64,000 bases of DNA from contig NZ_CP117425.1 of NCBI RefSeq assembly GCF_030687295.1, positions 1,182,001 through 1,246,000 on the forward strand, given 5' to 3'. The stretch's first letter is position 1; each line of letters opens with the position of its first letter. Below, piece by piece: positions 1 through 64,000 of the stretch. The notes under the pieces are model-generated. The model ran no database searches. It had not been told where the DNA came from and saw nothing but the letters and a program-made list of their open reading frames with translations. Source of the stretch: Pseudomonas beijingensis (GTDB taxonomy: Bacteria > Pseudomonadota > Gammaproteobacteria > Pseudomonadales > Pseudomonadaceae). A program made the position numbers and the translations under genes.

Positions 1-653
1 GGTGCAGTATTTCCAGCATCGGTTGCTGCAACCTCAGCGCCAGGCGGCGCAAGGATTTGTAGTCGATCAATTGCCCATCGACCCACAGGGCGGGTTGCGT
101 CGCGTCATCGAGCAGACGCTGTTCGATGCTGTGCATCACCGGTACGTCGGCGGCGGCCAGCAGCCAGGGCACCGGCGGCCGATTGAGGCCGTGCTCGAAA
201 GCCAGTGGCTCCAGCGCATCGAGCCCGAGCTGGGGCTGGTCGATAGCGTCAGCGTGTAGTGTCGGCCAGTGATCGAAGCAGTTTTCGTCCCGGGAGAACT
301 GGCTGACCAGCCGTGCGCCGGTTTCGACCACTGTTGCCAACGTACGCAGGCGCAAGGACTGACCATTGCCATCGCGTTTGCGGCGCGATCACGTCCTGGC
401 ACAACAGCCGCTGCGCGCCGTCGCGAAAGACCAGCACCGGTTGCGGCAATGCCTCGCCGGGCAGCGTGCGTAGCGCCACGCGGATCTGGAGGTATGAACG
501 GGCTTCAATGGCTCGCGGTGTCGTCCCGTCGTCGATCAACAGGTCGACCGGCGATTGGAGGTCCACTACACCGTGGCCGTGCAGTTCCAGTTCCCGGGCC
601 AGTTCGGTCATGGCCTGGCTGGTGCCAGGCACTGCAATGTCGAGGCGTCTCAT
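1..653 (-). CDS. mgoA: NRPS, N-terminal part (MgoA/PvfC-like), truncated by window edge and frameshifted
   Basis: Start ATG at 653, preceded by GAGGA, 10 bp after the N-oxygenase gene. The first ~88 residues (MRRLDIAVPGTSQAM...) read in one frame to about position 395. The sequence then continues in another frame as SRRKRDGNGQSLRLRTLATVV... and reaches LWVDGQLIDYKSLRRLALRL, which resembles the opening of an adenylation (AMP-binding) domain, before the window ends. One extra base near 385-400 explains the break; the alternatives are a sequencing error or a damaged gene. In mgo/pvf operons the third gene is a mono-modular NRPS (adenylation, thiolation, reductase domains) that loads an amino acid for the signal molecule. 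The preceding two genes support that identity. The catalytic domains lie outside the window, so substrate cannot be judged. Confidence 0.7.
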
Positions 654-663
654 CGAAAGGTCC

Positions 664-1596
664 TCATGGGGTCAGGTAATCAGCGAGGGCGTCGCGTACG
701 CAGGGGGACGCGAGCATCGAGCTGCCGCGGAAAAAACGCGTGATATTGCCCACCAACGGGTGAAAACGATTGATCGGATACGCCAGCGCACTGGCGTCTT
801 CACGCAGTGATTGGCGTACCGATTCGTCGACGGGCAGGTGCGCGATCAGCTCGAAATCGAACGCTTGCTGCAGGTCGCTCGCCAGGTACTGGGCGATGAA
901 ACCGGGCATCAGGCACGCGATCGCCGAGCGGTCCTCTTCGGGGGCGGTGCGCCAGTAGATCTGCACCAGTCGCGTCCAGAAACCGGAGTGCCGGCCCTCG
1001 TCGAGCAAGTGATCGGCCATCAGTCCCTTGATCGAGGCCTTGACCGAATCGTCCCGGGCGAAGGCGGCCACTTCGTTGGTCACGGTGTTCTCGGCAATGG
1101 CGATGCAGATCAGCTCCACGGCGCTGAGCAAATGCTCCGGCGCCTGGGCCAGGGTCGCCGGTATGGCGCGGCTGAGTTCGATCTGCCCAGGCAACGGGAT
1201 GGGATCGATGCCGGTCATGTCGATGGTCTGTTGCATGAAGTCCATCGCCACCAGTGCGTGGTAATCCTCGTCCACCACCACGGTCATCGCGTCGTAGCGG
1301 CAGGCGAACGGGAATTCGATGCCGAAGCGGTTCTTGGCGATGCGCCGGGCGGTGTGGTCCACCAGTTCGGTCTCGAAAATCACCACGTCGTTGATGAACT
1401 TGTAGAGGCTTTGCACCAGCACAAAGTCGCGCAACTGCGGGCAGTGGCTGAGGAAGGTCTGGCTGTGCACCAGCGGCTGGCGGCTCATGGGGAAGATCAG
1501 TTTGTCGTCGTCTTCGACCCGGCGCCGTGGCCGGGTACGGATGGTGGCGCGGCTTTCCCAGGCGTCGGCGAAGGATTGGTATTCGACGGCGTTCAT
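664..1596 (-). CDS. mgoC: AurF-type di-iron N-oxygenase (MgoC/PvfB-like)
   Basis: 310 aa, start [13 protein letters not shown]. Two ExxH di-iron ligands are visible, in [12 protein letters not shown] and [11 protein letters not shown], along with the helix [15 protein letters not shown]. This pattern is typical of the p-aminobenzoate N-oxygenase (AurF) family, which oxidises an amine to hydroxylamine, nitroso or nitro. The start ATG overlaps the TGA of the upstream gene (ATGA), indicating translational coupling. A longer in-frame opening extends upstream inside the DUF3050 gene but is a frame shadow. In mgo/pvf operons this enzyme performs the N-oxidation in making the diazeniumdiolate/pyrazine-N-oxide signal. 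Family assignment is firm; operon identity rests on gene order. Confidence 0.85.
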
Positions 1597-2369
1597 GGCG
1601 TCACCTGTGCAACCGGTTGGGCCATGCTCTGGCGCAGGCCGTCCCACAAGGCCGCGCGGCTGTGGACGGCGGCGAGCGCGGCGGCCAGGACCTCGGTTTC
1701 GCGCTGCGGGTCGCCATCGATCAGCCGCGCCAAGAGTTTTTCTGCCGCCGGCCCGTGGTCTTCGGAATCGACTTCGATGTGCCGTTGCAGGTAGTAACGA
1801 AAGGTCGGTGCCTGGTCCAGGCCAATGCCCCAGGCGTCGAGCATGCGCTGGAACATCTGCGGGATGACACTCTCGCGACCATGTACAAACGCGGCGGCCA
1901 CGCTGTGGGCCGGGGCGTGCAAGGCGGTGTGCAGGGTCTGGCGGACGAACCGCGCCGCCGCCGGCTCGACTTCGACACTGTCCAGCGCGGTCTCTGGGCT
2001 GACGCCTTCCTGCTGCAGGGTGATGAACTGCTCGATTGCGCGGGTATCGGCGCCGATTTCCCGCATGGCGTCCAGGTACAGTTCGAAATGGCTGCAATAG
2101 CCGGCGCCAGGGCGGTCATCCGACTCCTCCCCCAGCACGATCTCATTGATCAAGCGGGCCGCGTGGGGATCGGCTGGCGGCAGCCAAGGCAACTGGACAC
2201 AGGTGAGTTCGCGTTGCAGTCGCTTGGTCAGCGACATGAAGTCCCAGACGGCAAAGACATGGCTTTCCATAAAACGGCGTAACAGATCGATTGATGTAAT
2301 CTCGGAAAAAACCGGGTGTTGACCAAGTTCCTGCTTTTTCAGAGATAGTTGTTCTTTGGATGGCTGCAT
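1593..2369 (-). CDS. mgoB: DUF3050 haem-oxygenase-like protein (MgoB/PvfA-like)
   Basis: 258 aa, start [21 protein letters not shown]. It contains the family-typical segments [30 protein letters not shown] and [13 protein letters not shown], whose Glu/His residues are the likely metal ligands of a haem-oxygenase-like di-iron fold. First gene of a tightly packed operon with an N-oxygenase (ATGA overlap) and an NRPS. This is the order mgoB-mgoC-mgoA (also called pvfA-pvfB-pvfC) known from Pseudomonas, where it makes a small N-oxide or diazeniumdiolate signal affecting virulence and secondary metabolism. The fourth gene (mgoD/pvfD) would lie beyond the left edge. Assignment to DUF3050 is clear; the exact reaction is inferred from the operon. 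Confidence 0.8.
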
Positions 2370-3053
2370 TGGAACGTCCTCATCAATGATGTTTTGTCCG
2401 GAAGGCGGCTCGTTATTTAATTAGGGCGAGCGAGTGCCTGAACCGGAATCCATGAATTGCCAAAGTGGCTTAAGTATTCTCTTTTAATCGTTATGTCGGC
2501 TTCTTATGCCTGTATTTGCTGTGCTTGGTGCAAGTCGAAAGGGCCGCCAGTAACGCGGCGAATAAAAAATTAATACAGGTAACAAGTAGGCGGCAAGTGT
2601 TTTTTTAATTATTTAAAGTTGGCTTTTTATTGGGCGTGAAGAGGCTCTTTAAAACTTTTTATATAAGTTTTATTGGCGCGAAGAGGCTCCTTCCGATTTA
2701 GCGAGATCAGAATCGAATAGTTCGAGTGAATGCCTCACTCGGAGCACTTCAGGGATCGGGGAGTTAAGAAGTTTTATGTTATGGGCAGGACGTCGGTCGG
2801 ACTTCCGATCATCCCGCCGGTTGGACGACGCTCCTTGCGTATTGGCTTCGATTCGTCTGGCCTTAGCCAGGCGTTGACTTCTTCAGGTCTGTTTTGAATC
2901 GACAAGCGCAAGAGTGAGCCCAAATCGATGGCAGTGCCATTGAACTGATGGGGCGACGAGTCGCGGCCACGGCGAGGCCGTGCCGCGCTGGCGGCAAGTG
3001 AATCGGAAGGATATGTAAGAAATTTTTACGCCGGACCGAGCGCCGACGTGAGA
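2370..3053. other. 684-bp intergenic region upstream of mgo-like operon
   Basis: No convincing gene is seen; a 64-codon opening at 2863-3057 has no coding character. The part near the operon is AT-rich, unlike its surroundings. A perfect 7-bp inverted repeat (CGAGTGA...TCACTCG, 2723-2741) and a long direct repeat (2625-2690) lie 250-370 bp before the DUF3050 start. A long leader or a distant activator site for the mgo-like operon is likely. Part of the right half may be the 3' end of the GntR transcript. Confidence 0.6.
2625..2690 (-). promoter_or_regulatory. Direct repeat, candidate activator site of mgo-like operon
   Basis: Two near-identical 23-24 bp copies at 2625-2648 and 2668-2690, 43 bp apart (four helical turns). 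On the operon's strand the core is GAGCCTCTTC(A/G)CGCC(C)AATAAAA. They differ at three positions. Repeats on the same helix face upstream of an operon suit a dimeric or tandem-binding activator. No protein is identified. Confidence 0.4.
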
Positions 3054-3788
3054 TCAAGGCTTCGACGGCTGTTCCAGGTACCTGCGCATGGTGACAGAGG
3101 CTTTTTCCAGGTGCAGTTCCAGCAATACGATCGCTTTATCGATGTCTTTGGCCCGCGCGGCGTCGAGCAGCGCGCGATGATCGTCCTGGCTCAACTTGCC
3201 CAGTCCCATGGACGACAGATGAAAGCGCAGGAAGCGCTCTTCTTCATTGAGCTCGCGCTCGATCAGGTCCAGCAGCTTGCCGTTGGACGCCTTGTGATAC
3301 AGCGACATGTGGAACAGCCGGTTGAGCTTGCCGATCTCGGCGTGATTGGTTTCCGTTTCCAGCTGTTCGATGTACTGGGCGGCCAGTGCCAGGTCGCTGT
3401 CATCGAGCAGCGGGATGGACAGGCGCAAGGCGAAAGACTCCAGGACCGAACGCAGGGCGTAGGTTTCTACCGCATTGTTGGTGATCAATGGCGCCACGAC
3501 GGCGCCCTTGTGCTGAACCACATTGAGCAGCGACTGCGCTTCGAGCTGGCGCAACGCCTCGCGTACCGGCATGCGGCTCACGCCGAACAGGTCGGCCAGT
3601 TCCTGCTGGCGCAGGGCGGTCCCGCACGGCAGGCGTCCATCGAGGATGGCCTCGCGCAGAGATTCTTCAATGATCGAGCGTGCCTGGTCAGCGGGAATGG
3701 GACCGTTGATCTGGATAGTGCTGAGCGGTTTGGGCTTCTGTGTCACGACAACGCACCCTGATTGGTAGTAAAAATTGGATCCAGGCAC
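3054..3788 (-). CDS. GntR-family transcriptional regulator, FCD (FadR) subgroup
   Basis: 244 aa. The N-terminal winged helix is visible as LREAILDGRLPCGTALRQQE and LADLFGVSRMPVREALRQLE, and is followed by the all-helical FCD ligand domain (RSVLESFALRLSIP, NRLFHMSLYHKASNGKLLDL, DDHRALLDAARAKD). These regulators bind small organic acids and usually repress an adjacent catabolic or transport operon. Here no such operon is adjacent: it sits between the mgo-like operon and lapG, both separated by sizeable gaps. The first 13 residues (MPGSNFYYQSGCV) look atypical, so a GTG start a little downstream (VVTQKPKPLS) is possible. A palindrome 54 bp upstream may be its own operator. Confidence 0.85.
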   Translation of the reverse strand: MPGSNFYYQSGCVVVTQKPKPLSTIQINGPIPADQARSIIEESLREAILDGRLPCGTALRQQELADLFGVSRMPVREALRQLEAQSLLNVVQHKGAVVAPLITNNAVETYALRSVLESFALRLSIPLLDDSDLALAAQYIEQLETETNHAEIGKLNRLFHMSLYHKASNGKLLDLIERELNEEERFLRFHLSSMGLGKLSQDDHRALLDAARAKDIDKAIVLLELHLEKASVTMRRYLEQPSKP

Positions 3789-3841
3789 ACGGTAGTTACA
3801 GGTTGGTGAACCGTCAAAGTCTCTCGACCGGAGGTTCCTGA

Positions 3842-3854
3842 ACTAAAGTTTAGT
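3842..3854. promoter_or_regulatory. Palindrome ACTAAA-G-TTTAGT, candidate operator
   Basis: Perfect 6-bp arms around one base, lying in the 160-bp divergent gap between the GntR gene (start 3788) and lapG (start 3949). It could be the autoregulatory site of the GntR protein or a site controlling lapG. Position and symmetry are the only evidence. Confidence 0.35.
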
Positions 3855-3948
3855 CTGCCTGCGGTGATTGCACCTTGCCATTGTCTTTTAGTGGGCCAGG
3901 CGTCACCATCCAACGAATTTCCAACGACCCTTATCGGACGTATTTCCC

Positions 3949-4641
3949 TTGGCTGCACCGTTCCCTGTCCTCAGGTCCTTGCGCTGGCTGTGTTCGGCAT
4001 TGTTGCTGGCCGGCCTGATGCTGGGCGGTCTGCGGGCCGACTGGGACTTTGCGCAGATCAGCCGGCGGGCGCAAGCGTTATATGGCCCCTTGGGCGAAGG
4101 GCAGCAACGGATCGACGCGTGGCAGCAATTGCTGGCGACCCAGAAACAGATCCCGGAACTGGAACAGCTCAAGGTGGTGAACCTGTTTTTCAACAAACAG
4201 GTGCGCTACGTGGAAGATATCGACCTGTGGCGTGAAGTCGATTATTGGGAAACGCCGATCCAGGCTTTATGGAAGGGCGCCGGCGATTGCGAAGACTACG
4301 CCATCGCCAAGTATTTCAGCCTGCGCCATCTCGGGGTGTCCAGTGACAAGCTGCGCATCACCTACGTCAAGGCCTTGCGGCAGAACCGTGCGCACATGGT
4401 GCTCACCTATTACGCCACGCCCGAGGCGATGCCACTGGTACTCGACAGCCTGATCGACGGTATCCAGCCGGCCAGCCAGCGAACCGACTTGCTCCCGGTC
4501 TACTCTTTCAATGCCGAAGGGCTGTGGCTGCCGGGCGCCAAGGGCAACAAGAAAGTGGGTGACACCAAGCGCCTGTCCCGGTGGCAGGATGTGTTGAAAA
4601 AAATGCAGGCCGAAGGTTTCCCGGTCGAGACGACTAACTAG
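3949..4641 (+). CDS. lapG: LapG, periplasmic cysteine protease of the LapA adhesin
   Basis: 230 aa from a TTG start. An N-terminal hydrophobic segment (LCSALLLAGLMLGGLRA) serves as signal. It is a bacterial transglutaminase-like cysteine protease. The catalytic Cys114 (GAGDCEDYAIAKYF), His149 (RAHMVLTYY) and Asp166 (PLVLDSL) match the C-H-D triad known for Pseudomonas LapG. LapG cleaves LapA behind its N-terminal retention module and releases the adhesin when c-di-GMP is low. The gene is 14 bp before lapD, the receptor that sequesters it, and close to lapA, lapE, lapB and lapC. Start choice: TTG gives a typical length, but a slightly different start is possible. Confidence 0.93.
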   Translation: MAAPFPVLRSLRWLCSALLLAGLMLGGLRADWDFAQISRRAQALYGPLGEGQQRIDAWQQLLATQKQIPELEQLKVVNLFFNKQVRYVEDIDLWREVDYWETPIQALWKGAGDCEDYAIAKYFSLRHLGVSSDKLRITYVKALRQNRAHMVLTYYATPEAMPLVLDSLIDGIQPASQRTDLLPVYSFNAEGLWLPGAKGNKKVGDTKRLSRWQDVLKKMQAEGFPVETTN

Positions 4642-4655
4642 GAGCGCGCGCTCAG

Positions 4656-6602
4656 ATGTCCTTGTTCAAACAGCTGTTGATCGCTATCTGTCTGTTCCTG
4701 GTGGTTGCCTTCAGCGGCAGCTTCATGGTCAGCCTGGAGAGCTCGCGGGCCCAGTACGTCAACCAGTTGCGCTCCCACGCCCAGGACGCGGCCACGGCGC
4801 TGGCGCTGTCGTTGACACCGAACATCGACGACCCGGCGATGGTGGAGTTGATGGTCAGCTCGATCTTCGACAGCGGCTACTACGCGACCATCCGCGTGGT
4901 CGACGTGGCCACCGACAAGACCCTGGTCGAGCGCACCGGCACGCCGGACGCCGGCAGCGTGCCGCAATGGTTCGTCAAGCTGATCGGCCTGGAACCGGCC
5001 GGTGGCGATGCCATCGTCAGCCGCGGCTGGGAGCAGGCGGCGCGGGTCGAGGTGATCAGCCACCCGATGTTCGCCCTCGCCAAGCTGTGGCAGAGCGCCT
5101 TGGGCAGCCTGGGCTGGCTGTTGCTGTGTGGCGCCGTGAGCGCGGTGCTGGGGGCCTTGCTGCTGCGTCGCCAGCTCAAGCCGCTGGATTACATGGTGCA
5201 CCAATCCCATGCTATTGCCCGTCGTGAGTTCTTGAGCCTGCCGGAATTGCCGCGTACCCCTGAATTGCGTCGCGTGGTGCAGGCGATGAACCAGATGGTC
5301 GAGAAGCTCAAGGCGCTGTTCCAGGAGCAGGCCGAACGCAGCGAGAAACTGCGGGTCGAGTCCTACCAGGACAACCTCACGGGCCTGGCCAACCGGCGTT
5401 ATTTCGAAATGCAGCTCAATGCCCGGGTGAGCAACCCGGAGCAGGCCAGCTCCGGTTATCTGCTGTTGTTGCGGGTCAAGGACCTGGCCGGGTTGAACCA
5501 GCGGCTGGGTGGGCAGCGCACCGACCAGTTGCTTAAGGCCGTGGGCGAGCAATTGCAGCGTGAATGTGCGCGGTATCCGGAAACCCTCAACCTGGTCACG
5601 CGTATTCGCGGCGGCGAGTTCGCGGTGCTGGCGCCCGGGCTGGTGCGCGGGGAAGCGCTGCAACTGGCGCAGAATCTTGAGGCTGCGTTGGCGAGCCTGC
5701 ATGCCACCGGGGCGACGGATGTGGCGTCGGTGGCCTCCATCGGGCTGGCGCCGTTCGTCCATGGCGACTCGCCGCAAGCGGTGCTCCAGCTCGGCGACCA
5801 GGCCCTGGCCCAGGCCGAAAGCCAGGGCGAACCGGGGTGGGCCTCCCTGGACCACAGTGCCTCGGCCAGCGTCGGCGACGATCACCATGCCTGGCACAAT
5901 TTGCTCGACCAGGCGTTGAGTCATCAGCGCTTCGAGTTGTACTTCCAGCCGGTGGTGGCTGCCCAGGACACCCAGGTGGTGCTGCATTACAAAGTGCTGT
6001 CGCGGTTGTTGGACGAGCAGGGCCAGACCATCCCCGCCGGGCGCTTCCTGCCTTGGTTGGAACGCTTTGGCTGGACCGCGCGCCTGGACCGCTTGATGCT
6101 CGAACAGGTACTCAAGCAAATGGCCGGGCATGAACAGTCCCTGGCGTTGAACCTGTCCTCGGCGACCTTGGCCGATCCGCAGGCGTTGAATAAGGTCTTT
6201 GAGATCCTGCGGGCGCATTCCAACCTTGGGCCGCGCTTGACCCTGGAGATTGGTGAAGAGCAACTGCCGGAGCAAGCGGTACTGGAGCAGTTGACTCGGC
6301 ATCTGCGTGAGCTTGGTTTTTCCCTGAGCCTGCAGCGTTTTGGTGGGCGGTTCAGCATGATTGGCAACTTATCGCGGTTGGGGTTGGCTTATCTGAAGAT
6401 CGATGGCAGTTATATCCGTGCCATTGATCAGGAGAGCGACAAGCGCTTGTTCATCGAGGCCATTCAGCGTGCGGCTCACAGTATTGATTTGCCGTTGATT
6501 GCTGAGCGGGTTGAGACGGAGGGGGAGCTGGCGGTGATTCGGGAGATGGGGTTGTTTGGGGTGCAGGGGCAGTTGGTTGGAGAGCCTCGGCGGTGGGGCT
6601 GA
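4656..6602 (+). CDS. lapD: LapD, inner-membrane c-di-GMP receptor
   Basis: 648 aa. Layout: TM1 (LLIAICLFLVVAFSGSFMV), a periplasmic output domain that binds LapG, TM2 near residues 148-170, HAMP, then degenerate GGDEF and EAL domains. The GGDEF motif reads RGGEF (residues 318-322) and the EAL motif reads KVL (446-448), so both catalytic functions should be lost, as expected for this receptor. It senses c-di-GMP through the EAL pocket and signals across the membrane to hold LapG, which keeps LapA on the surface. Co-transcribed with lapG (14-bp gap). Confidence 0.95.
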   Translation: MSLFKQLLIAICLFLVVAFSGSFMVSLESSRAQYVNQLRSHAQDAATALALSLTPNIDDPAMVELMVSSIFDSGYYATIRVVDVATDKTLVERTGTPDAGSVPQWFVKLIGLEPAGGDAIVSRGWEQAARVEVISHPMFALAKLWQSALGSLGWLLLCGAVSAVLGALLLRRQLKPLDYMVHQSHAIARREFLSLPELPRTPELRRVVQAMNQMVEKLKALFQEQAERSEKLRVESYQDNLTGLANRRYFEMQLNARVSNPEQASSGYLLLLRVKDLAGLNQRLGGQRTDQLLKAVGEQLQRECARYPETLNLVTRIRGGEFAVLAPGLVRGEALQLAQNLEAALASLHATGATDVASVASIGLAPFVHGDSPQAVLQLGDQALAQAESQGEPGWASLDHSASASVGDDHHAWHNLLDQALSHQRFELYFQPVVAAQDTQVVLHYKVLSRLLDEQGQTIPAGRFLPWLERFGWTARLDRLMLEQVLKQMAGHEQSLALNLSSATLADPQALNKVFEILRAHSNLGPRLTLEIGEEQLPEQAVLEQLTRHLRELGFSLSLQRFGGRFSMIGNLSRLGLAYLKIDGSYIRAIDQESDKRLFIEAIQRAAHSIDLPLIAERVETEGELAVIREMGLFGVQGQLVGEPRRWG

Positions 6603-6624
6603 GGCTTTGTTGATGAGGCGGCCT

Positions 6625-6955
6625 GGTAGCCGGCCTGTGCTCTTGACCGAGTACATATCCATTGCTGCGGTAACGGCGGCTGGCGGTTTCGCCCTTACGG
6701 CGAGTCACTTTTGGCAAACGCCCCAAAAGTAACCAAAAGGTCTTGCCCCACCACTCGGCGCCTCGCCTAGGCTCGGTGTGCCCGAACGCAGGCATTGCTC
6801 CGTGGGCCCGCCGCGAAGGACCATCCATGGTCCAGCGCGGCTATCCCGGCATCCATGCCGGGATGCCCACTGCGCAATGCCTGCGTTCGGCCATCGTGGT
6901 TAACGGGGCCCCCAGATCAAAAGCCGAAGCGAGGCGGCCTTAGAGCCGACCTGGC
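6625..6955. repeat. Dispersed ~300-bp Pseudomonas intergenic repeat
   Basis: Non-coding block containing the segments GTCACTTTTGGCAAACGCCC, AAGTAACCAAAAGG and CCACCACTCGGCGCCTCGCC, followed by several short inverted repeats (CCATCCATGG; CATCCCGGCATGG-type arms). I recognise this as a sequence found repeatedly between genes in fluorescens-group genomes. Its origin and function are unclear to me. Boundaries are approximate, and copy number cannot be judged from one window. Confidence 0.5.
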
Positions 6956-6982
6956 TCTCCCGGCCGTACACCCTTCAGATCA

Positions 6983-7522
6983 GTGGGAGCAAAGCTTGCT
7001 CGCGAGGCGGCCTGACAGCCGACCTGTCTCTCCGGCCGTGCCCCGATCCAATTGTGGGAGCGAGCTTGCTCGCGATGGCGGAGGATCAGTTTGCGGTGAT
7101 GTTGGATACCCACAAGGGGTTTGGGAACGGCACGGTCCTGTGGCGAGGGAGCAAGCTCCCTCGCCACAAAAGCTTCCCAGCCATCACGGCACAGATTGAT
7201 CAACGCTAAACGCTGTGGGGGCGAGCCTGCTCGCGATAGCGGTGGTTCAGTCACATGGATGCTGGGCTTGCCGGCCTCATCGCGAGCAAGCTCGCTCCCA
7301 CACTGGTTCTGTTTCGAACCGAAATACGGAGATCAACACCGATCAACTGTGGGAGCGAGCTTGCTCGCGATGGCGTCCGCCCAGACAACCCAAAACCCTG
7401 TGGCGAGGGAGCTTGCTCCCGCTCGGCTGCGCAGCAGTCGCAAAACCGGGCAATGGGGTCCATCTGGAGATATGCAGAGGCCTGCTTCGCAGGCCAGCGG
7501 GAGCAAGCTCCCTCGCCACAGG
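6983..7522. repeat. Cluster of about eight REP elements
   Basis: Copies of the GTGGGAGCGAGCTTGCTCGCGA family lie at 6983-7010, 7053-7080, 7214-7242, 7278-7302 (inverted) and 7349-7375. Copies of the GTGGCGAGGGAGC family lie at 7139-7168, 7399-7437 and 7497-7522 (inverted). Two REP families are thus interleaved between lapD and the next gene. Together with the block at 6625 this fills the 961-bp gap; no gene is seen in it. Confidence 0.9.
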
Positions 7523-7563
7523 TGTTGTGTACTGCCTGGAATGGTGTCAGCCCGGGCGGTAGG

Positions 7564-7902
7564 CTAGATCAACCCCTTCTCATCATCATCGATCAATCGG
7601 CTTAACCCGCCCAATGCTTCCCGGGCCTGGGTGCGGTCCATCAGCTTGGCCTGGGCCGCCGGTGGCAGGTCGGTGACGCGGATGACGCCTTTGCTGGTCA
7701 GCACCTGGATCAAGTCATCGAGTACCCGGATCATCTCCAGGTCGCTCTGCTTGAGTTGCTTGAGGCTGTTTTCCACTGCCTGGTTGGCGAACCAGTCCTG
7801 GATCTCGTGGTTGTCGGCCGGCAAGGTCTCGGTGGCCTCGGCGTAAGCGGTGGCTTCTACGCGCACCAGCAGGCCTTGTGCATCGCGTTGCACATAAAAC
7901 AT
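7564..7902 (-). CDS. Small conserved Pseudomonas protein of unknown function
   Basis: 112 aa, start MFYVQRDAQGLLVRVEATAY. It reads as a soluble, acidic helical protein (NSLKQLKQSDLEMIRVLDDL; ARE ALGGLSRLIDDDEKGLI at the end). Similar short proteins sit next to lapA in other Pseudomonas and are often misnamed 'tryptophan synthase subunit beta'; no PLP-binding fold is present at this length. It lies between lapD and the end of lapA, on lapA's strand, so it could be read through from lapA, but a REP element separates them. Function unknown. Confidence 0.75.
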   Translation of the reverse strand: MFYVQRDAQGLLVRVEATAYAEATETLPADNHEIQDWFANQAVENSLKQLKQSDLEMIRVLDDLIQVLTSKGVIRVTDLPPAAQAKLMDRTQAREALGGLSRLIDDDEKGLI

Positions 7903-7979
7903 CGGGCATCCCTCATGTATGAAGCGGCGTCATGCTGGGCAGCATAGGCCAAACTGCAGAGGAGTATGAACACTTATCC

Positions 7980-8072
7980 CGTGGCGAGGGAGCTTGCTCC
8001 CGCTGGGCTGCGAAGCAGCCCCAAAAAACAGGGCCGCTGCGCGTCTCAGTGGGAACAATCTCTGGCCACGGG
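7980..8072. repeat. Degenerate REP pair (REPIN)
   Basis: Begins GTGGCGAGGGAGCTTGCTCCCGC and ends with a decayed inverted partner (GTGGGAACAATCTCTGGCCAC). Lies just past the lapA stop codon and may act as a transcript-end hairpin. Confidence 0.7.
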
Positions 8073-8085
8073 TTTTGTGTCAGGT

Positions 8086-11000
8086 TCAGCTGTTGTTGTG
8101 ATCGACCTTGATGGTCGGGTCACTGCCGGCGATCAACGAGTTCAGATTCACGTTCGACCAGTTGTTGCCTTCGAGCTTGATCGTCACGTCCGGCGCCGCT
8201 GCGGCACCGTTGGCCCCATTGAACTGGCCGGTGGTGCTGACCTGCAGCGACGACACGCCATCGACCGTGCTGATTTTCAGGAAGTGGTCGATGGTGCTGC
8301 CGCTTTCACCCTGCAACAGGTCCCGCAGGTCGATCCGGTCGCCTTCGCTGGCCTTGAAGTCCTTGATCACGTCGGTGCCGGTGTCGCCGGACTTCCAGAC
8401 AAAGGTATCGCCCCCCAGGCCGCCGATCAGGGTGTCATTGCCCTGGCCGCCGATCAGTGTGTCGTTACCCGTGCCACCCAGCAGGACGTCATTACCCTTG
8501 CCACCGTTGAGCGTGTCGTTGCCGCCCTGGCCGAAAATGATGTCGTTGCCGGCACCGCCCAGCAGGGTGTCGTTGCCATCGTGGGCACCGGACACATCGA
8601 ACGCGGTGTAGTGCTCGGTGATGTACTGGTGCACGTTGCTGGTGGTGACCTTGCTGACGTCCACGCCGCTCTGTTGGGCGACGAAGGCCTGGATGGCCTG
8701 GTAGCCCTCGCCGGCAATGCCGTTGAAGCTAACCAGGTCGCCGAACAGGATGTCGTTGCCTGCACCGCCGTTGACCGTATCGGCACCCGGCAGGGTCGCT
8801 TCGGTGTGGCCGATGATGGGGTTGGCCAGGTTGCTCGGGTCGATGTTGGTTTGTGGCTTGCCATCGGAGTCGTAGGGGGCGAGATCGGACAGGGTGACGC
8901 CGTTGTTCAGGCCGATGGCTTCAACGTTGCTCAGACCTTTGAGCAGGGTGAAGCTGGCCGTTGAGCCGTCTGCTGCCGAGGAGTCGCCCCACCAGCCGCC
9001 GGCCTGATTGGAGAACTCGAACGTGCCATTGCCCTCGGCATGCACTGTGCCGACGTAGTTTTCATTCCAATTCTTGCCGTTCTTGATCGACAGGAACATG
9101 TCCCCATTTTCTTCGATGATGAATTTGTGTGTGCTGTCGATCGTCTGGGTGTAGTACTTGCCAACGGTGTAGTTGGCCGCGCTCAGGACGTCGTCGAGCT
9201 TGACGGTGCCGTACAACACTGGGTTCGTCTCTTCGCCGGACTGGTAGCGTGTTGGCTCACCGTCGGTGATGAAATACGTCAGGTTCTTCGCGCCGGTATT
9301 GCTCAGGGCCTGGGGTGCTGTTGAAGAAGTTTGCGGTGGTCTTGAACACGTCTTCATAGTTGGTATTGCCGCCGGACACCATCGAGTCGAGCACGCTCTT
9401 GAGCAGTGTCAGCGCGTTCGGATCGTTGAGGTTGACCGCAACGTTCTTGTTTACCTGGTTATCGAAGTCCGCCAGGAAAATGTTCACAGTCCCTGAGTTA
9501 CTGCCCAGGCTCTGCTTGAGGGTGTTGAACACTTGGGTCAAGGAGTTCTTAGCGGCGGTGACAGACGACGAACTCATGCTGCCCGAGCTGTCGACCATGA
9601 AGGCGATGTTGTAGTTGACCCCTGGCACCACGGTCAGCCCGCCGATGTCGGCGACCACGATGTCGTTGCCGTCGGTGCCGGTGACGTTGTCGCTGCCAGA
9701 CGTGGCGGTGACTGCGTTGTACGTGGCCGGATACACCGTGACAGGAATCTGCGCCGTGCTGACCGCCGAGCCGCCGAGGGCCCTCGGTAGACGTCGAGGT
9801 CACGGTCAGGTTGAACTGGCCGTGGTAGTAGGTCGGAGGGGTCAGGGTCAGGCTGCCCAGGTTCCAGCCGGTAACAGAGGCTTCGCCGTTGCTGCCCACG
9901 GTCGCGGTATGGCCGGCGCCGTCGCTCAGTACGCTGCCTTCCGGGATGCCGCCGATCTTCACGCTTAGGCTTTCGGAGCCGTCGGTGTCGGTCAGGGCGG
10001 TGGTGATTTTCGACAGGTGCACGCTGGTGCCTTCGGCGCCCTCGTTGAGCTTGTAACCGTCGTAGTAGCCTTCACCGTTGGTGCCGTGCAGGTCGGAGAC
10101 GGTCACGCCCGCGTTCGCCAGGTCGGCCACGCCGGTGTACAGCGGCACGCCGGCACTGCTCAGGTCCACAGGCGTGCTGCCGTTGACCGACAGGTTCACG
10201 TCGTAGCTGCCCGGGCCAGTCTGGTTGTGGTGGTAGATGTCCAGGGTGTAGTAGCCGCTGGTGGTCGGCGTGAACGAACCGTTCAACTGGCCGCCCGCAC
10301 CCCACGTGGTTGCCGCGGCGGTCTTGCCGCCGATGGTGACCAGCAGGCTGTCATCGCCTATGCCGCTGAAGGTGTAGGTCTTGCCGGCTTCGAGGAAGAT
10401 CAGGCCCGAGGTTTTCGACGCGGTGCCCGGGTTGACGTTGCTGTCGGACTGCACGTTGGTCACGTTGGTGCTGCTGTTCGGCGTGCCGGCGGCATCGATC
10501 ACCGACTTGAGCGTGCCGGACGGCGCGCCGCTGCCATCGGTGCCCAGGCCCGACAGGCCGGTCCAGACTTCCTTGATCAGCCCGGTGGAGGTGACGTTGT
10601 TGCCGGCCACGTTGAGGCTCGGTGCGTCGGCGACTGGCGTGATGTCGATCTTCACGGTGCTGGTATTGCCCAGCGCCTGGCCATCGGTTGGCTGGAAGCT
10701 GATTTGCGCGTAATCGGCCTTTTGATTGCCCACGCCGGCCGGGTTGCCGTTGGCGCCGGACTCGTTGGCATCAGGGGTAAAGCGCAGTTTGCCAGCGTCG
10801 ATGTCAGCCTTGCTGAAGGTCTGGTTGTTGGCCACATCCTTCCAGGTTGCGCCGTCCAGGTACTGCAACTTGCCGTCACTCGGCAGCCCGGTGATTTTCA
10901 CACCCTGGCTGGAAGCGGCGCTGTCCACATCGCTGATACCGAACGTCGACCAGCCGAGGACCAGCGAAGTGTCTTCGGTACCGGTCACCGCGCCACCGGT

Positions 11001-14000
11001 GGCCACCGGCGCATCGTTGACCCCGACCACGTTCACGGTGGTGGTCGCTGTGTTCGAGTAGTTGCTGCCGTCGGTCACCGTCACGGTGATGATGCGCGGC
11101 ACGGTGCTCGGGTCTTCGCTGTTGTTGATGAAGCTGATGTTCTTGATCTGCTGCATGTAGTCGGCCAGCGTCGCATTGCCCGTCAGCGTCAGGACGACCT
11201 TGCCGTCGGTGCTGTTGGCGTTGATGCTGATGCCATTGACGCTGTTGCCCAGGTTCAGCGCATCGCCAGGCTGACGGTTGGTCAGCACGATGGTGGCGCC
11301 GGTCAGCATCGTGCTGTCCGGGTCGGTGATTTTCAGGTCGGTGTCGCCGATGGACACGCCGGGGCCGGCGGTGCCTTCGGTGAAGGTCACCTGGTAGTCG
11401 GCACCAGCTTTGCCGCTGGAGTTGTTGGCGTCCAGGTCGAGGACCGGCGGCGCATCGTTGTCGATGATCGAGGTGCTGACGCTACCGTTGGTGCCGCTGA
11501 CGGCCAGGTGCTCGAAGTTGCCACCGGTGGCCGAATCGATCTTGACCACGAAGTTTTCGGTGCCTTCGGTGATCTTGTCGTCCAGCGTCGCCACGTTGAA
11601 GGTCGCGCTGGTGGCGTTAGCCGGGATCTTCACGGTGTAGACACCGGTGAAGTCCGTGCCGTCGGCGGCGGTGCCGCTGTAGACGATCTTGAGCGTCACC
11701 TCGGTTTGTGCCGGGTTCGTCAGGCTGACGGTGTACGTAGCCGCCTGGCCTTCGGTGACCGATGTGCTGCCGGTGATGCTGACGGTGGTGTTGTCGACAG
11801 TGTCGCCCACGGTCGTCGACGCGCCGGTCTTATCGATACCGATGGCTTCGAGGTTGCCGCCGGAGGCCGATTTGATCGTCTCGGTGATGGACGGTGCACC
11901 GGTGTAGACATCGTTGCCGACGGCTACGTCCAACACGCCTGAGCTTGCCCCGGCGGCGATGGTGATGGTTTTGCCGCTGTCGAGGGTGACGGTGACTGGA
12001 CCGTTTTGTGCGGTGACGGGTTTGCCGTCGGGACCGGTCAGGGTGGCGGTGTAGGTGATGGTGCCGTTTTCGTTCACGGTCGGTGTAGCGGTCAACGTCA
12101 CGGTGGTGGTGTCGTTGACGTCGCTGACGATGGTGCTGACTGGCGCGGTGTTTGGAGCAATGGCTTCAAGGTTGCCGCGGATGCACCTTTGATCGACTCG
12201 GTGACGGTGGTCGGACCTTGATACACATCGTTGCCAACAGCCACGTCCAACACGCCCGAACTTGCGCCCGCAGCGATGGTGATGGTTTTACCGCTTTCCA
12301 ACGTCACGGTCACAGGACCGTTTTGTGCGGTGACGGGTTTGCCGTCGGGACCGGTCAGGGTGGCGGTGTAGGTGATGGTGCCGTTTTCGTTCACGGTCGG
12401 TGTAGCGGTCAACGTCACGGTGGTGGTGTCGTTGACGTCGCTGACGATGGTGCTGACTGGCGCGGTGTTTGGAGCAATGGCTTCAAGGTTGCCGCCGGAT
12501 GCACCTTTGATCGACTCGGTGACGGTGGTCGGACCTTGATACACATCGTTGCCAACAGCCACGTCCAACACGCCCGAACTTGCGCCCGCAGCGATGGTGA
12601 TGGTTTTACCGCTTTCCAACGTCACGGTCACAGGACCGTTTTGTGCGGTGACGGGTTTGCCGTCGGGACCGGTCAGGGTGGCGGTGTAGGTGATGGTGCC
12701 GTTTTCGTTCACGGTCGGTGTAGCGGTCAACGTCACGGTGGTGGTGTCGTTGACGTCGCTGACGATGGTGCTGACTGGCGCGGTGTTTGGAGCAATGGCT
12801 TCAAGGTTGCCGCCGGATGCACCTTTGATCGACTCGGTGACGGTGGTCGGACCTTGATAGACGTCATTACCAACCGCTACGTCCAGCACGCCCGAGCTTG
12901 CACCCGCTGCGATGGTAATGGTCTTGCCGCTTTCCAGCGTGACGGTCACCGGACCGTTCTGCGCGGTGACAGGCTTGCCGTCGGCACCGGTCAGGGTGGC
13001 GGTGTAAGTGATGGTGCCGTTTTCGTTCACGGTCGGATTGGCGGTCAATGTCACCGTGGTGGTGTCGTTGACGTCGCTGACGATGGTGCTGACTGGCGCG
13101 GTGTTTGGCGCAATGGCTTCCAGGTTGCCGCCGGATGCATCTTTGATCGACTCAGTAACCGTCGTTGGGCCTTGGTAAACGTCGTTGCCGACGGCTACGT
13201 CCAACACGCCCGAGCTTGCGCCGGCGGCGATGGTGATGGTTTTGCCGCTTTCCAGGGTAACCGTGACTGGACCATTTTGCGCAATGACGGGTTTGCCGTC
13301 GGCACCGGTCAGGGTGGCGGTGTAAGTAATGGTGCCGTTTTCATTTACGGTCGGCGTAGCGGTCAATGTCACCGTGGTGGTGTCGTTGACATCGCTGACG
13401 ACGGTGCTGACCGGAGCGGTGTTAGGAGCGATAGCTTCGAGGTTGCCGCCGGATGCATCTTTGATCGACTCGGTGACGGTAGTTGGACCTTGGTAAACGT
13501 CGTTGCCGACGGCTACATCCAACACGCCCGAGCTTGCACCCGCAGCGATGGTGATGGTCTTGCCGCTGTCCAACGTCACGGTCACCGGACCGTTTTGCGC
13601 AATGACGGGTTTGCCGTCGGCACCGGTCAGGGTGGCGGTGTAAGTAATGGTGCCGTTTTCATTTACGGTCGGCGTAGCGGTCAACGTCACGGTGGTGGTG
13701 TCGTTGACGTCGCTGACGATGGTGCTGATTGGCGCGGTGTTTGGCGCGATGGCCTCCAGGTTACCGCCCGATGCCGAGGCAATCGACTCGGTAACGGTGG
13801 TTGGGCCTTGGTACACGTCGTTGCCAACCGCGACATCGAGCACGCCCGAGCTGGCACCTGCTGCGATAGTGATGGTCTTGCCGCTTTCCAACGTGACGGT
13901 CACCGGACCGTTTTGCGCGGTGACAGGCTTGCCGTCGGCACCGGTCAAGGTCGCGGTGTAGGTGATGGTGCCGTTTTCGTTCACGGTCGGCGTGGCGGTC

Positions 14001-17000
14001 AACGTCACGGTGGTGGTGTCGTTGACATCGCTAACCACGGTGCTGACTGGCGCTGTGTTTGGAGCAATGGCTTCCAGATTGCCGCCGGATGCATCTTTGA
14101 TCGACTCAGTAACCGTCGTTGGACCTTGGTACACATCGTTGCCAACAGCCACGTCCAACACGCCCGAACTTGCGCCGGCGGCGATGGTGATCGTTTTGCC
14201 GCTTTCCAACGTGACGGTGACCGGACCGTTCTGCGCAGTGACAGGCTTGCCGTCGGCACCGGTCAGGGTGGCGGTGTAAGTGATGGTGCCGTTTTCATTC
14301 ACGGTCGGCGTAGCGGTCAACGTCACGGTGGTGGTGTCGTTGACATCACTGACGATTGTGCTGACCGGAGCGGTGTTCGGCGCGATGGCTTCGAGGTTGC
14401 CACCGGATGCATCTTTGATCGACTCAGTAACCGTCGTTGGACCTTGGTACACATCGTTGCCGACGGCTACGTCGAGCACGCCCGAGCTTGCACCCGCGGC
14501 GATGGTGATGGTCTTGCCGCTTTCCAACGTGACGGTCACCGGACCGTTCTGCGCAGTGACAGGCTTGCCGTCGGCATCGGTCAGGGTGGCGGTGTAGGTG
14601 ATGGTGCCGTTTTCATTCACGGTTGGTGTCGCGGTCAATGTCACCGTGGTGGTGTCGTTGACATCGCTAACGATGGTGCTGACCGGAGCGGTGTTCGGCG
14701 CGATGGCTTCGAGATTGCCGCCAGTCGCTTCTTTAATCGATTCGGTAACGGTGGTCGGGCCTTTGTACACATCGTTGCCAACAGCCACGTCCAACACGCC
14801 CGAACTTGCGCCGGCGGCGATGGTGATCGTTTTGCCGCTTTCCAACGTGACGGTGACCGGACCGTTCTGCGCGGTGACAGGCTTGCCGTCGGCATCGGTC
14901 AGCGTGGCAGTGTAGGTGATCGTGCCGTTTTCATTCACGGTCGGCGTGGCGGTCAACGTCACGGTGGTGGTGTCGTTGACGTCGCTAACCACGGTGCTGA
15001 CTGGCGCTGTGTTTGGAGCAATGGCTTCCAGATTGCCGCCGGATGCACCTTTGATCGACTCAGTTACCGTCGTTGGACCTTGGTAAACATCGTTACCAAC
15101 AGCGACATCGAGCACGCCCGAGCTTGTGCCGGCAGCGATGGTGATTGTTTTGCCGCTGTCGAGGGTGACGGTGACTGGACCTTTTTGTGCGGTGACGGGT
15201 TTGCCGTCGGGACCTGTCAGGGTCGCGGTGTAGGTGATCGTGCCGTTTTCGTTCACCGTCGGTGTCGCGGTCAATGTCACGGTGGTGGTGTCGTTGACGT
15301 CGCTGACGATGGTGCTGACTGGCGCAGTATTTGGAGCAATGGCTTCAAGGTTGCCACCGGATGCACCTTTGATCGACTCGGTGACGGTGGTCGGACCTTG
15401 ATACACATCGTTGCCAACAGCCACGTCCAACACGCCCGAACTTGCGCCCGCAGCGATGGTGATGGTTTTACCGCTTTCCAACGTCACGGTCACAGGACCG
15501 TTTTGCGCGGTGACGGGTTTGCCGTCGGGACCGGTCAGGGTGGCGGTGTAGGTGATGGTGCCGTTTTCGTTCACGGTCGGTGTAGCGGTCAACGTCACGG
15601 TGGTTGTGTCGTTGACGTCGCTGACGATGGTGCTGACTGGCGCGGTGTTTGGCGCAATGGCTTCCAGGTTGCCGCCGGATGCATCTTTGATCGACTCGGT
15701 GACGGTGGTCGGGCCTTGGTACACGTCGTTGCCAATGGCCACGTCCAACACGCCGGAACTTGCGCCAGCGGCGATGGTGATGGTTTTGCCGCTTTCCAGG
15801 GTAACGGTGACTGGACCATTTTGCGCAATGACGGGTTTGCCGTCGGCACCGGTCAGGGTGGCGGTGTAAGTAATGGTGCCGTTTTCGTTCACGGTCGGCG
15901 TAGCGGTCAACGTTACGGTGGTGGTGTCGTTGATGTCGCTGACGATAGTGCTGACGGGAGCGGTGTTTGGCGCGATGGCTTCGAGGTTGCCGCCAGTCGC
16001 TTCTTTGATCGACTCAGTGACTGTCGTTGGGCCTTGATACACATCGTTGCCGACCGCTACGTCCAACACGCCCGAGCTGGCGCCGGCAGCGATGGTGATG
16101 GTTTTGCCGCTGTCGAGGGTGACGGTGACTGGACCGTTTTGTGCGGTGACGGGTTTGCCGTCGGCACCGGTCAGGGTGGCGGTGTAGGTGATGGTGCCGT
16201 TTTCGTTCACGGTCGCCGTAGCGGTCAACGTCACCGTGGTGGTGTCGTTGACATCGCTAACGATGGTGCTGACCGGAGTGGTGTTTGGCGCGATTGCTTC
16301 CAGGTTGCCGCCGGATGCATCTTTGATCGACTCGGTAACGGTGGTCGGGCCTTGGTACACGTCGTTGCCGACGGCTACATCCAACACGCCCGAGCTTGCA
16401 CCCGCAGCGATGGTGATGGTCTTGCCGCTGTCCAACGTCACGGTCACCGGACCGTTTTGCGCAATGACGGGTTTGCCGTCGGCACCGGTCAGGGTGGCGG
16501 TGTAAGTAATGGTGCCGTTTTCATTTACGGTCGGCGTAGCGGTCAACGTCACGGTGGTGGTGTCGTTGACGTCGCTGACGATGGTGCTGACCGGAGCGGT
16601 GTTAGGAGCGATAGCTTCGAGGTTGCCGCCAGTGGCGGTACTGATGCTTTCGGTGACGGTGGTCGGACCTTGGTACACGTCGTTGCCGACGGCTACGTCG
16701 AGTACGCCCGAGCTTGCGCCAGCGGCGATGGTGATGGTTTTGCCGCTGTCCAGGGTAACCGTGACTGGACCATTTTGCGCAATGACGGGTTTGCCGTCGG
16801 CATCGGTCAGGGTTGCGGTGTAGGTAATGGTGCCGTTTTCATTCACGGTCGGATTGGCGGTCAATGTCACCGTGGTGGTGTCGTTGACGTCGCTGACGAT
16901 AGTGCTGACGGGAGCGGTGTTAGGAGCGATAGCTTCGAGGTTGCCACCGGATGCATCTTTGATCGACTCGGTGACGGTGGTCGGACCTTGATACACGTCG

Positions 17001-20000
17001 TTGCCGACCGCTACGTCCAACACGCCCGAGCTTGCACCCGCAGCGATGGTGATGGTTTTGCCGCTGTCCAACGTCACGGTCACCGGACCGTTTTGCGCAA
17101 TGACGGGTTTGCCGTCGGCACCGGTCAGGGTCGCGGTGTAGGTAATGGTGCCGTTTTCATTCACGGTCGGCGTGGCGGTCAGCGTTACCGTGGTGGTGTC
17201 GTTGACGTCGCTAACGATGGTGCTAACCGGCGCGGTGTTAGGAGCGATGGCTTCGAGGTTGCCACCCGATGCGGAAGCAATCGACTCAGTAACTGTCGTT
17301 GGGCCTTGGTAAACGTCGTTGCCGACAGCCACATCCAGCACACCCGAGCTCGCGCCCGCAGCGATGGTGATGGTTTTACCGCTGTCCAATGTCACGGTCA
17401 CAGGACCGTTTTGCGCGGTGACCGGGTTGCCATTGGCGTCGGTCAGGGTCGCGGTGTAAGTAATGGTGCCGTTTTCATTCACGGTCGGCGTAGCGGTCAA
17501 CGTCACGGTGGTGGTGTCGTTGACGTCGCTGACGATGGTGCTGACCGGAGCGGTGTTAGGAGCGATAGCTTCGAGGTTGCCGCCAGTGGCGGTACTGATG
17601 CTTTCGGTGACGGTGGTCGGACCTTGGTACACGTCGTTGCCGACGGCTACGTCGAGTACGCCCGAGCTTGCGCCAGCGGCGATGGTGATGGTTTTGCCGC
17701 TGTCCAGGGTAACCGTGACTGGACCATTTTGCGCAATGACGGGTTTGCCGTCGGCATCGGTCAGGGTTGCGGTGTAGGTAATGGTGCCGTTTTCATTCAC
17801 GGTCGGATTGGCGGTCAATGTCACCGTGGTGGTGTCGTTGACTCGCTGACGATAGTGCTGACGGGAGCGGTGTAGGAGCGATAGCTTCGAGGTGCCACCG
17901 GATGCATCTTTGATCGACTCGGTGACGGTGGTCGGACCTTGATACACGTCGTTGCCGACCGCTACGTCCAACACGCCCGAGCTTGCACCCGCAGCGATGG
18001 TGATGGTTTTGCCGCTGTCCAACGTCACGGTCACCGGACCGTTTTGCGCAATGACGGGTTTGCCGTCGGCACCGGTCAGGGTCGCGGTGTAGGTAATGGT
18101 GCCGTTTTCATTCACGGTCGGCGTGGCGGTCAGCGTTACCGTGGTGGTGTCGTTGACGTCGCTAACGATGGTGCTAACCGGCGCGGTGTTAGGAGCGATG
18201 GCTTCGAGGTTGCCACCCGATGCGGAAGCAATCGACTCAGTAACTGTCGTTGGGCCTTGGTAAACGTCGTTGCCGACGGCTACGTCGAGCACGCCCGAGC
18301 TTGCGCCAGCGGCGATGGTGATGGTCTTGCCGCTTTCCAACGTCACGGTCACAGGACCGTTTTGCGCGGTGACCGGGTTGCCATTGGCGTCGGTCAGGGT
18401 CGCGGTGTAAGTAATGGTGCCGTTTTCATTCACGGTCGGCGTAGCAGTCAATGTCACGGTAGTGGTGTCTACCGAATCAGTAATCGTAGTGACCGCAGGC
18501 GCAGTGCTCGGCACCAGGTTCTCGAAGTTGCCGCCGGTTGCACCGGTAATCGTGGTGCTGACCGTGCTGCCGTTGTTGTAGACGTCATTAGCCGGGGTAT
18601 CGACGTTAACGGTGCCGGTCGTCTGGCCAGCAGCAATGGTGATGACCGAGCCGTTGCTCAAGGTCACGGTCACCGGAGTCTGAGCCGGGTTGGTCAGTGT
18701 CGCGGTGTAGGTGATCTGGCCGCCTTCGGTGATGGTTTCGCTGGCGCTCAGTGTCAGGCCGGTGGTGTCGGCCGAATCGGTAATCGTAGTAACGGCAGGT
18801 GCAGTGCTCGGCACCAGGTTCTCAAAGTTGCCACCTGTTGCACCGGTAATGGTGGTGCTGACCGTACTGCCGTTGTTGTAGACGTCATTCGCCGGCGTCT
18901 CGACGTTAACAGTGCCGGTCGTCTGGCCAGCAGCAATGGTGATGACCGAGCCGTTGCTCAAGGTCACGGTCACCGGAGTCTGAGCCGGGTTGGTCAGAGT
19001 GGCGGTGTAGGTAATCTGGCCGCCTTCGGTGATGGTGTTGCTGGCAGTCAAAGTCAGGCCAGTGGTATCCGCCGAATCAGTAATCGTGGTGACCGCAGGC
19101 GTAGTGCTCGGCACCAGGTTTTCAAAGTTGCCACCCGTCGCACCGGTAATGGTGGTGCTGACAGTGCTGCCATTGTTGTAGACGTCATTGGCCGGAGTAT
19201 CGACGTTGACGATGCCAGTGGTCTGGCCAGCAGCGATGGTAATGACCGAGCCGTTGCTCAAGGTCACCGTCACCGGAGTCTGGGCCGGGTTGGTCAGAGT
19301 GGCGGTGTAGGTAATCTGGCCGCCTTCGGTGATGGTGTTGCTGGCAGTCAAAGTCAGGCCAGTGGTATCCGCCGAATCAGTAATCGTGGTGACCGCAGGC
19401 GCAGTGCTCGGCACCAGGTTTTCAAAGTTGCCACCCGTCGCACCGGTAATGGTGGTGCTGACAGTGCTGCCATTGTTGTAGACGTCATTGGCCGGAGTAT
19501 CGACGTTGACGGTGCCCGTGGTCTGGCCAGCAGCAATGGTAATGACCGAGCCATTGCTCAAGGTCACGGTCACCGGAGTCTGAGCCGGGTTGGTCAGTGT
19601 CGCGGTGTAGGTAATCTGGCCGCCTTCGGTGACGGTATTGCCCGCGCTCAGGGTGACGGTGGTGGTGTCGACGGTGTCGGTGATCTGGGTCACGGCCGGC
19701 GTGGTGGGTACGGTCACGGCGATGCCGGTACCGCCGGTGGTGCCAGTGACGGTCACACTGATCTGGCTTGGGTCGTTGTAGACCGTGTCATTCGGTGCGA
19801 GTGGAACGTTGACGCTGCCGGTCAGCTGACCCGCCGGGATCACGATGACCGCGCCGTTGGACAAGGTTACGGTCAGGTTGGTCTGCGGAGCCTGGGTGAC
19901 CGTCGCGGTGTACACCAGCACGCCACCGGCCTCGGTCAGGGTCGGCGTGGCGCTCAGGGTCATCGTCGCATTGAGCACGGCGTTGGCGGTCGTATCCGTG

Positions 20001-20485
20001 GTATCGCCACCCAGGATGTTGTCATCAGTGGCGGCCGCCGCCGCGAGGCCTTCGGTTGGGAAACCGACGGTAGGGTCGACGCTGCCGGCGGTGGCATCCA
20101 GCACCACAAAGCTGTGACCGCCACCGGCGGCACCACCCGTACCCGCGGCAGTGGCGCCGGCGGCGGTGGCTTCCAGGGCGGTCGTCGGGTCGACGCCAGC
20201 GGCGATGGCTTGTTGCAGCTCTTCTACCGACGGCGCGGCCTGGGCAGTGGCTTGGGCCAGGTCGGTGGACGAGTCCGGGGCATTGGCGCTCCACTGGGTG
20301 TCGCGACCCAGGTCCAGGGTGCGGCCATCGGCCAGTTCCAATGTGACGGCGCCGGCAGGGCCGGTGTCCAACTGGTCGCCTACGTTCAGGCGATCACCTT
20401 CAATGAGTACGCGCCGGATGCCCTCTGGGGATACGACGAAAACCTGACCAACAATGCTTTTGACAACGGCAATAACACTGCTCAT
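8086..20485 (-). CDS. lapA: LapA, giant RTX-type surface adhesin (interrupted by apparent indels)
   Basis: About 4,130 aa. The ATG at 20485 is preceded by GGAGAG. Layout: N-terminal retention module ([20 protein letters not shown]...), LapG site TAAG (residues 107-110), one Ig-like unit, four 100-aa repeats, twenty-one 106-aa repeats ([13 protein letters not shown] core), a Calx-beta-like domain ([14 protein letters not shown]...), cadherin-type and PA14-like regions, a VWA domain with MIDAS ([12 protein letters not shown]), RTX nonapeptides ([20 protein letters not shown]), and a C-terminal type I secretion signal. Exported by LapEBC, it anchors cells to surfaces. The reading frame breaks at ~12178 (one C missing), ~9782 and ~9312 (one extra base each). 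Three further deletions at 17842-17893 cancel out. The protein is continuous in sense across each break, so I treat these as errors or recent lesions in one gene. Confidence 0.9.
11800..18470 (-). repeat. Twenty-one tandem 318-bp coding repeats in lapA
   Basis: Each unit encodes 106 aa with the core [15 protein letters not shown], then QNGPVTVTL(E/D)[25 protein letters not shown] and [20 protein letters not shown]. Units are nearly identical. Variation is confined to a few positions (TGADGK/TGPDGK/TDADGK/TDANGN; ESG/DSG; KDASGG/KGASGG/KEATGG/STATGG/ASASGG). The marker sequence for VNENGT recurs every 318 bp from 12059 to about 18415. Each unit is a bacterial Ig-like extension domain that lengthens the adhesin stalk. 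Confidence 0.93.
18471..19670 (-). repeat. Four tandem 300-bp coding repeats in lapA
   Basis: Exact 300-bp periodicity (100 aa). The core [20 protein letters not shown] is followed by [20 protein letters not shown] and [20 protein letters not shown]. Related to, but distinct from, the 106-aa family downstream in the protein. Confidence 0.9.
20141..20167 (-). other. LapG cleavage site with tandem TAAG motifs in LapA
   Basis: Codons 107-115 read TAAG-A-TAAG. The first motif puts the Ala-Ala bond at residues 108/109, the same position reported for LapG cleavage in P. fluorescens LapA. The second copy five residues later is an extra potential site. Confidence 0.8.
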
Positions 20486-20843
20486 TGAAGACTCTCCGGG
20501 TGCCACGCTCAGTAGACTTCCATGGACCCGGCGGCTTGTAGGCAGCAGCGGTCTGGACGTTTATGTTCACAAAGTAAGGTTATTTGACGCTTTTTGATGT
20601 CAATATTTTGGCTGCGTTTTTCCGAATATTTTGTTTGTGCCAAACTATTGACCTTCTGCCGGCCATCCTAAACAATCGCCGCCGTAATGTCACATTGATA
20701 TTTAAGCGGCGACCTGTTCTTTCAGTGCGTGTTCCAGCTCCTGTTTTGAACTTTCCGACATACGGTCATTCCGGTTGCCATCATCCGATGCAGCGCCACG
20801 TTTCGCTGTGATTCAAGACAAGAGTTCTGGGAATAATCCAACC
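20486..20843. other. Divergent promoter region of lapA and lapE
   Basis: 358 bp between the two divergent starts. It is AT-rich (GTCAATATTTTGGCTG, TTTTTCCGAATATTTTGTTTG) and has no supported gene; openings inside it are short and lack coding character. It must hold the promoters for the adhesin and for the secretion genes. I cannot assign specific boxes with confidence. Confidence 0.6.
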
Positions 20844-22193
20844 ATGCGTTCGCACCTGCTCAAGGCTTTACCCTTCGCCCTCGCCGCTAGCTTCGTACAA
20901 GCACAAACCTTGCCGCAGGCCATGCAGCAGGCTTTGGATGTCCACCCTGAAATCCAGGCCGGTGTGAACAGCCGTCTCGCGGCGGATTACCAACTCAAGG
21001 CGGCCAAGGGCGGCTACCTGCCTAGAGTGGACCTTGCAGCCGGGTATGGTCGTGAAGGCACCGACAGCGTCACCACCCGGTCGGGCGGCAATAACCATTG
21101 GGAAACCCTGAACCGCAGCGAGTCGAGCCTGCGCCTGTCGCAAATGGTGTTTGACGGTTTTGCGACGTCCAGCGAAGTCGGGCGTCAACAAGCCACCGTC
21201 AATGCCCGTGCCTACTCGTTGCTGGACGCTTCCGAGCGCACCGGGTTGACGGTGGCCCAGGTCTATCTGGACGTGTTGACCCGTCGCGAGTTCGTGCGCC
21301 TGGCCGAGGAAAACCTCAAGAGCCACGAGCGCATCTTCGACCAGATCAAGCTGCGCACCTCCCGTGGCGTGGGCAGCGGCGCCGACCTGGACCAGGCCGA
21401 AGCGCGCATGGCCCAGGCCCGCAACAACCTGATCACCGAGCAAACCAACCTGGCCGATGCCGAGACCAACTACCTCAGTGCCGTCGGCCAACTGCCTGAT
21501 CAACTGGAGCGTCCAGCCGATTTTCTGGCACTGCTGCCAGCCAACCTGACCGAAGCCCGCGCCCAGATGCTGGAAAACAGCCCGGTGCTGCGTTCGGCCG
21601 AAGCCGACATCGCCGCCGCCGAGCAACAGTACGAAGCCGCCAAGTCGAGCTTCTACCCACGCTTCGACGCCGAGTTGGGTCGCACCGCCGACAACGACCT
21701 GGACGGCCAGAACGGCCACAACAATGAATGGCAGGCCATGCTGCGCATGCGTTTCAACCTGTATGCCGGTGGCAGCAACAAGGCCGACCTGGAATCCAAG
21801 TCGTACCTGTCCAACCAGGCCCTGGACATCCGTAACAACGCGCTGCGCCAGTTGAACGAAGAACTGGGCCTGGCCTGGAACGCCTTGAACAACGCCAACG
21901 CCCAGGTGCCGGTAGCCCAGCAATACGTGGATCGCAGCGCCAACGTGCGCACCGCCTACCAGAAGCAGTTCAGCCTCGGCGAGCGAACCCTGCTCGACTT
22001 GCTCGACAGCGAAAACGAGCTGTTCAGCGCCTCCCGTCGCCTGGCGGAAATCAAGAATGTGCAGCTGTTCACCCAGTACCGGATCAAGGCAACCATGGGC
22101 CAGCTGTTGAAAAGCCAGGGTGTGGTCGCGCCGTTGGCATCGGTTGTGCAGAACGACGTGAAACCCAAGGTCCAGTTGCCTGGGATGAATTGA
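20844..22193 (+). CDS. lapE: LapE, TolC-family outer-membrane channel of LapA export
   Basis: 449 aa from ATG 20844 (MRSHLLKALPFALAASFVQA, a signal peptide ending AQA). A longer in-frame opening starts at 20775, but it precedes the signal peptide and is unlikely to be used. The two TolC repeat halves are visible: LPQAMQQALDVHPEIQAGVN and later ENSPVLRSAEADIAAAEQQY, with the coiled-coil LDQAEARMAQARNNLITEQT. Forms the outer-membrane pore of the LapEBC type I exporter. Divergent from lapA, followed by lapB after 27 bp. Confidence 0.92.
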   Translation: MRSHLLKALPFALAASFVQAQTLPQAMQQALDVHPEIQAGVNSRLAADYQLKAAKGGYLPRVDLAAGYGREGTDSVTTRSGGNNHWETLNRSESSLRLSQMVFDGFATSSEVGRQQATVNARAYSLLDASERTGLTVAQVYLDVLTRREFVRLAEENLKSHERIFDQIKLRTSRGVGSGADLDQAEARMAQARNNLITEQTNLADAETNYLSAVGQLPDQLERPADFLALLPANLTEARAQMLENSPVLRSAEADIAAAEQQYEAAKSSFYPRFDAELGRTADNDLDGQNGHNNEWQAMLRMRFNLYAGGSNKADLESKSYLSNQALDIRNNALRQLNEELGLAWNALNNANAQVPVAQQYVDRSANVRTAYQKQFSLGERTLLDLLDSENELFSASRRLAEIKNVQLFTQYRIKATMGQLLKSQGVVAPLASVVQNDVKPKVQLPGMN

Positions 22194-22220
22194 GTCTTCA
22201 ACCTGTTTTAATCAGTCAGA

Positions 22221-24386
22221 GTGCCGAGCGTGGAATCAGAAGTCAGTCCAGTCGAACTAGTTCATGACCCGCGCACGCTGCACGACGACCCGTTGCTGGA
22301 CGGTTTGCTGGCGCTTTGCATGCTGCATCAGAAGCCGGCCAGCGCGGCGATGCTCACCACCGGCCTGCCGCTGCCCAAGCAACGACTGAGCGTCGAATTA
22401 TTGTCGCGCGCGGCGGCCCGTGCCGGTCTGCAAGGCCGGGTGCTGCAACGCAAGCTCGAGCAGATTCCGACCATCGCCATGCCGGCGCTGTTGTTGCTCA
22501 AGGACGGCCGCAGCGCCGTGCTGCTGGGCTGGGTCGGTGACGACCAGGCGCGACTGCTGCTCAGCGAAAGCGACGGCGGTGAGGTGACCATCAGCCGCGA
22601 ACTGCTGGCCGATGATTACAGCGGCAAGGTGTTCTTCGCCCAACCGCAGCATAAATTTGACGTTAACCACGGCACGCTCATTCCCCGGGCGCGTTCGTGG
22701 TTTCGCGACACCCTCAAACGGTCCCGCTGGCTGTACGCCGATGCCATCGCCGCTAGCCTGCTGATCAACATCATCGCCATGGCCGCGCCCCTGTTCGTGA
22801 TGAACGTCTACGACCGCGTGGTGCCGAACCAGGCCGAATCGACCCTGTGGGTGCTGGCTGTCGGTATCACTGGCGCCTATGTGTTCGACCTGATCCTCAA
22901 GATGCTGCGCAGCCTGTGTCTGGACCTGGCGGGCAAGAAAACCGACCTGATCATTTCGGCGACGCTGTTCGAGCGCATCGTCGGCATGTCCATGAAGTAT
23001 CGCCCGGCGCGGGTCGGCAGCTTTGCCCAGAACATCCATGAGTTCCAGAGCCTGCGGGACTTCCTCGCCTCGCTGACCCTCACCAGCCTGATCGACTTGC
23101 CGTTCACCCTGCTGATCTTCATGGTCATCGCGATTATCGGCGGGCACCTGGTGTGGATTCCGGTGCTGGCGTTCCCGATTGCCCTGCTGATCGGCTATGC
23201 CTTGCAGAAGCCGTTGGTAGCGACAATGGAGCGCACCATGGCCCTGGGCGCCGAGCGGCAGTCCAGCCTGATCGAGACCCTGGCCGGCCTGGATGCAGTG
23301 AAGGTCAACAATGCCGAGAGCGAGCGTCAATACCAGTGGGAACAGACCATCGGCACCCTCAGCCGTCTCGAACTGCGGGTGAAGATGCTGTCCGGGCTGG
23401 CGATGAACATCACCTTGTTGATCCAGCAATTGGCCGGGGTGATCATGATCGTCTTCGGCGTTTACCTGATCATCGCCGGCAACCTGAGCATGGGTGGGCT
23501 GGTGGCCTGCTACATGCTCAGCGGCCGCGCCCTCAGCCCGTTGGCGTCGCTGTCGGGCCTGCTGACCCGCTATCAGCAGGCGCGGGTGACGATGACCTCG
23601 GTCGACCAGATGATGGAACTGCCCCAGGAGCGCAATTTCGACGAGCGTCCGCTGAGCCGCAAGGTATTGCAGGGCGCCGTTGAATGCCGTCAGTTGAACT
23701 TCACCTACCCGAACCAGCAGAACGCTGCCCTGAAGAACATCAACCTGGTGATCAAGCCGGGCGAGAAAATCGGCATCATCGGCCGCAGCGGCTCGGGCAA
23801 GAGCTCGTTGGCCAAATTGCTGGTGGGCCTGTATCAGCCGGATGACGGCGCCTTGCTGGTGGACGGCGTGGACATCCGCCAGATCGACGTCAGCGAGCTG
23901 CGCTACAACATTGGCTACGTGCCCCAGGACATCCAGTTGCTGGCCGGCACCCTGCGGGACAACCTGACCTCCGGCGCCCGTTACGTCGAAGACGAACTGG
24001 TGCTCCAGGCCGCGGAACTGGCGGGTGTGCATGAATTCGCCCGCCTGCATCCGCAAGGCTATGAACTGCAAGTCGGCGAGCGCGGGCAGAACCTGTCCGG
24101 TGGCCAGCGCCAGAACGTCGCCCTGGCCCGCGCGCTGTTGCTCAACCCGCCCATCCTGCTGCTGGACGAACCCACCAGCGCCATGGACAACACCGGTGAA
24201 GAACGCCTGAAACAGCGCCTGGCCGCCGTGGTGGAAAACAAGACCGTGCTGTTGGTGACGCACCGGGCCTCCTTGCTGTCGCTGGTGGACCGCCTGCTGG
24301 TGATCGACCGTGGACAGATCCTCGCCGATGGCCCGAAAGCCGCTGTCATGGAAGCGTTGAAGAAGGGGCAGATCAGTGTTGCTTAA
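22221..24386 (+). CDS. lapB: LapB, type I secretion ABC transporter/permease of LapA
   Basis: 721 aa. Layout: N-terminal C39-like domain (LLDGLLALCMLHQKPASAAM) without a catalytic Cys at the usual place, six-helix membrane domain (DAIAASLLINIIAMAAPLFV...), then nucleotide-binding domain with Walker A GRSGSGKSSLAKLL, signature NLSGGQRQNVALARALL and Walker B ILLLDEPTSAMD. It powers LapA export. Start: GTG 22221, or more likely GTG 22230 (MESEVSPVELVHDP), which matches relatives. Overlaps lapC by 11 bp. Confidence 0.93.
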   Translation: MPSVESEVSPVELVHDPRTLHDDPLLDGLLALCMLHQKPASAAMLTTGLPLPKQRLSVELLSRAAARAGLQGRVLQRKLEQIPTIAMPALLLLKDGRSAVLLGWVGDDQARLLLSESDGGEVTISRELLADDYSGKVFFAQPQHKFDVNHGTLIPRARSWFRDTLKRSRWLYADAIAASLLINIIAMAAPLFVMNVYDRVVPNQAESTLWVLAVGITGAYVFDLILKMLRSLCLDLAGKKTDLIISATLFERIVGMSMKYRPARVGSFAQNIHEFQSLRDFLASLTLTSLIDLPFTLLIFMVIAIIGGHLVWIPVLAFPIALLIGYALQKPLVATMERTMALGAERQSSLIETLAGLDAVKVNNAESERQYQWEQTIGTLSRLELRVKMLSGLAMNITLLIQQLAGVIMIVFGVYLIIAGNLSMGGLVACYMLSGRALSPLASLSGLLTRYQQARVTMTSVDQMMELPQERNFDERPLSRKVLQGAVECRQLNFTYPNQQNAALKNINLVIKPGEKIGIIGRSGSGKSSLAKLLVGLYQPDDGALLVDGVDIRQIDVSELRYNIGYVPQDIQLLAGTLRDNLTSGARYVEDELVLQAAELAGVHEFARLHPQGYELQVGERGQNLSGGQRQNVALARALLLNPPILLLDEPTSAMDNTGEERLKQRLAAVVENKTVLLVTHRASLLSLVDRLLVIDRGQILADGPKAAVMEALKKGQISVA

Positions 24387-25743
24387 GTCAGGTTTAAAGG
24401 GCGCGGTGGGCCGCTATTTCAAAGGTTCCGACTCGCTGCACGGCCAACCGCTGCCCGAGGTCAACAAAGCCCTGATCGAGGACGCTCCGCGGGTGGTGCG
24501 GTTGACGATCTGGGGCATCATCGGCTTCTTTGTGTTTCTGGTGCTGTGGGCCAACTTCGCCGAGATCGACGAAGTGACCAAGGGCGACGGCAAGGCGATC
24601 CCATCGTCCAAGATCCAGAAGATCCAGAACCTGGAAGGCGGCATCGTCGCTGAGCTGTTCGTCAAGGAAGGGCAGATTGTCGACGCCGGCGCGTCGCTGA
24701 TTCGCCTGGATGACACGCGGTTTGTCTCCAACGTCGGCGAGACCGAGGCTGATCGGCTGTCCATGTTGTTACGGGTCGAGCGCCTGAGTGCCGAGGTCGA
24801 TGACCGCCCGCTGAACTTCCCGGCCGATGTACTCAAGGCTGTGCCGGGCCAGGCCGCCAGCGAAGAGTCGCTGTACATCAGCCGCCGCCAGCAGTTGCAC
24901 GATGAAATCGGTGGCTTGCAGGAGCAGTTGATCCAGCGTCAGCAGGAACTGCGCGAGTTCGTCTCCAAGCAGGCGCAGTATCGCTCCGGCCTGGCGCTGC
25001 AACGCCAGGAAATCAATATGTCCGAGCCGTTGGTGGCTCAGGGCGCGGTATCGCCCGTGGAAGTGCTGCGGCTCAAGCGCGCCGAGGTCGAGACCCGTGG
25101 GCAACTGGACGCCACGACGCTGGCGATCCCTCGCGCCGAATCGGCGATCAAGGAAGTGCAGCGCAAGATCGACGAGACCCGCGGCAAGTTCCGCAGCGAA
25201 GCCCTGACCCAACTCAACGAAGCACGCACCGACCTGAACAAGGCCCAGGCCACCGGCAAAGCCCTGGAAGATAGGGTGAGCCGGACCCTGGTGACGTCGC
25301 CGGTGCGTGGCATCGTCAACAAATTGCTGGTGAACACCATCGGCGGGGTGATTCAGCCCGGCAGCGACCTGGTGGAAATCGTGCCGCTGGACGACACCAT
25401 CCTGGTGGAAGCGAAAATCCGGCCCCAGGACATCGCCTTCCTGCACCCCGGCCAGGACGCCACGGTGAAATTCACCGCCTACGACTACACCATCTACGGC
25501 GGGATGAAAGCCAAGCTGGAACAAATCGGTGCCGACACCATCACCGATGAAGACAAGAAAACCACCTACTACATCATCAAGCTGCGCACCGAACGCAGCC
25601 ACCTGGGCACGCCTGAAAAGCCCTTGCTGATCATCCCGGGGATGGTGGCGTCGGTGGACATCATCACCGGCAAGAAAACCGTGCTCAGCTACCTGCTCAA
25701 GCCCATCATCAAGGCCCGGTCCGAGGCGTTGCACGAGCGCTAG
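24376..25743 (+). CDS. lapC: LapC, HlyD-family membrane fusion protein of LapA export
   Basis: 455 aa, GTG start inside the lapB 3' end (translational coupling). One TM near residues 43-60 (LTIWGIIGFFVFLVLWANFA), lipoyl halves (KIQNLEGGIVAELFVKEGQI; TSPVRGIVNKLLVNTIGGVI), a long coiled-coil between them (SRRQQLHDEIGGLQEQLIQR), and the C-terminal beta-barrel. Bridges LapB and LapE across the periplasm. Last gene of lapE-lapB-lapC; a REP pair follows at once. Confidence 0.93.
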   Translation: MLLKSGLKGAVGRYFKGSDSLHGQPLPEVNKALIEDAPRVVRLTIWGIIGFFVFLVLWANFAEIDEVTKGDGKAIPSSKIQKIQNLEGGIVAELFVKEGQIVDAGASLIRLDDTRFVSNVGETEADRLSMLLRVERLSAEVDDRPLNFPADVLKAVPGQAASEESLYISRRQQLHDEIGGLQEQLIQRQQELREFVSKQAQYRSGLALQRQEINMSEPLVAQGAVSPVEVLRLKRAEVETRGQLDATTLAIPRAESAIKEVQRKIDETRGKFRSEALTQLNEARTDLNKAQATGKALEDRVSRTLVTSPVRGIVNKLLVNTIGGVIQPGSDLVEIVPLDDTILVEAKIRPQDIAFLHPGQDATVKFTAYDYTIYGGMKAKLEQIGADTITDEDKKTTYYIIKLRTERSHLGTPEKPLLIIPGMVASVDIITGKKTVLSYLLKPIIKARSEALHER

Positions 25744-25770
25744 GCACACAGGACCGTGGCTTGCCGCTTT

Positions 25771-25974
25771 TGTGGCGAGGGAGCTTGCTCCCGCTGGGGC
25801 GCGCAGCGGCCCCAAAAAACAGTGAGCGCTTCGCACTCAAGCGGGAGCAAGCTCCCTCGCCACAATCGTGCCATTCTCGAAGCCCTTGTGGGAGCGAGCT
25901 TGCTCGCGATAGCGGCAGGTCAGATTTTTATCTATCACTGACACACCGTCATCGCGAGCAAGCTCGCTCCCACA
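25771..25974. repeat. Two consecutive REPINs of different families
   Basis: 25771-25864 is an inverted pair of the GTGGCGAGGGAGCTTGCTCCCGC family. 25887-25974 is an inverted pair of the GTGGGAGCGAGCTTGCTCGCGA family. They fill much of the 403-bp gap after lapC; the remainder to 26146 is AT-rich promoter sequence. Confidence 0.92.
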
Positions 25975-26011
25975 GGTTCTGCCATATAGTTATGCATTTT
26001 TAATATTTAAA

Positions 26012-26034
26012 TTAACTTTCTTATACCTTTAAAG
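26012..26034 (+). promoter_or_regulatory. AT-rich candidate sulfur-starvation site
   Basis: TTAACTTTCTTATACCTTTA-AAG, 113 bp before the TauD-type gene. A similar TTCTTATTCCTTAAAG element precedes the hydrolase gene at 55112, and its reverse precedes metQ at 56843. Such sequences are reminiscent of CysB-controlled sulfonate promoters in Pseudomonas. The role is inferred. Confidence 0.4.
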
Positions 26035-26146
26035 TCATCCCCCTGCGTACCTGCCGACCAATCGGCGCGCCGCACGACACAAACCAACACGGTACCGCCG
26101 TGAGTTTTTGATCGATGCGCGCCTGAAGCGTGCGTGGGAGTGATGT

Positions 26147-27049
26147 ATGCCAGCCGTCTCTTATTCTCCAGATTCAACCGTCGCAAGCAGTGCGCCGCAG
26201 TCGTTCGAAATCCGCCCGTTCCCCGATGCCGTCGGCGCCGAGATCGTCGGGCTGGACTTGTCCCGGCCCATCAACGACCAGGATTTCGCTCGCATCCATC
26301 GCGCACACCTGGACTATCACGTCGTGGTGTTCCGCGACCAACGCATCACCCCTGAACAACAGATCGCCTTCAGTCGCCGCTTTGGCGTGCTGCAGATCCA
26401 TGTGCTCAAGCAATTCCTGCTGAGCGGGCACCCGGAAATTCTCATCGTCTCCAACATCATCGAAAACGGCCAATCCATCGGCCTCGGTGATGCCGGCAAG
26501 TTCTGGCATTCCGACCTGTCCTATAAAGAACTGCCCAGCCTCGGCTCGATGCTTCACGCCCAAGAGCTGCCGAGCGAAGGCGGTGACACGCTGTTCGCCG
26601 ACATGCACAAGGCCTGGGACGGTCTGCCTGAAACGCTGCGTAAAGCGGTGGAAGGCCGTTCGGCGGCGCATTCCTACACCGCGCGCTACAGCGAAACCAA
26701 ATTCGAAGGCAACTGGCGCCCGACGTTGACGCCTGAGCAACTGGCCCAGGTGGCTGAAGTGGTGCACCCGATCGTGCGCACCCACCCGGAAACCGGGCGC
26801 AAGGCGTTGTTCGTCAGCGAAGGGTTCACCACCCGCATCGTTGGCCTGCCGGAGGATGAAAGCAAAGCCATCCTGGCCGAGCTGTATGCCCACAGCGTGT
26901 TGCCCCAGAACATCTATCGCCATCAATGGCAGCCCCATGATTTGGTGTTCTGGGACAACCGCTCGCTGATCCACCTGGCCGCCGGTTGCCCGAGCCATCT
27001 GCGCCGCAAACTGTATCGCACCACCATCCAGGGCGACGCCCCTTTCTGA
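26147..27049 (+). CDS. TauD/TfdA-family Fe(II)/2-oxoglutarate dioxygenase
   Basis: 300 aa. The iron facial triad is visible as His121 and Asp123 (FWHSDLSY) and His276 (RSLIHLAAG), with the 2-oxoglutarate Arg in HLRRKLYRTT. The family hydroxylates organosulfonates, alkyl sulfates or related compounds, releasing sulfite or sulfate. It is the first of four genes with an SsuA/TauA-type binding protein, ATPase and permease, so organosulfur scavenging is likely. Substrate (taurine, alkanesulfonate, sulfate ester) cannot be told from sequence; I therefore give no symbol. Confidence 0.85.
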   Translation: MPAVSYSPDSTVASSAPQSFEIRPFPDAVGAEIVGLDLSRPINDQDFARIHRAHLDYHVVVFRDQRITPEQQIAFSRRFGVLQIHVLKQFLLSGHPEILIVSNIIENGQSIGLGDAGKFWHSDLSYKELPSLGSMLHAQELPSEGGDTLFADMHKAWDGLPETLRKAVEGRSAAHSYTARYSETKFEGNWRPTLTPEQLAQVAEVVHPIVRTHPETGRKALFVSEGFTTRIVGLPEDESKAILAELYAHSVLPQNIYRHQWQPHDLVFWDNRSLIHLAAGCPSHLRRKLYRTTIQGDAPF

Positions 27050-27086
27050 TCGGCTGCGCAGCGCGCAAAGAGCCCGGAGAATCACC

Positions 27087-28112
27087 ATGTCCACACGCAT
27101 TGCTTTTGCACCGCTGGCCGCCGCCATCGGCCTGGGCTTCAGTTTGCTGGCCGGCAGTCTGGTCGCGCCGGCCAGCGCCCACGCCGAGGGCGAGATTCGG
27201 ATCGCCGAGCAGTTCGGCATCGTTTACCTGTTGCTGAACGTGGTCCGCGACCAGCAATTGATCGAGAAGCACGGCAAGGAGGAGGGCATCGACATCAAGG
27301 TCGACTGGACTCAACTGTCCGGCGGCGCGGCGGTCAACGATGCGTTGCTGTCGGGCTCCATCGACATTGCCGGGGCCGGTGTCGGGCCGTTGCTGACGGT
27401 CTGGGACCGCACCCGTGGCAAGCAGAACGTCAAGGCCGTGGCGTCCCTGGGCAACTTTCCCTACTACCTGCTGAGCAACAACCCGAAGGTCAAGACCATC
27501 GCTGACTTCACCGAGCAGGACCGCATCGCGGTGCCGGCGGTCGGTGTTTCGGTGCAGTCGCGCATCTTGCAATACGCCGCCGCCAAGCAGTGGGGCGACA
27601 AGGATTTCAATCGCCTCGACAAGTACACCCTGGCGGTTCCGCACCCGGACGCCACGGCGGCGTTGATTGCCGGCGGCACCGAGTTGACCGGGCACTTTTC
27701 CAACCCGCCGTTCCAGGACCAGGCGCTGCAAAACCCCAACGTCCATGTGGTGCTCAACTCCTATGACGTGCTCGGGCCGAACTCACCCACGGTGCTGTTC
27801 GCCACCGAGAAATTCCGCGATGAAAACCCCAAGACCTACAAGGCCTTCGTCGAGGCGCTGACCGAAGCGGCCGAGTTCGCCCAGAAGGACAAAGGCGCGG
27901 CGGCGGACACCTACCTGCGGGTGACCAAGGCCAAGATCGACCGGGCGACCTTGCTGAAGATCATCGACAACCCGCAGATCGAATTCACCGTCACGCCGAA
28001 AAACACCTACCCGCTGGCCGAATTCCTCTACCGCGTCGGCGCCATCAAGAACAAGCCGGCGTCGTGGGAAGATTATTTCTTCCAGGACGCCAAACCGTTG
28101 CAGGGGAGCTGA
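27087..28112 (+). CDS. ABC transporter periplasmic binding protein (SsuA/TauA/NMT1-like)
   Basis: 341 aa. Signal peptide MSTRIAFAPLAAAIGLGFSL... ending near ASAHAEG, then the NMT1/THI5-like fold (IRIAEQFGIVYLLLNVVRDQ; SGGAAVNDALLSGSIDIAGA). It should deliver a sulfonate- or sulfate-ester-like substrate to the permease encoded next. 37 bp after the dioxygenase gene and 5 bp before the ATPase gene. Ligand specificity is inferred from the dioxygenase neighbour only. Confidence 0.85.
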   Translation: MSTRIAFAPLAAAIGLGFSLLAGSLVAPASAHAEGEIRIAEQFGIVYLLLNVVRDQQLIEKHGKEEGIDIKVDWTQLSGGAAVNDALLSGSIDIAGAGVGPLLTVWDRTRGKQNVKAVASLGNFPYYLLSNNPKVKTIADFTEQDRIAVPAVGVSVQSRILQYAAAKQWGDKDFNRLDKYTLAVPHPDATAALIAGGTELTGHFSNPPFQDQALQNPNVHVVLNSYDVLGPNSPTVLFATEKFRDENPKTYKAFVEALTEAAEFAQKDKGAAADTYLRVTKAKIDRATLLKIIDNPQIEFTVTPKNTYPLAEFLYRVGAIKNKPASWEDYFFQDAKPLQGS

Positions 28113-28117
28113 TTGCC

Positions 28118-28978
28118 ATGAACGCGCTTTTGCAAGGCCACGTGGCCAGCAACGCTACCCGCACCGACACGGCATTGTTGTCGGTGGATAACGTCAGCCT
28201 GGAATACCGCACCCCGCAGCGTGTGGTGCGGGCCACTCATCAAGTGAGTTTTGAAGTCGATCCGGCGGACCGCTTTGTATTGCTCGGGCCGTCCGGGTGC
28301 GGCAAATCCACGCTGCTCAAGGCCATTGGCGGTTTCATTACGCCGTGCGAAGGCGAGATTCGCTTGCAAGGCCAAACCGTCAACGCGCCGGGCCCGGATC
28401 GGATCGTGGTGTTCCAGGAGTTCGACCAGCTGCCGCCCTGGAAGACCGTGAAGCAGAACGTGATGTTCGCGCTGCTGGCGTCCGGCACGCTCAAGCGTCG
28501 CGAGGCCGAGGAGCGGGCGCTGCACTATCTCGACAAAGTTGGCCTGGCGGCGTTTGCCGATGCCTACCCCCACACGTTGTCCGGTGGCATGAAAGCCCGG
28601 GTCGCGATTGCCCGGGCGTTGGCGATGCAGCCGAAAATCCTCCTGATGGACGAACCCTTCGCCGCCCTCGATGCCCTGACCCGACGCAAGATGCAGGAAG
28701 AATTGCTGCTGCTCTGGGAGGAGGTGCGTTTCACCTTGCTGTTCGTCACCCACTCCATCGAAGAAGCCTTGGTGGTGGGCAATCGCATCCTGTTGCTGTC
28801 GCCGCATCCAGGGCGGGTCCGGGCGGAAATCCACAGCCATCAATACGATTTGCAAAGCCTCGGTGGCGTGGGGTTCCAGCACACGGCGCGGCGTATCCAT
28901 CGGTTGCTGTTCGATGAGGGCCCGTCGCCGGAGACCGAGCGTGAGCTGGATTTCGCTGACATCCGTATTGCGTATTAA
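28118..28978 (+). CDS. ABC transporter ATP-binding protein (SsuB/TauB-like)
   Basis: 286 aa from ATG 28118, preceded by AGGGGAG; an upstream in-frame opening is not needed. Walker A LLGPSGCGKSTLLKAIGG, Q-loop VFQEFDQLPPW, signature TLSGGMKARVAIARAL and Walker B ILLMDEPFAALD are intact. It energises the importer made with the adjacent binding protein and permease. Confidence 0.92.
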   Translation: MNALLQGHVASNATRTDTALLSVDNVSLEYRTPQRVVRATHQVSFEVDPADRFVLLGPSGCGKSTLLKAIGGFITPCEGEIRLQGQTVNAPGPDRIVVFQEFDQLPPWKTVKQNVMFALLASGTLKRREAEERALHYLDKVGLAAFADAYPHTLSGGMKARVAIARALAMQPKILLMDEPFAALDALTRRKMQEELLLLWEEVRFTLLFVTHSIEEALVVGNRILLLSPHPGRVRAEIHSHQYDLQSLGGVGFQHTARRIHRLLFDEGPSPETERELDFADIRIAY

Positions 28979-28990
28979 GGGGAGCGTTTC

Positions 28991-29857
28991 ATGAGCCAGT
29001 TATCGCCTGCGCGCGAAGAATACGAAGTCGACCTGCAACCCCTGACCCAAGTGCCGCTGGAACGCGAGTTGCCCCTGGGTCAGCGCCTCTGGCAACAGAG
29101 TTGGCTGCGCAAAAGTTTGATCCTGTTATTGCTGGCGCTGGTGTGGGAGGGCGTGGCGCGTTACCAGAGCAACGACCTGCTGCTGCCGAGCTTCTTGCAG
29201 ACCGCCAGCGCGTTGTATGACGGTTTGCTCAGCGGCGAGCTGCTGGGCAAGGTGTGGATTTCTTTGGTGGTGCTGCTCAAGGGCTATCTGCTGGGCATCG
29301 TTTTGGCGTTCGGCCTGACCACGCTGGCCGTGTCGACGCAATTCGGTCGCGACTTGCTCAGCACCCTGACCTCGATGTTCAACCCGTTGCCGGCCATCGC
29401 CCTGTTGCCGTTGGCGCTGCTGTGGTTTGGCCTGGGCCAGAACAGCCTGATTTTCGTGCTGGTGCATTCGGTGCTGTGGGCGCTGGCGTTGAACATGTAT
29501 GCGGGGTTTCTCGGTGTATCGGAAACGCTGCGCATGGCCGGGCGCAACTACGGGCTCAAGGGCCTGCGCTTTGTGCTGTTCATCCTGATCCCGGCGGCGC
29601 TGCCGTCGATCCTCGCCGGGTTGAAGATCGGCTGGGCCTTCGCCTGGCGCACGTTGATCGCCGCCGAACTGGTGTTCGGCGCCACCAGCGGCAAGGGCGG
29701 CTTGGGCTGGTACATCTTCCAGAACCGTAATGAGCTGTACACCGACAAGGTCTTTGCCGGGTTGGCGGTGGTGATTTTGATTGGGTTGTTGGTGGAGAAT
29801 TTGGTGTTTGATTCCCTGGAGCGGGTGACGGTGAAGCGTTGGGGGATGCAGCGTTGA
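28991..29857 (+). CDS. ABC transporter permease (SsuC/TauC-like)
   Basis: 288 aa. A hydrophilic N-terminus of about 40 residues precedes roughly six membrane helices, starting LILLLLALVWEGVARY. The cytoplasmic EAA loop is visible (SETLRMAGRNYGLKG...FILIPAALPSILAG). Last gene of the four-gene putative organosulfur operon; 12 bp after the ATPase gene. Confidence 0.92.
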   Translation: MSQLSPAREEYEVDLQPLTQVPLERELPLGQRLWQQSWLRKSLILLLLALVWEGVARYQSNDLLLPSFLQTASALYDGLLSGELLGKVWISLVVLLKGYLLGIVLAFGLTTLAVSTQFGRDLLSTLTSMFNPLPAIALLPLALLWFGLGQNSLIFVLVHSVLWALALNMYAGFLGVSETLRMAGRNYGLKGLRFVLFILIPAALPSILAGLKIGWAFAWRTLIAAELVFGATSGKGGLGWYIFQNRNELYTDKVFAGLAVVILIGLLVENLVFDSLERVTVKRWGMQR

Positions 29858-29902
29858 CTAGGTAATACTCCTTGCCAGGGCTTTGGGTTGTCTGGGCTGA
29901 CG

Positions 29903-30000
29903 TCATCGCGAGCAAGCTCGCTCCCACACTGGGGCGGTGTTGTGTCTCGATATTGGGTTCGACACAACCTCCCCCTGTGGGAGCGAGCTTGCTCGCGATG
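29903..30000. repeat. REPIN (GTGGGAGCGAGC family)
   Basis: Inverted pair, CATCGCGAGCAAGCTCGCTC at the left and GTGGGAGCGAGCTTGCTCGC at the right, between convergent genes. Confidence 0.92.
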
Positions 30001-30026
30001 GCAATCTTCAATTCACCGCAGGCCTG

Positions 30027-30398
30027 TCAGCCCGCCGCTTGAACCTCCAGCCGATCCATCGCCCGCTCCACCAACAAATGCACCCCGTCGGCCATCCGGC
30101 TGATCGCCAGGATGACGCTACGGCGCAAACCGTCCACATCATCAGCCAGGTCAGCGGCGATGGCGCTGATGGACAGCAAGTCTTCGGAGGCATTGGCCAG
30201 CAGGGTTTCGGTGTCGATGTCCGGTGCGACCATGAAGAGTTGGGCGGTTTGGGTTTTGCCCGGGGCTTCATCGGTGGGTTTGGGGTTGAGGTAGTAGTCG
30301 AGGACGCGTTGGGCGGTTTCGTCGAGTTTTTTTGAGGCTGGGGTTTCAGCGCAGGTTTCAGGTGAGGATTGTGGAGGATTGGGCGTGGGCTTGAACAT
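30027..30398 (-). CDS. DUF6124-family small protein
   Basis: 123 aa. The opening MFKPTPNPP, the segment LDETAQRVLDYYLNP and the signature DIDTETLLANASEDLLSIS are typical of DUF6124, a family of small proteins found in multiple copies in Pseudomonas. The C-terminal part (LRRSVILAISRMADGVHLLV) is predicted helical. No function is known to me. It is preceded on the same strand by a strongly structured leader (30476-30690), which hints at post-transcriptional control. Confidence 0.8.
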   Translation of the reverse strand: MFKPTPNPPQSSPETCAETPASKKLDETAQRVLDYYLNPKPTDEAPGKTQTAQLFMVAPDIDTETLLANASEDLLSISAIAADLADDVDGLRRSVILAISRMADGVHLLVERAMDRLEVQAAG

Positions 30399-30475
30399 AG
30401 TTTGGGCTTCCTATTCAATTAAGAACCGCCCTGGCTCGCTTGCACGCGATGTAAGGGTGGCAGCTATGAGAGGGT

Positions 30476-30690
30476 GTGCAAGACCGAGTAAAGAACGCCC
30501 AAAAACTCGGCAGACCCGAAGGTCTCCCCCCACACAGCCGCCATAAAATACGAGCACGAATGCTCTATAAATGGCTGGTGGCATTTATTGGGCGTGTTTT
30601 TAACGGACTTGCACGTCCGTGTCACCGTTTTTTCAGTGACAAACCCAGACTAGCGGTGGGCCCGAAGGCGGACAAGTTCACCAACATCGC
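30476..30690 (-). ncRNA. Hairpin-rich leader or small RNA with UUCG tetraloops
   Basis: Read on the minus strand, three stems carry UUCG loops: AGACC-UUCG-GGUCU (30512-30525), GAGCA-UUCG-UGCUC (30552-30565) and GCC-UUCG-GGC (30660-30669). Further stems are ACGGAC/GTCCGT (30603-30620), GTCAC/GTGAC (30621-30640), CCGAGT/ACTCGG (30484-30510) and a possible long-range pair ACGCCC/GGGCGT (30495-30500 with 30590-30595). UUCG loops only form on this strand, which fixes its direction as that of the DUF6124 gene 78 bp downstream. A riboregulatory leader or an sRNA is likely; no Rfam family is claimed. Confidence 0.5.
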
Positions 30691-30746
30691 CGCAACTTGA
30701 AGGAAATCTCCTAGGACTCTGCTGTAGGTAAGCGGTACACAGAACC

Positions 30747-30879
30747 TGTGGCGAGGGGATTTATCCCCGCTGGGCTGCGCAGCAGCCCCCAAATGGCTGA
30801 AGACCAACAACCTGACACACCGAGGCGGCTGGTTTTAGGGCTGCTGCGCAGCCCCGCGGGGATAAATCCCCTCGCCACA
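30747..30879. repeat. REPIN (GTGGCGAGGGGATTTATCCCC family)
   Basis: Inverted pair of the GTGGCGAGGGGATTTATCCC family with extended arms (GGGCTGCGCAGCAGCCC on both sides). Together with the leader at 30476 it accounts for most of the 613-bp gap 30399-31011. Confidence 0.92.
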
Positions 30880-31011
30880 ACGGTATTCGGTGCCGGTTTC
30901 ATGCGCTCCAGGCGGCGGATTTTATTTATCTCCGTCCCGCCCATTAGCCAAGTAAAGCCCCTCCCATTTCCTTTAGACTGGCCGCCCTCAAGCAAGCCTT
31001 CAGGACATGGA

Positions 31012-31500
31012 ATGCCAACCCCTAACCGCACCCTTCGCAACGCCCTGGTCATTTGGTTGTACGCGGCGGCCCTGATGCACCTGCTCGCCGGCCTCAAGCT
31101 GACCTGGGCCGGTCACTCCGGCTTGCTCGACGGTTATCTGAACACCATCGAGCAGGCGTTCTGGGGCGCCAATGTCGTGCCCGCTACGGCCCGCACGCAA
31201 CAAGTCTGGTGGCTGGCCTTGTTCGGCGCCACGTTGCAAAGCTATGCGCTGTACATGCTCGCCCTCGTCCATATCGGCAATCGATTGAAAAGCGCCATGC
31301 CTTGGGGCTGGATAATCGCCGGCATCCTGCTGTGGGCGCCTCAGGACATGCTGATTTCCGCCCAGGCCCAGGTCTGGTCGCACCTGTGGTTCGACAGCAT
31401 CGCCCTGCTCGTTTTATTACCGCCGCTGTTCTGGCTCTATCGCCATGACCGCCGTACCTCCCTGACTGACAACGCGTCGAGTGATTCAAACCATGGCTGA
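31012..31500 (+). CDS. Small integral membrane protein, unknown function
   Basis: 162 aa from ATG 31012 (MPTPNRTLRNALVIWLYAAA). About four membrane helices: LVIWLYAAALMHLLAGL, VWWLALFGATLQSYALYML, GWIIAGILLWAPQDML and LWFDSIALLVLLPPLFWLY. Its last codons overlap the ATG of the TIGR01777 gene by 8 bp, so the two are coupled. An upstream extension back to 30748 runs through a REP element and is rejected. Confidence 0.75.
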   Translation: MPTPNRTLRNALVIWLYAAALMHLLAGLKLTWAGHSGLLDGYLNTIEQAFWGANVVPATARTQQVWWLALFGATLQSYALYMLALVHIGNRLKSAMPWGWIIAGILLWAPQDMLISAQAQVWSHLWFDSIALLVLLPPLFWLYRHDRRTSLTDNASSDSNHG

Positions 31501-32934
31501 TTTTTCACTGCTGGACTGGGCCATCACGTTGTTGATTGCCCAGGCAATCCTCGGTGCGCTGGATACCCTCTATCACCACGAACTCACCGTCGCCTTGCCC
31601 TACCGCCACAGTGCGCGGCTGGAGCTGTCGATCCACGCCTTGCGCTCGTGCTTCTACGGGATTCTGTTCCTCGGCATGGCGCATTTGGCCTTTGAGGGGA
31701 CGTGGGCGATTGTCATCGCGCTGCTGTTCGCCTTGGAGATCGGCCTGACGCTGTGGGACTTTGTGGTCGAGGACCGCAGCCGCAAACTGCCGGCCATCGA
31801 ACGCATCATGCACACGGTGCTGGCGGTCAACGGCGGGGCCTTCTTCGCGCTGTACGGCGTGCAACTGGCGCAGTGGGCGAGTTTGCCCACTGGCCTGAGC
31901 GGGATCGACCTGGGTTGGCGCGGCTGGCTGCTGACCTTGTTCGCCATCGGCGTCACGGCCTCGGGGATCCGCGACGGCTTGGCAGCCTTGCGCATGCAGC
32001 GCGCGGGCAAGCCCGCCAACCCGTTTGCCGGTGGCGCCTACAAACGCGTGCTGGTCACGGGGGGCACCGGGTTTATCGGCGAGACGCTGGTCAATCAACT
32101 GCTCGACGCCGGGCACACGGTCAGCGTGCTGGCCCGTGACCCGTTGAAAGCGGCGTATCTGTTTGACGGCCGCGCCCGCTGCCTGCGTTCGCTAGGCAAG
32201 CTGGGGCATGAGGAAACCTTCGATGTGCTGATCAACCTGGCGGGCGCGCCAGTGGCCGGGCCGCGCTGGAGCCCCAAGCGCCAGGCGCAGCTCATTGCCA
32301 GCCGGGTCAACACCACCGAGGCCTTGATGGCCTGGTTGAAAAACGCCCGGCACAAACCGGCGTTGTGGATACAGGCCTCGGCTGTCGGTTTTTACGGCGT
32401 GCGCGATGCCAGCGAAAGCCTCGATGAAAGCGCCACCCGAGGCGATGGCTTCATGGCCGAACTCTGCGCGCTGGGAAGCCTCGGCGTTGCCCGCCACCGA
32501 GCTGGGCGTGCGCCAGGTGGTGATGCGCCTGGGCGTGGTGTTCGGGCCGGGCGGGCGCATTGTTGCCGCTGCTGATTCCGTTTCGCCTGGGGTTCGGCGG
32601 GCGGATGGGCGATGGTCGGCAAATCATGAGTTGGGTGCACCGCGACGACGTGATTGCCGTCGTCGCCCGCGCTTTCGATGACGAACGCTTGAGCGGCACC
32701 TATAACCTGGTGGCGCCAGAAACCGTCAGTCAGGCGCTGTTCGCCGAAAGCGTCGGCAAGGTGCTCAAGCGTCCGGTGTGGTTCCACATTCCTGCCGCGC
32801 CGGTGCGTGCCTTGGCAGGTGAGATGGCCCAGCTGTTTTTCGACGGCCAACGCGTGGTGCCCAATCGTCTGGTCGAGGCCGGCTATACGTTCCGTTATCC
32901 GACGCTCGACGCTGCCCTGCGCGACCTGGCCTGA
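31493..32934 (+). CDS. TIGR01777-family NAD(P)-dependent epimerase with N-terminal membrane domain (two apparent frameshifts)
   Basis: About 480 aa. Residues 1-170 form several membrane helices (LLDWAITLLIAQAILGAL; AIVIALLFALEIGLTLWDF). An SDR/epimerase domain follows with the Rossmann motif VLVTGGTGFIGETLVNQLL and the TIGR01777 signatures NLAGAPVAGPRWSPKRQ and QASAVGFYG. Frame breaks at about 32470 and 32565 (one extra base each) join FMAELCA to RWEASALPATELGVRQVV and then to LPLLIPFRLGFGGRMGDG. All three pieces align in order with the family, so this is either one gene with sequence errors or a recent pseudogene. Substrate unknown. Confidence 0.8.
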
Positions 32935-32943
32935 GGACCGCCC

Positions 32944-35379
32944 ATGAGTAAGCCCCGGATGTACCTGCTGGCTGGCAACGGCAGCGCCGCCGATTGGTGG
33001 GACGACGCCTTGCCGCACTTTCAACACTATGACGTGGTGCCGCTGGAGCTGCCCGGCTTCGGCAACAACCCCCAAGCTCCTTGCGAGGACCTGGCGGCCT
33101 ATGCCCAGGCGTTGTTGGCGGTCACGGACAAGGGCAGCGCGATCATGGCGGTCGGGGTCAACGCCTTGCTGGTGCTGCACGCCTTGCAACGTCAGCCGGG
33201 GCACTTTTGCCGCAGTGTGTTGCTGGCGCCGGTGGGCGCATTTTTGTGGCAGCGGCGACTGCCGGCATTGATGTCGCCGCTGCCGATTCGCAAGACCATT
33301 CATTGGCTGCTGGCGAACAAACCAACGTTGTTTGCCCACAAGTTTTCCAGCCAGGCCTGGACGCCCGCGCAGTACCAGCGCATGGGCGCCGGCTATGCCC
33401 GCTGCCGCGCCTTTGTGCCGCACTGGGACCTGGTGCGTGCCGACACCGCGTTGCCGTTGCTGGAGTGGATCAGCGACCCGGTCGAATTGGTGTGGGGCGA
33501 TCAGGACAAGGTGCTGGGCGTCGCCCAAGCGGCGGCCTGGTCGGCCATTCTTGCCCGTGCCGATTTGACCATCAGCCTGAAACCCGGCTGGGGTCACTAT
33601 CCATGGATCGACGCACCGGCCGAGTTCGCGGCGTGGCTGGAGTCCGGCGAGCGTGGCTTCGTCGCGCATACCAAGGGCGGACGCTTGCGCCTGGCGGCAC
33701 TGGCCGGGCAGCCGGTGCCTGCGGCGTTGTCGCTCAACGATTGCGATGATCCGCGCTTGCCGAGCTTTCTGAAGAGCCAGCCGGACGCTCTCTGGGCCGT
33801 GCGTTCCTCCAGTTATGGCGAGGATCAGGCCGATGCGGCCAATGCGGGCTTGAGCACCACGTTCCTGCGTGAGCCGACCGGCAACGTACCGGCGCGCATT
33901 GCCGAGTTGAGCGCGACGGGTGTCGAGGAAGTGGTGGTGCAGCGTTTCATCACGCCACGGCTGTCCGGGATCGCCTTCGTGCGTCACCTGTCAGTCGAAC
34001 TGGAGTGGGTCGAAGGGCATCTGGAGTCGTTGGCCGATGGCAAGGTGAGCCCCGAGCGGGCGATCGTGTCCCGTCTCGGTGAGTCATGGAACAGCGGTGC
34101 ATTCAAGCCAGCCCATGGCTTGACCGCCGAGGCGCTTTGGCGGTTTCTCCAAGGCGTACTGCGGGTCTTTCACTATGTGCCCGGCGACGTCGAATGGGCC
34201 TGGGACGGCACGCAACTCTGGCTGCTGCAATATCGGCCGATCAGCGACTACGGCTGGCGCCGGCACCTGACCGCCGCCAACATCGCCGAGATCCTGCCGC
34301 CGCAACCCAGTGTTCTGGTGGAGTACGCCCAGCGCCGTGCGGCGGCAAGCATTCCGGCGATCATGGCGCGTTGGGATTCACGGGTGCTGCAGGATAACGA
34401 GCCTTTCACGGCGGTGTTTGGCGGTGCTTCGTATATCAACAACGACCTGTTTCTCGCCCGACTGGCCGACTGGGGCATCAGCGCCAGCAGCTACGCCGGT
34501 GAGGTCGGTGGCGCCACCCCGCATCTACCTTGGCGGCCCCTGCGCCTGGTGCGTTCGCTGCCGTTGTTCCTGCGTATGCAGCGCATCGCGCGGGGTCATT
34601 TGCTAACACTGGAAAACGGTTTGCGACGCTTCGATAGGGAGCTGCATGAACTGACCGCAGAGGGCGCTGGCGGCCAGCAATTGGCTGACTGGTTCACCCG
34701 GTTCTATGTGTTCGTGGTGCAGGGCAACCTGTGCATCGCGACCGCGTTGGCCAGCAGCGGCGGCGATCTGCTGGGGCGGCCTCCAACCGCCTATGACGAC
34801 CTTGAACACAGCCCTCATCGCCTGCCGTGGGAAACCGACCCGGCGACGCCACGCCCGGCGCCGACCGAGTTGCCGTTGCAGGCATTCCCTCAATGGCCGT
34901 TGGCGATTCGCCTGGCCCATGGCGCCGGTCTGCCGGGGTTGCGCGGTTACTACCTGCAAGTGCGCGAATGGTATCGCGACAACCTGATGCGGATTTTCTT
35001 TCGCCTGCACCACGCCATGCCGACGGGGGACCGGGCACAGTGGTTCGCGCCGCACCCGGACATTCGCAGCCGTGACGGCAGTTTCTGGCAGGACGGTCGT
35101 GAAGGCACCGAGCAGGCGAGCGGGTTCCTGATCTATCCGGGTCAGGCCCAAGGCATTCTGGGCGAGGACATCCTGCTGGAAGACACCTTGGACCCTGGCC
35201 GCCACGCCCACTATCAAAGCGCCCGGGCGGTGATTGCACGCATGGGTGGGCGTTTGTCCCACGGCTCGACGCTATTGCGTGAACTGCGCAAACCCTCGGC
35301 GGTATTGCCTCAGGTCGATGTGGCTTGGTTGGGGCGTGAGGTGGTGTATTGCGATGGTGAGTTGACGTTGGTGGAGTAG
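32944..35379 (+). CDS. Fusion of alpha/beta hydrolase and PEP-synthase-like phosphotransferase
   Basis: 811 aa. Residues 1-240 show an alpha/beta hydrolase fold (MYLLAGNGSAADWWDDALPH; GWGHYPWIDAPAEFAAWL), but the nucleophile elbow reads AVGVNALLV with Asn73 where Ser is expected. Residues ~275-440 match the ATP-binding domain of PEP synthase (LWAVRSSSYGEDQADAANAG; EEVVVQRFITPRLSGIAFV). The C-terminus carries a swivelling phosphohistidine domain, with His773 in MGGRLSHGSTLLRELRKPSA. The middle is unassigned. The layout resembles rifampin phosphotransferase rather than a true PEP synthase, since no PEP barrel is seen. It follows the TIGR01777 gene by 9 bp and probably belongs to its operon. Reaction unknown. 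Confidence 0.75.
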   Translation: MSKPRMYLLAGNGSAADWWDDALPHFQHYDVVPLELPGFGNNPQAPCEDLAAYAQALLAVTDKGSAIMAVGVNALLVLHALQRQPGHFCRSVLLAPVGAFLWQRRLPALMSPLPIRKTIHWLLANKPTLFAHKFSSQAWTPAQYQRMGAGYARCRAFVPHWDLVRADTALPLLEWISDPVELVWGDQDKVLGVAQAAAWSAILARADLTISLKPGWGHYPWIDAPAEFAAWLESGERGFVAHTKGGRLRLAALAGQPVPAALSLNDCDDPRLPSFLKSQPDALWAVRSSSYGEDQADAANAGLSTTFLREPTGNVPARIAELSATGVEEVVVQRFITPRLSGIAFVRHLSVELEWVEGHLESLADGKVSPERAIVSRLGESWNSGAFKPAHGLTAEALWRFLQGVLRVFHYVPGDVEWAWDGTQLWLLQYRPISDYGWRRHLTAANIAEILPPQPSVLVEYAQRRAAASIPAIMARWDSRVLQDNEPFTAVFGGASYINNDLFLARLADWGISASSYAGEVGGATPHLPWRPLRLVRSLPLFLRMQRIARGHLLTLENGLRRFDRELHELTAEGAGGQQLADWFTRFYVFVVQGNLCIATALASSGGDLLGRPPTAYDDLEHSPHRLPWETDPATPRPAPTELPLQAFPQWPLAIRLAHGAGLPGLRGYYLQVREWYRDNLMRIFFRLHHAMPTGDRAQWFAPHPDIRSRDGSFWQDGREGTEQASGFLIYPGQAQGILGEDILLEDTLDPGRHAHYQSARAVIARMGGRLSHGSTLLRELRKPSAVLPQVDVAWLGREVVYCDGELTLVE

Positions 35380-35410
35380 ACCTGCGCGATGATCCGTCGA
35401 TCACAGAACC

Positions 35411-35541
35411 TGTGGCGAGGGGATTTATCCCCGCTGGGTTGCGAAGCAGCCCTGAAAGCAGTCACTCGGTGTGTCGGGCTGCGGGTCTTCAGCCATTTGG
35501 GTCTGCTGCGCAGCCCAGCGGGGATAAATCCCCTCGCCACA
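35411..35541. repeat. REPIN (GTGGCGAGGGGATTTATCCCC family)
   Basis: Inverted pair, close in sequence to the one at 30747, with GGGTTGCGAAGCAGCCC-type inner arms. Confidence 0.92.
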
Positions 35542-35641
35542 GAGCGTGTATGACCAGCAGATTTCATACCTCTCACCGCTACTCCCTTGACGCCCCCCAC
35601 CGCTGTCGTAGACTCCGCCCATCCGTCAGGGAGTAACGGTC

Positions 35642-36418
35642 ATGCGGCGTTTGAGTAGTTGGGTTGTGGGATTGGCCTTCATCACGTGCGGAGTTCAGGC
35701 GCAAACGCCGGCTTCCGACGATCCGTTGCTGGAGAGCAACATCTCGGCCAATGCCTCGGGCAGCGAGGCGCGTGGGGTGCTTCGGGCGCGGGATCAGGCC
35801 GTGCTGGCCAGTGAGTTGGCAGGGCGGATTGTCGAGTTGCCGTTCAGTGAGGGCGAGTCGTTCAAGAAGGGCGACACCCTGGCGCGTTTCGATTGTTCGG
35901 CCTATCAGGCCCAGCTCAATGCGGCCCAGGCGGCCAGCCGTGGTGCCAGTGAAGAGCTGGCCCATAACCGGCAGTTGGCGGCGTTGAAATCCGTTGGGCG
36001 TTTCGAGGTGTCGCGGGCCGAGGCGCGGCTCAGCGAAGCCCAGGCGCAGTCCCAGGTGTATCAGGTTCAGGTCAAGCGCTGCAGCGTGATCGCCCCGTTC
36101 GACGGGCAGGTGGTGGCGCGCAAGGTCCAGCGTTATGAAAGCGTGGCGGCCGGCGCGCCGTTGCTGGACGTGGTCGACAACCGCACCCTGGAGATTCACC
36201 TGCTGGTGCCCTCACGCTGGATGGACAGGCTCAAGCCCGGCCAGCCCTTTACCTTCGTCCCCGATGAAACCGGCAAGCCGTTGCAAGCGACGGTCAAGCG
36301 CCTGGGGGCGCGCATCGACGAGGGTAGCCAGACCCTGCTGCTGGTGGCGAGCGTGCCGGATGCCTCTGGCTTGTTGTCCGGCATGAGCGGCACGGCGCGT
36401 TTTTCGGAGTCGAAGTGA
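35642..36418 (+). CDS. Periplasmic adaptor (RND/HlyD type)
   Basis: 258 aa with signal peptide MRRLSSWVVGLAFITCGVQA. The lipoyl halves (LASELAGRIVELPFSEGESF; CSVIAPFDGQVVARKVQRYE) flank a short coiled-coil (AQLNAAQAASRGASEELAHN), followed by a beta-barrel. It is small for an RND adaptor and has no RND pump beside it. Instead it overlaps the next gene, a membrane HlyD protein, by GTGA. It is likely one of three adaptors of the exporter proposed for the DUF4347 protein downstream. Confidence 0.85.
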   Translation: MRRLSSWVVGLAFITCGVQAQTPASDDPLLESNISANASGSEARGVLRARDQAVLASELAGRIVELPFSEGESFKKGDTLARFDCSAYQAQLNAAQAASRGASEELAHNRQLAALKSVGRFEVSRAEARLSEAQAQSQVYQVQVKRCSVIAPFDGQVVARKVQRYESVAAGAPLLDVVDNRTLEIHLLVPSRWMDRLKPGQPFTFVPDETGKPLQATVKRLGARIDEGSQTLLLVASVPDASGLLSGMSGTARFSESK

Positions 36419-37734
36419 ACGCGCCGATAACGGGTAACGCCGAGCAGGTGTTTGCCCGCTTCCTTGACCTGGAGCGCCAGACGCGGGCCGCACGTACGCC
36501 GGCGCAATTGAGCTATAGCCTGGTCAACGACGGCCAGGCCTTGTTCGGGTTTCGCCACGCCGCGTTGTTGATTGCTGGCAAGGTCCAGGCCGTGACCGGC
36601 GTCAGTACCGTGGAGCCGAATGCGCCGTTCGTGGCGTTTGTCGAGCAGGCGGTGGCGCAACTGTTCAAGCAGGGCCTGTTGAATCAAGCTCGGGTGATTG
36701 CCGCCGATCTTGTGAGCGAATCCATCCGGGCAGACTGGCGCAGCCTGTCGGCCGGGCAGGTGTTCTGGCTGCCGCTGATCGATCATCAGAGCCAGGTGTT
36801 CGGCGGGTTGTGGTTGGCCCGCGACCTGCCATGGACCCCGCCCGAACAAGTGCTGCTGTCGCAATTGGGCGACACCTACAGCCACGCCTGGCTGGCGCTG
36901 CAACCGCGCAAGCCGTGGCGCTTGCGCTGGACGCGCAAGCGCCAGGTCGCCCTAGTGGCGGTGTTGCTGCTGGGCTTGCTGATCCCTGTGCGCCAGTCCG
37001 TATTGGCCCCGGCCGAAGTGGTGCCGTTGGGCGGGCAGGTGGTGGCGGCGCCGTTGGATGGGGTGATCGCCGAGTTCCTGGTCAAGCCCAACCAGGCCGT
37101 CAAGAACGGCGACCTGCTGCTGCGTTTCGAAAGCACCAACCTCAAGGCCCAGGCCGATGTGGCCGAGCGGGCGTTGGGCGTGGCCGAGGCCGAACTCAAG
37201 GCGAATTCCCAGCGCTCGTTTGCCGACGCTGAATCCAGCTCGAAGATTGACCTGCTGGCCGCCCGCGTCGAACAGAAACGCGCCGAGCGCAACTACGCGC
37301 TTGAACTGCTCAAGCGCAGCGAAGTACGCGCCGAGCGGGACGGCATCGCAGTGTTCGCCGACGCCGAGCGTTGGCTCGGCAAGCCGGTGCAGACCGGCGA
37401 ACGATTGATGGAAATCGCCGATCCGAACCAGGCCGAGTTGCGCATTGAATTGGCGGTGGGCGACGCGATTGCCTTGGAGCCTGGCGCGCAGGTGGCGTTG
37501 TTTCTCGACAGCGACCCGTTGCAGCGCCACCTGGCCTGGCTCGAGCGCTCGGCCTATGAAGCGCAGCCTACCGCCGCCGGGCAACTGGCGTATCGGTTGG
37601 ATGCGCGTTTCGATGCCACGGCGCCGCGCATTGGCCTGCGGGGCACGGCGAAGGTCTTCGGCGACCGCGCGCCGCTGGCGTTGTACTTGTTGCGTCGGCC
37701 CCTGGCCGGGCTGCGCCAGAGCGTCGGCCTGTAG
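36415..37734 (+). CDS. HlyD-family membrane adaptor with N-terminal cytoplasmic GAF-like domain
   Basis: 439 aa from GTG 36415, overlapping the previous stop. Residues 1-175 are a soluble, GAF-like domain (LSYSLVNDGQALFGFRHAAL; FWLPLIDHQSQVFGGLWLAR). A single TM follows near 182-195 (VALVAVLLLGLLIPV), then the HlyD lipoyl and coiled-coil part (VVAAPLDGVIAEFLVKPNQA; KRAERNYALELLKRSEVRAE). A cytoplasmic sensor-like domain on an adaptor is unusual and could couple export to a cytoplasmic signal. Followed by the M50 gene at 37736 with 1 bp between them. Confidence 0.8.
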   Translation: MNAPITGNAEQVFARFLDLERQTRAARTPAQLSYSLVNDGQALFGFRHAALLIAGKVQAVTGVSTVEPNAPFVAFVEQAVAQLFKQGLLNQARVIAADLVSESIRADWRSLSAGQVFWLPLIDHQSQVFGGLWLARDLPWTPPEQVLLSQLGDTYSHAWLALQPRKPWRLRWTRKRQVALVAVLLLGLLIPVRQSVLAPAEVVPLGGQVVAAPLDGVIAEFLVKPNQAVKNGDLLLRFESTNLKAQADVAERALGVAEAELKANSQRSFADAESSSKIDLLAARVEQKRAERNYALELLKRSEVRAERDGIAVFADAERWLGKPVQTGERLMEIADPNQAELRIELAVGDAIALEPGAQVALFLDSDPLQRHLAWLERSAYEAQPTAAGQLAYRLDARFDATAPRIGLRGTAKVFGDRAPLALYLLRRPLAGLRQSVGL

Positions 37735-37735
37735 C

Positions 37736-39832
37736 ATGGACCTGCCGAGCCTGCGGCCAGACCTGCAATTGTCCCCAGCGGCACCGGACCCGGACGGTTC
37801 ACCGCAATGGACCTTGGCCGACCCGGTGCGCGGGCGCTATTTCAAGCTTGGCGCGGCGGCGATGCGCATGTTGCGGCATTGGTCCCTGGGCGATCCGGAA
37901 CAGGTGCTGCAGGCCGCGAACCGTGAGCCGGGCCTGCCACTCAACGGTGAATCGCTGGAGCAACTGCTGGGCTTCTTGCGCGGCCATGATCTGATCAGCG
38001 CGATGGACCCGCAACAGCGCGACAGTTACCTCTTCAAGACCGCCGCACAGCGCCAGAGCCTGTGGCAGATCCTGCTGCATCAATACCTGTTTTTTCGCAT
38101 TCCGCTGTGGCGCCCGGACGCTTTTCTCAACCGGGCCTGGCCCTGGTTGGCGCGGTTCGGCCCCAGGATTCTGCGCTATGGCCTGCCGCTGACCCTGGGC
38201 CTCGGCATCTTCCTGGTGTCGCGGGACTGGCAGCGCTTCATCGCGACGTTTCCGCACCTGTTCAGCCTGGGCGGTGCGCTGGCGTTCGGGGCGGCGTTGC
38301 TCTTCGCCAAGTTGTGCCACGAATTCGGCCATGCCTTCATGGCCAAGCGCGCCGGTTGTCGTGTGCAAAGCATGGGCGTGGCGTTCATGGTGCTGTTGCC
38401 GATGTTCTACACCGACGTCAGCGACGCCTGGCGTATCAACGATCGCCGCGCACGGTTGTTGATTGGTGCCGGTGGAGTCCTGGCCGAATTGCTGCTGGCG
38501 TGCATCGCGCTGCTGGCCTGGTCGCTGCTGCCCGACGGGCCGGCACGCACCGCGGCGTTCATGCTGGCCAGCGCCACCTGGATCACCACGTTGATCATCA
38601 ACCTGAACCCCTTCATGCGTTTTGACGGGTATTTCCTGCTCAGCGATTTCTGGGCGGTGGATAACCTTCAGGGGCGTGCGTTCGCCCTGTGCCGCTGGCG
38701 CCTGCGCGAAGCCTTGTTCGGTTATGGCGCGGCGGCACCGGAACCCTGGTCGCCGAAGATGCGCCGCCGTTTGCTGGTGTGGGGATACGGCTCCTGGCTG
38801 TGGCGGGCGCTGTTGTTTTTCGGGATTGCCCTGGCGGTCTATCACCTGTTCTTCAAGGTGTTGGGCATTTTTCTGATGATGGTGGAATTGGTGTGGTTCA
38901 TTTTTATGCCCATCGTGAATGAGTGGCGGCAATGGTGGAGCCGCCGTGAGCAAGCCCACGGTGGGCGGATGCTCCTGAGCGGCCTGGTGTTGATGGCGTT
39001 GCTGTTGGCGTTGCTGTTGCCCTGGCGCAGCGCGGTGGAAGTACCGGCGATGCTCGAAGCCGGGCGGGCCAGTGCCTTGCATGCGCCGGTGGCGGCACGG
39101 GTCAAGCAGGTGAATGTGCGCGACGGCCAGACCGTGGCCCAGGGCGACGTGTTGATCGAGCTGGAGTCTCCAGACATGGCCTCGCGCCTGGCCATCGTGC
39201 GCCGGGAAATCCAGATCCAACAGTTGCAGATGCGCCGTCAGGCCGGGCGCAGTGAAACCGCCGCCGATGCCGGCATCGTCGAACAGCAACTGGCCGAAGC
39301 GGTGGCCGAGTACCGGGGCCTGGTGGCCCAGCGTGAACGCCTGTTGTTGCGTGCGCCCCATGCTGGCCAGGTGCGCGACTTGTTGCCGCAACTGTCGGTA
39401 GGTCGCTGGCTGTCACCGACCCAGGCGTTGGCGCGGGTGGTGCAGACCGATTCACGCTTGCGCGGGTACCTCACCGAAGCCGAGCTTTGGCGGGTCGAGC
39501 CGGGTGCCACGGGGCGGTTCATCGCTGACGATCCGATGCACACGTCGATTGCCGTGCAGTTGAATGAAATCGACACCAACGGCGTGGCCTGGGTCGAACA
39601 GCAAGCGTTGACGTCCGACCATCACGGGCCGATTGCGGTGCGCCGCGATTCGCAGCAGCGGGCCGAGCCGGTGCAGGCCCAATACGGCGTGCGCCTGAGT
39701 GCAGTGGACGACATGTCCGCCCCGGTGCAGCCGCTGCGTGGCGTGGCGGTGTTGCAGGGCAAGGGCGAGTCGGTGTTGGGAGCGGCCTGGCGGCGGTTGG
39801 CGGCGCTGGGTGTCAGGGAAAGCGGGTTCTAG
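37736..39832 (+). CDS. M50 site-2 protease-type membrane protein fused to a HlyD-like adaptor
   Basis: 698 aa from ATG 37736. The N-terminal ~130 residues are soluble. The membrane part has the zinc motif HEFGH (195-199) and the second motif LNPFMRFDG (Asn291, Asp297). After TM helices (LLSGLVLMALLLALLLPW) the C-terminus is a HlyD-like lipoyl/coiled-coil module (LHAPVAARVKQVNVRDGQTV; LLRAPHAGQVRDLLPQLSVG). Both active-site motifs are intact, so it may be a working intramembrane protease. Proteins of this type occur with HlyD adaptors in export loci. Here they stand in place of an ABC transporter. Third gene of the adaptor operon. Confidence 0.85.
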   Translation: MDLPSLRPDLQLSPAAPDPDGSPQWTLADPVRGRYFKLGAAAMRMLRHWSLGDPEQVLQAANREPGLPLNGESLEQLLGFLRGHDLISAMDPQQRDSYLFKTAAQRQSLWQILLHQYLFFRIPLWRPDAFLNRAWPWLARFGPRILRYGLPLTLGLGIFLVSRDWQRFIATFPHLFSLGGALAFGAALLFAKLCHEFGHAFMAKRAGCRVQSMGVAFMVLLPMFYTDVSDAWRINDRRARLLIGAGGVLAELLLACIALLAWSLLPDGPARTAAFMLASATWITTLIINLNPFMRFDGYFLLSDFWAVDNLQGRAFALCRWRLREALFGYGAAAPEPWSPKMRRRLLVWGYGSWLWRALLFFGIALAVYHLFFKVLGIFLMMVELVWFIFMPIVNEWRQWWSRREQAHGGRMLLSGLVLMALLLALLLPWRSAVEVPAMLEAGRASALHAPVAARVKQVNVRDGQTVAQGDVLIELESPDMASRLAIVRREIQIQQLQMRRQAGRSETAADAGIVEQQLAEAVAEYRGLVAQRERLLLRAPHAGQVRDLLPQLSVGRWLSPTQALARVVQTDSRLRGYLTEAELWRVEPGATGRFIADDPMHTSIAVQLNEIDTNGVAWVEQQALTSDHHGPIAVRRDSQQRAEPVQAQYGVRLSAVDDMSAPVQPLRGVAVLQGKGESVLGAAWRRLAALGVRESGF

Positions 39833-39847
39833 TTCTAGGGAGCGAGC

Positions 39848-40339
39848 ATGGATTCAGTGGCGGCAGAGGGATTGGTGGTGCGTCCATCGCGGGTCAGCGA
39901 TGGGCCGTTCTTGCAGGGCCTTTACCAGGCGGCACGGCCGGATCTGCAATGGATCGACGGCGAGCACGAGCAAGTGCAGCAGGTGATTGCCCAGCAGTTC
40001 CAGGTGCAGGAGCAAGGGCTGGGCGAGAACTTTCCCAACGCCATGCATTACGTCGTGGAAAAACTCGGCACCGCGATCGGCGCGTTGAGCACGGATTTCG
40101 GGCCCAATGAAATCCGCGTGCTGTACCTGGCCTTCATCCCCCAGGCCCGAGGGCAGGGCTATGGCCGGGCGGTGTTGCAAGGGGTACAGAAAGCCGCGCA
40201 ACAGATCCGTTGCCCGGTGGCGACCGTGGTCTGGGCCAGCAACCCCCATGCACGCCGGCACTACCTGGCGCTGGGTTTCGAGGTGCAGGAAAGCAACCCG
40301 GCGGCGGAGAGATTGGTCTGGTATCCGAAAGGCAACTGA
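39848..40339 (+). CDS. GNAT-family N-acetyltransferase
   Basis: 163 aa. The acetyl-CoA motif A is visible (YLAFIPQARGQGYGRAVLQG), with the motif B region ASNPHARRHYLALGFEVQES. It starts 15 bp after the M50-HlyD gene with an AGGGAGCGAGC ribosome site, so it is probably the last gene of that operon. It may acetylate a component or substrate of the export system; that is inference from position only. Confidence 0.85.
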   Translation: MDSVAAEGLVVRPSRVSDGPFLQGLYQAARPDLQWIDGEHEQVQQVIAQQFQVQEQGLGENFPNAMHYVVEKLGTAIGALSTDFGPNEIRVLYLAFIPQARGQGYGRAVLQGVQKAAQQIRCPVATVVWASNPHARRHYLALGFEVQESNPAAERLVWYPKGN

Positions 40340-40349
40340 GTGATCCCTC

Positions 40350-40442
40350 TGTGGGAGCGAGCTTGCTCGCGATGGCGTCAGCCCGGACCACAGGTTCCCG
40401 GGTGGATGGAGGATTGCCATCGCGAGCAAGCTCGCTCCCACA
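40350..40442. repeat. REPIN (GTGGGAGCGAGC family)
   Basis: Inverted pair between the convergent GNAT and DUF6916 genes. Confidence 0.92.
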
Positions 40443-40458
40443 AGGGCCTCATCAGTCT

Positions 40459-40770
40459 TTAGTTGAATGCGATGTAGAAATACCCCAGCGCCGGATCCCG
40501 TCCCATGGGCGGTATCCGCGACACGAACACCCCCTCGAGCTTGCCCAGTTCCGGCACTTCCAACCCACAGAGCCCATCCACGAACGCGGTGCTTTCCAGG
40601 CTGTTGAATTCCACGCTGAAGGGCATGCGTTCGGTGTTTGGCAGCTTTGACCGAGGTGTTTCTTCAAGGGTTTCGAAACGCACCGGCAGGCGGCTGCCGT
40701 CGGGCAGGGTCAGGCTGCCGGTCTGGCCCAGCAGCGGTTGGAAATGGCGGCTATGAACCTGTTGCAGCAT
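40459..40770 (-). CDS. DUF6916-family small protein
   Basis: 103 aa, MLQQVHSRHFQPLLGQTGSL. The pattern FQPLLGQ...LPVRFETLEE...FSVEFNSLE...GYFYIAFN fits DUF6916, a family usually found beside tail-collar (microcystin-dependent) proteins, as here. It is 46 bp after the collar gene on the same strand. Function unknown. Confidence 0.7.
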   Translation of the reverse strand: MLQQVHSRHFQPLLGQTGSLTLPDGSRLPVRFETLEETPRSKLPNTERMPFSVEFNSLESTAFVDGLCGLEVPELGKLEGVFVSRIPPMGRDPALGYFYIAFN

Positions 40771-40816
40771 GTCGACACTCCAAAAGGCCGGAGGACCGCA
40801 GCCCTCCGGCGGTTCA

Positions 40817-41404
40817 TCAGTTGCGGGATGGGAAATAGCCTTGAAGGGCGATGCTGAAGTTGATCGCCAGGAACGGGTTCATGATCGCCATCGGCATGCC
40901 GCCGCCCGTGGGGGAGACCGTGCCGTTGACGGTGGTGGTGACGCCTTGCAACGACACCGGCGAGGCGCCTATCTGGTCGGAATAGATATTCGCCGCGCCC
41001 GGCCCGGTGCCCGAGGTGCCGATGAACGAGTTGGTGGCCGTCGGCGTATTCACCGGGTTGCTGGCCGGGTTGGCCAACTGCAGGGTGGTCGAGGCGGTGA
41101 TGCCGGTGAGGGCATGGGTGTGGTTGGGCAGGTTGTTGAGCGTTGCTGTGACGTTTTCGGTGCCGGAGATTTCTCCGATGACACGCTGGGTCAGGCCCAG
41201 GCCATTGCCTTGGCCCAAGGGCAGGCGACCTTGCAGGTTGGGCAGCATGAAGGTGGTCTGGCCATTGCCTCCGTACGTTATGCCGATCAGGGCGAACAGG
41301 GTCTGGTATTGGGAAAGGGAAAGCGTCTGCCCGTTGCACAACGCCCAATTACTGGGTGCAAAGCTAAAGGCGAATGACTGGATAGTGCCGATGAATACTT
41401 CCAT
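40817..41404 (-). CDS. Phage tail-collar domain protein (MdpB-like)
   Basis: 195 aa from ATG 41404 (MEVFIGTIQSFAFSFAPSNW). The tail-collar domain signature is clear: WALCNGQTLSLSQYQTLFAL, IGITYGGNGQTTFMLPNLQG and RLPLGQGNG. A longer in-frame opening to 41500 is not supported. No other phage gene is near, so this is a free-standing 'microcystin-dependent protein' type member. Its position between the adaptor operon and the DUF4347 substrate suggests a surface or export link, which is inference. Confidence 0.85.
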   Translation of the reverse strand: MEVFIGTIQSFAFSFAPSNWALCNGQTLSLSQYQTLFALIGITYGGNGQTTFMLPNLQGRLPLGQGNGLGLTQRVIGEISGTENVTATLNNLPNHTHALTGITASTTLQLANPASNPVNTPTATNSFIGTSGTGPGAANIYSDQIGASPVSLQGVTTTVNGTVSPTGGGMPMAIMNPFLAINFSIALQGYFPSRN

Positions 41405-41706
41405 AGATTCCTCATCCTTCAGGTGATTGGTCTTGCAGTGCCCGGACGTGAAGGACAAGAGTGCGATCAGCCCGACTCCTTTATTCCCTGGCCTGGTCAC
41501 GCACGGCTGAGCGTAGACCGGGATTTTTGATTCTGCCGAGCGAGACGGGAGGAAAAATATCGCGAATCGGCTTAATCGATTCAGGTTCGCATGGCACCTA
41601 TACCGTCCATCTTTTTTACGGATTTGGATGGATTTGATATCAAAGTACTACTAGTCGCCGATTATTTCCTCGGCTACGCTTGCGTAACAAAAGGACTACA
41701 AACAAG
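41405..41706. other. Divergent control region between collar and sulfotransferase genes
   Basis: 302 bp, AT-rich toward the right (TTTTTTACGGATTTGGATGG, TTTGATATCAAAG, ACTACTAGTC). It holds short palindromes (TTTGATATCAAA at 41633-41644) but no gene. Likely contains the promoters of both flanking genes. Confidence 0.55.
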
Positions 41707-42552
41707 GTGAATGGATTGCCGCAGTTTCACTTTATCTCCGGTTTACCGCGCTCGGGCTCGACCCTGCTTTCTGCCATTTTGCTGCAGAACCCGCGCTTCC
41801 ATGCCGGCATGACCAGCCCCGTCGGTTCGCTGTTCAGCAGCGTCCTGCAGCAGTGCAGTGCCGGCAGTGAGTTCGGCTCGGTGATCGACACCGACCTGCG
41901 TCGCCGCCTGCTGCGCGGCCTCTTCGATTCCTACTACGCCGACAAAGCCGATAAACCGGTCATCTTCGACACCAACCGCCAATGGTGCGCGCGCCTGCCT
42001 GCCCTGCAGGACCTGTTCCCCCAAGCCAAGACCATCGCTTGCGTGCGCAACGTGGCCTGGGTGCTCGACAGCCTGGAGCGGCTCTATCGTGCCAACCCGT
42101 TCGAGAACACCAAGCTGTTCAATGACGATGATGAGCGCAATACCGTCTACAGCCGCTGTGAAACCCTGGCCCAGCGCAACCGCCTGGTGGGGTTCGCCTG
42201 GACGGCGCTCAAAGAGGCCTATTACGGTGAGAACGCCGAGTCGCTGCTGATCGTTGATTACGATTTGTTGAGCCAGGCCCCGGAGCGGGTGATGCGTCTG
42301 GTGTACGAATTCATCGGCGAGCCCTGGTTCGAACATGACTTCAATCACTTGACCTATGACGCCCCGGCCTTCGACCAGGCCCTGGGCGTTGCCGGCTTGC
42401 ACAAGGTCAAGCCCAAGGTCGCGCCGCAAGCCCGGCGGACCCTGCTGCCGCCGGATCTGTTTGAAAAATATGCCGAGTTGTCGTTCTGGCGCGATGGGTC
42501 CGCAAGCGCCGCCAATGTCATTCGTATGAAAACCGACGCCGCGGTCAGCTGA
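41707..42552 (+). CDS. Sulfotransferase-family protein
   Basis: About 281 aa from GTG 41707 (MNGLPQFHFISGLPRSGSTL); a TTG at 41680 is an alternative. The PAPS 5'-phosphosulfate loop ISGLPRSGSTLLSAILLQNP is intact, and a second region KTIACVRNVAWVLDSLERLY corresponds to the 3'-phosphate site. The family transfers sulfate from PAPS to sugars, peptides (tyrosine) or small molecules. It lies directly before the giant DUF4347 adhesin gene, with a terminator between, and a second sulfotransferase-like gene closes the cluster. Modification of the adhesin or of a surface glycan is a reasonable guess. Confidence 0.85.
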   Translation: MNGLPQFHFISGLPRSGSTLLSAILLQNPRFHAGMTSPVGSLFSSVLQQCSAGSEFGSVIDTDLRRRLLRGLFDSYYADKADKPVIFDTNRQWCARLPALQDLFPQAKTIACVRNVAWVLDSLERLYRANPFENTKLFNDDDERNTVYSRCETLAQRNRLVGFAWTALKEAYYGENAESLLIVDYDLLSQAPERVMRLVYEFIGEPWFEHDFNHLTYDAPAFDQALGVAGLHKVKPKVAPQARRTLLPPDLFEKYAELSFWRDGSASAANVIRMKTDAAVS

Positions 42553-42565
42553 CTCGCGGTTTTTT
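42538..42565 (+). terminator. Rho-independent terminator after sulfotransferase gene
   Basis: CCGCG...CGCGG stem with a GTCAGCTGAC loop core, followed by TTTTTT. The left arm lies in the last codons of the sulfotransferase gene. Confidence 0.65.
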
Positions 42566-42603
42566 CATTTGCGTGTTTAAAAGTTCGAGTCCAGGTGATC
42601 GTC

Positions 42604-45600
42604 ATGTGGTGGAGCAAAGGCAAATCGCGGGTAACCGAGGGCACACAGGCCCTGGCATCGCCAATGATCATGTCCCTGGAGCCGCGAATGCTGTTCGACG
42701 GCGCGGTGGCCGCAACCGTGGCCGATGCCGCGCAACCGGATGCCCAGCCGTCTGCCGAGGCGGCCAAGACGCCCACGGCGGACCAGCCGACCGACACGCA
42801 TGCGCCCCAGGGCCAAGTCGATGCCACCCAGGCTGCCGTGCCGGGCAAGGCCGTGGTGTTTGTCGATTCCCGGGTCAAGGATTCCGCCAATCTGCTCGAA
42901 GGCGTGGCGCCTGGTACCCAGGTGGTGCAACTGGATGCGAACAAGGACGGCTTGCAGCAGATCGCCGATTACCTGGACACCCACCAGGGCATCAGTTCGG
43001 TGCAGATCATCGCCCACGGTAACGCCGGCGATCTGTGGTTGGGCAACAGCTACCTGTCGGCGGACAACGTCCAGGCCCGCAGTGAAGTGCTGGCGCAGAT
43101 CGGCCAGGACATGAACGCCGGCGGCGATATCCTGATCTATGGCTGCTACACCGCCGAAGGCGAGCGCGGCCTGAGCCTGGTCGATTCATTGGCGCAGTTG
43201 ACTGGCCGCGACGTGGCGGCGTCCACCGACCGCACCGGCCTGGGCGGCGACTGGGACCTGGAAATCGCCACCGGCAACATCGAAAGTGCCAACGTGCTCT
43301 CGGCCACTGCCATGAGCGAGTACCAATGGGGCCTGGCTACCTGGACCGCTACCAACAACCTCAATTCGGGTATCGGTTCCTTGCGCGCCGCCCTGGACTC
43401 GGCGCAGAACGGCGACATTGTCACCTTCAATACCAGCATGACCGTCGCGCTGACCCAGGTGTTGGACGTCAATAGAAACGTCACCATCGATGGTGATCTC
43501 AACAACGATAACGTCGCCGATGTCACCCTCGACGGGCAATATCGCACCCAGATCATCAACGTGACGGCCGGCACCACCGCTACCCTCGATGGTCTGGTGA
43601 TTACTCGCGGCATGGTGGCGGGTAACGGCGGTAATGGCGGCGACGATGCGCTGGTGTCAAAGGGGGGCGGGATCTATAACGCCGGCACCTTGACCCTGAG
43701 GAACGTCACCGTCACCGCGAACGCCGCTTCGGGTGGTGGTGGCGGTGGTGGTGTCACGCCGCAATACGCCGGTGGCGGTGGTGGCGGCGGTGGTGCGATC
43801 ACTGGCGGTACCGGCGGCAAGGGCGGCGACACCCTCAATGCCACGGGCTCCGACGGCTCGGCCGGCCAAGGCGGCGCCGGGGGTGGCTTCTTCAACATGG
43901 GCGGGCGTGGCGGTTCCTCCACCGGCGGGGCTGGCGGTTCCGCATATCCGGGCTACAGCACTGGCTCCGCGGGCGGCACGGCCTCCAGCGGTGGGCTATC
44001 CATCGGTGGCGGTGGCGGTGGTGACGGCTATAACGATATTGGCGGCGCCGGTGGCGGAGCAGTCGGTGGTATCTATAACGATACCGGCGCGACCCTGCGA
44101 ATCATCGGCAACTCGGTCATTTCCAACAACGTCGGTGCAGGTGGCGGCGGTGGTGGCGGTGGTGCCGGTGGTGGCTACAACCACACGGGCGGTGCCGGCG
44201 GCGTCGGTGTCGGGGCCATCTGGAACAAAGGCTCGATCCTGATCACCGCCGCCAACTTCGCCGCCCTGGCCGGCAACGTCGGTGGCAGCGGCGTGGGTGG
44301 CACCAGTGCGGGTACTGCTGGCGTTTCACCGGCGTCGGTGGCCAACGTCTACGGTGACGGCGGCACCATCAACACCAACTATGTGCCGGACGAGACACCG
44401 CCGACCGCGACTGTCGTGGTGGCCAACACCAACCTGAACTCCGGTGGCACGTCGCTGGTGACCATCACCTTCTCCGAGGCCGTGACCGGTCTCACCGCGG
44501 CGGACCTGACGGTGCAGAACGGCACCATCGGCGTCTTGACCAGTGGCGACGGCGGCATCACCTGGACCGGTACGTTGACCGCGGCCAGCAACATCGCCGA
44601 CACCACCAAACATCATCACCCTGAACAACACCGGCGTTGCCGACCTGGCCGGCAATGCCGGCGTGGGCACCACCGACTCGAACAATTACATCGTCAACGA
44701 CACCGTGGCGCCCACGGCGTCCATCGTGGTCAGCGACACCGCCCTCAGGGTCGGTGAAACCTCGGTGGTGACCATCACCTTCAGCGAAGCGGTGAGCGGT
44801 TTCACTGCCGCCGACCTGACCGTCGCCAACGGCTCGATCAGCGGCCTGAGTTCCAGCGACGGCGGCATCACCTGGACGGCCACCCTGACGCCGGATGCGG
44901 CGATTTCCGATACCTCCAATCTCATTGTCCTGAATAACACCGGCGTGGCGGACCTCAACGGCAACGCCGGCGTGGGGACGACCAACTCCAACAACTACGC
45001 TATCGACACCCTGCGTCCGACCGCCACGATCGTGGTCGCTGATACCGCGTTGAGAGTCGGCGAAACGTCGCTGGTGACCATCACTTTCAACGAAGCGGTG
45101 AGCGGTTTCACCACCGCCGACCTGACGGTCGCCAACGGTACGGTCACCGGGCTGAGCAGCAGCGACGGCGGTATCACCTGGACCGGAACGCTGACCCCGA
45201 GCGCCAGCGTCAGCGACACCAGCAACCTGATCACACTGGCTAATACCGGTATTGCTGACTTGTCCGGAAACACCGGCACCGGTACCACCGACTCGAACAA
45301 CTACGCGATCGATACGCTACGCCCGACCGCCACCATCGTGGTGGCCGATACCGCGCTGAACATCGGTGAAACGTCCCTGGTCACGATCACCTTCAGCGAG
45401 GCCGTCACGGGCTTCACCCTGGCGGACCTGACCGTTGCCAACGGCTCCTTGAGCGGGTTGAGCAGCAGCGACGGCGGCATCACCTGGACCGCGACGCTCA
45501 CCCCGAGCGCCAGCATCACCGATGCCACCAACCTGATCATCCTGGCCAATACCGGTGTGACGGACGCGGCCGGTAACACCGGCAGCGGCACCACCAGCTC

Positions 45601-48600
45601 CAACAACTACGCGGTCGACACCCAGCGTCCGACCGCGACTATCGTCGTGGCCGACAATGCGTTGAGCGTTGGCGAAACTTCGTTGGTGACCATCACCTTC
45701 AACGAAGCGGTGACGGGCTTTACCACCGCCGACCTGACGGTCGCCAACGGCACGGTCACTGGCCTGAGCAGCGGCGACGGCGGCATTACCTGGACCGGCA
45801 CGCTCACGCCAAGTGCCAGCACCAGCGATACCAGCAACCTCATCACCCTGGATAACACCGGCGTGACTGACGCGGCGGGCAACGCCGGCAGCGGCACCAC
45901 CGACTCCAACAACTACGCCATCGACACCGCGCGCCCAACCGCCACCATCGTGGTCGCCGATACGGCCATCGCCGTGGGCGAAACCTCCGTGGTGACCATT
46001 ACCTTCAGCGAGGCCGTGACCGGCTTCACCCTGGCCGACCTGACCGTGGCCAACGGCAGCCTGAGCGGCCTGAGCACCAGCGACAACATCACCTACACCG
46101 CGACCTTCACCCCGAGTGCCGGTATCTCCGATGCCACCAACCTGATCACGCTCAATAACACGGGCGTGGTGGATGGCGCGGGCAATACCGGCAGCGGTAC
46201 CACCGATTCCAACAACTACGTCGTCGACACCCTGCGCCCGACCGCCACCATCGTGGTCGCCGATACGGCCCTGAGCGTCGGCGAAACGTCGCTGGTGACC
46301 ATCACTTTCTCCGAAGCGGTGACAGGTTTCGACAATTCGGACCTGAGCGTCGCCAACGGTACGCTGAGTGCGGTCAGCAGCAGTGATGGCGGGCTCACCT
46401 GGACGGCCACGTTCACGCCGGCCCTCGGGGTGACCGACACGTCCAACGTCATCACCCTGAACAACACCGGCGTCAGTGATGCGGCGGGCAACACGGGTAC
46501 CGGCACCACCAACTCCAACAACTATCAGGTCGATACCAACGTACCGACGGCGACCATCGTGATTGCCGATACCACGCTGAGCATCGGTGAGACCTCGTTG
46601 GTCACCGTGACCTTCAACTCGGCGGTCAGCGGGTTCGACAATGCGGACCTGACCGTCAGCAACGGCACGCTCAGTACCATGAGCAGCACCGACGGCGGGG
46701 TCACCTGGACGGCCACCTTCACGCCGAGCGCGAGCATTTCCGATACCAGCAACGTGATCACCCTGGACAACACCGGCTTGATCAACGCTTCGGGTAACGC
46801 CGGCGTCGGCACCACCGATTCGAACAACTACGTCGTCGACACCGTGCGTCCAACCGCGACCATCGTTGTGGCCGACACCGCCATTGCCGCCGGCGAAACT
46901 TCGGTGGTGACCATCACCTTCAGCGAGGCCGTGACCGCGTTCACCAGTGCCGACCTGACGGTCGCCAACGGCGTGATCTCGGGGCTGAGCAGCAGCGACG
47001 GCGGCATCACCTGGACCGCGACTTTCACACCGACCGCTGGCATCAGCGACACCAGCAATGTCATCTCGCTCAACAGCGGTGGCATCGTTGACTTGGCGGG
47101 CAACGTCAACGTTGGCGCCACCGATTCGAACAACTATGCCATCGACACCGTGCGCCCAACGGCGACCATCGTCATGGCCGACTCCAGCCTCAGTGTCGGC
47201 GAAACCTCGTTGGTGACCATCACCTTCAGCGAGGCAGTGACCGGTTTCACCAACGCTGACCTGAGCGTGGCCAACGGCACCCTGAGCGCTGTCAGCAGCA
47301 GCGATGGCGGCCTGACCTGGACGGCGACCTTCACGCCGACCCTCGGCGTGCGGGATACGTCCAACCTGATCGTCCTGGACAACACCGGCGTCAGCGATGC
47401 GGCGGGTAATACCGGCACCGGCACGACCAATTCGGCCAACTACGCCATCGACACCCAGGTGCCAACGGCGACCATCGTGGTGGCCGATACCGCCCTGAGC
47501 ATCGGTGAAACCAGCCTGGTGACCATCACCTTCAATGAAGCAGTGAGCGGTTTCGACAACAGCGACCTGACCATCAGCAACGGCACGCTGAGCAACGTGT
47601 CGTCCTCCGACGGCGGCGTTACCTGGACGGCCACGTTCACCCCGAGCGCGAGCATTGCCGATACCAGCAACCTGATCACCCTGGACAATACCGGTGTCGT
47701 CAACGTCTCGGGCAACGCCGGCGTCGGCAGCACCGATTCGAACAACTATGCCATCGACACCGTGCGCCCAACGGCAACCATCGTCGTCGCCGACACGGCC
47801 ATTGCCGCGGGCGAGACGTCGCTGGTGACCATCACCTTCAACGAGGCCGTGACCGGCTTCACCGCCGCCGACCTGACCGTCGCCAACGGCACCCTCAGCG
47901 GCTTGAGCAGCAGTGACGGCGGCATCACCTGGACCGCGACCTTCACGCCTGCCGCTGGCATCACCGACACCAGCAATGTCATCACCCTCGCCAACGGCGG
48001 CGTCGCCGACCTGGCGGGTAACGCCGGTAGCGGCAGCACCGATTCGAACAACTACAGCGTCGACAGCCAGCGTCCGACCGCCACCATCGTGCTGAGCGAT
48101 TCGGTGTTGAAACCGGGTGAAACCGCCCAGGTGACCATCACCTTCAGCGAAGCGGTGACCGGCTTCAGCAACGCTGACCTGAGCGTGGCCAACGGCACCC
48201 TGAGTGCCGTCAGCAGCAGCGATGGCGGCCTGACCTGGACCGCGACCTTCACCCCGACCCAGGGCGTGACCGATGTCACCAACCTGATCACCCTGGACAA
48301 CACCGGGGTCAGCGACGCGGCCGGCAATACCGGGACAGGCACCACCGATTCGGCCAATTACGCGGTCGAAACGCAGGTCCCGACTGCCACGATCGTGGTG
48401 GCCGATAACGCACTCAAGGTGGGGGAAACCTCGCTGGTGACCATTACCTTCTCGGAAGCGGTCAGCGGTTTCGACAACAGCGATCTGACCATCAGCAACG
48501 GCACGCTGAGCAACGTTTCTTCTTCCGACGGCGGCGTTACCTGGACGGCCACCTTCACCCCGACGGCCAGCATCACCGACACCAGCAACCTGATCAGCCT

Positions 48601-49834
48601 GGACACCAGTGGCGTGGTCAACGCCTCGGGCAACAGTGGCGTCGGCGTGGTGAACTCCAACAACTACGCGATCGACACGGTTCGCCCGGGCGCCACCATC
48701 ACCGTGGGCGACACTTCCCTGGGCATCGGCCAGAGCACCACCGTGACCATCAGCTTCACCGAGGCGGTGTCCGGTTTCGACTTGTCGGACCTCAGTGTCG
48801 CCAATGGCGTGTTGTCCAACCTCGCCAGCAGTGACGGCGGCCTGACCTGGACGGCGACCCTGACGCCAACTGCGGGCGTGACCGACGCCACCAACCTGAT
48901 CCTGCTCGACGCCAGCACCGTGCAGGACCTGGCCGGCAACGCTGGAGTGGGCATCGCGATTTCCGCCAACTACGCACTCGACGCCAACCGGCCGACGGCA
49001 ACCATCGTGGTTGCCGATCCGAACCTGACGGTGGGCGAGACGACCCAGGTGACCTTCACCTTCAGCGAAGCGGTGACGGATTTTGACCTGTCGGACCTCA
49101 GCGTCACCAACGGCGAACTGACCAATCTGACCACCAGCGATGGCGGCAGGACCTGGACGGCCACGTTCACACCAACGGTAAACCTCACCGACCCGAGCAA
49201 CTTCATCGCCCTGGACACCAGCAACGTCAGCGACCTGACAGGCAACGCCGGGGCCAGCGTGGCGGTGTCCAACAACTATGCGATCGACACCGTGGTGCCC
49301 AACGATGTGAAGCCGCCGCCGGAATTCCTGACGTCGGACCCGGTCACGGTTATCCCGCCGTCCGAGGTGCCGTTGCAGCCGATCGTTTTCATACCGCCAA
49401 CGGGCGATCTTGGCTCGCCGCTGGGCTTCCCTCCACTGTTTGAACAGCGGGATGTGGGCGGTGGTCTTCGGCCGATAGGGGACATTTTCATCAACCGCGG
49501 CGAATTGGCGCCGAGCTATATCGCGCAAGTATTCAGCAGCGACGCTGCTGGCGATGGCTCCGGCCAGGGCTTCCTGGGCTTTGGTGGTGGTGATGGCGGG
49601 GTGTTTGGCAGCAGCACGGTCTCGGGCCTGTTCAACCGCGACACCGGTTCCGAAAGTGAATCGATGGACGCTTTTGGCAGTCAGTCGATGCAGGGCGGCG
49701 ATGGCGCCCGCGGGTTGTTCGGCGCACCAACTCTGGGCCAGCAACTGCAACAACTCAAGGACACGGAGCAGCGTCAGGTCAATAGCCTGGCAATGGCTTT
49801 ACAACAGGTCGGCATCAGCCAAGTGCAGGCCTGA
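42604..49834 (+). CDS. Giant LEPR/DUF4347 surface protein with 16 Ig-like repeats (one frameshift)
   Basis: About 2,410 aa from ATG 42604 (AGGTGA upstream); GTG 42595 is an alternative. Residues 25-34 read LEPRMLFDGA, the N-terminal motif of this class of exported proteins; no Sec signal is seen. A DUF4347 domain follows (AVVFVDSRVKDSANLLEGVA; VQIIAHGNAGDLWLGNSY; DILIYGCYTAEG). Next come a Gly-rich, beta-helix-like segment (GGGGGGVTPQYAGGGGGGGG) and sixteen 101-103-aa Ig-like repeats. The C-terminus ends GLFGAPTLGQQLQQLKDTEQ... without RTX repeats or a LapA-type signal. One extra A near 44610 (CCAAACATC) breaks the frame inside the first repeat; restoring ACCAACATC rejoins it. Followed by a TolC-like gene and preceded by adaptor genes that probably export it. 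Confidence 0.88.
44380..49275 (+). repeat. Sixteen tandem ~306-bp Ig-like coding repeats
   Basis: Units of 101-103 codons with the core TATIVVADTAL, GETSLVTITFNEAV, FT..DLTVANG and SSSDGGITWTATFTPSA, ending GTTDSNNYAIDT. They match the bacterial Ig-like Big_12 type. The units are more diverged from each other than the lapA repeats, apart from alternating subtypes (NADLSVANGTLSAVSSSDGG versus NSDLTISNGTLSNVSSSDGG). Confidence 0.88.
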
Positions 49835-49874
49835 ACTCTAAAAAATATTGGGGCAGCCAGGGGCAATCCAGGGA

Positions 49875-51389
49875 ATGAATAGAAGTCAGAAGTTATTCGG
49901 TATGAGTGTGCTGGCGTTGGTGGTCAGTGGATGTGCGGTCACCAGCGATCCGATCGAGCGTAGCGTCAGCGAACAGCGCGCTCGCACGGATCTGCAGAAC
50001 ATGTACAAGGATCAGGAGCCCTTGAGCGGCCCACTGACCCTGCACCAGGCCATGGCCCGGGCGGTGAAGTACAACCTCGAAGGCCGCTTGAAGATCATGG
50101 AGGAAGCCCTGGCCAAGCGTCAGCTGGACCTGGCCAGTTTCGACATGCTGCCGCGCATGGCCCTGGACGCCGGTTATGTGGGCCGCAACAACGTCAGTGC
50201 CTCCAGCAGCCAGAGTGTGGAAACCGGTACCCAGTCCCTGGAGCCGTCGACCTCCCAGGACCGCGACCGTGAGGTGGCGGACCTGACCATGGTCTGGAAC
50301 GTGCTCGATTTCGGCGTGAGCTACATTAGCGCCAAGCAGGCCGGGGACCAGCGCCTGATCGTGCAGGAACGCCGGCGCAAGGTGATCAACACCATCGTCC
50401 AGGACGTGCGTTCGGCCTACTGGCGCGCCATGGCCGCCGAGCGCCTGCTCAAGCAGATCGACAGCCTGATGGCCCGGGTCGAGGCGGCGCGTGACAACAG
50501 CCAGAGCATGAGCGAACAACGCATCGGTGACCCGGTACAGGCCTTGGGTTACCAGCGTTCGCTGATCCAGGCCACCCGCCAACTGGAAGAGCAACGCCGG
50601 GCGCTGTCCCTGGCCAAGACCGAACTGGCGACCCTGATCAACTTGCCCTTGGGCACCGAGCTGACCCTGGCGACCCAGGATGAATACACCATCCCGGAAC
50701 TCAAGGTCGACCTGGCCCGTCTGGAACAGGAAGCCCTGGCCAGCCGTCCGGAACTGCGTGAGCAGGATTACCAGACCCGCATCACCGCCGCCGAAACCCG
50801 CAAGGCCATGTTGCGCCTGCTGCCGGGGCTGGAGTTTTCCGCCGGCGGGCATTACGACAGTAACTCGTTCCTGGTGGAACAGGGCTGGGCCGACTATGGC
50901 GTGAAAGTCACCTGGAACCTGTTCAACGTGATCTCCGCCCCGGCGGCCATCGACGTGGCCAAGGCCGGGGAAGAAGTGGCGGCGGCGCGGCGCCAGGCGA
51001 TGTCGATTGCCGTGCTGGCGCAGCTGTACGTCGCCAACGCGAACTATCGCGAAGCGCTGCGCCAGTTCAAGACCAGCCAGCAACTGTCGGACATCGACGG
51101 GCAGATTGTCGGCCAACTGCGCAGCCGTCACCAGGCTGCCGGCATCGGTGAGCTGGACCTGATCCAGGGTGAACTCAATACTCTGCAGGCCGATCTGCGC
51201 CGTGACCTGGCCTACGCCGACCTGCGCAACGCCTACGGGCAGATCTTTGCCAGCGCCGGCCTCGACCCGCTGCCAAACGAAGTGCAATCGACCGAAGTCC
51301 AGTCGATTGCCACGGCGCTGGCCAACCGCGAAGCGGCCTGGGCCCAGGGCGATATCGCGTTGCCGAAGCCTGCCACGGTGACGCAATAA
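49875..51389 (+). CDS. TolC-family outer-membrane lipoprotein
   Basis: 504 aa from ATG 49875 (MNRSQKLFGMSVLALVVSGC); the lipobox VSGC gives a predicted lipid anchor at Cys20. The two TolC repeat halves are visible (LTLHQAMARAVKYNLEGRLK; ALASRPELREQDYQTRITAA), with coiled-coils between. It starts 40 bp after the DUF4347 gene. It is distinct from LapE, which has its own locus, so a separate outer-membrane channel serves this cluster. Confidence 0.88.
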   Translation: MNRSQKLFGMSVLALVVSGCAVTSDPIERSVSEQRARTDLQNMYKDQEPLSGPLTLHQAMARAVKYNLEGRLKIMEEALAKRQLDLASFDMLPRMALDAGYVGRNNVSASSSQSVETGTQSLEPSTSQDRDREVADLTMVWNVLDFGVSYISAKQAGDQRLIVQERRRKVINTIVQDVRSAYWRAMAAERLLKQIDSLMARVEAARDNSQSMSEQRIGDPVQALGYQRSLIQATRQLEEQRRALSLAKTELATLINLPLGTELTLATQDEYTIPELKVDLARLEQEALASRPELREQDYQTRITAAETRKAMLRLLPGLEFSAGGHYDSNSFLVEQGWADYGVKVTWNLFNVISAPAAIDVAKAGEEVAAARRQAMSIAVLAQLYVANANYREALRQFKTSQQLSDIDGQIVGQLRSRHQAAGIGELDLIQGELNTLQADLRRDLAYADLRNAYGQIFASAGLDPLPNEVQSTEVQSIATALANREAAWAQGDIALPKPATVTQ

Positions 51390-51401
51390 CCGGGCGCAAC
51401 C

Positions 51402-52187
51402 ATGACGCGCCCGGCGTTTTCCCGGCTGCCGGTGACGGTGAACCTGCCGCTGCTGTTGCAGGCACTGGCGGCCATTGAAGACGCGCGCTGGCAGGGGCAT
51501 TTCAACAGCGCCTATCACAGCGGCGACTGGAGCGGCGTGGCGCTGATTTCGGCGACCGACGCCGTCACCGAGCTGTCGCCCGGGCGCGGTCAGCCACGGC
51601 AGCGTGCACCTTGGTCAGCGGATGGCCGTTGGCATGAGGCATTGCGCGACTGGCCCCTGGAGATCGTCTCGGCCCGGCTGCTGCGGCTGGGGCCCGGCGG
51701 GTGCATCCACGAGCATCGCGACTATGACCTGGGCGGGCCGGACGCCGATCTGCGCCTGCACGTTCCGCTGCTAAGCCCACCTGGCGTGGACTTCTTCCTG
51801 GATGGACAAATCATTCCGATGACGGCCGGTGAGTGCTGGTTTCTCGACCTGGCGCGGCCCCATCGAGTGGTTAACCGAAGTGCGCATTCGCGGGTTCACC
51901 TGGTGCTCGACTGTCGCCCCGGGCCGTGGCTGGTCCGGCAGATTGCCGATGGGCTGCCCACCACACCCGACGCGGGCGTCAGGCAAAGCGACTTCGCTCT
52001 TTTTCAGCTGCGCGTGGAAAGCGATCCTGACCTCGCCCGCACCTTGCAGAGCCTGCACGACCTCGACGCTTTCATGGCGTCCACCCTGGCGTTGGGGGCC
52101 GAACGAGGGCTTCATTTCACCCAGGAAGAATTGCGGGCCGCCATGCGCAACGGTCGCCAGCAGTGGAGAGCCCAGTGGAAGACCTGA
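51402..52187 (+). CDS. Aspartyl/asparaginyl beta-hydroxylase-like 2-oxoglutarate oxygenase
   Basis: 261 aa. Iron ligands are visible in the HxD motif HEHRDYD (first His and Asp) and in the downstream His of LARPHRVVNRS, with the 2-oxoglutarate Arg in SRVHLVLDCRP. The family hydroxylates Asp/Asn side chains, classically in EGF- or Ig-like repeat proteins. Here it follows the TolC gene by 12 bp and overlaps the next gene. The Asn/Asp-rich Ig-like repeats of the neighbouring giant protein are an obvious candidate substrate. That link is inference. Confidence 0.8.
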   Translation: MTRPAFSRLPVTVNLPLLLQALAAIEDARWQGHFNSAYHSGDWSGVALISATDAVTELSPGRGQPRQRAPWSADGRWHEALRDWPLEIVSARLLRLGPGGCIHEHRDYDLGGPDADLRLHVPLLSPPGVDFFLDGQIIPMTAGECWFLDLARPHRVVNRSAHSRVHLVLDCRPGPWLVRQIADGLPTTPDAGVRQSDFALFQLRVESDPDLARTLQSLHDLDAFMASTLALGAERGLHFTQEELRAAMRNGRQQWRAQWKT

Positions 52188-53116
52188 ACCTGCACGGTTG
52201 GCTGCCGATCCGCCTATGGCAAGAGGCCGGGCAGTGGCGGGTCGACTGGTGCTGGTTCGGCGACGCGCGACTGTCACAGCCGTTCTTTGGCGACTCCGTG
52301 GAAGACGCCTTGCGCCGGCCCTTCAACCAGGCGTTCCGCCGCCAGACGCCCTTGGACGCACTCGGTCAGTGGCAACGGCAAAGCCCGGGCCTTGGGCCCA
52401 GTGCATTCATCTGCCATGCCTCCCGTTGCGGTTCGACCTTGATCAGCCAGATGCTCGCCCAGTTGGACGACCATATCGTCATCTCGGAACCACCGCCCCT
52501 GGATGCGCTGCTGCGCAGTGAGCTGCCGCCGGCCGAGCGGTCTGCGGCACTCAAGGGCTTGATGTCGGCCTACGGGCAGCGCCGCCGAGGCGTGGAGCAA
52601 CGCCTGGTGGTCAAACTCGACGCCTGGAACATTGGTGAGCTGCCGCTGCTGCGTGAGTGTTTTCCCGACACGCCCTGGTTGTTCGTCTATCGCGATCCCT
52701 TGGAAATCGCCGTTTCTCACCTGCGTCGTCCCGGCATGCACATGGTGCCGGGGATGATCGGGACGACTGTCCTGGACGATGGGTTGCCATTTGGCAGCCA
52801 GGAAGATTTCATCCCGCGCCGGGTGGGGCGGTTGTTGGCGACGGGCTTGGAACACTGCCAGGCATTGTCTGGCGTGGCGGTCAACTACAGCGAACTGCCC
52901 GAGGCGATGACAGGCAGGTTGGCAGCGTTTTTCGGGCTCGATGATGAGCAATGCGGGCAAGTGTTCGCGACGGTGGGGCAGCATGCCAAGCAGCCGGCGC
53001 AGGCGTTTGTTGGCGACAGCGAGGACAAGCGCCGGGAGGCTTCGGCGTTGTTGCGTGAGCGGGTCATGCGCTGGGCGCAGGGGCCCTATGAAGCGTTGAC
53101 GTCACTGCCGCTGTAG
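52163..53116 (+). CDS. Second sulfotransferase-like P-loop protein
   Basis: 317 aa. Starts at GTG 52163, or more likely GTG 52175 (MEDLNLHGWL), which has GGAGAG upstream. Either start overlaps the hydroxylase gene. The loop FICHASRCGSTLISQMLAQL matches the sulfotransferase PAPS site, though 'RCGST' differs from the usual 'RSGST'. A second motif is DTPWLFVYRDPLEIAVSHLR. A kinase-like activity cannot be excluded. Last gene of the cluster before a REPIN. Confidence 0.75.
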   Translation: MESPVEDLNLHGWLPIRLWQEAGQWRVDWCWFGDARLSQPFFGDSVEDALRRPFNQAFRRQTPLDALGQWQRQSPGLGPSAFICHASRCGSTLISQMLAQLDDHIVISEPPPLDALLRSELPPAERSAALKGLMSAYGQRRRGVEQRLVVKLDAWNIGELPLLRECFPDTPWLFVYRDPLEIAVSHLRRPGMHMVPGMIGTTVLDDGLPFGSQEDFIPRRVGRLLATGLEHCQALSGVAVNYSELPEAMTGRLAAFFGLDDEQCGQVFATVGQHAKQPAQAFVGDSEDKRREASALLRERVMRWAQGPYEALTSLPL

Positions 53117-53134
53117 CGGGGTCAAACCTGCTTT

Positions 53135-53267
53135 TGTGGCGAGGGGATTTATCCCCGTTGGGTTGCGAAGCGACCCCCAAACCAGCCAACTCGGTGTGTC
53201 AGGAAGATTGAGCTCACTGCTTTGGGGCTGCTGCGCAGCCCAGCGGGGATAAATCCCCTCGCCACAA
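53135..53267. repeat. REPIN (GTGGCGAGGGGATTTATCCCC family)
   Basis: Inverted pair between the convergent sulfotransferase-like and SPFH genes. Confidence 0.92.
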
Positions 53268-53285
53268 AGGCCAGCCTTCAGCCCA

Positions 53286-54047
53286 TCAAGCCTTGTTGGG
53301 CGACAACTCCGCCATCCCCTTGAGCAATTCGATCGGCAGGGGGAAGACGATGGTGGAGCTTTTATCCCCGGCGATCGACCCCAGCGTCTGCATGTAGCGC
53401 AGTTGCATGGCGCCTGGCTGGCGGCCGAGCATTTCGGCGGCCTGCATGAGTTTTTCCGAGGCTTGCAGCTCGCCTTCGGCGTGGATCACCTTGGCTCGCC
53501 GTTCCCGTTCGGCCTCGGCTTGGCGGGCGATGGCGCGGATCATGGATTCGTTGAGGTCTACGTGCTTGATCTCGACGTTTGCCACCTTGATACCCCAGGC
53601 GTCGGTCTGGGCGTCGAGCACTTGCTGGATGTCGCCGTTCAACTGCTCGCGTTCGGCCAGCAGTTGGTCCAGGTCATGCTTGCCGAGGACCGCGCGCAAC
53701 GTGGTCTGGGCCAGTTGGCTGGTGGCCATGAGGAAGTTTTCCACCTGGATAATGGCTTTCTGCGGGTCGAGCACGCGGAAATACAGCACCGCATTGACCT
53801 TCACCGAGACGTTGTCCCGGGTGATCACGTCCTGGGGCGGCACGTCGAGGACAATGGTGCGCAGGTCAACGCGAATCATCTGCTGCACCACCGGAATCAG
53901 CAGGATCAACCCCGGCCCCTTGACCTGCCAGAACCGTCCGAGCTGGAACACCACCGCTCGTTCGTACTCGCGCAGGATCCGGAAGGTCGCCCCCGCCAGC
54001 GCGATCACCAGCAACAACAGCAGCGCAAAACCGATTTGCATGCCCAT
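53286..54047 (-). CDS. SPFH/stomatin-family membrane protein (slipin)
   Basis: 253 aa from ATG 54047 ([20 protein letters not shown]). An N-terminal TM is followed by the SPFH domain ([40 protein letters not shown]) and a coiled-coil ([20 protein letters not shown]). Paired with an NfeD gene 1 bp upstream, the standard bacterial slipin-NfeD operon. The family forms membrane microdomains or quality-control complexes. Confidence 0.92.
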
Positions 54048-54048
54048 C

Positions 54049-54574
54049 TCATACCCCTCCGGAGTCAGCGGCGGCCACTTCCAGCAGTAAACCCTTGCGG
54101 GCGATGACCCGCACCGCTTGCCCAGGCCGCAGCGGCGTTGCGCTTGCCACCTGCCAGCGTTCGCCTTCCAACTGGACCCAGCCATGATGATTATTACCGG
54201 CCTGCAATGCGGTCACCGCCGTGACGCTGCCCAGCAGCGCGGCATCGCCGCTGACAGGCTGGCGCGGCCGTGTTTTCAACGCACGGACCAGCAGGGCGAT
54301 CAGCAGCAAGGCACTGACCAGGCCCAGGCCGAGCATCAGCGGAACCGGTATATCAGCGTTGGTCAGGATGACCGCGCCAATCACACACAAGACAATGCCG
54401 CCCAACCCCGCGACGCCGTAATTGGGCAAGGCCGCCTCGAAGACCAGCAAGGCCACGCCCACGGCAATCAGCCAGAAACCCAGGGGGATCGGTGCCCGAC
54501 GGCACGAGGCCCTCGGCGCCGAACGCAGGCCCGCTGATCGCCAGCAGCGCAACCGTCAACCAGTGAATGTTCAC
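54049..54574 (-). CDS. NfeD-family membrane protein (frameshifted)
   Basis: About 174 aa. The GTG start at 54574 has GGGAGGATCCC upstream and opens a signal sequence ([20 protein letters not shown]). The frame then breaks near 54485 in a run of five C (minus strand): reading GAT-CCC-CTG restores [20 protein letters not shown]. Three further membrane helices and a C-terminal OB-fold ([34 protein letters not shown]) complete the short-form NfeD. It lacks the ClpP-like protease part of long NfeD. Partner of the SPFH protein. Confidence 0.85.
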
Positions 54575-54724
54575 GGGATCCTCCCACAACGTGTAGTCGT
54601 CGGGATGTTTATTCAAAGTCTAGTCGAGTCGGGGGTTGATTGAATTTTGATCAGTCTGGCGGTCGGCGAGGGGCTAGACTGCCTAGGAACAACCCCGCCA
54701 TTCATTCATGTCCAGGAGCCCCCT

Positions 54725-54970
54725 ATGGAACCGCCGATTCACACCCTTCGCGCATTGTTCAAGCAACTGGGCTTGCCCGATGATGCTATTGGCATTGACC
54801 AGTTCATTGCGACGCATTCACCCCTCAAGCCCAGGTTGCACTTGGCCGATGCGTTTTTCTGGAATGAGGGCCAGCGGCAAATGCTGCGCGAGGAAATCCT
54901 TGAGGATGCGGACTGGGCGGAAGTGATAGATCAACTGGATGTGTTGCTGCGCAAGGGACGTAGCGAGTGA
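54725..54970 (+). CDS. DUF2789-family small protein
   Basis: 81 aa from ATG 54725 (CAGGAG upstream). The sequence THSPLKPRLHLADAFFWNEG and the helix RQMLREEILEDADWAEVIDQ are typical of DUF2789. Small acidic helical protein of unknown function; stands alone. Confidence 0.85.
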   Translation: MEPPIHTLRALFKQLGLPDDAIGIDQFIATHSPLKPRLHLADAFFWNEGQRQMLREEILEDADWAEVIDQLDVLLRKGRSE

Positions 54971-54986
54971 GAACGTACGCAATACC

Positions 54987-55076
54987 TGTGGGAGCGAGCT
55001 TGCTCGCGATAGCGATATGTCTGTCACATCAATGTTGACTGAAAGTCCGCTATCGCGAGCAAGCTCGCTCCCACAG
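54987..55076. repeat. REPIN (GTGGGAGCGAGC family)
   Basis: Inverted pair with CGCGATAGCG inner arms on both sides. Confidence 0.93.
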
Positions 55077-55111
55077 GGTTATCTTGTTATTCGCTTTAAG
55101 CATTAACAAAT

Positions 55112-55139
55112 AGCTTCTTATTCCTTAAAGAATATAGCT
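55112..55139 (+). promoter_or_regulatory. AT-rich candidate sulfur-starvation site before hydrolase operon
   Basis: AGCTTCTTATTCCTTAAAGA-ATATAGCT, 47 bp before the hydrolase start, with arms TTCTT/AAGAA and AGCT at both ends. It is close to the element before the TauD-type gene and to the reverse of the one before metQ. Confidence 0.4.
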
Positions 55140-55185
55140 CTCCTCCCTATACTCGTCCGGGAACAGACACGCAGGAGAGCAACCC

Positions 55186-55767
55186 ATGCGCAACGAATCG
55201 ATTCGCTACCTGATTGTGCCGGGCTGGCAAGGATCGCCGGAAAATCATTGGCAAACCCACTGGCAGAACAGCCTGCCCAACAGCGCCCGGGTCGAGCAGG
55301 CCGACTGGGTGACGCCCCGACGTGAAGACTGGGTCGCGGCGCTGGCCGAGGCCGTGGCCGCCGACAGCACACCGGTGATCCTGATTGCCCATAGCCTGGG
55401 TTGCATCACGGTAGCTCATTGGGCCTCCACCGCGCCGGTGCAGTTTCTGCGGCAGGTGCGTGGGGCGCTGCTGGTGGCACCGGCGGATGTCGAGCGGCCC
55501 GCCTGCGTCCCGGCGCTGCGCAACTTCGCGCCGATTCCCACTGATTTGTTGCCGTTCCCAAGCCAAGTGGTCAGCTCCGACAACGACGCCGCCGTGAGCG
55601 CCCCGCGTGCCTTGGAACTGGCGCGCAACTGGGGGGCCGAGGCCGGGATCCTGGCGGGGGCGGGGCATATCAACGTGAAGTCCGGCCACCAGCGCTGGGA
55701 GCAGGGTTTCGCTTATCTCTATCGTCTGCAAAACCGCATGGAGCATCACGCCCTGCGTCGCGCCTGA
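55186..55767 (+). CDS. Serine alpha/beta hydrolase, RBBP9/YdeN family
   Basis: 193 aa. The opening IRYLIVPGWQGSPENHWQTH and the nucleophile motif LIAHSLGCITVAHW are typical of RBBP9/YdeN-type hydrolases. The catalytic His is in AGAGHINVKSGH. It is followed 47 bp later by a sigma54-type regulator. This hydrolase-regulator pair lies upstream of a metQ-like gene, suggesting organosulfur metabolism. Substrate unknown. Confidence 0.85.
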   Translation: MRNESIRYLIVPGWQGSPENHWQTHWQNSLPNSARVEQADWVTPRREDWVAALAEAVAADSTPVILIAHSLGCITVAHWASTAPVQFLRQVRGALLVAPADVERPACVPALRNFAPIPTDLLPFPSQVVSSDNDAAVSAPRALELARNWGAEAGILAGAGHINVKSGHQRWEQGFAYLYRLQNRMEHHALRRA

Positions 55768-55814
55768 ATGTTTAGCGCCCCCCGTCTCCCGGCGGTCTGG
55801 GGCGGGAGCCTGCC

Positions 55815-56750
55815 ATGAGTTTGCATGAAACCTTCGGTCAGCCCTTGCTGACCTTTCCCGATGCGGAAAAAAGCCCCCTGAGCATTCGCGCCAAGGCGCT
55901 GGTGTTCGTCGACCCCCGTTCACGGCAGTTGCGCCAGGAACTGGAACAACTGGCACCCCGGGCGATTTCGGTGCTGATACGCGGCGAAACCGGTAGCGGC
56001 AAGGAATTGCTGGCCCGGCATATCCATCGCGAAAGCGATCGCGGCGGATTGTTTGTGTCGGTTAACTGCGGCGCCATCAGCCCGACCTACGCCGACGCCG
56101 AACTGTTCGGTTATACCGCTGGCAGCTACAGCGGTTCGGCCAGCAGTCGGGCCGGTTGGTTCGGTTCGGCCAACGGCGGCACCCTTTACCTGGATGAAAT
56201 CGGCGATTTGCCGCTGCCGATCCAGATCAAATTGCTGGCTGCGCTGGAAAACCACGAAGTCACCCGAGTGGGTGCCCATCAGCCCAGCCCGGTGGATGTC
56301 CGCCTGGTCGCGGCCACCAGCATCGACCTGGCGCAAGCGGTGGCCGCCGGGAAATTCCACGAACGGCTCTATCACTACCTGGGTGAAGGCCAACTGGAAC
56401 TGCCGGCCCTGCGCGAACGGGTGGGCGATATCCTGTCCCTGGCCGAATACTTTCTGGGCATCTACAGCCAGCGACTCAACCTGGCCGTGCCGCTGATCAG
56501 TGAAGCTGCGCAGCATGCCCTCGAACAGCACAGTTGGCCGGGCAACACCCGCGAGTTGGAAAACGTCATTCATTTCGCGTTGCTGGTGAGCACGGGGGAT
56601 GAAATTTTGCCGGAGCATTTGAATTTGCCGTCTCAGCCCTCGGCCCTGGAGTTGATTGACCGCCAGGTGGCGCAGGTCGTTGCACAGGGCACGCAAGGCG
56701 AGCGCACGGCGCTCAAGGCGCTGCTCAATCGACTGAACCAGGCCCTATAG
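55815..56750 (+). CDS. Sigma54-interacting AAA+ regulator without sensor domain or clear HTH
   Basis: 311 aa, essentially only the sigma54-activation AAA+ domain. Walker A GETGSGKE (57-64) and Walker B TLYLDEIGD (123-131) are intact. The GAFTGA loop, needed to contact sigma54, is replaced by TAGSYSGSA (101-109). There is no N-terminal receiver domain, and the C-terminus (ERTALKALLNRLNQAL) shows no Fis-type helix-turn-helix. SfnR-type regulators of sulfur compounds also lack a sensor domain but keep DNA binding. This protein may act with a partner or be a divergent, non-canonical member. Confidence 0.8.
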   Translation: MSLHETFGQPLLTFPDAEKSPLSIRAKALVFVDPRSRQLRQELEQLAPRAISVLIRGETGSGKELLARHIHRESDRGGLFVSVNCGAISPTYADAELFGYTAGSYSGSASSRAGWFGSANGGTLYLDEIGDLPLPIQIKLLAALENHEVTRVGAHQPSPVDVRLVAATSIDLAQAVAAGKFHERLYHYLGEGQLELPALRERVGDILSLAEYFLGIYSQRLNLAVPLISEAAQHALEQHSWPGNTRELENVIHFALLVSTGDEILPEHLNLPSQPSALELIDRQVAQVVAQGTQGERTALKALLNRLNQAL

Positions 56751-56763
56751 ACCCGATATCCCC

Positions 56764-56793
56764 CGTGGCGAGGGAGCAAGCTCCCTCGCCACA
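56764..56793. repeat. Single palindromic REP (GTGGCGAGGGAGC family)
   Basis: CGTGGCGAGGGAGCAAGCTC-type perfect hairpin just after the regulator stop codon. Confidence 0.85.
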
Positions 56794-56842
56794 AAAAGCG
56801 GATTTTTCTATATGAGTGAAATGAATATGAACTTGAATAAAA

Positions 56843-56868
56843 GATATTGTTAAGGAATAAAAAATATC
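56843..56868 (+). promoter_or_regulatory. Candidate regulatory palindrome upstream of metQ-like gene
   Basis: GATATT...AATATC arms enclosing GTTAAGGAATAAAA, 95 bp before the metQ-like start. The inner part is the reverse of the TTATTCCTTAA element at 55112. Confidence 0.4.
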
Positions 56869-56962
56869 GGTATTGTCCTCATCACGCCAGCGATAGCACT
56901 TCACTGGCACACCACATTTAGCCGTCGTCGATGACGACCGTGATTCTCGATAAGGACACTGC

Positions 56963-57745
56963 ATGAAAAAGGTTCTGTTGTTCACCGCATTGGCGGCAGC
57001 TCTGGCTTCGGGCCTGGCCCAGGCCGCGGAAAAATTGGTCGTGGCCGCCACGCCGGTGCCCCACGCTGAAATCCTCGAGCTGATCAAGCCAGCCTTGGCC
57101 AAGGAAGGCGTGGACCTGGAAATCAAGGTCTTCACCGACTACGTCCAACCCAACGTACAGGTTGACCAGAAGCGTCTGGACGCCAACTATTTCCAGACCC
57201 TGCCGTACCTGACTAACTTCAACGAAGGCAAAGGCACCCATCTGGTGACCGTGATCGGTGTTCACGTCGAACCGTTCGGTGGCTACTCGAAGAAGTACAA
57301 AAAACTGGCTGATCTGCCAGACGGCGCGACCATCGCGCTGCCCAATGAAGGCAGTAACAGCGGCCGTGCGCTGATCCTGTTGCAGAAGGCTGGCCTGATC
57401 GAGTTGAAAGACCCGAAAAACGCTTTGGCAACGCCGAAAGACATCGCCAAGAACCCGAAGAACTTCAAGTTCAAAGAACTGGAATCGGCCATGCTGCCGC
57501 GGGTGCTGGACCAGGTTGACCTGGACCTGATCAACACCAACTATGCCCTGGAAGCGGGTCTTAACCCGGCCAAGGATGCCCTGGTGATCGAAGGTTCGGA
57601 TTCGCCTTACGTCAACTTCCTGGTGGCCCGTCCGGACAACAAGGACAGCCCGGCCATCCAGAAACTGGCCAAGGCCCTGACCAGCCCTGAAGTGAAGGCG
57701 TTCATCGAGAAGAAATACAGCGGCGCGGTACTGCCGGCGTTCTGA
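56963..57745 (+). CDS. metQ: MetQ/NlpA-family methionine-type ABC binding protein
   Basis: 260 aa. Signal peptide MKKVLLFTALAAALASGLAQ-AA without a lipobox Cys, so it is probably soluble in the periplasm. Family motifs are LVVAATPVPHAEILELIKPA, DANYFQTLPYL and ALPNEGSNSGRALILLQKAG. It binds D/L-methionine or a related sulfur compound for a MetNI-type importer. No permease or ATPase gene is adjacent, so it must pair with one elsewhere. Next to the hydrolase and sigma54-type regulator, and followed by a terminator. Confidence 0.87.
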   Translation: MKKVLLFTALAAALASGLAQAAEKLVVAATPVPHAEILELIKPALAKEGVDLEIKVFTDYVQPNVQVDQKRLDANYFQTLPYLTNFNEGKGTHLVTVIGVHVEPFGGYSKKYKKLADLPDGATIALPNEGSNSGRALILLQKAGLIELKDPKNALATPKDIAKNPKNFKFKELESAMLPRVLDQVDLDLINTNYALEAGLNPAKDALVIEGSDSPYVNFLVARPDNKDSPAIQKLAKALTSPEVKAFIEKKYSGAVLPAF

Positions 57746-57773
57746 TTCGCGCGGTAAACCTTGTCACGGTTTC

Positions 57774-57809
57774 AAACGCCGACGGCTGATACAGCGTCGG
57801 CGTTTTTTT
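57774..57809 (+). terminator. Rho-independent terminator after metQ-like gene
   Basis: AACGCCGACG...CGTCGGCGTT stem, 10 bp arms, loop GCTGATACAG, followed by TTTTT. Confidence 0.9.
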
Positions 57810-57860
57810 GTGCCTGTGGGTAGTAAGGTTGTTTACTTTCGGATTGGTCGAACCTGTCCT

Positions 57861-57890
57861 TGTGGCGAGGGGACAAATCCCCTCGCCACA
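57861..57890. repeat. Single palindromic REP (GTGGCGAGGGG family)
   Basis: TGTGGCGAGGGG-ACAAAT-CCCCTCGCCACA, a perfect 12-bp-arm hairpin. Confidence 0.88.
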
Positions 57891-57898
57891 AGGCACTG

Positions 57899-57994
57899 TC
57901 AGGCCTCCCCGTTCTTCAACGCCCTGCGCAACGCCACCAACAATTTCACTATGTCCTGCGGTTCCAGTCGCTGCGGCACTTTTACGTCAGCCAT
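57899..57994 (-). CDS. 31-residue small protein, unknown function
   Basis: ATG 57994 is preceded by AAGGAAGAAAAC, a strong ribosome site at good spacing. The product MADVKVPQRLEPQDIVKLLV... is amphipathic helical and ends RALKNGEA. A longer in-frame opening to 58081 is less likely, because the ribosome site points to the inner ATG. Isolated gene between REP elements; I do not recognise the family. Confidence 0.5.
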   Translation of the reverse strand: MADVKVPQRLEPQDIVKLLVALRRALKNGEA

Positions 57995-58120
57995 GTTTTC
58001 TTCCTTGTAATGGTGAGGGAGATGGCGAAAAAACTCTCCCTGCGGCGCAAGAAAAATAGTCGTCTTTACCCTTCGCGGCAAATTCTGTGGTGAGAGAGCG
58101 TGAACTCAACACCGCGCCAC

Positions 58121-58148
58121 TGTGGGAGCGAGCTTGCTCGCGAAAGCG
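58121..58148. repeat. Single REP (GTGGGAGCGAGC family)
   Basis: TGTGGGAGCGAGCTTGCTCG followed by CGAAAGCG, just past the end of the AAA ATPase gene. Confidence 0.88.
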
Positions 58149-58164
58149 CGTTATCAGGCGCTGA

Positions 58165-59325
58165 TTAATCCGGCCAATGCCACGCCGGTTCATCCAACGC
58201 CCGCTGCCCGACGATCCCGGTCTGTCCAAGGTCTTTCTCCAGCACGATGCAATTGCATTGCTCATCCTGTTCCAGGGCGGCGATCAAGCGCGTGGCATGG
58301 GACACGACCCAGACCTGGCAATTGGCCGAGGCGCGGATGATCAACCGCGCCAGGGCCGGCAACAGGTCCGGGTGCAGGCTGGTTTCCGGTTCGTTGAGCA
58401 CCATCAGCGAGGGCGGGCGTGGGGTGAGCAGGGCGGCCACCAGCAACAGATAGCGCAGGGTCCCGTCCGACAGTTCGGCGGCGGACAGCGGCCGTAGCAG
58501 GCCATGTTGTTGGAACGCGATGGCGAAACGTCCGCCTTGCAGTTTCTCGATGTGCAGGTGGGCACCGGGAAATGCGTCGCCGATGGCGGCATGCAGGGCT
58601 TCGTCGTCGCCGATTTCAAGGATGGTTTGCAGGGCGGCGGCCAGGTCGCGTCCGTCGTGGTGCAGCACCGGCGTGCGGGTGCCCAGTTGCGGTTGGCGCA
58701 CCGGGGCGTCGGCGTCGCTGCGAAAGTGATCATAGAAGCGCCAGCGACGAATGAACTCGCGCATCTGCAGGACCTCCGGCGACGTGCGCAGGCTGCCGAC
58801 CTGGTCGAACAGGCTGTCGAAGGTCGGTGTGTGCTGGGCCAGCACATCCCAGGAACGGCCTTCGCGGGCCCGGATCATCGGCCCCTTGCGGTCCACCAGC
58901 AGGCTGGCCGGCCGAAACACCGGGCCGGCCCAGATGCATTCGCGCTTGATTTCAGGGTCCAGTGAAAACGCTGAGCTACTGGTTTCCGGCAAGCCCAAGG
59001 CGATGGAATAGCTGAAGTCTTCGCCGACAAAACCCAGGCGCAGGCGCTTGGTGCCCTGGCGCACAACCGCCTGGACCGGTACCTCGCCGTTACGCATGCG
59101 GCGGCTGATTTCCTCCGGGCCGGCCCAGAAGGTCGAGTCCAGCCCACCTTCACGGGCCAGGGCATTGACCACCCCACCCTGGGCCGTTTCGGCCAGCAGA
59201 CGCAGGGCACGGTACAGATTGGATTTGCCGCTGCCGTTGGGGCCGGTGATCAGGTTCAGTCGGCCCAGGGGGATGACCAATTTATTGATCGATCGGTAGT
59301 TGGCCACCGCCAGTGTCTTGAGCAT
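58165..59325 (-). CDS. AAA-family ATPase (RecF/OLD-like)
   Basis: 386 aa from ATG 59325 (AAGGAAA upstream). Walker A LITGPNGSGKSNLYRALRLL, signature-like AAELSDGTLRYLLLVAALL, Walker B SLMVLNEPETSLHPDLLPAL, and the switch VWVVSHATRLI. The N-terminal LKTLAVANYRSINKLVIPLG is typical of RecF/OLD-type single-chain ATPases. No TOPRIM nuclease domain is attached. No partner gene is adjacent. Longer in-frame openings upstream overlap the divergent efflux genes and are rejected. Confidence 0.87.
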   Translation of the reverse strand: MLKTLAVANYRSINKLVIPLGRLNLITGPNGSGKSNLYRALRLLAETAQGGVVNALAREGGLDSTFWAGPEEISRRMRNGEVPVQAVVRQGTKRLRLGFVGEDFSYSIALGLPETSSSAFSLDPEIKRECIWAGPVFRPASLLVDRKGPMIRAREGRSWDVLAQHTPTFDSLFDQVGSLRTSPEVLQMREFIRRWRFYDHFRSDADAPVRQPQLGTRTPVLHHDGRDLAAALQTILEIGDDEALHAAIGDAFPGAHLHIEKLQGGRFAIAFQQHGLLRPLSAAELSDGTLRYLLLVAALLTPRPPSLMVLNEPETSLHPDLLPALARLIIRASANCQVWVVSHATRLIAALEQDEQCNCIVLEKDLGQTGIVGQRALDEPAWHWPD

Positions 59326-59448
59326 GCAGATTTCCTTTGCATGGGCGTGGGGAGCAAGTCTGCCTGATTGCTGTGCTTTGAGTGAACCCTGTTCTAAGCT
59401 CACAGTCGTATCGTCACTGGTACGTCCGTACAACGCAAAGGAGTCTGC

Positions 59449-60552
59449 ATGGCTGGTCCCGGAATCAAATGGGTTATTGGTTTGGGCGTGTGTGCATTGT
59501 TGACGGGGTGCGGTGATAAGAAGCCCGAAGAAAAAGCCCTGCCACGGGTTTTCGTGCAGCAAGCCGTGCCCAGTGAATACGCGGCCTCGGTGACCCTGAC
59601 CGGCGACGTCCAGGCGCGGGTGCAGGCTGACCTGTCGTTTCGTGTGGGCGGCAAGATCATCGAGCGCAAGGTCGATGTCGGTGACCGGGTCTCGGCCCGG
59701 CAAGTGCTGGCCCGGCTCGATCCCCGGGACCTGCAGACCAACGTCGACTCCGCCGAGGCCCAGGTGGCCGCCGAGCAGGCGCGGGTCAAGCAGAGCGCGG
59801 CGGCGTTCGTGCGCCAGCAGAAACTCCTGCCCAAGGGCTACACCAGCCAGAGCGAATACGACGCGGCCCAGGCCCAACTGCGCAGCAGCCAGAGTGCGCT
59901 GACCGCCGCCCAGGCCCAATTGGCCAACGCCCGTGAGCAACTGAGCTACACCGCGCTGGTCGCCGAGGCACCGGGCATCATCACCGCGCGCCAGGCTGAA
60001 GTCGGCCAGGTGGTGCAGGCCACGGAGCCGATCTTCAGCCTGGCCCGGGATGGCGAGCGCGACGCGGTGTTCAACATCTACGAATCGCTGTTGAGCGAAC
60101 CACCGTCGGACCCGGCGATCACCATCAGTCTGCTGGACAACCCCGCCATCAAGACCACCGGCACGGTGCGCGAAATCACCCCTGCGGTGTCTGCCCAAAC
60201 CGGCACCGTGCAGGTCAAGGTCACCCTCAATGATTTGCCCGAAGGCATGCGCCTGGGCTCGGTGGTCAGCGCCACCGCCAAGTCCGCCGGCAAGACCGCC
60301 TTCGAACTGCCTTGGTCGGCCCTGACCAAGAACCTCAGTGAACCGGCCGTGTGGCTGGTGGACGGCGAGGGCAAGGCCCGGTTGCAAACGGTGACGGTCG
60401 GCCGTTACCTGACCGGCAAGGTCATCATCAGCGATGGCCTCAAGGGCGGTGAGAAAATCGTCACCGCAGGCGGGCAGTTGCTGCACCCTGGCGTACGCGT
60501 CGAGATCGCTGAAAACACCTACGGAAAATCCGCGCCGGGAGCCCAGCCATGA
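59449..60552 (+). CDS. triA: RND efflux periplasmic adaptor lipoprotein 1 (TriA-like)
   Basis: 367 aa. Lipobox LLTGC near residue 22. Lipoyl halves (VQADLSFRVGGKIIERKVDV; LVAEAPGIITARQAEVGQVV) and coiled-coil (AQLRSSQSALTAAQAQLANA). First of three overlapping genes with a second adaptor and an RND pump. In P. aeruginosa the two-adaptor arrangement is TriABC, an efflux pump known for triclosan, which uses an outer-membrane channel encoded elsewhere. The symbol is by analogy. Confidence 0.8.
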   Translation: MAGPGIKWVIGLGVCALLTGCGDKKPEEKALPRVFVQQAVPSEYAASVTLTGDVQARVQADLSFRVGGKIIERKVDVGDRVSARQVLARLDPRDLQTNVDSAEAQVAAEQARVKQSAAAFVRQQKLLPKGYTSQSEYDAAQAQLRSSQSALTAAQAQLANAREQLSYTALVAEAPGIITARQAEVGQVVQATEPIFSLARDGERDAVFNIYESLLSEPPSDPAITISLLDNPAIKTTGTVREITPAVSAQTGTVQVKVTLNDLPEGMRLGSVVSATAKSAGKTAFELPWSALTKNLSEPAVWLVDGEGKARLQTVTVGRYLTGKVIISDGLKGGEKIVTAGGQLLHPGVRVEIAENTYGKSAPGAQP

Positions 60553-61613
60553 AGCGTTTGTGGATGGTCTCGGCCGGTCTGTTGCTGGCCGCCTGCTCCA
60601 AGGAGGAAGCGCCGCCCGAACCGGTGCGCCCGGTGTTGTCCGTTGAGGTCCGGGCCCTCGACCAGCAGGCACTCGGGCGGTTCGCCGGGAATATCCAGGC
60701 ACGCTACGAAAGCAACGTGGGTTTCCGCGTGCCAGGACGCATCGCCAGTCGCAATGTCGATGTCGGCGCAGAGGTGAAGAAGGACGACCTGCTCGCCACG
60801 CTCGACCCCACCGATCAACAGAACCAGTTGCGCGCCGCCCAGGGCGATCTGGCGCGGATCGAGGCGCAGTACATCAATGCCCAGGCCAATGCCCGTCGCC
60901 AGCAGCAATTGTTCGACCGTGGCGTCGGGGCCCAGGCGCAACTGGACATCGCCCAGACCGATTTGAAAACCACTGGCGCGTCCCTCGAACAGGCCCGGGC
61001 CTCGGTGGAGCAGGCTCGCGATCAGCTCAACTACAGCGAGTTGCGCACCGACCACGACGCAATCGTCACTGCCTGGAATGCCGAAGCCGGGCAGGTGGTC
61101 ACCGCCGGCCAGCAAGTGGTGACCCTGGCCCGCCCGGACATCAAGGAAGCGGTGATCGACCTGCCGGCCGGGCTGGTTGAGCGCCTACCCTCGGACGTGG
61201 TATTCGAAGTCGCCGCGCAATTGGACCCGAGCACCCACACCAGCGCCATCGTGCGCGAGATCGAACCCCAGGCCCAGAGCGCGACCCGCACTCGCCGCGC
61301 GCGCCTGACGCTGACCGACACACCGCCAGGCTTTCGCCTGGGCACGGCCATCAGCGTGACCCTGAGCTCGACCATCGAACCGCGCATCGAGCTGCCGCTC
61401 AGCGCCCTGCAAGAGATCGACGGCAAGGCGCGCATCTGGCTCATCGACCCGCAGAGCCAGACGGTCTCACCCCGTGAGGTACGGATTCTCGAACGTTCGG
61501 CCAACTCGGTGCTAGTGGCCAACGGCATCAAGGCCGGCGACCGTGTGGTCAGCGCCGGCGTGAACAGTCTCCAGCCGGGGCAGAAAGTGAAACTCGACGA
61601 GGACGCACGATGA
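60549..61613 (+). CDS. triB: RND efflux periplasmic adaptor lipoprotein 2 (TriB-like)
   Basis: 354 aa. Lipobox LLAAC near residue 16. Lipoyl and coiled-coil parts are visible (ESNVGFRVPGRIASRNVDVG; TGASLEQARASVEQARDQLN). The ATG overlaps the preceding TGA, and its own TGA overlaps the pump start (ATGA both times), so all three genes are translationally coupled. Confidence 0.8.
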   Translation: MKRLWMVSAGLLLAACSKEEAPPEPVRPVLSVEVRALDQQALGRFAGNIQARYESNVGFRVPGRIASRNVDVGAEVKKDDLLATLDPTDQQNQLRAAQGDLARIEAQYINAQANARRQQQLFDRGVGAQAQLDIAQTDLKTTGASLEQARASVEQARDQLNYSELRTDHDAIVTAWNAEAGQVVTAGQQVVTLARPDIKEAVIDLPAGLVERLPSDVVFEVAAQLDPSTHTSAIVREIEPQAQSATRTRRARLTLTDTPPGFRLGTAISVTLSSTIEPRIELPLSALQEIDGKARIWLIDPQSQTVSPREVRILERSANSVLVANGIKAGDRVVSAGVNSLQPGQKVKLDEDAR

Positions 61614-64000
61614 AAGGGCCTTTCAACTTATCCGAATGGGCCCTGCGGCATCAGTCGTTCGTCTGGTACCTGATGTTCGTGGCGCTGTTGATGGGCGTGT
61701 TTTCGTACATGAACCTGGGTCGGGAGGAAGACCCGTCGTTCACCATCAAGACCATGATCATCCAGACCCGCTGGCCGGGCGCGACCCAGGAAGAAACCCT
61801 CAGGCAGGTCACCGACCGCATCGAGAAAAAACTCGAAGAGCTCGACTCACTCGACTACGTCAAAAGCTACACCCGTCCGGGAGAGTCGACGGTGTTCGTG
61901 TACCTGCTCGATACCACCGGGGCCAAAGAGATCCCCGAGATCTGGTACCAGGTGCGCAAGAAGATCAACGACATCCGTGGCGACTTCCCCCAGGGGCTGC
62001 AAGGGCCGGGCTTCAACGACGAGTTCGGTGACGTGTACGGGTCGGTGTACGCCTTCACCGGCGACGGCCTGTCGATGCGCCAGCTGCGCGACTACGTGGA
62101 GCAGGTGCGCGCCGAGATTCGCGACGTGCCCGGGCTGGGCAAGGTGGAGATGCTCGGCGAGCAGGATGAAGTGCTGTACCTGAACTTCTCCACGCGCAAA
62201 CTCGCCGCGCTGGGCATCGACCAGCGCCAGGTGGTGCAGAGCCTGCAATCGCAGAATGCCGTGACGCCGGCCGGGGTGATCGACGCGGGGCCGGAGCGGA
62301 TTTCCGTGCGCACGTCCGGGCAGTTCCAGTCGGAAAAAGACCTGGCCAACGTCAACCTGCGGCTCAATGACCGCTTCTATCGACTGGCCGACATCGCCGA
62401 CATCCGTCGCGGCTACGTCGACCCCGCCACACCGATGTTCCGCTTCAACGGTACGCCGGCCATCGGCCTCGCCATCGCGATGAAAAAGGGCGGCAACATC
62501 CAGGACTTCGGCAAGGCGCTGCATGCGCGCATGACCGAACTGACCGCCGACCTGCCGGTGGGCGTTGGCGTGCACACCGTGTCGGACCAAGCCGAGGTGG
62601 TGGAAGAGGCGGTCGGCGGCTTTACCAGCGCCTTGTTCGAGGCGGTGATCATTGTACTGGTCGTCAGCTTCATCAGCCTTGGCGTGCGCGCCGGGCTGGT
62701 GGTGGCCTGTTCGATTCCGCTGGTGCTGGCGATGGTCTTCCTGTTCATGGAATACAGCGGCATCACCATGCAGCGGATTTCCCTCGGCGCGTTGATCATC
62801 GCCCTCGGCCTGCTGGTGGACGACGCGATGATCACCGTGGAGATGATGGTCACGCGCCTGGAAAAAGGCGACAGCAAGGAACAGGCCGCGACGTTCGCCT
62901 ATACCTCGACGGCGTTTCCGATGCTCACCGGGACCCTGGTGACCGTGGCCGGTTTCGTGCCCATCGGCCTGAACGCCAGTTCCGCCGGCGAATACACCTT
63001 CACCCTGTTCGCGGTCATCGCCGTGGCGATGCTGGTGTCGTGGATCGTCGCCGTGCTGTTTGCCCCGGTGATCGGCGTGCACATCCTCAGCACCAACATC
63101 AAACCCCACAGCGCCGAACCGGGGCGGATCGGCCGGGCGTTCAACGGCGGCCTGTTGTGGGCGATGCGCAATCGCTGGTGGGCCATCGGCATCACCGTGT
63201 TGCTGTTCGTGCTGGCGGTGTTTTGCATGCGCTTCGTGCAGAACCAGTTCTTTCCATCGTCGGACCGGCCGGAAATCCTGGTGGACCTCAACCTGCCGCA
63301 AAACGCCTCGATGGACGAGACCCGTAAAGCCGTCGATCGCCTGGAAGCGACGCTCAAGGACGATCCGGACATCGCGCGCTGGAGCACCTACATCGGTGAA
63401 GGCGCGATTCGCTTCTATCTGCCGCTGGACCAGCAATTGCAGAACCCGTACTACGCGCAACTGGTGATCGTCAGCAAGGGTCTGGAGTCGCGCACGGCCC
63501 TGACCGAGCGCCTGCAAAAGCGTTTGCGCGAGGATTTCGTCGGCATTGGCAGCTACGTGCAGGCTCTGGAAATGGGCCCGCCGGTGGGTCGGCCGATCCA
63601 ATACCGGGTCAGCGGCAAGGACGTCGACCAGGTGCGCAAGCACGCCATCGAGCTGGCCACCGAGCTGGACAAGAACTCCCACATCGGCGAAATCATTTAC
63701 GACTGGAACGAACCGGGCAAGGTCCTGCGCATCGATATCGCCCAGGACAAGGCGCGGCAATTGGGCTTGTCTTCCGATGACGTGGCCAGGCTGATGAACA
63801 GCATCGTCAGTGGCTCGCCGGTGACCCAGGTCAACGACGATATTTACCTGATCAACGTGGTTGGCCGCGCTGAAGATGCCGAGCGCGGCTCGCCGGAAAC
63901 CCTGCAGAACCTGCAGATTGTCACGCCGAGCGGCACCTCGATTCCGCTGCTGGCGTTCGCCACGGTGCGTTATGAGCTGGAGCAGCCGCTGGTATGGCGT
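61610..64000 (+). CDS. triC: RND efflux transporter permease (TriC-like), truncated by window edge
   Basis: First 797 residues. TM1 lies at WYLMFVALLMGVFSYMNLGR. The porter domain follows (EDPSFTIKTMIIQTRWPGAT), then the TM block (AVIIVLVVSFISLGVRAGLV) with LGLLVDDAMITVEMMVTRLE, where the paired Asp of proton relay sits in TM4. Inner-membrane proton-driven pump; partners are the two adaptors upstream. The C-terminal ~220 residues are beyond the window. Confidence 0.88.
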   Translation, partial: MKGPFNLSEWALRHQSFVWYLMFVALLMGVFSYMNLGREEDPSFTIKTMIIQTRWPGATQEETLRQVTDRIEKKLEELDSLDYVKSYTRPGESTVFVYLLDTTGAKEIPEIWYQVRKKINDIRGDFPQGLQGPGFNDEFGDVYGSVYAFTGDGLSMRQLRDYVEQVRAEIRDVPGLGKVEMLGEQDEVLYLNFSTRKLAALGIDQRQVVQSLQSQNAVTPAGVIDAGPERISVRTSGQFQSEKDLANVNLRLNDRFYRLADIADIRRGYVDPATPMFRFNGTPAIGLAIAMKKGGNIQDFGKALHARMTELTADLPVGVGVHTVSDQAEVVEEAVGGFTSALFEAVIIVLVVSFISLGVRAGLVVACSIPLVLAMVFLFMEYSGITMQRISLGALIIALGLLVDDAMITVEMMVTRLEKGDSKEQAATFAYTSTAFPMLTGTLVTVAGFVPIGLNASSAGEYTFTLFAVIAVAMLVSWIVAVLFAPVIGVHILSTNIKPHSAEPGRIGRAFNGGLLWAMRNRWWAIGITVLLFVLAVFCMRFVQNQFFPSSDRPEILVDLNLPQNASMDETRKAVDRLEATLKDDPDIARWSTYIGEGAIRFYLPLDQQLQNPYYAQLVIVSKGLESRTALTERLQKRLREDFVGIGSYVQALEMGPPVGRPIQYRVSGKDVDQVRKHAIELATELDKNSHIGEIIYDWNEPGKVLRIDIAQDKARQLGLSSDDVARLMNSIVSGSPVTQVNDDIYLINVVGRAEDAERGSPETLQNLQIVTPSGTSIPLLAFATVRYELEQPLVWR

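Follow-up and report, generated by a model that had tools for sequence, protein, structure and literature searches.

A candidate leader-guided export locus in Pseudomonas: an M50-HlyD fusion protein, its adaptors and a TolC-type lipoprotein pair with giant proteins bearing an LE-x-R motif

Type I secretion systems (LapEBC, HlyBD-TolC) resemble the locus studied here in their HlyD adaptors, TolC-type channel and giant repeat client, but they have an ABC ATPase, which this locus lacks, and their clients carry a C-terminal signal where the present giant would carry an N-terminal leader. The locus reported by Kamneva, Poudel and Ward (2015, PMC4452313) likewise groups GAF/HlyD, M50/HlyD, HlyD and sometimes OEP proteins without an ABC transporter, and in it the machine described below is already published in SecA-bearing form. 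That T1SS-related locus is defined by a secondary SecA_DEAD ATPase, absent from the system of the window; its role was called 'completely unknown', the authors suggesting secretion with a pore role for M50, and its main text, searched for these terms, contains neither LEPR nor DUF4347, and we saw no substrate named in it. The intramembrane metalloproteases of RiPP pathways have models that match the M50 region of the window's fusion protein in part (daptide_HExxH, NF041824, 150.5 bits, cut-off 300, also upstream of this region; YydH/LiaK, NF058609, 29 bits, cut-off 225), whereas the window protein has a fused HlyD domain and a giant neighbour, and scores below both curated cut-offs. The domain of the LEPR-XLL proteins (LEPR-8K, NCBIfam NF012209) is found on the window's giant at 17.1 bits, just above the curated cut-off of 17, the giants of two other genomes (G015 and G024) scoring 20.8 and 21.1 bits. 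PMC10868602 describes a LEPR-XLL protein from Vibrio, about 8,000 aa long, with RTX at its C-terminal end. Within the literature covered, which lay outside subscription journals and preprints, we found no paper assigning LEPR-XLL proteins an exporter or linking them to an M50-HlyD machine.

The window, the whole stretch of 64,000 nucleotides that was analysed, contains the locus as a 17.5-kb block with the following features (coordinates are those of the window).

35642..36418, plus strand: soluble periplasmic HlyD/RND-type adaptor with a predicted signal-peptide-like N-terminus (HlyD_3 69.6 bits; TIGR01730 138.7 bits)
36415..37734, plus strand: membrane adaptor with an N-terminal domain, one TM segment at about residues 178-196 and a HlyD domain (profile matches)
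37736..39832, plus strand: 698-aa fusion of a PqqD-like N-terminal domain, an M50 (site-2-protease type) membrane domain and HlyD (Peptidase_M50 33.4 bits; HlyD_3 38 bits)
39848..40339, plus strand: GNAT acetyltransferase (Pfam)
40459..40770, minus strand: DUF6916 protein (PF21880 37.4 bits)
40817..41404, minus strand: phage tail-collar domain protein (PF07484 92.8 bits)
41680..42552, plus strand: sulfotransferase-like protein (Sulfotransfer_3 56.6 bits)
42604..44757, plus strand: giant, 5' open frame of 720 aa (listed from 42595, first in-frame ATG at 42604), with leader, DUF4347, Gly-rich part and first Big_12 repeats (Big_12 78.8 bits)
42676..42704, plus strand: leader motif LEPRMLFDGA (DNA pattern match)
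42853..43329, plus strand: DUF4347 domain (181 bits)
44663..49834, plus strand: giant, 3' open frame of 1,723 aa in another reading frame, with 15 Big_12 stretches and a C-terminal tail
49848..51389, plus strand: TolC-family outer-membrane channel with a lipobox-like (lipoprotein-like) N-terminus (OEP 141 bits; first in-frame ATG at 49875)
51402..52187, plus strand: Asp/Asn hydroxylase-like protein (PF05118 52.6 bits)
52163..53116, plus strand: second sulfotransferase-like protein (Sulfotransfer_3 28.6 bits)

The gene content given in the preliminary description is borne out by the ORF listing and the Pfam and NCBIfam profiles, as is its statement that the block encodes no ABC ATPase or RND pump, none of the Pfam-scanned proteins matching either family, but several details need correction. 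The giant, described as one ORF of 2,410 aa, is two ORFs in different frames (720 + 1,723 aa) with a break near 44.6 kb. Its 3' piece aligns on its own with a longer protein, that of P. thivervalensis at locus L169, and the open frame at DUF4347 measures 734 aa in the window against 1,351-6,121 aa in 17 other above-cut-off genomes, the shortest of which ends at a contig end. The DUF6916 and tail-collar genes lie on the minus strand, opposite the rest of the block. The GAF domain attributed to the membrane adaptor gives no Pfam match at E ≤ 10, and the family profile, compared with solved structures, produced one weak sensor-kinase match (E 0.33). PMC4452313 names the corresponding N-terminal domain GAF; the M50-HlyD, HlyD and membrane HlyD adaptor proteins share the window locus without an ABC protein, the GAF part being undetected by sequence.

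Comparison of 80 related loci indicates that the conserved unit is smaller than this block, and comprises the TolC-type lipoprotein, the soluble HlyD adaptor, the membrane HlyD adaptor, the PqqD-like/M50/HlyD fusion and an LE-x-R giant. The family HMMs (built without L041, which has masked bases, and the distant L050) find the soluble adaptor at 100 bits or more in 77/80 stretches and the membrane adaptor in 78/80, and a TolC-family gene is clustered with the core in 19 of 30 lineage groups. Among ORFs of at least 90 aa, only the core genes and one antisense-looking set recur widely across these 30 groups. The genes behind the 'modification' part of the earlier description fall outside this unit, and five genes of the block are lineage-limited: GNAT, DUF6916 and the first sulfotransferase occur in 37, 33 and 34 of the 52 Pseudomonadaceae stretches, respectively, and each in none of the 28 others, while the hydroxylase-like gene and the second sulfotransferase are each seen in 5/52, most stretches ending before the gene's position. 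The tail-collar gene is present in 44/52 Pseudomonadaceae, 6/7 enterobacterial/MFB021 and 0/21 distant stretches.

Site-2 proteases (M50) are marked by HExxH and NxxPxxxxDG in membrane segments. The proposed intact M50 site is confirmed by HEFGH and NxxPxxxxDG in the window's fusion protein; these residues are invariant in all 36 aligned proteins of the window's clade, and there is a match to S2P 3b4r (E 5e-4). PqqD (PF05402) was not matched at E ≤ 10 in the N-terminus of the window's protein or of two further proteins, nor by Pfam in the M50-HlyD proteins of L229, L243 and L247; sister-clade members score 30.3, 14.9 and 15.6 bits (one passing the cut-off of 23.4), and that of G027 20.4 bits. 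In hhalign comparisons of the N-termini the window clade matches the sister clade at 96%, the sister clade matches PqqD (16 of 24 sequences used) at 90% and the pooled set at 81%, with a control at 0.2%. The PqqD-like identity of the window clade's domain is thus indirect, a probable homology by way of its sister-clade relatives. PqqD-type domains bind RiPP leaders, and this domain and the RiPP metalloprotease matches are what would be seen if the core exported or matured a small peptide or ligand, the giant being a mere neighbouring anchor. We think this very improbable: the core pairs with leader-bearing giants, and among the ORFs compared, all of at least 90 aa, none that recurs from lineage to lineage looks like a small precursor, although shorter precursors would escape this limit.

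The pairing of machine and giants is strong and exceeds chance, as was found when the co-occurrence named earlier as a refutation test was run. Among 199 genomes of the genus, 83 have both DUF4347 and M50-HlyD, one has DUF4347 only (a partial domain), five have M50-HlyD only and 110 have neither, so that M50-HlyD is present in 83 of the 84 with DUF4347; it lies within 30 kb of 87 of 95 DUF4347 places (not counting one extra partial row of G422 inside an already counted ORF). In all five M50-only genomes a giant with LE-x-R but no DUF4347 match adjoins the core, and it is therefore the LE-x-R leader, rather than DUF4347 as first supposed, that appears to be the machine's partner. In a class sample of 369 genomes M50-HlyD is found in 20 of the 21 with N-terminal LEPR giants and 37 of the 348 others (Fisher p 4e-17, a value that overstates independence because the genomes are related). 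These LEPR counts exclude G077, G247, G389 and G390, whose pattern match does not read LEPR, and G202, G250 and G274, in which the motif does not open a large protein. An LE-x-R giant is present at 60 of the 80 named loci, the giant's start being outside the view at 16. The comparison shows machine and leader-bearing giant to be inherited together, as far as sequences can tell. There are irregular cases: in G160, an assembly of 470 contigs, the leader occurs without an M50 match, and at L228 a giant with a Sec-like start lies close to the core.

The nature of the leader bears on how the giant would cross the inner membrane. The best 12-residue mean hydrophobicity of the window's leader is 1.62, within a range of 0.92-1.71 for 59 leaders, whereas the signal peptides of the block's soluble adaptor and TolC reach 2.13 and 2.38. 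The aligned leaders also hold a conserved charged LE-x-R core, which is unlike a Sec signal. Both properties, and a PqqD-like domain expected to work in the cytosol, argue against the explanation that the ordinary Sec translocon serves the inner membrane, with the four-gene core only cutting the leader and carrying the giant from the periplasm through TolC. Nonetheless, the leader's mildly hydrophobic stretch keeps the Sec route viable, as it resembles the start of the DUF4347 giant of G030 (12-residue mean 1.46), called Sec-like by eye in a genome where the core is absent. The existence of a sister clade with SecA also favours it, as does the housekeeping SecA considered below; we judge this route unlikely overall. 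A 19-residue TM scan, considered as evidence against a Sec signal in the leader, was dropped, having also missed the soluble adaptor's signal peptide.

In the window's clade, the locus comparison shows no ABC, RND or SecA gene that constantly accompanies the core. The window's M50-HlyD protein falls in a clade sister to the SecA-bearing one, and 28 of 28 lack a linked SecA. The window genome has one SecA_DEAD match, in a 940-aa frame far from the window, and in each of 25 same-genus genomes the sole match above the cut-off is the housekeeping SecA, eight of them having a second of about 20 bits, below the cut-off of 24.6. A SecA-like ATPase encoded elsewhere with the same pattern had been suggested as worth seeking; none was found above the cut-off in these 25 genomes, and none dedicated was tied to a high-scoring locus in 19 higher-scoring genomes of the class. 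Alternatively, the giant might be exported by LapEBC or by some other type I system with an ABC protein and genes outside the block, leaving the core as a processing or retention module. A LapEBC set indeed lies 10 kb from the block (LapB-type ABC gene at about 22287-24371; TIGR03375, 970 bits), 3/52 Pseudomonadaceae loci include a LapB relative in the stretch, and the Vibrio LEPR protein has its RTX end (PMC10868602). However, among 34 system-bearing genomes a LapB-type ABC is missing from 11 at E ≤ 1e-100 and from 16 when the family cut-off is applied, counts that cover the LapB type only; the core supplies its own TolC and adaptors, and neither piece of the window's giant matches RTX in the profile scan. 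We consider export by such an ABC system decidedly improbable. The absence from 11 genomes upholds the view that the system is distinct from LapEBC, and leaves LapEBC unsupported as a general requirement in trans.

We therefore favour, with slightly better than even confidence, a dedicated, leader-guided conduit across the envelope that is T1SS-like and whose clients are giant surface proteins marked at the N-terminus by an LE-x-R leader. By analogy with the binding of RiPP leaders by PqqD-type domains, the cytosolic PqqD-like domain would bind the LE-x-R leader, and the M50 membrane domain would cleave it or gate entry. Three HlyD modules could provide the link across the periplasm with the TolC-type lipoprotein, and the giant would leave as an unfolded chain that folds outside. 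In the sister clade export is probably driven by the secondary SecA; in the SecA-less clade of the window it would most likely draw on a general source of energy, be it the housekeeping SecA or another, this being the least certain step. More tentatively, and on balance doubtfully, the locus may represent a secretion class of its own, in which a RiPP-like LE-x-R leader is read by the PqqD-like/M50/HlyD fusion and export needs no dedicated ATPase. Taken jointly with that doubtful reading, energy might come from the proton gradient, from leader proteolysis and outside folding, or from a borrowed SecA bypassing SecYEG, and the SecA-bearing and SecA-less clades might represent a single ancient machine, extending from Pseudomonas to Nitrospira, that is powered in two ways.

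The link between LEPR-8K giants and the M50-HlyD machine, drawn from sequence comparison, is the contribution of the present analysis. Through it candidates emerge for the substrate, the signal (the LE-x-R leader) and the reader (the PqqD-like domain) of a conserved locus whose role was described in 2015 as above. If the favoured conduit is correct, an N-terminal-leader route would be added to the Gram-negative means of displaying very large proteins, and the LEPR-XLL giants would have an exporter.

Some features of individual proteins may be recorded. In an alignment of 24 DUF4347 domains a His-Gly and a Cys are invariant, the only feature seen that would suit a possible caspase-like protease; among solved structures the DUF4347 profile matched a single DUF4347 chain (9qpe_G, E 0.001), its other matches being unrelated or designed proteins. 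The C-terminus of the hydroxylase-like protein is weakly Nif11-like (22.7 bits, cut-off 23.8). A relative (51%) of the first sulfotransferase adjoins the DUF4347 giant of G030 (L053), the genome without the machine.

Four genes are treated here as the core. Two encode HlyD adaptors, one with a signal-peptide-like start and one with a transmembrane segment; the third encodes M50-HlyD, an M50/HlyD protein of 698 aa whose N-terminus is PqqD-like, and the fourth a TolC-type channel. Judged from the genomes compared, these genes belong to a real and widespread conserved unit, of which putative export of a giant surface protein by the core is the best available reading. GNAT, Asp/Asn hydroxylase-like and two sulfotransferase-like genes and the giant gene complete the block with DUF6916 and tail-collar genes, both on the minus strand, and ORF and domain calls largely bear out the content listed in the preliminary description. 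The single 2,410-aa giant protein given there is absent as one ORF from this assembly, because its gene lies in two frames:

42595-44757, giant gene, 5' frame
44663-49834, giant gene, 3' frame (a different frame)

Around DUF4347 the frame stays open for 734 aa here, against 1,351-6,121 aa in the 17 other genomes with a match over the cut-off in the 38-genome sample of relatives (the frame of 1,351 aa meets the end of its contig); short frames also occur in some other genomes (e.g. 536 aa in G510, lengths as read, contig ends disregarded). The break may be real or an assembly error; the likewise seemingly split lapA of the window favours error or a shared instability of repeat genes.

Broken frames are apparent in both giant genes of the window: the lapA-type adhesin (8086-20506, minus strand) seems divided between ORFs 12098-20506 and 9549-12101, with LapA domains in both, and an RTX ORF (8086-9357) is perhaps a third piece. 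Between the GNAT and DUF6916 genes lies an inverted GC-rich repeat (40340-40460), which we take to resemble a Pseudomonas REP element. The hydroxylase-like protein (51402-52187), encoded near the PqqD-like machine, has at its C-terminus a weak match to Nif11 (22.7 bits against a cut-off of 23.8), which is familiar from RiPP leaders.

Within the genus, core and giant are strongly co-inherited. Full or nearly full length M50-HlyD was found in 18 of the 25 same-genus genomes first sampled; DUF4347 passes the cut-off in 17 of these 18 and in none of the other seven. A count of 199 genus genomes gave M50-HlyD (E<=1e-80) in 88, DUF4347 (E<=1e-10) in 84 and both in 83 (Fisher p about 1e-48, kinship ignored), confirming the predicted co-occurrence; DUF4347 without M50-HlyD occurs in G467 alone, as a partial domain. 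M50-HlyD lies within 30 kb at 87 of 95 DUF4347 places, the other eight being that of G467, one at a distance of 112 kb and six on contigs without an M50 match. Copy numbers agree in some multi-copy genomes (M50 and DUF4347 three/three in G436, two/two in G531) and differ in others (three/two in G511, two/one in G515).

The constant partner of the machine is not DUF4347, as first supposed, but the N-terminal LE-x-R leader of the giant (LEPRMLFDGA in the window, NCBIfam LEPR-8K). In all five genus genomes with M50-HlyD and no DUF4347 match (G024, G431, G452, G545, G552) a LEPR-start giant adjoins the core, and the additional M50 loci of G008 and G010 likewise lead to LE-x-R giants. Conversely, in G030, the sole first-sample DUF4347 genome without M50-HlyD, the start of the giant is Sec-like by eye, and LEPR is absent from the first 130 residues. 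Beside this machine-less giant is a sulfotransferase of the same family as that at 41680-42552 of the window (L053, 10738-11574, 51% identity); it may act on the giant and not on export.

The pairing extends across the class. In an evenly drawn sample of 369 genomes, 57 have M50-HlyD (profile A1, E<=1e-30). Searched as DNA, the leader was matched in nine genomes by a strict pattern (reversed control 0) and in 28 by a wider one (control 2); after checking ORF context, 21 genomes remain whose LEPR motif lies close to the N-terminus of a protein that is large or cut by an edge. M50-HlyD is present in 20 of these 21 vs 37 of the 348 others (Fisher p 4e-17), the exception, G160, being an assembly in 470 contigs. 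Motif and M50 lie within 20 kb on one contig in 12 of the 20, about 46 kb apart in one and on separate contigs in seven. The motif also starts shorter proteins, LEKRIVLDGA in L120 (G343; open frame 1,371 aa) and LEQRVVLDAA in L126 (G149; 843 aa), both stretches with TolC and M50-HlyD.

A scan of species genomes gave at least 593 relatives, the best 80 of which include loci of Pseudomonas, Stutzerimonas, Kosakonia, Pectobacterium, a Pantoea, Azospirillum, Niveispirillum, Nitrospira, a Nitrosomonas and others. Family HMMs (at least 100 bits) found M50-HlyD in 80 of these 80 stretches, the membrane adaptor in 78, the soluble adaptor in 77 and TolC in 28, the last low because the Pseudomonas TolC lies past the giant. 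GNAT, DUF6916 and both sulfotransferases are limited to Pseudomonadaceae in this set. A leader-bearing giant or large protein, of general form LE-x-R-hydrophobic-hydrophobic-x-D/S, is seen in 60. Among the other 20, the left edge cuts the giant in 11, the stretch stops before any giant in five, no giant is in view in L236 and L248, and L234 is decayed; L228 has a downstream giant with a Sec-like start, which weakens the exclusivity of the leader-machine pairing. Many giants end in a similar tail, F/L-x-x-Q-L...L-x-x-A-L, missing from those of Nitrospira and Nitrosomonas.

The PqqD-like N-terminus of M50-HlyD is a candidate reader of the leader; PqqD-type domains bind the leader peptides of RiPP precursors. 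Pfam detects no PqqD at E<=10 in three whole proteins of the window's clade or in the window's own N-terminus. Of three N-termini from a sister clade one passes the cut-off of 23.4 bits (30.3, 14.9 and 15.6 bits), and the G027 protein scores 20.4 bits. In hhalign comparisons PqqD is matched at 90% by the sister clade and at 81% by the pooled profile; the match between the window's clade and its sister is at 96%, and the membrane adaptor as control gives 0.2%. The M50 part scores 150.5 bits with the daptide protease model, below its cut-off, and its catalytic residues do not vary among 36 of 36 proteins. In the leader, L, E, R and D are the same in all of 24 aligned giants. The most hydrophobic 12-residue stretch reaches 1.62 in the window's leader and 0.92-1.71 in 59 leaders, compared with 2.13 for the soluble adaptor, 2.38 for TolC and 1.46 for the G030 giant; with these values the leader may also be a Sec signal. 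In DUF4347 itself (42853-43329; alignment A4) a His-Gly and a Cys are invariant in 24 sequences, recalling caspase-type cysteine proteases and making self-processing possible; a DUF4347 domain-containing protein is chain G of PDB 9qpe.

The block was described as lacking an ABC or RND energy source, and its relatives agree in having no constant linked motor of the ABC, RND or SecA type: in the best 80 of at least 593 stretches, BLAST (E<=1e-8) with LapB, SecA and RND references found no SecA, RND in a single stretch and LapB-like proteins in 18, namely a ~300-aa ATPase well upstream in 14 of the fluorescent group, LapB itself in three and one further match in L248. All-against-all comparison of ORFs of at least 90 aa over 30 lineage groups gave, among the 25 clusters listed, HlyD-type proteins (29 groups), TolC (19) and giants (8) as the widest; the example of a seven-group cluster looks antisense, and a five-group cluster takes in ABC ATPase-like proteins at varied places. 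LapEBC, the type I set about 10 kb away, is separable from the system, as proposed: 11 of 34 checked genomes with the system have no LapB-type ABC at E<=1e-100 (16 have no match over the curated cut-off), and two of the 11, G199 and G156, are rated 100% complete, so LapEBC is not a general requirement, though a different ABC exporter could still take part. Close to lapA and LapEBC, a LapD-like protein (LapD_MoxY_N, HAMP, GGDEF, EAL) is encoded at 4656-6602.

Loci with GAF-HlyD, M50-HlyD, HlyD and a secondary SecA_DEAD ATPase were described by Kamneva and co-workers, who proposed secretion with M50 as the pore and termed the locus role completely unknown (PMC4452313); its main text contains neither LEPR nor DUF4347. 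Set against that text, the machine is known in SecA-bearing form, and what is new is the putative client, its leader and a clade that lacks the secondary SecA. The published architecture recurs in lower-scoring M50-HlyD relatives of the class sample. Where the best M50 score is at most 361 bits, 22 of 38 genomes have a clear second SecA, which in 19 of them lies no more than about 1 kb from an M50-HlyD gene; the other 16 lack a clear one, G097 having a weak match. The SecA-like ATPase of matching distribution once envisaged elsewhere in the genome did not emerge, no second SecA being tied to the high-scoring locus in any of the 19 class genomes at 429 bits or more: that of G340 adjoins an extra low-scoring M50 copy, two partial matches on separate contigs in G137 are taken as fragments of the housekeeping gene, and in G272 SecA has no match at all. 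In a tree, 43 M50-HlyD proteins fall into groups of 15 and 28 (support 100/100), the window among the 28, and a second SecA is present for 13 of the 15 and none of the 28, the label of five named loci resting on the fetched stretch. Since sister-clade loci L127, L128 and L130 also adjoin giants, of LEPRxLLSAD form, the machine and the leader probably predate the difference in SecA.
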